Positions 1-32,066 of a DNA stretch of 32,066 bases are shown piece after piece; the first letter of the stretch is position 1, and every line of letters starts with the position of its first letter. Under the pieces are notes generated by a model. It was not told the origin of the DNA and did no database searches. It saw only the letters and a program-made list of their open reading frames with translations. Origin of the DNA: Bacteroidales bacterium. GTDB taxonomy: Bacteria > Bacteroidota > Bacteroidia > Bacteroidales > F082. A program made the translations under genes and the position numbers. The DNA is taken from contig JAGCPJ010000028.1 of the NCBI GenBank assembly GCA_017965765.1, forward strand, positions 1 to 32,066, read 5' to 3'.

Positions 1-3000
1 GAGCGGGTAAGCGATCCAGTTGACCCCGTTCTTGATCGTCGCAGGATGGTCCGCCGGGTTGGTCCGCACACCCTCCAAATTGATGGTGCAGGCGTTGGCC
101 ACCTTGATCTCGTACATCTGCGACAGGTCGAGGGTCTTCAACGCCCCGACCCAGACCGCTCCGTTGTAGGAGGTTTGGCCGTTGCCTTTCGACTTCATCA
201 CTGGTGCGGCACCCGGGTTGGCGGCCACGACGGCGGACTTCAGGTCGTCCATGGTGATCTCCACGTTGAGGGACACCCAATTCCAGCCCGCAGAAAGCGC
301 AAGCGTCTGGGTAACGGTGGAAGGTTCCTGCGTGAAGCCAAAATACACTTGATTCTTCACACCCAAGAACGAATAGGAATAGTTTGACGATTGGGCCGGA
401 TTAAAGTTCATATCGTCGCTATAATACCTGATGGCCTGGGTGCCTGAAGTACTAAAAACGCGACATGCCATGTATGGGGCTGTTGCATAGTCCCCCGTGT
501 TATCGTCCACCACCACAACGAGGTTAGCGCTGCCGTCGTAGTCAAACGGCGTGTCGAAAGTGATGATCGTCCATTGATTGGAAGCCATCTCCACCGAACC
601 GCTGAACACCTTGTCTTCCGCGACAACGTTTACCGCTTCAGAGGAAGTGTTGAACTGCGTCTTATCTGTCGGCTTCAGGTAGATGTCGTAGGTACGGATC
701 CTCGACATCGAAGTTTGATTATAGAAGGCGATGCTATTGATGCTACCGGCCCTACCAATCTCATCGGCAGTATAGATTTGCTCTGAAATCGAATAGCGGT
801 AGTACGAATGGCTCGGGAGCGAGACATCAGACGCAGTGCCTCCGTTGCCAATATAGACCCATGGTGTGGGCATTTCGTCGCAATCCACGTCAAATCCATA
901 CAAGAAACCTCCTTCAAAGGTAGCTCCGGAGCCTAAAAAGATCACATTGCCATTTTCATAGCTCACCTTGAAGGAACAATCGCCTGTATTGTCTCCCAAG
1001 ATCCAGCCCAACTCGACATGGCTGCCGTTTTCCACGGGCAAGGAGAAGGAAACGTCACTCTTGGAGGTTGGGACGGTCATCTTTTGCATCAAGCCATTCT
1101 CCAAGTTCAGTACCAGATAGTTGTTGGTCCAGCCATCACCTTGCCTGTCGTGAAGGTCGAAGGTAAGGCTGCAATAGTCTCCTTCAGGCAGGAATACCGC
1201 TGTCACATCTTTGTTGTCTTCCACGACGAAAGAGCAGATCGCGTTTGTGGAGACGACCGTGCCGGTATTGTCAATCCAATCCATGAAGATGTATCCAGGA
1301 TTGGGGGTCGCAATCAGATGGCATACATCGCCATAGCCATATTGGCCGGCCCCGCTTACAGAACCCGCTGAGGCATTGGCAGAGACTGCATTGATGTTGA
1401 ACACCGTACGGTTGAGGATGAGTTGGTTTTTCATAGCGAGGTAATTGCCACTGCCGGAAGGATTCAAAGGATCATTATTGAAAGAATCGGAATAGCCACA
1501 GATGCTTTGGGTCGTTGAAACAGGGAAGGTACGGCAACTCATGTGAGGCGGATTTGAATAACTTCCCGTGTTGTCATCCATGACGATGACCAAGTTGGAA
1601 CTGCCATTATACGCAAAAGGCGTGTCAAACACAATGGTGGTCCATTGGCCTTTCCTCAGGGTTACCATACCGCTGAACACCTTGTTTGAAGCGTTCATAC
1701 TGATCCAATCCGAACCGTTGCTGAATACCGTTTTGGCAGTATGCGCCAGATAGATGTCGTAATTCCGTGTCCTTTCTTCCCCTGCATTGAAGAAAGAGAT
1801 GCTGCTGATGGTTTTGGCAGGTCCAAGTTCCTCGGGAGTATAGATCTGTTGCGACAGGGAATATTTATAGAACGGATAACTTGGGAGGATGTCACTGGTG
1901 GCATTTCCTTCTCCGATGATATCACCCACGCCCTGCTTTCGCATAAACACGGCTTCCAACTCAACGTCTTCAGTCAATTCGAATGAGTAGCTCGCTTCAA
2001 GACTGACCACCTCGCCGTCTTTGCTCCAATGCAGGAATTGATAGTAGGGGGCCACATTGGCATTTGGCACCGCCGTAACGGTTTGTGTGGTACATCCCGG
2101 ATAGGTCCCTCCTCCCGTCACCGAACCTCCTTCGGGTGGAATGGCCGTAACAGTTATCCTATAAGGAAAGCTCTGGATATTGGTGAATTGACTCCAACCC
2201 GAGGCTGACTGATAATCCTCAAGAGATCCACAAGGCACGAAAACAGGGATCGATACCGGGAAACCCATAAACGAATTAAATGAGATCGACGGAGGTGTTT
2301 CGGGAAGGGCGGTGATGGAGGAATAGCAAGTACTGGAATTAACGGCAGAGAAAGCTGTGGAACCTATTGAAACGACAGAACGACCGATTGTCAGCGGTCC
2401 AGTGAGACCGCGGCAATCGGAGAATGCATCAGCCCCTATGGTAGTCACGCCATCCGGGATGGTCAGCGCACCTGTGAAGCCGGAGTTTCTCCCAAAGGCC
2501 CCATTGCCGATAGTTATCAAAGAATTAGGAAGTATCAATGAGCCAGTAAAACCGGAATACCAGAACACATAGGCAGGAATCCTGGACACGTCCTCTCCAA
2601 TGACGAGTGTCCCCACACAGCCCTCGAAAGGTTTGGCATCAGAAGAAACATCCGAACAATTGACGGCTTCGTAATTCACTTGCGCGAAGCCACTACAGTT
2701 ATAGAAGGCCCTTTGGCCAATGGAGGTCACAGAAGAGGGAATGGTCAGCGTCCCCGTGAAGCCGGTGCATCCATAGAGCAAGTTTGCAGGAATTCTTTGC
2801 ACGGTATTGCCGATCGTGATCGTACCCGTAAAGTCTTCAAAAACCCTCGAGGTATAAGTCAGATCTTGACAGTTGACGGCATTGTACTTAAGCGTTGTGA
2901 TGCCGCTGCAGCCCATAAACGCCGAGCCACCTAAAGCAGATACGGAACTTCCAATGGTCAAGGCACCCGAAAAACCGCTGCAATAATAAAATGCCTCATA

Positions 3001-3771
3001 GCCTATTGAAACCACAGAATTGGGGATAGTCAAGGCACCCGTGAAGCCACTGCAGTTATAAAAAGCTCCCTCGCCTATGGTAGTCACGGAATTGCCAAGG
3101 GTAAGTTTTCCGGTGAATCCGTTACATGAGCCGAAAGCATAATCACCGATGGAAGTCACGGAATTGGGGATGGTCAGCGCTCCACTGAAGCCGCTACAAT
3201 CTCGAAATGCGCTTTTGCCTATTGATGTCACGGAATTGCCAATCGTGAGATTCGAGAACTGAAAACAATTCTGGAAAGCATTTTCGCCTATCGTAACCAC
3301 CGAATTAGGAATGACCAACGATCCTACCAACCCAGCACAGTTCAAGAAAGCCTTGTCGCCGATGGTAGTCAGGGAATTTCCAAGGGTCAATGAAGTGAGT
3401 GAGACACAGAACAGGAATGCGTTCTCCCCTATGGTAGTCACAGCACTGGGGATGGTCAGTGGGCCACTCAACGCTTCACACCAATAGAAAGCATAGTCCC
3501 CTATGGCTTTCACCGAATAGGTAACGCCATTATGGGTGACACTGCCAGGCAGGGTGATGTTCCCTGTAGGTTTGGTGAATCCGTCCCATGTATGATTGCC
3601 TGGGCAGGTCAGTTCCACAAAACGATGCGTGGCATCCGTGATGTTGTAATAGAGCGTCTGTCCCGTGGCGCACGTTGCCGAGAAGTCGTAAGCGAATGCC
3701 TTTCCTGTGCCCAGGAAGAGGGCGAAAAGGAGGGCAAAAAAACTAACTGGAAAACAAAAATGTCTTTGCAT
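1..3771 (-). CDS. BspA-like leucine-rich-repeat secreted surface protein (C-terminus beyond window)
   Basis: One frame stays open for 1257 codons from the ATG at 3771 to the left edge, so the C-terminus is missing. Residues 1-27 form a signal peptide ending AFA. Residues about 80-490 hold roughly 15 BspA/LRR_5-type repeats of the pattern (T/S)IGxxAFxxCSGF followed by LTIPNSV. An InlB B-repeat-like domain follows (about 538-610, GGSVTGGG). Next come a module beginning YPFYKYSLSQQIYT (about 620-790), a second InlB-like domain (about 794-858, AGSVSGAG), a short segment with DRQGDGWTN (about 860-950), and a second copy of the first module (about 968-1147). The last part has a GWNWVSLNV segment common in Bacteroidota surface proteins. 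BspA-family proteins are exported and often mediate binding to host or microbial surfaces; this role is inferred here. Secretion route cannot be judged without the C-terminus. A good promoter lies just upstream. Confidence 0.9.
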   Translation of the reverse strand, partial: MQRHFCFPVSFFALLFALFLGTGKAFAYDFSATCATGQTLYYNITDATHRFVELTCPGNHTWDGFTKPTGNITLPGSVTHNGVTYSVKAIGDYAFYWCEALSGPLTIPSAVTTIGENAFLFCVSLTSLTLGNSLTTIGDKAFLNCAGLVGSLVIPNSVVTIGENAFQNCFQFSNLTIGNSVTSIGKSAFRDCSGFSGALTIPNSVTSIGDYAFGSCNGFTGKLTLGNSVTTIGEGAFYNCSGFTGALTIPNSVVSIGYEAFYYCSGFSGALTIGSSVSALGGSAFMGCSGITTLKYNAVNCQDLTYTSRVFEDFTGTITIGNTVQRIPANLLYGCTGFTGTLTIPSSVTSIGQRAFYNCSGFAQVNYEAVNCSDVSSDAKPFEGCVGTLVIGEDVSRIPAYVFWYSGFTGSLILPNSLITIGNGAFGRNSGFTGALTIPDGVTTIGADAFSDCRGLTGPLTIGRSVVSIGSTAFSAVNSSTCYSSITALPETPPSISFNSFMGFPVSIPVFVPCGSLEDYQSASGWSQFTNIQSFPYRITVTAIPPEGGSVTGGGTYPGCTTQTVTAVPNANVAPYYQFLHWSKDGEVVSLEASYSFELTEDVELEAVFMRKQGVGDIIGEGNATSDILPSYPFYKYSLSQQIYTPEELGPAKTISSISFFNAGEERTRNYDIYLAHTAKTVFSNGSDWISMNASNKVFSGMVTLRKGQWTTIVFDTPFAYNGSSNLVIVMDDNTGSYSNPPHMSCRTFPVSTTQSICGYSDSFNNDPLNPSGSGNYLAMKNQLILNRTVFNINAVSANASAGSVSGAGQYGYGDVCHLIATPNPGYIFMDWIDNTGTVVSTNAICSFVVEDNKDVTAVFLPEGDYCSLTFDLHDRQGDGWTNNYLVLNLENGLMQKMTVPTSKSDVSFSLPVENGSHVELGWILGDNTGDCSFKVSYENGNVIFLGSGATFEGGFLYGFDVDCDEMPTPWVYIGNGGTASDVSLPSHSYYRYSISEQIYTADEIGRAGSINSIAFYNQTSMSRIRTYDIYLKPTDKTQFNTSSEAVNVVAEDKVFSGSVEMASNQWTIITFDTPFDYDGSANLVVVVDDNTGDYATAPYMACRVFSTSGTQAIRYYSDDMNFNPAQSSNYSYSFLGVKNQVYFGFTQEPSTVTQTLALSAGWNWVSLNVEITMDDLKSAVVAANPGAAPVMKSKGNGQTSYNGAVWVGALKTLDLSQMYEIKVANACTINLEGVRTNPADHPATIKNGVNWIAYPL

Positions 3772-3797
3772 AATTGCAATGATTAAAGTTTAGGGGG

Positions 3798-3828
3798 TAA
3801 AGTTACAAAAGAAAACTTAAAAACCAAA
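3798..3828 (-). promoter_or_regulatory. Promoter of the BspA-like gene
   Basis: On the minus strand TTTG (3828-3825) is followed after exactly 19 bases by TAACTTTA (3805-3798), a one-mismatch TAnnTTTG box. This is the Bacteroidota -33/-7 arrangement and lies 26 bases before the ATG. Confidence 0.6.
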
Positions 3829-3839
3829 TAAAAAAATGC

Positions 3840-3847
3840 TACTTTTG
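3840..3847 (+). promoter_or_regulatory. -7 box upstream of folP
   Basis: TACTTTTG matches the Bacteroidota TAnnTTTG consensus and lies 19 bases before the folP ATG, implying a very short leader. No good TTTG -33 element is seen at the usual distance. Confidence 0.55.
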
Positions 3848-3866
3848 CGACAAAAGAACGACAGTC

Positions 3867-4673
3867 ATGAACGACTACCCCACTCGCCCTGCCATCATGG
3901 GCATCCTCAACGTCACCCCCGACTCGTTCTCCGACGGGGGCAAATACAACACTGTCGATACAGCGCTGCAACACTGTGAGGAGATGTTGGCGCAAGGTGC
4001 CGACATCATTGACATCGGGGGCTGCTCCACCCGACCCAACAATGCGATTGCCACCGAAAAGGAGGAAATGGAAAGGGTCATCCCTGTGTTACGTGCCATC
4101 CGTCTTCGTTTTCCAGAGGCCACCCTTTCGATCGACACCTTCCGGAAACCTGTTGCCGAGGCCTGCATGATTGAGGGCGCCGACATCATCAACGACATCT
4201 CGGGCGGCCTGTTTGACCCCGACATGCTGCCTTACATCGGCAAGAACCATATCCCCTACGTGCTGATGCACTGCGTAGGCACCCCGGAAACCATGCACCA
4301 GTATCAACTGGGCGGGGACATCCACCAAACCGTGCTGGATTTTTTCAAGCAGCAATGCGCCATCCTGGAAGCCTACGGCGACCAGCAGATCATCCTCGAC
4401 CCCGGCATCGGCTTCGGGAAAAGCCTTGAAGCCAACTACGCCCTGCTACGCGACCTGGACCGCTACCGTTACCATGAGTACCCTATCCTGATCGGCATCT
4501 CACGGAAATCCATGATCCGAAAGCTACTCGGACCCGAGGCAGACCTGGAGAACTGCACCACCATCCTCAACACCATCGCCATGCTCAACGGCGCGGACTT
4601 TTTAAGGGTGCACAACGTGAAAAACGTCATGGAATTGAAAAAAACCTTTATTTTTGCACAACCATCGGAATAA
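3867..4673 (+). CDS. folP: Dihydropteroate synthase
   Basis: The 268-residue protein condenses 6-hydroxymethyl-dihydropterin pyrophosphate with p-aminobenzoate in cytoplasmic folate synthesis, and is the sulfonamide target. The family landmarks are in order: NVTPDSFSDGG (15-25), DIGGCSTRP (49-57, where most family members have DIGGESTRP), IDTFRKP (89-95), DPGIGFGKS (178-186), SRKSM (212-216) and RVHN near the end. Length is normal for a TIM-barrel DHPS. The ATG at 3867 lies just after a TAnnTTTG box and places the NVTPDSF motif at the expected distance from the N-terminus. It is followed three bases later by cdaA, so the two are almost certainly one transcript. Cys at position 52 in the pterin/sulfa loop is a deviation worth noting but not evidence of resistance. 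Confidence 0.96.
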   Translation: MNDYPTRPAIMGILNVTPDSFSDGGKYNTVDTALQHCEEMLAQGADIIDIGGCSTRPNNAIATEKEEMERVIPVLRAIRLRFPEATLSIDTFRKPVAEACMIEGADIINDISGGLFDPDMLPYIGKNHIPYVLMHCVGTPETMHQYQLGGDIHQTVLDFFKQQCAILEAYGDQQIILDPGIGFGKSLEANYALLRDLDRYRYHEYPILIGISRKSMIRKLLGPEADLENCTTILNTIAMLNGADFLRVHNVKNVMELKKTFIFAQPSE

Positions 4674-4676
4674 GCC

Positions 4677-5450
4677 ATGCTGGATCTATTCATACAGATA
4701 AGGATTGTTGACATCATCGACATCGTGCTTGTCGCCGCCCTGCTCTACACCCTCTATCGGCTGTTGAAGGGAACAGGCGCCATCAGCATCTTTATCGGCA
4801 TCGTGGCCATCTTCCTGCTTTGGCAGCTGGTCAACGCCTTACAGATGGAACTGCTCTCCTCCATCCTAGGTGCCTTCGTGAACGTCGGATTCATCGCACT
4901 CATCGTCATCTTCCAACCTGAGATCCGCAGGTTCCTTTTTACCATCGGCACTCAGACAAAGAATGGCAACATCAAGACGTTCAAGATATTACGTAAAAAA
5001 AGAAAAGGAGTCTCTTTGGATACCGCTGCCCTCTGCAGCGCCTGCCAATCCATGTCAAACATCAAACAAGGGGCACTCATCGTCCTTACCAGGGATAACA
5101 CGCTGACCGACATTGTCCTGTCTGGCGTCAGTATCAATGCAGAGATCAGCAAGCCGCTAATTGAGAACATTTTCTTCAAGAACAGTCCCTTACACGACGG
5201 TGCCATGATCATCACTGACAACCGCATTGTTGCCGCCCGCTGCATCCTTCCCGTCACCAACAACAGCGAGATCCCCGGACACTATGGACTGCGTCACCGT
5301 GCTGCCGTAGGTGTATCGGAAAACAATGATTGCATCGTTCTGGTGGTCTCAGAAGAGACGGGCAGCATCAGTTTGGTCAAGGCGGGGAATATCACCACGT
5401 TAGATCCGGAGACCATGGAAGAGAAGTTGGTCGAGGAGATGAAGAGATAA
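4677..5450 (+). CDS. cdaA: Diadenylate cyclase (CdaA type, membrane)
   Basis: The 257-residue protein makes cyclic di-AMP from two ATP. Three hydrophobic segments occupy about residues 12-30, 35-53 and 60-80. They are followed by QPEIRR and a DisA_N/DAC domain with both catalytic motifs: DGA at 174-176 (in PLHDGAMII) and RHR at 206-208 (in GLRHRAAVG). Length matches the CdaA family. The gene starts three bases after the folP stop and is cotranscribed with it. In Firmicutes cdaA is followed by cdaR and glmM; here no cdaR-like gene is present, and the next gene is on the other strand. Cyclic di-AMP usually controls potassium and osmolyte balance and envelope homeostasis. Confidence 0.96.
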   Translation: MLDLFIQIRIVDIIDIVLVAALLYTLYRLLKGTGAISIFIGIVAIFLLWQLVNALQMELLSSILGAFVNVGFIALIVIFQPEIRRFLFTIGTQTKNGNIKTFKILRKKRKGVSLDTAALCSACQSMSNIKQGALIVLTRDNTLTDIVLSGVSINAEISKPLIENIFFKNSPLHDGAMIITDNRIVAARCILPVTNNSEIPGHYGLRHRAAVGVSENNDCIVLVVSEETGSISLVKAGNITTLDPETMEEKLVEEMKR

Positions 5451-5472
5451 CGGAAAACTGGGGAGGATATGT

Positions 5473-5620
5473 CATTGCGAGCGAGGCACGAGCGTGGCAA
5501 TCCATTATCAATTAGTATAGATTACCTCCCGTTCGGTCGGTAAGCCTTTGGATTGCCGCGTCGCTACGCTAAGCTTCGCTCCTCGCAACCCGAAGGCTCA
5601 CCGACCACTAGGGAGGTAAT
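5473..5620. repeat. Composite interleaved inverted repeat (A-B-A'-B')
   Basis: Segment A (5473-5504, CATTGCGAGC...GGCAATCCA) is the inverse of A' (5548-5588, TGGATTGCC...CTCGCAA) at both ends. Segment B (5521-5551, ATTACCTCCC...) is the inverse of B' (5590-5620, ending GGGAGGTAAT) at 25 of 31 positions. The pairs are interleaved rather than nested. The element starts 22 bases after the cdaA stop, between convergent genes. The A-type sequence resembles REP-like dispersed palindromes. No coding potential is seen in 5451-5649. Confidence 0.75.
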
Positions 5621-5649
5621 GACAACTATCGGATCCTTTTTGGTCACCC

Positions 5650-6414
5650 TTATTTCAGTTCAATAAAGCCTTCCTCGGGTTCCATGAAGAAGAAGCCTTC
5701 CTCTGAGGGGTCCCAACGTAATTTAAAACGTGGGTTTTTCTGATCTTTGCCCATCTCAGATTCAATATAGCGATTCATCATGAAGTTGTAGGTAAAGCCG
5801 GCATAACGTTTGCCAAGGAACACCGCATAGTCATAGATGTCCTTCATTTTCAACGGGGTGATGTCATAATGATACTCCGTCTTGTCCGCATCCACCTTGG
5901 TCAGATACGAATCGAAATCCTCCATCAAATTATATTCATCGAACTGCGTGGGAAGCCATTGTCCGTCATTGCAGTCGAACCATGAAGCGACATTGACCGT
6001 ATTGAGGGAAACGGTGTATTCATAATCGTCGAAGAAGTTGAAGAGACGATCCACATAATCCGTATAGAGCCCTTGGATCTCCACTTTCGACAACACCACC
6101 AGCCAATTCAGGGAATCCACAGGTACATTATCTTGGTCTTCAGGGATATACACATCCACACCATACATTTTCAGTTCCTTTGCGTATGCGGCATACATGA
6201 TATCCAAAAAGGCATTCTGATCCAACGAATCCAGTATGTTGGGATAGTTGCCCTCAGCATCAGGAATCAAGGTCACCAGAGCTTCCTCGGGGAAATAGAC
6301 CGCTGCCCTAGGCTTTGCAGAACCCACGAACTTGGAGGCCAACTTGAATTCGGTGGCGCAACTTGAAAGAAGCACAGCCAACACGAGACCGATGATGCAA
6401 TTTCTGATTTTCAT
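5650..6414 (-). CDS. Putative lipoprotein of unknown function
   Basis: I do not recognise this 254-residue protein. It has a clear lipoprotein signal: a hydrophobic N-terminus and the lipobox LSSC with Cys at residue 19. The mature part is acidic and rich in aromatic residues (many Y, F, D, E), without membrane segments or obvious repeats, so a periplasmic or outer-membrane-anchored globular domain is likely. It starts three bases after the parC stop codon and is therefore probably translated from the parC transcript, although a functional link is not evident. The gene ends close to the composite repeat that separates it from cdaA. Confidence 0.85.
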   Translation of the reverse strand: MKIRNCIIGLVLAVLLSSCATEFKLASKFVGSAKPRAAVYFPEEALVTLIPDAEGNYPNILDSLDQNAFLDIMYAAYAKELKMYGVDVYIPEDQDNVPVDSLNWLVVLSKVEIQGLYTDYVDRLFNFFDDYEYTVSLNTVNVASWFDCNDGQWLPTQFDEYNLMEDFDSYLTKVDADKTEYHYDITPLKMKDIYDYAVFLGKRYAGFTYNFMMNRYIESEMGKDQKNPRFKLRWDPSEEGFFFMEPEEGFIELK

Positions 6415-6417
6415 AAC

Positions 6418-9081
6418 TCAAAACAATTCCATTTGAATTCCAGGGGTTCCATTGGTGGTATTTTCGTTTTCCTGGGTCCCATTCTGTTCCTCTTCCGGAT
6501 TCGGTTCAGTCATCGTTTCGGAGTCCTCCGGTTCGTCAGGCATTTCGGGATCGGAAGGCGTCTCCGGGACTTCAGGTTCGTATGGTTCCAGCCATTCGAA
6601 GCGTTCGATTTCGCGATTGGAGAGGCGTTTGCCCTTGGCCTTGTAGCTCTTGATGCCAATGAATTCCTCCACGTTGATCTCGTCATCCGGGAAGCTGTTG
6701 CCGGCGTCGCTGACTTGGTAGCTCAGCAGCAGACGCGGCATGACGTCGGTACAATACGACAGGTATTTCGCGGCTTCGTGCTCGCCGATGAAGGAGCAGC
6801 GCGTGTTCAGCTTGATGTCTTTTTCGATGCAGAAACGTTTGAGATACATCTTCTGCGTCTCGCCTTCGATATAGACCACGGAAAAGATCTCGTCGGGATC
6901 GAACTTGCGGATCTCCACCATGTCGTCGTCGAAATGGGTGGAAAGGTCGTAGCCTGTGACTTTGAAGTCGCCATTGCTGAACAGTTGCAGGATCCGGTCG
7001 TCCCCTTCGAAAGCGCCGATATACTGGCCGCGTTTCTCAGCATTCAGGCGCCGCACGGTGTCGTCATACCACAGGTCACGAGCCGTCAAGGTAGAGACCC
7101 CGTCGTCATGCTTGTACACCGTCTTGATGGCATATTTCGTCAGCATGTTGCCTCTGGCGGCCCTACCCTTCACGGCCAGTTGGGCGAAGTCATAGTCGAA
7201 GGACGACTTCTTCAGTTTGGGTGCGGGACGGAGTTGTACTTTGATGACCTCCGCCTCGCCGTTGGGGTTGGCGGTGAAATAGACCACCTTGGAGTCCGCC
7301 TTGCCTTGGGTGAGGTCGTATTCCTTGTCACGGGTCACTCCTGTCACCGCGAAGCGTTTCACATAGAAGCATCCACCTGGTTTTCCATCCCGATAGACGG
7401 CGTTGTAGGTGGTACGGTCGTCGTTCTTGCGGAAGACCGCCACGTGGATCACGTTGGCGCCCACGAACAGCTTCGACTGGATCTTCGTCACCATATAGGT
7501 GCCGTTCTCGTGGAACACGATGATATCGTCCATGTCGGAGCAATCGGAAACGAAGGTATATGCTTCTTTGTTTTTCTCACGTTTGAGGCCTTCCGAGGTA
7601 CACACGAAACCTTCGGCGGTATTCACATAGAGCTTTTCGTTGTTGGCTGCCACGGCCACGGCAGAGATATTGTCGAAGTTGCGGATCTCCGTCTTGCGGT
7701 CGCGACCCTCACCATATTTCTCCTTGATATGCGTGAAGTAGGCGATGGTATAATCGACGATATGGTCAAGGTTATAGCGGGCTTCTTCCATCTTCGCCTC
7801 AATATCGGCCAGTTGTTCATCCGCTTTCTTGATGTCGAATTTGGAGATCTTGCGCACCGGCTTGTCGCAGAGTTTCAGCACATCGTCACGGGTGATTTCG
7901 CGTTTCAGCCGTTTACGGTAAGGATCGAAGCGCCGTTCGATGCCTGTCACCTGGTCGTCCCAGCTGGCATAGTCTTTCTTTTCCAGTTCCTTGTAGATGC
8001 CTTTTTCGAAGAACAGTTTCTCCAACGACACCCAATGCCAATCCGATTCGAGTTCGTCCAGCAGGATGCGAAGTTCCAGGCTGAGGAGTTCCATGGTGCG
8101 GTCGGCGCAGCGTTTCAGGATCTCGCTCACGCCGAGGAAAACCGGTCTGTCATTGATGATCACACAGGCATTGGGAGAGATGGACACCTCACATTGCGTG
8201 AAGGCGTACAAGGCATCGATGGTCTGGTCGGGAGACACGCCGGGATTGAGGTTGATGACGATCTCGCAGTTCTCCGCGGTGTTATCGTCGATCTTCTTGA
8301 TCTTGATCTTGCCCTTTTCGTTTTCCTTGACGATGCTCTCAATGACGCTTCCCGTGGTGGTACCGTAAGGGATCTCGGTGATGACGAGGGTCTTTTTGTC
8401 GAGTTGGCTGATACGGGCACGCACCTTGACACGTCCGCCACGAAGGCCGTCATTGTAGTTGGTGACGTCCATCAACCCGCCAGTGGGGAAATCCGGATAG
8501 AGCACGAAAGGCTCATCACGAAGATAGGCGATGGAGGCGTCGATCAACTCGTTGAAGTTATGCGGAAGGAACTTGGACGCCAGACCTACGGCGATACCTT
8601 CCGTTCCTTGTGCCAGCAAGAGGGGGAACTTCACGGGAAGTGAGATCGGCTCTTGGTTGCGGCCATCGTAGGAAGGTGTCCAGTCGGTAGTCTTTTTGTT
8701 GAAGACCACCTCTTTGGCGAATTTTGAGAGTCTGGCTTCGATGTAACGGGGCGCTGCGGCATCGTCACCTGTCAGGATGTTACCGAAGTTACCTTGGGTT
8801 TCGATGAGCAGGTCCTTTTGGGCCATCTGCACCAGGGCGTCACCGATGGAGGCATCGCCATGGGGATGGTATTTCATGGTATTGCCGACGATATTGGCCA
8901 CTTTGTTGAAACGGCCGTCGTCAAGCTCGTTCATGGAATGGAGAATACGGCGTTGCACGGGCTTCAGACCATCTTCGATGGCTGGCACGGCACGCTCCAG
9001 GATGACATACGAGGCATAGTCGAGAAACCAGTTCTCGAACATGCCTTTGATGGGGATCACATGATGTTCTTCATTTTCCAT
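6418..9081 (-). CDS. parC: DNA topoisomerase IV subunit A (GyrA/ParC family)
   Basis: The 887-residue type IIA topoisomerase subunit cuts and passes duplex DNA during chromosome decatenation. The N-terminal breakage-reunion domain shows ERAVPAIEDGLKPVQRRIL, the quinolone-region helix HPHGDASIGDAL (72-83) and the catalytic Tyr113 in APRYIEARLS. The C-terminal half has a degenerate pinwheel domain, with KGRAARGN in place of a canonical GyrA box, which favours ParC over GyrA. Residues 833-887 form an acidic, Pro/Glu-rich, probably disordered tail ending QMELF. The position matching E. coli GyrA Ser83 is Ala77. It is transcribed from a strong promoter 20 bases upstream, and a lipoprotein gene follows after three bases. 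No parE is in the window; in Bacteroidota it is often nearby but need not be adjacent. Confidence 0.94.
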   Translation of the reverse strand: MENEEHHVIPIKGMFENWFLDYASYVILERAVPAIEDGLKPVQRRILHSMNELDDGRFNKVANIVGNTMKYHPHGDASIGDALVQMAQKDLLIETQGNFGNILTGDDAAAPRYIEARLSKFAKEVVFNKKTTDWTPSYDGRNQEPISLPVKFPLLLAQGTEGIAVGLASKFLPHNFNELIDASIAYLRDEPFVLYPDFPTGGLMDVTNYNDGLRGGRVKVRARISQLDKKTLVITEIPYGTTTGSVIESIVKENEKGKIKIKKIDDNTAENCEIVINLNPGVSPDQTIDALYAFTQCEVSISPNACVIINDRPVFLGVSEILKRCADRTMELLSLELRILLDELESDWHWVSLEKLFFEKGIYKELEKKDYASWDDQVTGIERRFDPYRKRLKREITRDDVLKLCDKPVRKISKFDIKKADEQLADIEAKMEEARYNLDHIVDYTIAYFTHIKEKYGEGRDRKTEIRNFDNISAVAVAANNEKLYVNTAEGFVCTSEGLKREKNKEAYTFVSDCSDMDDIIVFHENGTYMVTKIQSKLFVGANVIHVAVFRKNDDRTTYNAVYRDGKPGGCFYVKRFAVTGVTRDKEYDLTQGKADSKVVYFTANPNGEAEVIKVQLRPAPKLKKSSFDYDFAQLAVKGRAARGNMLTKYAIKTVYKHDDGVSTLTARDLWYDDTVRRLNAEKRGQYIGAFEGDDRILQLFSNGDFKVTGYDLSTHFDDDMVEIRKFDPDEIFSVVYIEGETQKMYLKRFCIEKDIKLNTRCSFIGEHEAAKYLSYCTDVMPRLLLSYQVSDAGNSFPDDEINVEEFIGIKSYKAKGKRLSNREIERFEWLEPYEPEVPETPSDPEMPDEPEDSETMTEPNPEEEQNGTQENENTTNGTPGIQMELF

Positions 9082-9100
9082 AATACCGCATTACAACTTG

Positions 9101-9131
9101 CAAAGGTACGTTTTTTTTCTGGTATGCCAAA
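9101..9131 (-). promoter_or_regulatory. Promoter of parC
   Basis: On the minus strand TTTG (9131-9128) and TACCTTTG (9108-9101) are separated by exactly 19 bases, an exact fit to the Bacteroidota -33/-7 consensus, ending 20 bases before the parC ATG. Confidence 0.75.
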
Positions 9132-9146
9132 GGAAAAAAAGCAAAC

Positions 9147-11123
9147 TCATTTCCAAAAACGCAAGACGAGGATTTCGCCCAAGGCGGCGAATAGGGCCAG
9201 CAGTACGAACCAGCGCCAAAGCGACGATTTTCGTGCCATGGCCTGAACCAGGTCGCGATTGGCGAACTCGTCGGCAGCCAGCACAGCCACAACGTCGATT
9301 CCCGCCGAAGCGAACACCTGCTGCAGTTCAGCCTGTCCCACCATCGTCAGGTCGGATTCCTTCCTGCTGTCGTTCCAAGCCATCAGATGGACGACATCGT
9401 CGTTGACCATCAAGTCGTAAAAGCCAGCTCGCGGAAGGAGATCCTTGAAATAGACATAAAGCCTGTTATTTCTGAGCTCATGGACGGGGATGGCCTCAAA
9501 GTCGGTCCCTTCCGCACGCACTTTTAGGTCTTCACCGCCACTAAAATCACTGAAAAGCAGCGACTTATCCTCACCGAGAGTATAGGCAATCTGTCCGACG
9601 CCCCCACCGAGGAAGGCCATCTTCAGCATCATGGGGACGAAGAGTGAATGAGAGGACAGCGTGCTCCAGGACTCCTCCAGGGTCGTGGCAAAATCAAAGG
9701 CGCTGCCCTTCCCCACCGTCCGCATGGACAGCAGCGGATCGCCGTTATCCAGGTGCATCAGCACGGTAGCGTTGGCCTCGGGAGTCAGGCGAACGTGTCG
9801 CATGACTTTGGGCAGGTCGGGATGTTGTGGCAGGTCAAGGATGATGTCGTTGAAGAATTCGTGTTGCAGAGCAAGGTCGCTGACCGACATCGTATTGGTG
9901 TCAACGGCTTTGCCGTCATCATGGAAGAAAACGACGCTGGTGCCTTCGGCGGCATTCTCGAGCAAGGTTTGGCGCATGGTCTCATTCAACGACGAGGCAT
10001 GTCCCACCACCACCAACTGGGCTTTTGACAAGGCTCCCAAGTCGATCCTGGCAGGATCCATCTTTGTATAGTTGAACAGGGGATCTTCGTTGAAGACCAT
10101 GGACAGCGGGGTGTTGTCCTTTTCAGCGTTCACCTCCACCACTTCCAAGCTGGGACGGAGTTCCAGCACGAAATGATAGACATCGTCGAACACGATGGGG
10201 TAATCGGAGAGGGTGACGCTGCACCTTGTGAAGCCAGGTTGTTGCAACACGAACTGCATGGAAAGCTGGGCGCTGTTGTTCTCTTCGACATCGACTGTGG
10301 CGGAGGCCACTACTTTGCCTTCCATGCTTAAGTTGACAGGCAAGCCCTTGACGGCTTTCCCTCCCCGATTGCTGACGAGCACCTGCACTTCGTTGGCCAA
10401 TCCCGCCTGCACCACGGGTGAGGCCAGCCACACCGAGTCGATGGAGAGGTTCGCCTGTTGTTCGGACTGCGTGGGGACCACCACAACTTGAAGTGCAGTG
10501 TCGGCTGGTAGTCCTGACAGGTCCAGCATGTTTTTTTGGAAGTCGGAATAGGCGAACAGTGTGGCTTGGTTGAAGCCTTGACGTTTGGCAAGCATGGAGA
10601 AACGATCGATGACTTCGTTCATTTTCACGGGAAGTCCGTCCACCTCCATCCTATCGATCTGGTCCATCATTTCCTCTTGGTTCATCGGGTATTCGTTCTG
10701 CACTTCAAAGCTGTTGGTCATCAGGAGGAAGCGCGTGGACGGGGCGAACTTGCCGACAAGCTGTCTGGCAGACTCACGGGCATCTTCAAGCAGTGTGGTC
10801 TTCGATGACTGGGCTTTCATGCTCATGGAGTTGTCGATATAGACCCCCACCAGTCCCTCTTCGGTGTTGATTTTGGCAGCGGTTTCGGGCTTATAGGGGA
10901 AAGCGAAGGCCAGCACCAGTCCAACGATGAAGAGGCAGCGCAGGAGGAGTGTCACCAGGTATTTCAGCTTTTTGGTCTTGGCATTCTCCTGTTGGATGGT
11001 CTTCAGCACGGCGGTATTGCTGAAATACACCGTCTTATGTCTTCTGAAGTTGAAGAGGTGGACGGCGATGGGGATCAGCAATGCCGCGAGGGCCCAGAGT
11101 ATGGAGGGATAGAGGAAGGACAT
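9147..11123 (-). CDS. BatA/VWA-domain membrane protein
   Basis: The 658-residue protein begins with the N-terminal double-membrane-segment domain of the BatA family (residues about 6-24 and 57-75, with the conserved FLYPSILWALAAL and NFRRHKTVYFSN segments). A von Willebrand factor A-like domain follows, with a MIDAS-type DNSMS at 97-101. A long periplasmic region and a final membrane segment (about 637-655) complete it. Such proteins are typical of Bacteroidota and are linked in some species to aerotolerance (Bat operon), but this stand-alone version has no MoxR or other Bat genes beside it. It lies downstream of the NUDIX gene, with only nine bases between them, so the two probably form one transcription unit. 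Confidence 0.88.
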   Translation of the reverse strand: MSFLYPSILWALAALLIPIAVHLFNFRRHKTVYFSNTAVLKTIQQENAKTKKLKYLVTLLLRCLFIVGLVLAFAFPYKPETAAKINTEEGLVGVYIDNSMSMKAQSSKTTLLEDARESARQLVGKFAPSTRFLLMTNSFEVQNEYPMNQEEMMDQIDRMEVDGLPVKMNEVIDRFSMLAKRQGFNQATLFAYSDFQKNMLDLSGLPADTALQVVVVPTQSEQQANLSIDSVWLASPVVQAGLANEVQVLVSNRGGKAVKGLPVNLSMEGKVVASATVDVEENNSAQLSMQFVLQQPGFTRCSVTLSDYPIVFDDVYHFVLELRPSLEVVEVNAEKDNTPLSMVFNEDPLFNYTKMDPARIDLGALSKAQLVVVGHASSLNETMRQTLLENAAEGTSVVFFHDDGKAVDTNTMSVSDLALQHEFFNDIILDLPQHPDLPKVMRHVRLTPEANATVLMHLDNGDPLLSMRTVGKGSAFDFATTLEESWSTLSSHSLFVPMMLKMAFLGGGVGQIAYTLGEDKSLLFSDFSGGEDLKVRAEGTDFEAIPVHELRNNRLYVYFKDLLPRAGFYDLMVNDDVVHLMAWNDSRKESDLTMVGQAELQQVFASAGIDVVAVLAADEFANRDLVQAMARKSSLWRWFVLLALFAALGEILVLRFWK

Positions 11124-11130
11124 AATTTTG

Positions 11131-11222
11131 AATTAGGAATTCGGAACGGCGTAGCCCTCAACGAAGTGAAACGAGTTAATGCGGAATGCGGAATTATGGC
11201 CTCCGGAAGCTAATTCCGAATT
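11131..11222. repeat. Heptad-repeat and hairpin element at the NUDIX 3' end
   Basis: The segment contains GAATTCGGAA, two GAATGCG units and the stem CGGAATTA (11189-11196)/TAATTCCG (11211-11218) with a 14-base loop. The same stem recurs after the porin gene at 21075-21101. Here the element lies inside the last codons of the NUDIX gene, supplying a probable added C-terminal tail. Confidence 0.65.
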
Positions 11223-11684
11223 TATCTCTTTCCCATCAAGCACAACCTGTTGCAGGTTATCGCCTTGGTAGGTGAGTTTCAGGGAGAAGAAGGGTGATTG
11301 TTTGTCGATGAGTTTAAGGAAGATCCTGTCGCCTTCCCAGAGGGTCAGTTCAAGGAGTTGTTTTTTGTCGATCCATTCAAGGTCGCCTTCGTCGCACACG
11401 ATTTGGTTGCCGGTCCATTCGGTGCAGACGAAGAGGTGCATGTGTTCTGCTTCCCAGATGTCGGAGATGAAGGTGACGATGCCGCAGTAGCGCCATTGGG
11501 TGACGGTAAAGCCTGTTTCTTCGCGCACTTCGCGCAGCATGCAGTCCTCGGGGCTTTCACCTTCTTCGAATTTTCCGCCGACGCCGAGCCATTTGTCATG
11601 GTTCAGGTCGTTTTCCTTTTTGGTGCGGTGGAGCATCAGGTATTGGTCGCCGCGTTCCAGGTAGCAGAGGGTGGTGGATTTCAA
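11133..11684 (-). CDS. NUDIX hydrolase, 8-oxo-dGTP diphosphatase-like
   Basis: The 183-residue protein carries a perfect Nudix box, G37-x5-E43-x7-REVREETGF (51-59), preceded by NHDKWLGVGGKFEEGE. This matches MutT-like proteins that hydrolyse oxidised nucleoside triphosphates. The start codon is TTG at 11684: no in-frame ATG lies between the upstream in-frame stop and residue 17, and the family typically begins MKxTTLCY, which fits this site. The TTG sits in an 8-bp tandem array and has no evident ribosome binding site. About 30 residues at the C-terminus (from SELASGG on) are encoded by repeat-type sequence and are probably not part of the family fold. Nine bases separate it from the downstream VWA gene. 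Confidence 0.86.
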   Translation of the reverse strand: MKSTTLCYLERGDQYLMLHRTKKENDLNHDKWLGVGGKFEEGESPEDCMLREVREETGFTVTQWRYCGIVTFISDIWEAEHMHLFVCTEWTGNQIVCDEGDLEWIDKKQLLELTLWEGDRIFLKLIDKQSPFFSLKLTYQGDNLQQVVLDGKEINSELASGGHNSAFRINSFHFVEGYAVPNS

Positions 11685-11730
11685 GATTTCAAGATTTAAA
11701 GATTTAAAGATTTAAAGATTTAAAGATTCT
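11683..11730. repeat. 8-bp tandem array, consensus AAGATTTA
   Basis: Six tandem units of 8 bp, four of them identical (AAGATTTA) and the outer two degenerate, lie between the NUDIX start and the gdhA terminator. The first unit overlaps the TTG start codon. Such an array could vary in copy number by replication slippage. No promoter consensus is visible within it. Confidence 0.85.
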
Positions 11731-11742
11731 ATGATTCAAATA

Positions 11743-11770
11743 GCAAAGGCGACCTTTCGGCCGCCTTTGC
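11743..11770 (-). terminator. Hairpin downstream of gdhA
   Basis: A perfect 9-bp stem, GCAAAGGCG pairing with CGCCTTTGC across a 10-base loop, lies 21 bases after the gdhA stop. The following minus-strand sequence (TATTTG) is only weakly T-rich, so termination strength is uncertain. Confidence 0.65.
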
Positions 11771-11791
11771 GAAAAACCTTTGAACTTTGGT

Positions 11792-13132
11792 TTAGATGAT
11801 ACCTTGAGCGAGCATAGCTTTGGCAACGCGCATGAAGCCGGCGATGTTGGCACCCTTGACGTAGTCAATGGTGTTGCCCTTCTTACCGTATTCGACGCAC
11901 ATGTCATAGATGTCGTTCATGATCTTGTGCAACTTGACATCGACCTCTTCGGCAGTCCAGTTGATGTGGCCTGCGTTCTGGCAGATTTCAAGGCCAGAGG
12001 TGGCGACGCCACCGGCGTTGACGGCCTTACCAGGAGCAAACGGCAGTTTGGCTTTCTGGAAAGCTGCGATAGCGCCAGGCTGGCAGCCCATGTTCGACAC
12101 TTCAGCAACGAATTTGACGCCATTCTTGATCAGCATGTTGGCATCTTCTTCGCTCAGCTCGTTTTGGAAAGCGCAAGGCATAGCGATGTCGCACTTCACG
12201 CTCCAAGCCTTCTTGCCAGCAGTGAACTTGGCAGCTTTCGGGAACTTGGTAGCCATGTCCTCAACCTTGTTACGGTTGGAGGCACGCATTTCAAGCATGT
12301 AGTCGATCATCTCCTTGGTGATACCGTCCTTGATTTCGCAGACGCCATCAGGACCAGAGATAGCCACAACCTTGGCACCCATTTCAACAGCCTTGGTAGC
12401 AGCGCCCCAAGCCACATTGCCGAAGCCAGAGAGGGCAATCTTCTTACCCTTCATGGTTTCTTTCTTTTCCTTCACCATGCGCTCAACATAGTACATGGCG
12501 CCGAAACCTGTAGCTTCAGGACGGATGAGTGAGCCACCCCAGCCATAGCTCTTACCAGTCAGAGCGCCAGTGCTGTGTTCACGGGCGAGCTTCTTGTAAG
12601 CGCCATAGAGGTAACCAATCTCACGGCCACCGACGCCGACATCACCAGCAGGGCTGTCTTGGTCAGGACCGATGTTTCTCCAAAGCTCATACATGAAAGC
12701 CTGGCAGAAACGCATGATTTCAGCATCTGACTTGCCTGTCGGGTCGAAGTCAGCGCCACCCTTACCACCGCCAAGAGGCAGGTTGGTCAGGGAGTTCTTG
12801 AAGATCTGTTCGAAGCCCAAGAACTTCAGCATGGAGACATTGACGGCCGGGTGGAAGCGGAGACCACCTTTGTAAGCGCCAAGAGCGGCATTGAACTGCA
12901 CACGGTAACCCAAGTTGGTGCAGACTTCACCCTTATCGTTGACCCAGGTCACACGGAAAGTGAAAATACGATCGGGCTCCACAAGGCGCTCGACAATCTT
13001 CGCTTTCTCGAATTCGGGATGCTCGTTGTACACTTTCTCAATGGAAACCAGGACCTCTTCTACGGCCTGCAAATACTCTTTTTCACCAGGATGTTTGGCT
13101 TCAAGAGCCTTCATGATTTCTTTTACTTTCAT
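11792..13132 (-). CDS. gdhA: NADP-type glutamate dehydrogenase
   Basis: The 446-residue enzyme interconverts 2-oxoglutarate plus ammonia and glutamate, and is a main ammonia-assimilation route in Bacteroidales. The substrate-binding segment GYRVQFNAALGAYKGGLRFHP and the catalytic-lysine segment LGGGKGGADFDP are present, as is the Rossmann segment ALSGFGNVAWGAATKA. The length of about 446 residues matches the hexameric NADP(H)-type family. The ATG at 13132 follows a leader with a TAnnTTTG promoter. It is a single-gene unit, ending in a hairpin terminator. The leader holds a short inverted repeat (13159-13173). Confidence 0.96.
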   Translation of the reverse strand: MKVKEIMKALEAKHPGEKEYLQAVEEVLVSIEKVYNEHPEFEKAKIVERLVEPDRIFTFRVTWVNDKGEVCTNLGYRVQFNAALGAYKGGLRFHPAVNVSMLKFLGFEQIFKNSLTNLPLGGGKGGADFDPTGKSDAEIMRFCQAFMYELWRNIGPDQDSPAGDVGVGGREIGYLYGAYKKLAREHSTGALTGKSYGWGGSLIRPEATGFGAMYYVERMVKEKKETMKGKKIALSGFGNVAWGAATKAVEMGAKVVAISGPDGVCEIKDGITKEMIDYMLEMRASNRNKVEDMATKFPKAAKFTAGKKAWSVKCDIAMPCAFQNELSEEDANMLIKNGVKFVAEVSNMGCQPGAIAAFQKAKLPFAPGKAVNAGGVATSGLEICQNAGHINWTAEEVDVKLHKIMNDIYDMCVEYGKKGNTIDYVKGANIAGFMRVAKAMLAQGII

Positions 13133-13158
13133 TGTGATTTGATTAAAAGGTTTTATGG

Positions 13159-13173
13159 AACAATTAAATTGTT
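13159..13173 (-). promoter_or_regulatory. Inverted repeat in gdhA leader
   Basis: AACAATT-A-AATTGTT is a perfect 7+1+7 inverted repeat between the promoter and the ATG of gdhA. It could be an operator or a weak leader hairpin; it may also be chance in AT-rich DNA. Confidence 0.3.
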
Positions 13174-13187
13174 TTCAATTTTCGGTG

Positions 13188-13220
13188 CAAAGTTAGCATT
13201 AAATCTTCTAGAAAAACAAA
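13188..13220 (-). promoter_or_regulatory. Promoter of gdhA
   Basis: TAACTTTG (13195-13188 on the minus strand) fully matches TAnnTTTG. TTTG (13220-13217) lies 21 bases further upstream, slightly longer than the usual 19. The leader would be about 50 bases. Confidence 0.65.
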
Positions 13221-13247
13221 TAATAAATAAAATAATTTTCTCGCTGA

Positions 13248-13898
13248 TCACTCATCCCTCACCCACTCGCCATACTCATACACGGCCACTCTCGTCACCG
13301 TACCGTCGGGATTGTAGAAGATCTCCCTGCCATGCTTCACATTGTCAACATAATGCGTGACTTTGCATTTGTAGCCGGAATGCTCGTAACCCGTCTGAAC
13401 CCCCGTGCCTTTGTCGAATTGCGCTGTCGCAGCCAACTGGCCGTCCGAATAAAAAACCATCCACGAGCCGTCCATCATGCCTTCGGTATATTGACCTTCC
13501 AGGTAGGTCTGGCCATTTTCATACCAGCGACGATAGTCCCCCTGCTGCTCCCCGTTCACGTAATGGCTCTCCAGGATCTTGATGCCATTCAGGGAATAGC
13601 CATAGCTCACGCTGTCCTGGACGCCGCCCTTGTACCAACTCTCATCCATGAGCTTGCCGTTCTCATACCACCGCATCACACGGCCATCCATCTGGTTGTC
13701 CTTGTAGGACACCTCCATCTCGGGCTTTCCATTCGCAAAGTACCAAGTACAAACGCCGTTGAGCTTTCCGTCCTTATAACGCAGCACCGACTTGGGATTT
13801 CCATTCTCCCAATAGTCCTTCCTTACATCACCTTCCTCTTGGCAGGAAACCAAGGCGACCAAAAGCAGACTTGCAACGAACCCCAAACGAATGCCCAT
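13248..13898 (-). CDS. MORN-repeat (YwqK-type) lipoprotein
   Basis: This lipoprotein has repeated units of the pattern YxNGxxxxExxYxxGxxxG (MORN_2/YwqK type) over most of its length, for example WYENGKLMDESWYKGG and WYENGQTYLEGQYTEG. The lipobox LVSC places the lipidated Cys at residue 19 of the chosen start. I chose the ATG at 13898 because AGGAGG lies six bases before it. An upstream ATG at 13913 would overlap the preceding stop and lacks a site. One base separates the start from the LysM gene stop, so translation is probably coupled. YwqK-type proteins are sometimes labelled as antitoxins; nothing here supports a toxin-antitoxin role. A periplasmic or outer-membrane structural role is more likely. 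Confidence 0.85.
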   Translation of the reverse strand: MGIRLGFVASLLLVALVSCQEEGDVRKDYWENGNPKSVLRYKDGKLNGVCTWYFANGKPEMEVSYKDNQMDGRVMRWYENGKLMDESWYKGGVQDSVSYGYSLNGIKILESHYVNGEQQGDYRRWYENGQTYLEGQYTEGMMDGSWMVFYSDGQLAATAQFDKGTGVQTGYEHSGYKCKVTHYVDNVKHGREIFYNPDGTVTRVAVYEYGEWVRDE

Positions 13899-13899
13899 C

Positions 13900-15858
13900 T
13901 CACTCCTCCTCATCGTAGATGACCACAGGTTTCAGCTCAACGCTCTTGCGGTCATATTGGTAGATGTTCCAATACCTGTTGTCCAACCCGTCGCTGCGAC
14001 GGTTTTTGTTGAAGTAGTACCTGGAATGCAACATCGCAGGGTGATAGTAAGGCAGGCAATCCATTGGTTGCGGACCGAAATGCATCAAGGAAGTGAGGAA
14101 ATACCATCCCACATCGAAACCTTCGAAAGCGTAATCCATGGGCTCGCATTCGTACTTGTCCCTGAAGCTGTCCACAAAACAAAGCACCAGCGAGTCGTTG
14201 TAATCCACGAAATGGTTGTCGAAATAGATGGCGTTCATATTCAACAGGTTTTCGACAAGAAGATTATCGAAATCCGCCCAGTTGGGCAAACCAATCAAAG
14301 TAATGGGAAAATTCTTTGTGGATTTATTGATTGTATTCAATATTTTTGTGGCATATACTATATTACTTCCGTAGGCTACTAATACATTGTCTCGTGCTGA
14401 AGAAAGCCCATTTTTAAACGTCTGGCTCTCGGAGAAAGGAAGGCTTTGGAACTGGTTTTCGAAGTAGGTGATGCCGTCAGGATTCTCTTTCAGCGCCTTG
14501 GTAGAGAAGATCTGTCCCTCGACCTCCAAGGTGGAGAGCACTCGTTTGCCCATGTTGCGGCGAGCGCTTTCGCGGGTGATCAGGTCCAGCATTTCTGCAT
14601 TCGACAGTTCCACGCCAGGTTCGACCACGGATTCCAGGGTTTGTTTCAGCAAGTTGACCATCAGGCTGTCCTTGGCGGTGTTTTCGGCGAAGAGGGTCAC
14701 CTTGGCCTTGGGATATTTCGTCTTGATGAGGTCGCCCAGTTCATCCACCATCGCCTGCATGCCAGGCTTCAGCTTCACTACGTTGGGAGCGTTGCTCAGG
14801 ATGGTCTCCCTCTCCGTCATGGGATTCACGATGAGGATGTTGTTGTTTGTGGCGAATTCTTGAACCACGGCAAACGACTTGCTGAAGAAGGGACCGATGA
14901 TCATGTCGAGCGGCATCCCTTGGAGTTTGTTGACGGCCGCCTCAGCGCCCGACACATTCTCCGTTACATCGATCACGGTAAGATCAAGCCGCAGTCCGTG
15001 ATATTTGGTCAATGAGTCCACAGCCATCATGAACCCTTCATAGAACTGGAGGAATCTCAGGGGCCTGGCATTCTTTGACTTGTCATTCTTTTCCTTGGAG
15101 ACCGTCAGCTTGTCAATGTCGTTCAAATACAGCGGCACCAGCAAGGCCACATGATATTCTTGTCCCAGATGGGCCATGTTGGCGAAACAATCGAAAGGCT
15201 GGTCGTCCGAATACACCGGTCCGTCGCCAAACTCTTCCTCCTCCTCTACTTCCGGTTGTGTTTGCGGGATTTCCTCTTGCGGCTCTTCTTCCGTGTTGTC
15301 AGGTTCCTCCGTCACGACGGCCACAGGCCATTCCTCCACGGGCTCGACGGCCACTGGAATCATCACATGCTGTCCCTCATAGACACGTGATCCAATGGAA
15401 GGATTCAGCCTACGGAACTCCTCTTCGTCAACCTCGAGTCGTTTCAACAGTTTCTTGGTTTTTTCCGATTTTTCGACGGTATAGACCCTATATCCATCGG
15501 CTGTCCTGGGTTTCAGCGTATCGGGTAACGCTCCTGTTCCAGTGACGGTTGGCTCAACAACTGTCGTCGCGATAGGTGTCGTCGTAGGAACCACTGGGAT
15601 TCCGAGAACCATATCGGCCTGCAAGCCCTTGGATTCCACTTCGGGATTCAGTTTCTTCACCTCAGCCTCGGTAACCTGATAAGCCTTGGCAATGGAATAG
15701 AGCGTCTCGCCTTGCTTGACGTGATGCATGTAATACTCCTTAGCGCCGATTTTGACAATCTCGGTGGACCGTTCGATGACCACCTGTCCAAAGACGGCTC
15801 TGGGCAGCATCACCGCTGCGAGAAGCAATATCCCCAATATCAATATCCTCTTGTTCAT
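13900..15858 (-). CDS. LysM and periplasmic-binding-protein fusion
   Basis: The 652-residue protein has a signal peptide (1-24), a clear LysM domain (about 42-90, HHVKQGETLYSIAKAY), a second weaker LysM-like domain (about 124-169) and an acidic Pro/Glu linker (about 172-215). A type 1 periplasmic-binding fold follows (about 234-640), starting YHVALLVPLYL with IIGPFFSKSFAVVQEF and ILIVNPMTER. LysM should hold it on peptidoglycan. The binding fold resembles LppC/LpoA-like and branched-chain amino acid receptors; without transporter genes nearby, an envelope-assembly role is as plausible as ligand capture. It lies 40 bases after guaA and is coupled to the MORN lipoprotein gene. Confidence 0.87.
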   Translation of the reverse strand: MNKRILILGILLLAAVMLPRAVFGQVVIERSTEIVKIGAKEYYMHHVKQGETLYSIAKAYQVTEAEVKKLNPEVESKGLQADMVLGIPVVPTTTPIATTVVEPTVTGTGALPDTLKPRTADGYRVYTVEKSEKTKKLLKRLEVDEEEFRRLNPSIGSRVYEGQHVMIPVAVEPVEEWPVAVVTEEPDNTEEEPQEEIPQTQPEVEEEEEFGDGPVYSDDQPFDCFANMAHLGQEYHVALLVPLYLNDIDKLTVSKEKNDKSKNARPLRFLQFYEGFMMAVDSLTKYHGLRLDLTVIDVTENVSGAEAAVNKLQGMPLDMIIGPFFSKSFAVVQEFATNNNILIVNPMTERETILSNAPNVVKLKPGMQAMVDELGDLIKTKYPKAKVTLFAENTAKDSLMVNLLKQTLESVVEPGVELSNAEMLDLITRESARRNMGKRVLSTLEVEGQIFSTKALKENPDGITYFENQFQSLPFSESQTFKNGLSSARDNVLVAYGSNIVYATKILNTINKSTKNFPITLIGLPNWADFDNLLVENLLNMNAIYFDNHFVDYNDSLVLCFVDSFRDKYECEPMDYAFEGFDVGWYFLTSLMHFGPQPMDCLPYYHPAMLHSRYYFNKNRRSDGLDNRYWNIYQYDRKSVELKPVVIYDEEE

Positions 15859-15865
15859 CTCTTCA

Positions 15866-15898
15866 TTTTCCGTTATCCGTTATCCGTTTTCCGTTTCC
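15866..15898. repeat. Heptad array after guaA
   Basis: Four 7-bp units (TTTTCCG, TTATCCG twice, TTTTCCG) plus a partial unit. Read with the gene they are ACGGAAA/ACGGATA units that begin directly after the guaA stop codon and reach to within seven bases of the next ATG. Confidence 0.85.
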
Positions 15899-17473
15899 TC
15901 ACTCCCACTCTATCGTCGCTGGTGGTTTCGACGAGATGTCGTAGCACACACGGTTGACACCTTTTACCTTATTAATAATATCGTTTGACACTTTCGCCAT
16001 GAACTCGTACGGCAGGTGCACCCAGTCGGCGGTCATACCGTCGGTAGAGATCACCGCCCTCAGGGCAATGGTATATTCGTAGCTTCTTTCGTCGCCCATG
16101 ACGCCCACCGACTTCACGGGAAGCAGCATGGTGCCGGCTTGCCAGATGCTGTCGTAGAGGTTGTCGGCCATCTCGTTGGGGTAAGAGGCACTAGGCAACT
16201 CGCAGGGCCAGTTGCGGAGGCCACGGATGAAGATGTCGTCAGCATCGCGAAGGATGCGAAGTTTCTCTTCGGTGACTTCGCCCAAGATGCGGATGCCCAG
16301 ACTCGGTCCCGGGAAAGGATGACGTCCGATGAGTTCACGTTTGATGCCCAGGGAGCGACCCACACGGCGCACCTCGTCCTTGAACAGGGTACGCAGCGGC
16401 TCCACGATCTTCAGGTTCATCTTCTCGGGGAGGCCGCCGACGTTATGGTGCGACTTGATTTTGCAGCTCGGTCCGTTGACGCTCACGCTCTCGATGACAT
16501 CCGGATAGATGGTGCCTTGGGCGAGCCAGCGGGCGCCTTCGATTTTCTGTGCTTCGGCATCGAACACCTCGATGAATGTTGAACCGATGGCCTTGCGCTT
16601 GGCTTCAGGGTCAGTGACGCCTTCCAGTTTCTTGAGAAACAGCGGTCCGGAATGGACGCCAATGACGTTCAGGCCCATCTCCTGGTAGGAGTCGAGCACA
16701 TCCTCAAACTCGTTCTTGCGCAGCAGTCCGTTATCCACGAAGATGCAGGTCAGATTGCTGCCGATGGCCTTGTTGAGCAACACGGCTGCCACGGTACTGT
16801 CCACGCCGCCTGAGAGGCCAAGGATCACCTTGTCGTCTCCCAGTTGCTTGCGGAGTGCCTCCACTGTGTTTTCCACGAAGGATGCCGGGGTCCAATCGCC
16901 CTTGCAGCCGCAGATGCCCATCGCGAAGTTCTCCAGGATCTTCGGTCCTTCCTTGGTATGGAACACCTCGGGATGGAACTGCACGGCGTAGGTCGTCTCG
17001 CCCTCGATGGTATAGGCGGCATTCTCCACATCGTCGGTGGAAGCGATCACCCTTGCCCCTTGGGGCAGACGGGCGATGGTGTCGCCATGGCTCATCCACA
17101 CCTGGCTGGTCTTGCTCACGCCTTTGAACAGCGGGCTGGCGTCATCCACCACTTGCAGCATGGCGCGACCGTATTCCCTGGCGATGGAGCCATTGACCTC
17201 ACCGCCGAAATGCTGTGCCATAAACTGGGCACCATAGCAGATGCCCAACAGCGGCAACCTGCCCTTGATGCCTTCAAGATTCACGAAAGGCGCCTTCTCA
17301 TCGCGCACCGAGAAGGGGCTGCCACTCAAGATGACGCCCTTCACGTTGTCGCCGATGGCGGGAATCTTGTTGAAGGGATGTATCTCACAATACACGTTGA
17401 GTTCACGGAGACGGCGGCCGATCAGCTGAGTCACCTGAGAGCCGAAGTCAAGGATGAGAATCATTTCCTGCAT
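15899..17473 (-). CDS. guaA: GMP synthase (glutamine-hydrolysing)
   Basis: The 524-residue enzyme converts XMP to GMP. It has the class I glutamine amidotransferase domain ([15 protein letters not shown]; nucleophile Cys in GICYGAQ; HGD; FHPEV), the ATP-pyrophosphatase loop [12 protein letters not shown], and the C-terminal dimerisation domain ending [12 protein letters not shown] start at 17473 because a TAnnTTTG box at 17489-17496 lies 15 bases upstream, leaving the longer reading (17521) outside the transcript. Residues about 421-437 (around [18 protein letters not shown]) look like an insertion relative to E. coli GuaA before the [12 protein letters not shown] segment. It leads a unit with the LysM and MORN genes. 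Confidence 0.95.
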
Positions 17474-17488
17474 GTCACAAGTTTTTTG

Positions 17489-17496
17489 CAAAAGTA
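17489..17496 (-). promoter_or_regulatory. -7 box of guaA
   Basis: TACTTTTG on the minus strand lies 15 bases before the guaA ATG. A TTGAC lies about 20 bases further upstream. The leader would be about 10 bases, leaving no room for a purine riboswitch. Confidence 0.6.
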
Positions 17497-17504
17497 AGGT
17501 TTTT

Positions 17505-17517
17505 CGTCTTAAAGACG
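17505..17517. promoter_or_regulatory. Palindrome between guaA and ychF
   Basis: CGTCTT-A-AAGACG is a perfect 6+1+6 inverted repeat lying between the two divergent -7 boxes, over the expected -33 region of guaA. It is a candidate operator; no regulator is identified. Confidence 0.35.
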
Positions 17518-17540
17518 TCAAGATTTCGTTTTCTTTTTTC

Positions 17541-17548
17541 TATCTTTG
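17541..17548 (+). promoter_or_regulatory. -7 box of ychF
   Basis: TATCTTTG fully matches TAnnTTTG, 19 bases before the ychF ATG at 17568, and supports that start over longer in-frame readings. Confidence 0.6.
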
Positions 17549-17567
17549 CACCACAAAATATAACGTT

Positions 17568-18638
17568 ATGGCACTCAATTGTGGAATCATCGGACTTTCC
17601 AGCACGGGAAAGACAACCATATTCAACTGCATCTCCAACACCAAAGCCGAGATCGGATTTGCCTCGAAATCGAACATCGGCATGTGCGAAGTCGTGGACG
17701 ACCGTCTAAAGAAAATCGACAACATCTCCCACTCCAAGCGCATCGTGCCTGCCACGGTGGAGATCGTCGATCTGCCTGGGCTGAGCAAGGGCGGTCAGGG
17801 AGTGGGCAACAAGCTCTTGGCCGAGGTGCAGACCATGGATGCCTTGATCCATGTGTTGCGTTGTTTCGACGACCCCAACATCCCGCACAGCGAAGGCAGC
17901 GTGGATCCCGTGCGCGACATGGAGCTCGTTGACTTGGAGTTGCAGGTGCGCGATTTGGACCTGGTCACCCGCAAGCTGGAACGTGTGCAGAAACTCTTGA
18001 AGAACGGCGAGAAGGACAACAAGAAGGCTTTCGACGTGCTCAGTGTTTACAAGGAAGTGCTCGAGAACATGGGCAATGCCCGCGATGCCAAAGTCGATCC
18101 CGACGACCGGAAATACATCCAGGACCTCCAACTGCTCACCGCCAAGCCCATCATCTACGTCTGCAATGTGGATGACGCCTCCGCAACCACAGGCAACAAA
18201 TACTCCGAGGCCGTGAAAGCCGCCTTGAAGGAAGGACAGGACATGCTCATCATCGCCGGAAAGCTCGAGGCCGAGATCGCCGAACTCGATGCTGACGACC
18301 GCCAGCTCTTCATGGAAGACGCAGGACTGACCGAGCCCGGTGTCAACAAACTGGTGCGCACCGCCTACCACACCTTGAACCTCCATTCGTTCTTCACCAC
18401 CGGTCCCGACGAGACCCGTGCCTGGACCATCCATGTGGGCGACACTGCTCCCATTGCTGCTGGCGCGATCCACAGCGACTTGCAACGGGGATTCATCCGC
18501 GCCGAGGTGATGAGCACCGAGGACTTCCTGCAATATGGATCGGAAGCTGCCGTGAAAGAAGCGGGGAAGTTCCGCGTCGAAGGGAAAACATACGTTGTTC
18601 AGGACGGCGACATTCTTAACATAAGATTTAATGTTTGA
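17568..18638 (+). CDS. ychF: YchF/OLA1-family P-loop NTPase, divergent G1 and switch I
   Basis: The 356-residue protein matches YchF from end to end: MALNCGIIGL, VDLPGLSKGGQGVGNKLL (switch II; E. coli has DIAGLVKGASKGEGLGN), HVLRCFDDPNI, and a C-terminal TGS-like domain with TTGPDETRAWTI, QRGFIRAEV, KEAGKFRVEGKTY and QDGDILNIRFNV. The G1 loop reads GLSSTGKTT in place of GLPNVGKST. The switch I signature FPFCTIEPN is absent (here GFASKSNIG), and the base-specificity motif is NVDD in place of NVNE. YchF proteins bind ATP and associate with ribosomes. This could be a paralogue alongside a canonical ychF elsewhere. I chose the ATG at 17568, just after a TAnnTTTG box. Confidence 0.85.
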   Translation: MALNCGIIGLSSTGKTTIFNCISNTKAEIGFASKSNIGMCEVVDDRLKKIDNISHSKRIVPATVEIVDLPGLSKGGQGVGNKLLAEVQTMDALIHVLRCFDDPNIPHSEGSVDPVRDMELVDLELQVRDLDLVTRKLERVQKLLKNGEKDNKKAFDVLSVYKEVLENMGNARDAKVDPDDRKYIQDLQLLTAKPIIYVCNVDDASATTGNKYSEAVKAALKEGQDMLIIAGKLEAEIAELDADDRQLFMEDAGLTEPGVNKLVRTAYHTLNLHSFFTTGPDETRAWTIHVGDTAPIAAGAIHSDLQRGFIRAEVMSTEDFLQYGSEAAVKEAGKFRVEGKTYVVQDGDILNIRFNV

Positions 18639-18649
18639 TTTTTAATTAA

Positions 18650-18680
18650 ATAAACCACAGATTTCACGGATTTAACGGAT
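18650..18680 (+). repeat. Left 31-bp inverted repeat of the GxxExxY cassette
   Basis: The sequence starting ATAAACCACAGATTTCACGG matches the reverse complement of 19272-19302 at 28 of 31 positions, and starts 12 bases after the ychF stop codon. Confidence 0.85.
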
Positions 18681-18839
18681 CTATTGTGACTGGATTTTTA
18701 AGGGACGCAAGCGTCCTATTTCACGGATGGAGGTAGAAATAATGGAAACCACAGATTTCACGGATTTAACGGATCTATTGTGACTGGATTTTTTAGGGAC
18801 GCAAGCGTCCTATTTCACGGATGGAGGTAGAAATAATGG
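18652..18839 (+). repeat. 94-bp tandem duplication upstream of the GxxExxY gene
   Basis: Copy 1 (18652-18745) and copy 2 (18746-18839) differ at one base. Each contains AACCACAGATTTCACGGATT, a small hairpin AGGGACGCAAGCGTCCT (18701-18717, 18795-18811), a GGAGG site and an ATG. Only copy 2 opens the GxxExxY frame; copy 1 opens a short frame that stops at 18781-18783. Confidence 0.92.
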
Positions 18840-19249
18840 AAAAAGAGGGATTGATATACAGCAACGAAACTTATCAGATCATTGGAGCGGCCATGGAGGT
18901 TCACAAGACCTTGGGATTCGGCTTTTTGGAAGCTGTTTATCAAGAAGCGATGGAAATCGAGTTAGCTAGAAGAAACATCCCCTTTATCTCACAAAAAAGA
19001 ATTCAAATACAATACAAGGAGGTCACACTTAACCAATATTATATAACAGATCTTTTCTGTTTTGACAAAATCGTTGTAGAGTTAAAAGCGGTTTCCACCA
19101 TTCTTCCCGAACACGAAGCTCAATTATTAAACTATTTAAAAGCGACAAAAACAAAATTGGGTTTATTGTTTAATTTTGGCGAAGAGAGCTTAACTTTCAA
19201 ACGATTTGTGAACACCCCCACCCCCATTCGTGCCAATCCGCAGCTTTAG
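18836..19249 (+). CDS. GxxExxY protein (PD-(D/E)XK-like)
   Basis: The 137-residue protein belongs to the GxxExxY family, grouped with the PD-(D/E)XK nuclease superfamily but of unproved function. Seen are IIGAAMEVHKTLG (16-27), the signature GFLEAVYQEA (29-38), a D72...E82-L-K84 pair (ITDLFCF...VVELKAV) resembling the nuclease core, and HEAQLLNYLKATKTKLGLLFNFG (93-115). I chose the ATG at 18836 because GGAGG lies eight bases before it; an in-frame ATG at 18821 overlaps that site. The last residues, after FKRFVN, run into flanking repeat-type sequence. The gene sits inside an inverted-repeat cassette between ychF and idi. Confidence 0.86.
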   Translation: MEKEGLIYSNETYQIIGAAMEVHKTLGFGFLEAVYQEAMEIELARRNIPFISQKRIQIQYKEVTLNQYYITDLFCFDKIVVELKAVSTILPEHEAQLLNYLKATKTKLGLLFNFGEESLTFKRFVNTPTPIRANPQL

Positions 19250-19271
19250 CTGCCTAATCCTCAATCTAAGA

Positions 19272-19302
19272 ATCCGTAAAATCAGTGAAATCCGTGGTTT
19301 AT
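19272..19302 (-). repeat. Right 31-bp inverted repeat of the GxxExxY cassette
   Basis: The sequence ending GAAATCCGTGGTTTAT is the inverse of 18650-18680 with three mismatches. It lies 22 bases after the GxxExxY stop and 23 bases before idi. Confidence 0.85.
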
Positions 19303-19325
19303 AAAACAAAAACCGTAATAAAAAC

Positions 19326-19835
19326 ATGGAACATGTAGTTCTCGTCAACGAGCAAGACCAGCAGATCGGTATCATGGAGAAAATGGCCGCGCATATCGTG
19401 CCCCGTCTCCATCGTGCCTTCTCCATATTCATCTTCAACTCCAAAGGCGAATTGCTGTTACAACAACGTGCCTTTAGCAAATACCACTCCCCCGGCCTTT
19501 GGACCAATACTTGCTGCAGCCATCCCTGCGACGGCGAGACCTTGGAGCATGCAACGTCGCGACGGCTGAGGGAAGAGATGGGCATGCAATGTGACATGCA
19601 CGAGGTCTTCACCTTTATTTATAAAGCCCCCGTCGGACTCGGCCTCATCGAGCACGAATTCGACCATGTGTGGTTCGGCAAGACTGACGAAGAACCTCGC
19701 ATCAACACCGAGGAAGTTGCCTCATGGAAGTACATGGCGTTTGCCGACATCGAAACCGACATCAAAGCCCATCCCGAGCTATACACTGAATGGTTCAAGA
19801 TCTCTTTTGACGAGATCCTCCGCCACTGCCAATAA
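19326..19835 (+). CDS. idi: Isopentenyl-diphosphate delta-isomerase (type 1)
   Basis: The 169-residue Nudix-fold enzyme interconverts isopentenyl and dimethylallyl diphosphate for isoprenoid synthesis. TNTCCSHP (60-67) aligns with E. coli TNSVCGHP, so Cys64 is the likely catalytic cysteine and His66 a metal ligand. EHEFDHVW (109-116) supplies the acidic residues. The Nudix-like helix GETLEHATSRRLREEMGM is present. Length is typical of bacterial type 1 enzymes. No TAnnTTTG box is seen between it and the cassette, so its promoter may be upstream of, or replaced by, the inserted element. Confidence 0.94.
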   Translation: MEHVVLVNEQDQQIGIMEKMAAHIVPRLHRAFSIFIFNSKGELLLQQRAFSKYHSPGLWTNTCCSHPCDGETLEHATSRRLREEMGMQCDMHEVFTFIYKAPVGLGLIEHEFDHVWFGKTDEEPRINTEEVASWKYMAFADIETDIKAHPELYTEWFKISFDEILRHCQ

Positions 19836-19872
19836 TCATTTCTCGGTAACGCCATTTTGTTAATAAATAATA

Positions 19873-19927
19873 ATAGTAAATATATTTACTATCAATGTGC
19901 TTACTATATATATTTTTACTATTTTTG
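19873..19927 (+). promoter_or_regulatory. Porin promoter with palindrome and 15-bp-spaced repeats
   Basis: TATTTTTG (19920-19927) fits the -7 consensus. Upstream are a perfect 20-bp palindrome (19873-19892, ATAGTAAATA/TATTTACTAT) and three copies of TTACTAT at 19886, 19901 and 19916, spaced exactly 15 bp. The last copy overlaps the -7 box. The arrangement suggests operator sites, but the DNA is very AT-rich. Confidence 0.55.
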
Positions 19928-19976
19928 CCGCATCTTCAATAGAAAACGAGAGAAAACACATTAATTATTATCTATT

Positions 19977-21050
19977 ATGAAACGTAACTTACTTTTAATC
20001 ATTGGGATTATTGCAATCTTATTCCCCATGAGCCTTACCGCACAAGAAGGCCCGAAAGTTTCAGGATTTGTCCAAGGCATTGCTCAAATGAACATCAAAG
20101 AAGGCACTAGCGACACGAAAACCATCATCGACAACACTTTCCGTGCCCGTCGTGTCCGTATGTCACTCGACGGCAGTCTCGCCAAGGGTCTGACTTACAA
20201 GATCCAGGGTGACTTCGTCCGGAAGCCCATGCTGGTGGACGTCTATCTCAAGTACAAAGTCAACGATGCTTTTGCCATCCAGGCCGGTCAGTTCAAGACC
20301 CCCTTCACCATGGAAAGCCCCATCAACCCTGTCAACCTCGAGATCTTCGACTATGGCGAGAGTGTCCAGAAGCTCAGCGGCTATAGCGATGTCTGCGGCG
20401 TGGGTTCCATCGGTCGTGACTTGGGTATCATGATCACGGGCAGCTTCCTCAAGCCTGAAGGACTTGATTTCAACCTGTTCACCTACAACCTCGGTGTTTT
20501 CAACGGCAATGGCGCCAATGAGTTGGACAACAACAACCGCAAGGACCTTGTCGGTCGCCTCGAAGTCCATCCCTGGCTTCAGCACCTCACTTTGAGCGGT
20601 TCCTTCTACTACGGTTTCTATGACAATGAAAGCATTCACAATGGCGTCCGCAACCGTTGGGCTGCCGGTGCTCAATACAGTGATGGCGACATCATGGTTC
20701 GTGCCGAATACCTCAGTGGTGCCACGGGCTACATGAGTTCTACGTTAGACTCCATTGGCAACGTCATCAGCACCGAACAACTCAAGAGGATGAGTCAGGG
20801 TTTCTATGCCGTGGCCGGTTACAACTTCCGTTTGGGCAAGGACAAGAGCCAGAAACTGATGCCCGTCCTCCGTTACGAGCACTTCGCTGCCGATGCAGCC
20901 TTGAACAATGGTGGCACCAACTACTACACCGTAGGCATCAACTACTGGCCGCTGAAGTCCGTCAACTTCAAGCTCGACTATTCATTGATTCAGCCTGAAG
21001 CAGGCAACAACACACACCGCATTGTTGCAATACTGAGTTACAAATTCTGA
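19977..21050 (+). CDS. Porin, phosphate-selective porin O/P family
   Basis: The 357-residue outer-membrane protein has a signal peptide (about 1-22, ending SLTAQ) and OprO/OprP-family features: VSGFVQGIAQ, FRARRVRMSLDGSL, YKIQGDF, DVYLKYKV, AIQAGQFKTPFTMESP, and a final aromatic residue in LSYKF. The alternating beta-strand pattern fits a barrel of about 16 strands. Substrate cannot be read from sequence; family members pass anions such as phosphate. It is followed after 91 bases, occupied by a repeat element, by a YeiH-type transporter, suggesting an anion link. Its promoter region carries candidate operator sites. Confidence 0.9.
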   Translation: MKRNLLLIIGIIAILFPMSLTAQEGPKVSGFVQGIAQMNIKEGTSDTKTIIDNTFRARRVRMSLDGSLAKGLTYKIQGDFVRKPMLVDVYLKYKVNDAFAIQAGQFKTPFTMESPINPVNLEIFDYGESVQKLSGYSDVCGVGSIGRDLGIMITGSFLKPEGLDFNLFTYNLGVFNGNGANELDNNNRKDLVGRLEVHPWLQHLTLSGSFYYGFYDNESIHNGVRNRWAAGAQYSDGDIMVRAEYLSGATGYMSSTLDSIGNVISTEQLKRMSQGFYAVAGYNFRLGKDKSQKLMPVLRYEHFAADAALNNGGTNYYTVGINYWPLKSVNFKLDYSLIQPEAGNNTHRIVAILSYKF

Positions 21051-21126
<76 letters not shown>

Positions 21127-21141
21127 AAAATCACCTTTGTT

Positions 21142-22473
21142 ATGAAAAACATCTCAAATCTTTGGAAAAAAGAGGATTGGTTGGCTGTATGGATCGGCTT
21201 CATCGTCATCGCCATCGGCTGTGTGGCTGTCCTCACCAACTGGTTCGATTTCTCCGCTGCCAAGTTCGGCACCTGGCACTGGTGGGAAAACGTGGAAGCT
21301 AAGAAGTCGTTGGGTGCCCAATTCAACGGCGAGTTTTGGATCAAGTTGCTGCGCACCTTCCTGGTGCTTGGCATCCTCTTTGGCATCGGCATCAAGTTGC
21401 AGGGCGAGAAGGTCGGAAAATTCATCCCGGCTTTCATTGTGCTGTTCATCATCTGCATCATCGTTAGGATGATCAGTGCCGAATACACCCTTAAGATGTA
21501 CCTCGAATGGGCTTTCTGGGCTTTGCTCATCGGTTTGCTCATTTCCAATACCGTAGGAACGCCACAATGGCTAAAACCCGCCATCCGCACGGAGTTCTAC
21601 ATCAAGACCGGTTTGGTCATCATGGGTTTCTCGGTGCTGTTCAGCAACATCGCCAAGTTCGGTCTCTACGGTCTCGGCATCGCTTGGATCGTGACCCCCA
21701 TCGTCATCATCTTCATGTGGTGGCTGGGCACCAAGGTGCTGAAGATTGACAACAAGCCGTTGGTCATCACCTTGGCTTCGGCCACTTCGGTGTGCGGTAC
21801 CAGTGCCGCCATCGCCACGGGTGCTGCTGCCAAGGCAAAGAAGGAAGACCTTTCGTTGGCCATCTCCATCTCCATCATCTTCACCATCCTCATGATGGTG
21901 TTCGAGCCCATGATCATCCGTTGGGCTGGCATGAACCAGATGATGGGCGGCGCCCTCATCGGCGGTACCGTTGACTCGACAGGTGCTGTGGTGTTGGCTG
22001 GCGAAGCCCTCGGCGAGGAAGCTGCTCAGGTCGCTTCTTTGGTGAAGATGATCCAGAACATCCTCATTGGCTTCATTGCCTTCTTCGTGGCCATCTTCTT
22101 CGCCACCAAGGTCGATAAGACCGACGACTCCAAGGTCGGTGCCGGCGAGATCTGGAACCGCTTCCCGAAGTTCATCATCGGTTTCTTCGTTGCTTCGTTG
22201 GTCGCTTCCTTCATCATCAAGCCCATGGGCGGCGATGTGAAGGCCATCAACGGCGTGCTCGACCAATACAAGAACTGGGCCTTCGTGCTGGCCTTCACCA
22301 GCATCGGCCTCGACACCAACTTCAAGAGCCTCTTCAAGCAGATGCAAGGCGGCAAGGTGCTTTGGCTGTACATCCTGGGACAGCTCTTCAACATCGCCCT
22401 CACGCTGTTTGCCGTGTGGCTGCTGCTCTCTGGTGTCCTCTTCAAAGTACCGACCCTGGATATGTTCCAATAA
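21142..22473 (+). CDS. YeiH-family putative sulfate exporter
   Basis: The 443-residue inner-membrane protein has about ten or more hydrophobic segments and the family motif SVCGTSAAIATGAAAKAKKEDLSLAISI, close to the YeiH (UPF0324) consensus. GGTVDSTGAVV and TSIGLDTNFKSL are also typical. A hydrophilic N-terminal loop (about residues 40-65) and a loop with KTDDSKVGAGEIWNRFPKF make it longer than E. coli YeiH (about 349 residues). The family is annotated as sulfate exporters, but the transport evidence is thin. The downstream small gene overlaps its stop by one base. Confidence 0.88.
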   Translation: MKNISNLWKKEDWLAVWIGFIVIAIGCVAVLTNWFDFSAAKFGTWHWWENVEAKKSLGAQFNGEFWIKLLRTFLVLGILFGIGIKLQGEKVGKFIPAFIVLFIICIIVRMISAEYTLKMYLEWAFWALLIGLLISNTVGTPQWLKPAIRTEFYIKTGLVIMGFSVLFSNIAKFGLYGLGIAWIVTPIVIIFMWWLGTKVLKIDNKPLVITLASATSVCGTSAAIATGAAAKAKKEDLSLAISISIIFTILMMVFEPMIIRWAGMNQMMGGALIGGTVDSTGAVVLAGEALGEEAAQVASLVKMIQNILIGFIAFFVAIFFATKVDKTDDSKVGAGEIWNRFPKFIIGFFVASLVASFIIKPMGGDVKAINGVLDQYKNWAFVLAFTSIGLDTNFKSLFKQMQGGKVLWLYILGQLFNIALTLFAVWLLLSGVLFKVPTLDMFQ

Positions 22474-22778
22474 TGGACAAAAACCACATCATCTTCAAAG
22501 TGATTACCATCATCGTGGTGGTAATCACTTTGTTTTTGGCCGGCTGGATCATGGCCAACCGGCTAGGCCTCGTTGAAGGCTACGATTTCGGTGCCGGCGC
22601 CTATTTCTATGCCGACATCCCCACCGAACAATACTCCGAAATCGTCAACGAAGACGCTTACCAGACCCCCGTCCCGAAATGGATTTTCTACGTCCTTTTC
22701 TTCGCCTGGGGCTGGCTGATGTGGCGACTGTGGGTGAGAGTGGAAAAAGTAAAACGGAAAACGGAAAACGGAAAGTGA
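22473..22778 (+). CDS. Small membrane protein coupled to the YeiH-type transporter
   Basis: I do not recognise this 101-residue protein. It has membrane segments at about residues 9-28 (KVITIIVVVITLFLAGWIMA) and 70-88 (WIFYVLFFAWGWLMWRLWV), with a polar segment between them. Its ATG overlaps the transporter stop in TAATG, so translation is probably coupled and a subunit role is possible. The last residues (KRKTENGK) are encoded by a 7-bp tandem array read in all three phases, so the true ancestral C-terminus is probably earlier. Confidence 0.8.
   Translation: MDKNHIIFKVITIIVVVITLFLAGWIMANRLGLVEGYDFGAGAYFYADIPTEQYSEIVNEDAYQTPVPKWIFYVLFFAWGWLMWRLWVRVEKVKRKTENGK
22754..22774. repeat. Heptad array at the 3' end of the small membrane gene
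   Basis: Three perfect ACGGAAA units lie inside the final codons and end one base before the TGA stop codon. Confidence 0.85.
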
Positions 22779-22798
22779 ATTAATAGTTTTCCACTTTC
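22771..22798. terminator. Weak hairpin between convergent genes
   Basis: GAAAGTG (22771-22777) can pair with CACTTTC (22792-22798) between the small membrane gene and trmH. There is no strong T-tract, so a terminator role is tentative. Confidence 0.3.
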
Positions 22799-23498
22799 AA
22801 CTTTCCACTCCATCAAACTCCGGATGGAGTTCCTTGAATTTCCTTTCGTATTGCCGAATTCTGTTCAGGGTGCGTCGCGACCATTCGAGGCGCACTTCGT
22901 CTTTTTCCTCTTCGGAAAGATGCCAATTCACATCGTCCATCTCGTGAAGGCGGCGGGTCAAGGTATAGACCAGCAAGGCCGCTGAGACGCTGATGTTATA
23001 GCTCTCCGTGAAGCCGTACATCGGGATGCGCAGGAATCGGTCGGCGTGTTCCATCACATAATCCGTGATGCCCGTCTTCTCTGTACCGAACACCAAGGCC
23101 ACGGGTTTGTCCAAGGGCAAAGTCTCCGGCGTGAAGTCATCCCGATGCGGACAGGTGGCCACGATCTGATAGCCTTTGGCCTTAAGCTGTTCCAGAACCG
23201 TGGGAGTGTTGAAATCAAGCTCATTATAGCGGTGGATGTCCAACCATTTCGTGCTGCCCATCACCACATCAGGATTGATGTCGAAGGTGTAGTTGTTCTC
23301 GACGATATGGATATCCTGCACGCCGGTGAGGTCGCAGCTTCGCAACACGGCACTGGCATTGTGCGGCTGGAAGATGTCCTCCAACACCACGGTGAGATGG
23401 CGGGTGCGATAAGCCAGCACTTCCTCGAAACGCTGCTTGCGTTCATCGGAGATAAACTGGTACAAAAAATCAAGTAAAGCCTTGTCTCTGGGGGTCAT
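22797..23498 (-). CDS. trmH: tRNA (guanosine-2'-O)-methyltransferase (SpoU/TrmH family)
   Basis: The 233-residue SPOUT methyltransferase has the three family motifs: HNASAVLRSCD (motif 1), LVFGTEKTGIT (motif 2) and ESYNISVSAALLVYTLTRRL (motif 3, the knotted AdoMet site). The short N-terminal region (DKALLDFLYQFISDERKQRFEEVL) and the Arg-rich C-terminal extension match TrmH, which methylates G18 of tRNA, rather than rRNA methyltransferases. I start at 23498 because the family begins about there and a TAnnTTTG box lies 18 bases upstream; longer in-frame readings cross that promoter. Confidence 0.9.
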   Translation of the reverse strand: MTPRDKALLDFLYQFISDERKQRFEEVLAYRTRHLTVVLEDIFQPHNASAVLRSCDLTGVQDIHIVENNYTFDINPDVVMGSTKWLDIHRYNELDFNTPTVLEQLKAKGYQIVATCPHRDDFTPETLPLDKPVALVFGTEKTGITDYVMEHADRFLRIPMYGFTESYNISVSAALLVYTLTRRLHEMDDVNWHLSEEEKDEVRLEWSRRTLNRIRQYERKFKELHPEFDGVES

Positions 23499-23516
23499 TT
23501 CGCTGGTTTTGTCCTG

Positions 23517-23524
23517 CAAAAATA
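23517..23524 (-). promoter_or_regulatory. -7 box of trmH
   Basis: TATTTTTG on the minus strand lies 18 bases before the trmH start. It is back to back with the promoter of the TPR gene. Confidence 0.5.
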
Positions 23525-23564
23525 AAAAAAACATGTTTTTTGTTGATACAAACATAGAATTTCC

Positions 23565-23572
23565 TATTTTTG
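23565..23572 (+). promoter_or_regulatory. -7 box of the TPR gene
   Basis: TATTTTTG lies about 38 bases before the ATG at 23611, with GTTG 19 bases upstream of the box as a partial -33 element. Confidence 0.55.
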
Positions 23573-23610
23573 CAGTCCGAAAAATTTGATTAAAATAATA
23601 TTGAAAAGAT

Positions 23611-24309
23611 ATGGCTAACAAGAAAAAAGAACTAGAAGCTAAAGGCGAAGAAAGACTGGAAAACGTTGAATCAGCATTGGGCAAGACCGAACAATGGATT
23701 GAGGAGCATCAGAAACTCATCTACGGCATCATCGCCGCCGTCATTGTCATCGCCGGTATCATTTGGGGTCTCAAGGCTCTGAACGACAGGAAGAACAATG
23801 CCGCAAGCAAGGAAATCTTCACCGCTCAGAAGTATTTTGAAAAGGAATCATACGAAGCCGCCCTCAACGGTGATGGCAACTATATGGGTTTCACTGAGGT
23901 TTACGACCAGTACAGCCGCACCAAGGTCGGTAAGCTTGCCGCCTATTACGCTGGCATCAGCTACATGAAACTCGGCAAGTACAACGAGGCCATCGACTAC
24001 CTGAAGAAGTACACCATCAATGACGATGTTTTGGCTCCTTTGGCACTCGGTGCCATTGGCGACTGCTACATGGAGTTGGACGACATCAACAGTGCCGCCG
24101 GCTATTATGACAAGGCCGCCAACAAGGTCAAGAGCGATTTCACGGGTCCCATGTACCTCACCAAGGCTGGTTTGACGTATGAAATCATCGGCGACTACAA
24201 CAATGCGCTGAAATGCTACAAGACGTTGAAAGCCGATTATCCGCAAAGCAACGAAGCCTTTGAGATCAGCAAGAACATCGCCAACATCGAAGAAAAACTG
24301 AAGAAATAA
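23611..24309 (+). CDS. TPR membrane protein (YfgM-like)
   Basis: The 232-residue protein has a charged cytoplasmic N-terminus, one membrane segment (about 37-54, LIYGIIAAVIVIAGIIWGL) and a periplasmic part with tetratricopeptide units (AAYYAGISYMKLGKYNEAIDYL, ALGAIGDCYMELDDINSAAGYY, AGLTYEIIGDYNNALKCY). This plan resembles E. coli YfgM, a SecYEG-associated periplasmic chaperone partner, and similar Bacteroidota proteins. The function here is inferred only. It is a single-gene unit with its own promoter and a strong terminator before fmt. Confidence 0.88.
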   Translation: MANKKKELEAKGEERLENVESALGKTEQWIEEHQKLIYGIIAAVIVIAGIIWGLKALNDRKNNAASKEIFTAQKYFEKESYEAALNGDGNYMGFTEVYDQYSRTKVGKLAAYYAGISYMKLGKYNEAIDYLKKYTINDDVLAPLALGAIGDCYMELDDINSAAGYYDKAANKVKSDFTGPMYLTKAGLTYEIIGDYNNALKCYKTLKADYPQSNEAFEISKNIANIEEKLKK

Positions 24310-24329
24310 GCTTCGTACTTGAACCTAAG

Positions 24330-24362
24330 AAAGCCTGATTCTCACGAACCAGGCTTTTTTTT
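24330..24362 (+). terminator. Rho-independent terminator after the TPR gene
   Basis: AAAGCCTG pairs with CAGGCTTT across a 12-base loop, followed by a run of T, 20 bases after the stop. Confidence 0.88.
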
Positions 24363-24390
24363 ACCAACAAAGTTGTGAATCCCGCATATC

Positions 24391-25347
24391 ATGAAAATCA
24401 TCTACTTCGGCACGCCTGAATTCGCCGCTTCACAGTTGGAGGCCATACTCCAAGCAGGTTACGAGGTAGCCGCTGTCGTGACCATGCCCGACAAGCCGGC
24501 AGGCCGTGGAAAGAAAATCCAATTCTCCGAGGTGAAAAAGACTGCCTTGGAACACCAGCTGCCGCTTCTTCAGCCAGAAAAACTCAAGGATCCCGACTTT
24601 TTGCAGGAGCTGGAATCGTTCCAAGCCGACTTGTTCATCGTGGTCGCCTTCCGGATGTTGCCTGCGGCCGTTTGGAAGATGCCACGGCTGGGCACCTTTA
24701 ACCTCCACGCTTCTCTCCTACCCCAATACCGTGGTGCCGCACCCATCAACCATGCCATCATCAACGGCGAGACCGTCACTGGACTCACCACCTTCTTCCT
24801 CAACGAGGAAATAGACAAAGGAGCGGTCATCTTACAGGAAAGCGTCGCCATCCGTCCCGATGAGACCGCCGGAGAACTGCATGACACGTTGATGCACTTG
24901 GGAAACAGGATGGTGGTGGAAACCATCCGTCGCATTGAGACGAACCAGATCCAGCCCATCACCCAAGAAGCCCTCGCCCAAGGCGCAGTCCTAAAGGAAG
25001 CGCCCAAGATCTTCAAGGACTTCTGTTACATCCCGTGGGAAAAGGACTGCAAGGCTATCTATAACCTCATCCGCGGCCTATCACCCTATCCAGCGGCTCA
25101 TACCACGCTACGTTCCGACACCGGTGAGGTCCTTGAACTCAAAGTCTATGCTTCGGAAATGGAATTGGGCCAGCCCATGGAGCCTTGCGGAACTGTCGTC
25201 ACCGACAACAAGACCTTCTTGAAGATCGCAGCCAAGGACGGTTTCATCCATCTGACCACCGTTCAACAGGCTGGGAAAAAAGCCATGGAAACCGCTGATT
25301 TCCTAAGAGGATTACACTTTTTAGGAGCTTGGAAAGCCGGAAAATGA
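24391..25347 (+). CDS. fmt: Methionyl-tRNA formyltransferase
   Basis: The 318-residue enzyme formylates initiator Met-tRNA using 10-formyl-tetrahydrofolate. The N-terminal domain shows MKIIYFGTPEFA and the catalytic set N104, H106 (FNLHASLLPQYRGAAPI) and D142 (LNEEIDKG; more usually DxGxDTG-like). The C-terminal OB-type tRNA-binding domain starts near YIPWEKDCKAIYNLIRGLSP. The length is normal. No TAnnTTTG box is visible in the 28 bases between the preceding terminator and the ATG, so the promoter is unclear or weak. Confidence 0.95.
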   Translation: MKIIYFGTPEFAASQLEAILQAGYEVAAVVTMPDKPAGRGKKIQFSEVKKTALEHQLPLLQPEKLKDPDFLQELESFQADLFIVVAFRMLPAAVWKMPRLGTFNLHASLLPQYRGAAPINHAIINGETVTGLTTFFLNEEIDKGAVILQESVAIRPDETAGELHDTLMHLGNRMVVETIRRIETNQIQPITQEALAQGAVLKEAPKIFKDFCYIPWEKDCKAIYNLIRGLSPYPAAHTTLRSDTGEVLELKVYASEMELGQPMEPCGTVVTDNKTFLKIAAKDGFIHLTTVQQAGKKAMETADFLRGLHFLGAWKAGK

Positions 25348-25395
25348 AATTATTTATACAGTTATTTTCATTTTTGCCCGTTTTTAGGCCTTTTT

Positions 25396-25438
25396 TTTTG
25401 CAAAATTATTTGCAAATTAGATTTTTACATTATCTTTG
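25396..25438 (+). promoter_or_regulatory. Promoter of the HU gene with two palindromes
   Basis: TATCTTTG (25431-25438) is preceded by TTTG (25409-25412) at 18 bases. Two 10-bp palindromes, TTTTGCAAAA (25396-25405) and ATTTGCAAAT (25408-25417), start 12 bp apart, the second over the -33 element. The leader is about 38 bases. The rest of 25348-25482 is AT-rich without other signals. Confidence 0.6.
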
Positions 25439-25482
25439 TGTCGGAAAAATCCTTTTAACATTAACCTTAAATTACTATTACT

Positions 25483-25749
25483 ATGAACAAAGCTGAATTA
25501 ATCGATGCACTCGCAGCAAAAGCTGGAATGACCAAAGTTGAATCAAAGAAGGCTCTTGACGCCATGATGGACATCGCCAAAGCTGAAATGAAGAAGAAAG
25601 AAGGCAAGATCGGCCTCGTTGGCTTCGGCACCCTCTACACCGCTACTCGTCCTGCAAGAAAGGGCCACAACCCGAGAACCGGCAAATCCATCAAGATTGC
25701 TGCCAAGAAGGTCGTGAAGTTCAAACCCGCTGCTAATTTCCTGAAATAA
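25483..25749 (+). CDS. HU-family DNA-binding protein
   Basis: The 88-residue protein is a standard single-domain HU/IHF-family nucleoid protein. It has MNKAELIDALAAKAGM, the helix LDAMMDIAKAEM, GLVGFGTLYTATRPARKGHNPRTGKSI (the DNA-binding arm with the Asn-Pro tip) and AAKKVVKFKPA. Length is close to the E. coli HU length of 90. It bends and packages DNA as a dimer. It has its own promoter and a very strong terminator, in line with high expression. Confidence 0.96.
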   Translation: MNKAELIDALAAKAGMTKVESKKALDAMMDIAKAEMKKKEGKIGLVGFGTLYTATRPARKGHNPRTGKSIKIAAKKVVKFKPAANFLK

Positions 25750-25775
25750 TCATTCCAGGGATTTACAACCCACAT

Positions 25776-25812
25776 CATAGAGGCGCAAAGGTTTGCGCCT
25801 CTATGTTTTTTT
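25776..25812 (+). terminator. Strong terminator after the HU gene
   Basis: A perfect 14-bp stem (CATAGAGGCGCAAA with TTTGCGCCTCTATG) and a run of T follow the HU stop by 26 bases. The distal arm includes the recQ stop codon. No T-tract follows on the minus strand, so it should act on hup only. Confidence 0.93.
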
Positions 25813-27714
25813 TAGGGACAGCACATCGTCCCTGACCGTCAAGGTCCCGTTGTCGATCATCCAGCGGATTACCTCCATCACCGCCTCCTCCTCGAAAGCG
25901 TGGCAGGTTTGCAACACCTCGCCTATCTTCAACTGACGGTCACACAAGACACCCTTCAACAGGGTGCAGATTTCTCCAAATTCGTCATTACCGACGGAAC
26001 GAGCACCATGGCTGACACAGACATCGCATTTCCCGCAAGCCTTTCCATGTTGTTCGTTAAAATACCTAAGCAATTGAACGCTACGGCATTCCTGGTTGTT
26101 GTTCACATAATCCTCCACGGCCCTCACCCGTTCCTCCGCTTCTCGTTTCCGGTCCGAATAGTTTTCCTTGGACAAGGCAAAATAACGCGTATCAAGCATT
26201 TCAGTCACCAATTGCAGCTGCGGTTTGTCTTGACGGGGGATGTATGACAGGAAGTTGTATTCCTCCATCTTTTTCAACAACGCCCTAAGCTGTTCGGCAC
26301 CCATCCCAGTCTTTGTCGCCGCCACCTCCTCGTTGAATCTCACATAATCGCTCAACACGCCTGGGAGAGACCTTAGCATGTATTTCACCAAGGGGTCGAA
26401 CTGAGGGAAGGCCACCTGAAAACGATAGAGGTCGTCGCGGGACGACTTGATCCACAACCTGGAAGTGTCGTCGAAACCTTCCGAGAGCGCCAAAATCCCT
26501 TCCTTTTCCAGGATTTTCAAGGTACTGTAAACCGCCCTGAGGTCGAAACCATATCTTTTGGAGAAATCCACCATGTCGAAAGGATACATCATCCCCTCCC
26601 CTGTCCCGACAGGCACCCTCAAGTAGTTGCCGATGGCGTTGTAGATGGCTTTGATGCGTTCCAGTTCCGGGAAGGACTGTTTCAGATGATCCTCCAGTTG
26701 TCGCAGGTCGGCCTCGGAGACCAACAAGAAAGCTTCCGAAGGCTGTAAGTCGCGGCCTGCCCTGCCTGCTTCTTGGAAATAAGCCTCGATGCTGTCCGGC
26801 AAGTCAAGATGGATCACCAAGCGCACGTCAGGTTTGTCGATGCCCAGTCCAAAGGCATTGGTGGCGGCCATGACCTTGACCTGACCACGCATCCATAGAT
26901 TCTGCCGTTCGTCACGAATCCTGGCTTCCAGTCCAGCATGGTAGAAGGTAGCGGGAATACCTACCGAGTTCAACCAATCCGCGATCACCTGAGTCCGTTT
27001 CCTGTTCCTGACATATACGATGGCACTGCCTTGGCTCATGGCATGGAGTTTTCGGTACAACACCCCGAGCTTATCAGGCTCATGATAGACATTATAGGTG
27101 ACGTTTTTCCTTTCGAAGCTGCTTTGGAACACGTTATTCGCCTTGAATCCCAGGCGAAACTGGATATCGTCAACCACCTTGGCCGTAGCGGTGGCCGTGA
27201 GTGCCAGCACAGGGGTACGAGGGATAAAGGGCCGGATCTCTGCGATTTTCAGATAAGGCGGCCGGAAGTCGTAGCCCCATTGCGAGATACAATGCGATTC
27301 ATCCACTGCCAGCAGGTTCACCTTCATCCGCTTGATGGCCTCCAGGAACTGCGTGGTCTGCAAACGTTCCGGAGAGACATAGAGGAACTTCAGCCGTCCA
27401 AAGACCGCCTGGTTGTACACCAATTCCACTTGGTCCGGATGCATTCCCGAGAAGATGGCGGCGGCTGGAATCCGTTTGGCGACAAGATGCGCCACCTGGT
27501 CCTTCATCAAGGCAATCAGCGGTGTCACGACGACGCACACCCCATCCATGGCCATGGCCGGAACCTGGAAACAAATCGACTTGCCACCACCGGTAGGAAG
27601 CAGTGCCAAGGTGTCACGGCCATCCAGGACCGAGTCCACGATTTCCTCCTGCAAGGGACGGAAGGAAGGATAGCCCCAATACTGTTTCAAAACCGCTCTT
27701 GAACGCACACTCAT
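25801..27714 (-). CDS. recQ: RecQ-family ATP-dependent DNA helicase
   Basis: The 637-residue superfamily 2 helicase unwinds DNA 3' to 5' in recombination and repair. It has Walker A PTGGGKS (40-46), VVTPLIALMKDQ, the DESH box (138-141), ALTATAT, FGLGIDKPDVR and QEAGRAGRD. A RecQ zinc-binding region follows with four cysteines (ECRSVQLLRYF...ACGKCDVC) and a winged-helix end. No HRDC domain is present, so this is the short Bacteroidota type; a longer RecQ may exist elsewhere. I start at the ATG at 27714 because a TTG reading at 27738 overlaps the TATCTTTG promoter box. Its TAG stop lies in the HU terminator stem. Confidence 0.93.
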   Translation of the reverse strand: MSVRSRAVLKQYWGYPSFRPLQEEIVDSVLDGRDTLALLPTGGGKSICFQVPAMAMDGVCVVVTPLIALMKDQVAHLVAKRIPAAAIFSGMHPDQVELVYNQAVFGRLKFLYVSPERLQTTQFLEAIKRMKVNLLAVDESHCISQWGYDFRPPYLKIAEIRPFIPRTPVLALTATATAKVVDDIQFRLGFKANNVFQSSFERKNVTYNVYHEPDKLGVLYRKLHAMSQGSAIVYVRNRKRTQVIADWLNSVGIPATFYHAGLEARIRDERQNLWMRGQVKVMAATNAFGLGIDKPDVRLVIHLDLPDSIEAYFQEAGRAGRDLQPSEAFLLVSEADLRQLEDHLKQSFPELERIKAIYNAIGNYLRVPVGTGEGMMYPFDMVDFSKRYGFDLRAVYSTLKILEKEGILALSEGFDDTSRLWIKSSRDDLYRFQVAFPQFDPLVKYMLRSLPGVLSDYVRFNEEVAATKTGMGAEQLRALLKKMEEYNFLSYIPRQDKPQLQLVTEMLDTRYFALSKENYSDRKREAEERVRAVEDYVNNNQECRSVQLLRYFNEQHGKACGKCDVCVSHGARSVGNDEFGEICTLLKGVLCDRQLKIGEVLQTCHAFEEEAVMEVIRWMIDNGTLTVRDDVLSLKKT

Positions 27715-27735
27715 GATGTCGTGAATAATCTTATC

Positions 27736-27743
27736 CAAAGATA
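27736..27743 (-). promoter_or_regulatory. -7 box of recQ
   Basis: TATCTTTG on the minus strand, 21 bases before the ATG at 27714, with CTTG 19 bases further upstream as a near -33 element. Confidence 0.55.
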
Positions 27744-27837
27744 GCGATTATTTTCAACGGGACAAGCGGTTTTCAAGAAAAAGTTGTCTTCCGGCAAATG
27801 ATTTTCATGTCTTCTTTCATTAGTCCGAAACTTTTGC

Positions 27838-27845
27838 TATCTTTG
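27838..27845 (+). promoter_or_regulatory. -7 box of typA
   Basis: TATCTTTG lies 35 bases before the typA ATG; TTTC at 19 bases further upstream is a near -33 element. recQ and typA are divergent. Confidence 0.55.
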
Positions 27846-27880
27846 TCAGTTATTTTAAAAACAAAGACCGTTTTTATAAA

Positions 27881-29695
27881 ATGCAGAGTATCAGAAACAT
27901 AGCTATTATCGCACACGTTGACCACGGCAAAACCACCTTGGTTGACCGCATTTTGTACCAATCAAAGCTGTTCAAGGAATCGGACGAAGCTCCTGGACAA
28001 CTCATCCTTGACAACAATGATTTGGAGCGTGAGCGTGGCATCACCATTTTGTCAAAAAACGTTTCTGTCCGATATAAAGATGTCAAGATCAACATCATCG
28101 ACACTCCTGGCCACGCCGATTTCGGCGGCGAGGTGGAACGTGTGTTGAACATGGCTGACGGCGTGTTGCTGTTGGTGGATGCTTTCGAAGGTCCCATGCC
28201 GCAGACCCGCTTTGTGCTTCAGAAAGCCATTGAGTTGGGGTTGAAGCCCATTGTGGTCATCAACAAGGTTGACAAGCCCAACTGCCGTCCCGATGAAGTG
28301 CAGGAAGCCGTATTCGACCTGATGTTCAACTTGGGCGCTACCGAAGACCAGCTGGACTTCCCCACTGTCTTTGGATCCTCCAAGCAAGGCTGGATGTCCA
28401 ACGACCCCAGCAACGTCACCAGCGATGTCTCCTATCTACTCGACACCATCATCGACACCATCCCAGAGGCAAAATACGAGGAAGGCACTCCGCAGTTGCT
28501 CATCACCTCGTTAGACTACAGTTCCTACGTAGGACGTATTGCTGTGGGACGTCTGAAACGAGGCATCCTGCAAGCCGGTATGAACGTATCATTGGTAAAG
28601 CACGACGGAAGCGTAGTAAAATCAACAATTAAAGAACTCTATACCTTCGAAGGACTGGGCAAGGAGCGCACCAAGAAGCCCATTGAAGCCGGCGACATCG
28701 TCGCCTTGATGGGTCTGGAAGATTTCGAGATTGGCGACACCGTGGCTGACTATGAGAATCCCGAGGCACTGCCTCCCATCAAAGTTGACGAGCCCACCAT
28801 GAGCATGCTCTTCACCATCAACAACTCGCCGTTCTTTGGCCGCGAAGGGAAATATGTCACTTCACGCCACCTGCGCGAGCGCCTTTACAAGGAAACCGAG
28901 AAGAACCTTGCCTTGAAGGTCGAAGACACCGACTCGCCTGACTCCTTGATGGTCTATGGCCGTGGCATCTTGCACCTCAGCATCCTGGTGGAGACCATGC
29001 GCCGTGAAGGATACGAGTTCCAGTTGGGACAGCCCAAGGTCATCATCAAATACATTGACGACGTGAAATGTGAGCCTATCGAGTGCCTCACCGTGCTGGT
29101 ACCCGAGGACTTCTCCGGTCGCGTCATCGAGCAAGTCAGCGCCCGCAAGGGTGAGATGACCCAGATGGAACCCAAGGGCGACCGCATGTGCCTCGACTTC
29201 GACATCCCGTCAAGAGGTCTCATCGGGTTGCGCAACGTCCTGCTCACCGTCACCGAAGGCGAAGCCATCATCTCGCACCGTTTCAAGGCCTACGAGCCTT
29301 GGAAAGGCGATATGCCAAGCCGCAACACCGGCGCCCTCATCTCCATGGAGACTGGCCAAGCCATCCCATACGCCATCTGGAAACTGCAGGACCGCGGCAT
29401 CTTCTTCGTCAACCCCAACGAAGACGTGTATGCCGGACAAGTCATCGGCGAGAACACCCGCTCCAACGACATCGTCATCAATGTCTGCAAGACCAAGCAC
29501 CTCACCAACGTGCGCGCTTCTGGCTCCGACGAGGCCATCCGTCTCATCCCACCCGTACGTTTCTCCCTCGAGGAATACATGGAATACATCCGCGACGACG
29601 AGTACCTCGAAGTCACCCCGAAAAGCTTGAGGCTGAGAAAGATCATCCTCGACGAACTAGAGCGCAAACGTGCCAATAGAAACAATGAAAACTGA
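27881..29695 (+). CDS. typA: Translational GTPase TypA/BipA
   Basis: The 604-residue ribosome-binding GTPase affects ribosome assembly and stress or cold adaptation. Its GTP motifs are AHVDHGKTT (11-19), [13 protein letters not shown] and NKVD. EF-G-like domains follow and then the BipA-specific C-terminal domain ([50 protein letters not shown]). Length is typical. The start follows a TAnnTTTG promoter. The last codons and the TGA stop run into a 7-bp tandem array. The next gene, an unrelated lipoprotein, starts 44 bases later. Confidence 0.96.
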
Positions 29696-29718
29696 AAACG
29701 GAGAACGGAGAACGGAGA
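29691..29718. repeat. Heptad array over the typA stop
   Basis: Four 7-bp units (ACTGAAA then ACGGAGA three times); the first contains the typA TGA stop codon. Confidence 0.85.
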
Positions 29719-29739
29719 ACTATTAAAAACATAAATAAC

Positions 29740-30342
29740 ATGAAAAGAATAATTAGAATTATCGCTATTGTGATTCTGATGGCATCATTCACGGCTTGTG
29801 AACAACTGACACAGATTGTCAACCAAGCTGCGCAGGTCATCAACCTGAAGAACTGCGAATTCGATGTCAGTGGCATCAACAACATCAACATGTTGGGGGT
29901 CAACCTCAGCAGAAACATGACCTTAGGCGACCTGAATGCCGCACAGGTCATCAACGTAACCAATTCGCTGATGAACAGGAAGCTGCCGGTGACCTTCAAT
30001 GTCAACATCGATGTCGATAACCCCAACAGCATTGCCGCTTCCTTGGGCAAGATGGACTACATCATCGCCTTGAACAACAAACAGATCATCAGCAGTACCT
30101 TCACACAGGGATTCAGCATCCCTGCGAATTCCAAGGGCAAGATCAGCATCCCGATCAGCACCGACCTGTTCCAGCTATTCAGCGGCGAAACCAAAGACGC
30201 CGTGTTGAACCTGGCCTTCAAGTTGGCAGGCGCCAAGAGCGATCCCGTCAACCTCGGTGTCAAGGTGAAGCCTTACATCAAGGTCAACAACCAATCCCTA
30301 GCCTATCCCGATTTCATCACCATCAACAAAGTGCTGAATTAA
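29740..30342 (+). CDS. LEA/WHy-like lipoprotein
   Basis: The 200-residue protein has a lipoprotein signal with FTAC, lipidated Cys at residue 20. The mature part is a beta-rich domain with alternating polar and hydrophobic strands and NIDVDNPNSIAASLGKMDYIIALNNKQI, which resembles the LEA type 2/WHy fold found in some bacterial envelope proteins. KGKISIPISTDLF and LGVKVKPYIKVN support this fold. Function is not known. It lies between typA and gcvP on the same strand with no promoter box seen before it. A heptad array starts directly after its stop. Confidence 0.82.
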   Translation: MKRIIRIIAIVILMASFTACEQLTQIVNQAAQVINLKNCEFDVSGINNINMLGVNLSRNMTLGDLNAAQVINVTNSLMNRKLPVTFNVNIDVDNPNSIAASLGKMDYIIALNNKQIISSTFTQGFSIPANSKGKISIPISTDLFQLFSGETKDAVLNLAFKLAGAKSDPVNLGVKVKPYIKVNNQSLAYPDFITINKVLN

Positions 30343-30370
30343 ATGCGGAATTAGGAATGCGGAATGCGGA
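30343..30370. repeat. Heptad array after the LEA-like lipoprotein gene
   Basis: Four 7-bp units (ATGCGGA, ATTAGGA, ATGCGGA, ATGCGGA) begin at the first base after the TAA stop. No promoter consensus or glycine riboswitch-like structure is seen in the 73 bases before gcvP. Confidence 0.85.
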
Positions 30371-30415
30371 ATTAAAAAACTAGAATTCAATTTTCCATAA
30401 TTAAATAAACCAACA

Positions 30416-32066
30416 ATGATCAGAAACAATTTCATCAAACGCCACAACGGCCCCACCGCATCGGATGCAGAGAAGATGCTCAAGGTCATCGGCGTTGCAT
30501 CGCAAGAACAACTCGTTGACGAGATTATCGCCCCTGAGATTCGTCTGCCCAAAGCCCTGAATATCGGCGATGGCATGAACGAATACGAAGTCATCAGCCA
30601 CCTGAAGGCGCTAGGTGCCAAGAACAAGCAGTTCCGCACCTACATCGGCTTGGGTTACTACAACACCATCACGCCAGGTGTCATCATGCGCAACATCCTG
30701 GAGAATCCGGGCTGGTACACTTCCTACACTCCCTATCAGGCGGAGATCTCGCAAGGCCGTTTGGAAGCCTTGTTGAACTTCCAGACTGTGATCAGCGACC
30801 TCACCGCCATGCCTTTGGCCAATGCTTCATTGCTTGACGAAGGCACTGCCGCTGCCGAGGCCATGCTGATGTTCTGGCATGCCCGTAGCCGCGCCCAGGT
30901 GAAAGCCGGAGTGAAGAAGTTCTTCGTCGCCGACGACGTGTTCCCGCAGAGCATCGAAGTCATCAAGACCCGCGCCCATTTCCAGGGCATCGAGGTAGTC
31001 ATCGACAACATTGAGAAATTCGATGCCAGCGAAGGCTTCTTCGGTGTATTGATCCAGTGCCCCAACCAGTTCGGCGAGATCGTGGACAACCGCGCCAAGG
31101 TCGCCGAGTGGAAGGCCAAGGGCATGCAGGTGGCCGTCGCTGCCGACTTGCTGAGCCTCACCCTCATTACGCCTCCTGGCGAATGGGGTGCCGACGTGGT
31201 GCTCGGTTCCAACCAGCGTTTCGGTCTGCCGATGGGATTCGGCGGTCCCCACGCCGGTTACTTCGCCACTACCGAGGCCTACAAGCGCGACATGCCTGGC
31301 CGTATCATCGGCATCAGCATCGACGCCCTCGGAAATCCTGCCTACCGTCTTGCCCTGCAGACCCGCGAGCAGCACATCAAGCGCGAGCGCGCCACATCGA
31401 ACATCTGCACCGCTCAGGCCCTGTTGGCTATCATGTCAGGCTTCTACGCCCTCTATCATGGCCCGGACGGCTTGATCGAAATTGCCCATCATATCAACTG
31501 CCTCGCCGGCAAGCTGACCTCTGAACTGGCCAAGCTCGGCGTGAAGCAACTCAACAAACACTTCTTCGACACGCTGCTGTTCGAATTGCCCGAAGGCGCT
31601 TGCACCTGCAAGGTGAAGGAAGCCGCCGAGAAACATGGCATGAACTTCCGCATCATCGACAAGCAACACTTCGGCATCAGCCTCGACGAGACCACGGCCC
31701 GCGAGGACCTCAACGAGATCGGCATCGTCGTCGCCGAAGCCCTTGGCAAGCAACACGAAGAGCTGGTCTGCGACCCGAACTGCCAGAAGTTCAGCGGCAT
31801 CCCGACTGAGATGCAGCGCACCAGCAAGTTCATGCAGGCCCCGATGTTCTTCAAGTACCGCAGCGAGACCGACATGATGCGCTACATGAAGAAACTCGAG
31901 AACCGCGACCTCAGCCTCAACCGTTGCATGATTCCGCTCGGAAGCTGCACCATGAAGCTGAACCCCGCCACCTCGATGTATGCCCTCAGCTGGCCTGAGT
32001 TCGGCAACATCCACCCCTTCGTCCCCGCCGACCAAGTGGAAGGCTACCTCGAACTCATCAACGAGA
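30416..32066 (+). CDS. gcvP: Glycine dehydrogenase (decarboxylating), P protein (3' end beyond window)
   Basis: The first 550 codons are present and the frame is open to the window edge. The glycine cleavage P protein decarboxylates glycine with pyridoxal phosphate and passes the aminomethyl group to the H protein. Recognised segments are KRHNGPTASDAEKML near the start, FRTYIGLGYYNTITPGVIMRNILENPGWYTSYTPYQ, ISQGRLEALLNFQT, GLPMGFGGPHAGYFAT, LQTREQHIKRERATSNICTAQALLA and PLGSCTMKLNP, all hallmarks of the single-chain P protein. The normal length is about 950 residues, so the C-terminal half with the PLP lysine is off the edge. No promoter box is visible upstream. Confidence 0.95.
   Translation, partial: MIRNNFIKRHNGPTASDAEKMLKVIGVASQEQLVDEIIAPEIRLPKALNIGDGMNEYEVISHLKALGAKNKQFRTYIGLGYYNTITPGVIMRNILENPGWYTSYTPYQAEISQGRLEALLNFQTVISDLTAMPLANASLLDEGTAAAEAMLMFWHARSRAQVKAGVKKFFVADDVFPQSIEVIKTRAHFQGIEVVIDNIEKFDASEGFFGVLIQCPNQFGEIVDNRAKVAEWKAKGMQVAVAADLLSLTLITPPGEWGADVVLGSNQRFGLPMGFGGPHAGYFATTEAYKRDMPGRIIGISIDALGNPAYRLALQTREQHIKRERATSNICTAQALLAIMSGFYALYHGPDGLIEIAHHINCLAGKLTSELAKLGVKQLNKHFFDTLLFELPEGACTCKVKEAAEKHGMNFRIIDKQHFGISLDETTAREDLNEIGIVVAEALGKQHEELVCDPNCQKFSGIPTEMQRTSKFMQAPMFFKYRSETDMMRYMKKLENRDLSLNRCMIPLGSCTMKLNPATSMYALSWPEFGNIHPFVPADQVEGYLELINE

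What the first reader, a model, noticed from the sequence alone, without database searches (positions are those of the whole stretch)
15866..30370. 7-bp tandem arrays at gene 3' ends
Six loci carry short arrays of 7-bp units (ACGGAAA, ACGGATA, ACGGAGA, ATGCGGA or ATTCCGA types): 11131-11222, 15866-15898, 21051-21123, 22754-22774, 29691-29718 and 30343-30370. Three start at the first base after a stop codon (guaA, porin, LEA-like lipoprotein). One contains the stop (typA), one ends a base before the stop (small membrane gene) and one lies inside the last codons (NUDIX). None is found upstream of a promoter. The genes are unrelated, so stop-proximal placement looks like a property of the repeat. 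Heptanucleotide tandem repeats are known in some cyanobacteria; whether this version is described in Bacteroidales I cannot say. Possible roles include mRNA 3'-end processing, slippage hotspots or insertion targeting.
Basis: partly seen in the sequence, partly recalled or inferred. Interest (0 to 1): 0.72.

Follow-up and report, generated by a model that had tools for sequence, protein, structure and literature searches.

The report
Seven-base repeats starting at stop codons
In a group of uncultured gut-type bacteria, short runs of a seven-letter DNA unit often begin exactly at the stop signal of genes, also sit in-frame inside some proteins, and change their spelling between species while keeping length seven, which points to an unknown repeat-making process tied to gene ends.

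Summary
Confirmed, and larger than reported. In 772 kb of this genome period-7 arrays number 126, against 1 in shuffled sequence. The purine-rich strand of the array begins within 5 nt of a same-strand stop codon in 45 of 126 (random intergenic placement 3.7; antisense 6). This also holds in long gaps and for arrays that contain no stop. Paired arrays run purine arm then pyrimidine arm, 16 to 1. 34 of 126 arrays lie deep inside genes, in frame. Congeners carry different seven-base units at the same stops and protein loops, and a sister pair differs by whole units. One 28-base core recurs 28 times. Best reading: dispersed heptanucleotide satellites that grow by slippage and fold-back copying, spread, and persist where translation survives, with an unexplained sense-strand bias at stops. 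Heptanucleotide repeats are a known kind and a near-stop rule is published for Xanthomonas; exact stop adjacency with unit turnover was not found in nine literature searches. Transposase and reverse-transcriptase genes do not clearly track the arrays. Function is untested.

The parts
11131..11225 (-). Degenerate heptads (CGGAATT / ATGCGGA types, two arms) in the C-terminal extension of the NUDIX gene
   Evidence: TRF row 11178-11194, sequence, domain end at residue 124 of 183, fold no better than shuffles
15862..15896 (-). Heptad array (ACGGAAA/ACGGATA) 0-2 nt after the guaA stop, purine strand in sense
21043..21080 (+). Purine arm (AATGCGG type) starting at the porin stop
   Evidence: other units at the same stop in congeners
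21095..21126 (+). Pyrimidine arm (AATTCCG) pairing with 21043-21080
   Evidence: hairpin -28.8 kcal/mol, z -4.0
22742..22774 (+). Heptad array (ACGGAAA) as the last codons of the small membrane gene
22788..22809 (+). Pyrimidine arm (TTTCCAC) before the stop of the convergent SpoU-type gene
   Evidence: fold z -2.8
29681..29720 (+). Heptad array (ACGGAGA) containing the typA stop
   Evidence: AGAATTT, AGTTAAA, AAGAATT or AGTTAAG arrays, or none, at the same stop in congeners
30343..30372 (+). Heptad array (ATGCGGA) directly after the LEA_2 lipoprotein stop
   Evidence: seven congeners instead overlap stop and next start

Best explanation
Dispersed heptanucleotide satellites. A seven-base unit, purine-rich on one strand, expands and contracts by whole units (replication slippage) and is sometimes copied back on itself, giving a hairpin with the purine arm first. 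Copies spread to new places and the unit is rewritten over time, so that species carry different units at the same positions. Copies last where they do not break a protein: at the stop codon with the purine strand in sense, or inside a protein loop when the frame is kept. Shown here: the period, the positions, the strand rule, the hairpin polarity, exact dispersed copies, whole-unit differences between sister species, and different units at the same stops and loops. Inferred: slippage and fold-back as the process, how copies spread, and that most copies are neutral. Not explained: why the purine strand starts at the stop even in long gaps.
For: 126 arrays of period 7 against 1 shuffled and 50 against at most 12 for other periods in 22 congeners. 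Five of 20 sister-species gaps are clean one- or two-unit changes, two of them the two arms of one hairpin. Purine-then-pyrimidine order 16 to 1. A 28-nt core occurs 28 times and one unit order makes up 11 of 27 four-unit arrays where 10% is expected, so copies spread. Porin arrays of four congeners repeat the conserved last codons and stop, so local birth also occurs. In-frame arrays in conserved genes with different units in congeners.
Against: Tolerance alone does not place arrays flush at stops in long gaps: 41 of 42 sense arrays in tandem gaps lie within 25 nt of the stop although in 10 the next start is 90 nt or more away. Slippage alone does not explain exact copies at unrelated genes. 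No spreading machinery was found. In G022 only 7 of 22 sampled arrays are flush.
Confidence: 0.5

Rival explanations
1. Functional 3'-end element: the array works in RNA, as a hairpin at transcript ends, or, read from the other strand, as a regularly spaced pyrimidine tract on which Rho could load and stop antisense transcription before it enters the gene (the Rho part is my inference from recalled knowledge).
For: Flush sense placement independent of gap length; 2 of 81 divergent gaps; strong two-arm hairpins, -43 to -49 kcal/mol for the three tested outside the window; near-stop coding-strand placement also reported for Xanthomonas heptads (PMC4692102).
Against: Canonical terminators are about as frequent with arrays as without (gaps of 40 nt or more: 12 of 54 against 83 of 259). 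Arrays lie in frame inside genes. Orthologous stops often lack arrays. Most stops in this genome have none.
Confidence: 0.2
2. Mobile insertion: small palindromic elements moved by an enzyme, like REP or MITE elements, with a heptad core.
For: 28 exact copies of a core; other dispersed palindromic repeats occupy the same protein loop in congeners; in-frame palindromic inserts are known from Rickettsia (recalled).
Against: Array ends vary in phase and length; no constant end or target duplication was seen, though not tested systematically. Y1 transposase present in 7 of 9 array-rich and 35 of 51 other congener genomes: no relation. Unit differs while the site stays.
Confidence: 0.13
3. Stop-linked 3'-end extension with a seven-base step: ends of sense strands formed at translation stops are extended from a short template, may fold back, and are copied into the chromosome.
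For: One process would give flush stops, sense purine strand, purine-then-pyrimidine hairpins and a fixed period with changing unit.
Against: No template or enzyme identified. Reverse transcriptase genes are in 7 of 9 array-rich and 25 of 51 other genomes, and absent from array-rich G009, which is 84% complete. In-gene arrays need another entry route.
Confidence: 0.06
4. Pure gap-filling: arrays land anywhere and survive only beside the stop because gaps are short.
For: Median gap without an array is 34 nt (tandem) and 29 nt (convergent); with arrays, gap minus array is 45 and 39 nt.
Against: Flushness persists with next starts up to 583 nt and facing stops up to 525 nt away, and it is sense-specific.
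Confidence: 0.1

Closest known systems
G-rich heptameric repeats of Xanthomonas and Nostoc, Rehm et al. 2015 (PMC4692102; passages and section 13 read)
   Same: Seven-base units, many loci, inverted pairs, mostly within 50 bp of the stop on the coding strand including overlaps with the stop
   Different: There the repeats also lie close upstream of ORFs on the non-coding strand and Nostoc prefers the non-coding strand; the main units here have no run of three G; exact adjacency, unit turnover and in-frame turnover are not in what I read
TAACTGA direct repeats of Beggiatoaceae, Cyanobacteria and five Bacteroidetes, MacGregor 2015 (PMC4679880; abstract, passages, sections 3 and 12 read)
   Same: Seven-base tandem repeats, patchy over species, some overlapping stops; a TAACTGA-type array also occurs in G033
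   Different: One unit, mostly just upstream of start codons in the main genome; here many units, at stops
Short tandemly repeated repetitive (STRR) sequences of cyanobacteria (recalled; listings only)
   Same: Seven-base intergenic tandem repeats
   Different: Stop adjacency and species-specific units not known to me for them
Rickettsia palindromic elements (recalled; listings only)
   Same: In-frame palindromic inserts in conserved genes
   Different: Here the insert is a heptad array whose unit differs between species; no sequence relation tested

Membership tests
Heptanucleotide tandem repeats (long simple sequence repeats) | Tandem unit of seven bases far beyond chance | tested here: met
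   126 against 1 shuffled
Heptanucleotide tandem repeats (long simple sequence repeats) | Change by whole units between close relatives | tested here: met
   5 of 20 gaps of 7 nt or more between G033 and G054
Quadruplex-forming heptads (Xanthomonas type) | G-tract of three or more per unit | tested here: not met
   AAAACGG, AATGCGG and AACGGAG, 96 of 126 arrays, lack GGG
Quadruplex-forming heptads (Xanthomonas type) | Placement near stops on the coding strand | tested here: met
   45 of 126 within 5 nt
TAACTGA repeats | Unit TAACTGA just upstream of starts | tested here: not met
   Units and positions differ
REP/MITE elements | Constant ends or target duplications | tested here: inconclusive
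   Start phase varies among stop arrays; no systematic test of ends
REP/MITE elements | Associated Y1 transposase | tested here: inconclusive
   Present in the genome but unrelated to array load
Rickettsia palindromic elements | In-frame insertion in conserved genes | tested here: met
Rickettsia palindromic elements | Sequence relation to the described families | not tested
   none
Intrinsic terminators | GC hairpin followed by a U tract, serving array-bearing ends | tested here: inconclusive
   Canonical terminators 12 of 54 with arrays, 83 of 259 without, in gaps of 40 nt or more; the hairpins themselves were not scored for termination

The most novel reading that the evidence does not exclude
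Heptads are written at gene ends by a stop-linked 3'-end extension reaction with a seven-base step: ends of sense strands formed when translation stops are extended from a short template, sometimes fold back to make the purine-then-pyrimidine hairpin, and are copied into the chromosome. A change of template changes the unit while period, strand and position stay.
Probability: 0.06. Interest if true: 0.92.

Novelty: new variant of a known kind. Interest (0 to 1): 0.62.

Why it matters
Why seven is a favoured length of long bacterial tandem repeats, and whether such repeats do anything, is open. This genus offers natural replicates: the same stop codons and protein loops filled with different seven-base units in different species. 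That makes the strand rule, the birth site and the step length testable, and it suggests that in-frame heptads in conserved proteins are real sequence, since orthologs in several genomes carry them.

Tried and rejected
Chance: rejected by the shuffle and the reversed-pattern control (404 against 1 hits). ORF artefact, in which units holding stop codons end the frame: rejected, because arrays without stops show the rule (41 sense, 3 antisense of 95). Gap-filling alone: weakened by long gaps. Rfam: no match in the window at gathering thresholds. Y1 transposase: in 7 of 9 array-rich genomes (15 or more hits) and 35 of 51 others. Reverse transcriptase: in 7 of 9 and 25 of 51, a weak lean, not tested for significance. 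Array load of most congeners is known only from one unit's pattern or 20-40 kb, so both comparisons are weak. Replacement of terminators: slightly fewer with arrays, no clear difference. A hunch that some in-gene arrays follow an out-of-frame TGA was not tested. Gene calls come from my own simple caller.

Papers: PMC4679880 and PMC4692102 were read in part, as named above; all others were seen in listings only. Nine searches listed no paper on exact stop adjacency with unit turnover of heptads; the library holds open-licence papers only.
Full report
What was checked. The six loci are real and placed as described, with small corrections. The window lies in a 2.0-Mb genome of 78 contigs, 76% complete. 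The best named match of its GMP synthase is from a Bacteroidales bacterium of roe deer colon, 88% identical (the window's own records may be left out there). Genes were called with a simple hexamer-scored caller of mine: starts are uncertain, stops follow the reading frame.

How unusual. I took 40 stretches by contig number (740 kb) and added the window: 772,205 bases, 90% called coding. Period-7 arrays at score 9 or more number 126, against 1 in one Markov shuffle; periods 4-6 and 8-13 give 0 to 16, periods 15-20 give 3 to 17, and period 14 gives 66 as a harmonic. The commonest units are AAAACGG (66), AATGCGG (18) and AACGGAG (12). In 650 kb from 22 same-genus genomes, period 7 gives 50 arrays and periods 5, 6, 8, 9, 10 and 11 give 1, 7, 5, 12, 4 and 0, with further units such as AATTAAG, AATTTAG, AGTTAGG and AGGTGAG; in 125 kb from seven order-level genomes, two genomes have 7 arrays and five have none. 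The AACGGAA type is patchy: 404 hits here, 316 in G022, 133 in G019, 100 in G036, 52 in G009, 50 in G050, 22 or fewer in the other congeners. A few genomes have many hits to the reversed control, which is itself a heptad: 102 in G008, 42 in G046, 30 in G071, 23 in G052.

The stop rule. Take the purine-rich strand as forward. Its 5' end lies within 5 nt of a same-strand stop in 45 of 126 arrays (random placement in intergenic space: mean 3.7, maximum 10 in 300 trials); its 3' end lies within 5 nt of an opposite-strand stop in 6 (null 3.4). Of 95 arrays without a stop codon after their first unit, 41 are flush (6 nt) in sense and 3 in antisense; of the other 31, 7 and 5. For 67 arrays near a stop, agreement of base i with i+7 is 0.28-0.42 before the stop, 0.52 at the stop and 0.74-0.87 over the next 18 nt. 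In tandem gaps 41 of 42 sense arrays lie within 25 nt of the stop, while the next start is 90 nt or more away in 10 and up to 583 nt; in convergent gaps 20 of 21 arrays lie within 17 nt of their own stop, with the facing stop up to 525 nt away. Against the rule, 12 arrays in tandem gaps are antisense: five within 9 nt of the stop and seven 24-59 nt past it, where a second arm would be. Congener stretches: 15 of 19 tandem sense arrays within 25 nt and 12 of 13 convergent arrays within 21 nt; flush within 5 nt 16 of 50 in sense and 2 in antisense. Arrays occur in 51 of 440 tandem, 14 of 78 convergent and 2 of 81 divergent gaps (gaps with a stop against divergent, p = 0.004).

Check by exact sequence. 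A 28-nt core occurs 28 times in the genome, reversed control 0. From these places 22 distinct arrays were recovered: 16 flush with a sense stop, none antisense only, 2 in coding sequence, 4 other. In G022, the first 30 of 130 places gave 22 distinct arrays: 7 flush, none antisense only, 9 in coding sequence, 6 other. Random positions have a coding stop within 8 nt in 21 of 2000. The rule is therefore strong here and weaker in G022.

Hairpins. Neighbouring arrays within 80 nt are ordered purine-pyrimidine in 16, the reverse in 1, and same-strand in 3. A reverse complement of the array end (13 of 17 or better) is found downstream in 34 of 124, upstream in 0, reversed control 0. Three two-arm arrays outside the window fold at -43 to -49 kcal/mol (z -7 to -8.3). 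In the window the porin pair gives -28.8 (z -4.0) and the membrane-gene pair -20.2 (z -2.8); the guaA single arm folds weakly (-3.0) though better than its shuffles; typA is weak; the NUDIX and LEA_2 loci are no better than shuffles.

Arrays inside genes. 34 of 126 arrays lie at least 60 nt inside a called gene, in 21 genes; for 30 of the 34 the coding score exceeds 10 on both sides. Ten of the 21 genes were scanned and all ten match Pfam families, among them FtsK, a Mur ligase, the DNA polymerase III clamp loader, a class-V aminotransferase (SufS-like, a recalled name), a GDP-mannose dehydratase and DcuC. Orientation in genes is 21 sense and 13 antisense.

Turnover. In the aminotransferase, the loop between LLATSLG and VLITAMEHH was aligned in 30 loci and read as DNA in 14. 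This genome and G022 carry AACGGAA hairpins, G009 GTGGAAA, G019 CTCTCAA, G035 CTCTCAC, G054 TTCTCCG; several others carry other, partly palindromic inserts; G033, G037 and G050 have a short plain loop. In the Mur ligase, 30 loci were aligned and 12 read as DNA: nine carry heptads of at least five kinds, G012 and G037 none, G004 is unclear. At the window's stops, compared with up to ten congeners, typA is followed by AACGGAG (here), AGAATTT (G004), AGTTAAA (G033, G054), AAGAATT (G022) or AGTTAAG (G050) arrays, by an unclear one in G009, and by none in four; the porin by AATGCGG (here), AAATTCT (G004, G022, G033, G054), CTTCTGA (G019), AAGACAG (G050, G035) or none (G012, G037). The LEA_2 gene overlaps its neighbour's start in seven species and is separated by a gap in four, three of them with heptads. 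The AAATTCT arrays repeat the conserved last codons and stop, which suggests local birth; exact cores at unrelated genes suggest spread.

Recent change. G033 and G054 are 95% identical in this region. Over 113,378 aligned columns in ten blocks (89-95% identical) there are 20 gaps of 7 nt or more. Five are clean one- or two-unit changes in heptad arrays, two of these being the two arms of one hairpin; one more is a 42-nt heptad-like stretch; the rest are in coding or other sequence or unclear. At the membrane-gene gap the two species carry wholly different repeats, one with period 8.

Mechanism. Whole-unit slippage is supported by the sister pair; fold-back copying by the polarity and the one paired-arm change; spread by exact cores. 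None of these explains the sense-strand adjacency to stops in long gaps. Function is not excluded: terminators are not clearly replaced, and many orthologous stops lack arrays. Transposase and reverse-transcriptase families do not clearly follow the arrays.

Relation to the known. MacGregor (PMC4679880) cites Mrazek 2007 for heptanucleotides as the commonest class of longer tandem repeats and for slippage linked to the polymerase. Rehm et al. (PMC4692102) found heptads near stops on the coding strand in Xanthomonas and Nostoc, a parallel in distant phyla, but also near starts on the other strand, which is not seen here (2 of 81 divergent gaps). The main units here lack GGG, so quadruplexes cannot be the general reason for such placement.

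Noticed in passing
window 5521-5620: Inverted pair of a 36-nt dispersed element (AACCCCGAAGGGCTCACCGACCGAAYGGGAGGTAA type); 24 hits to its 19-mer core with up to 3 mismatches in the genome, reversed control 1; copies sit beside heptads inside the MBOAT and Mur-ligase genes.
   Followed up: partly
window 18652-18842: A 94-nt unit duplicated in tandem at 98% identity, containing 9-nt CACGGATTT-type repeats, upstream of the small gene at 18836.
   Followed up: no
window 11677-11728: An 8-nt array (GATTTAAA, 6.5 copies) beside a canonical terminator-like hairpin at 11743-11770.
   Followed up: no
L131, L137, L138, L144, L148 (aminotransferase loop): Congeners carry non-heptad, partly palindromic inserts in the same protein loop that holds heptads in others.
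   Followed up: partly
L313-L316 (G033 and G054): A 48-nt palindromic insert is present in one of two sister species.
   Followed up: no
G008, G046, G071, G052: The reversed control pattern, itself a heptad (GGCAAAA), has 102, 42, 30 and 23 hits in these genomes.
   Followed up: no
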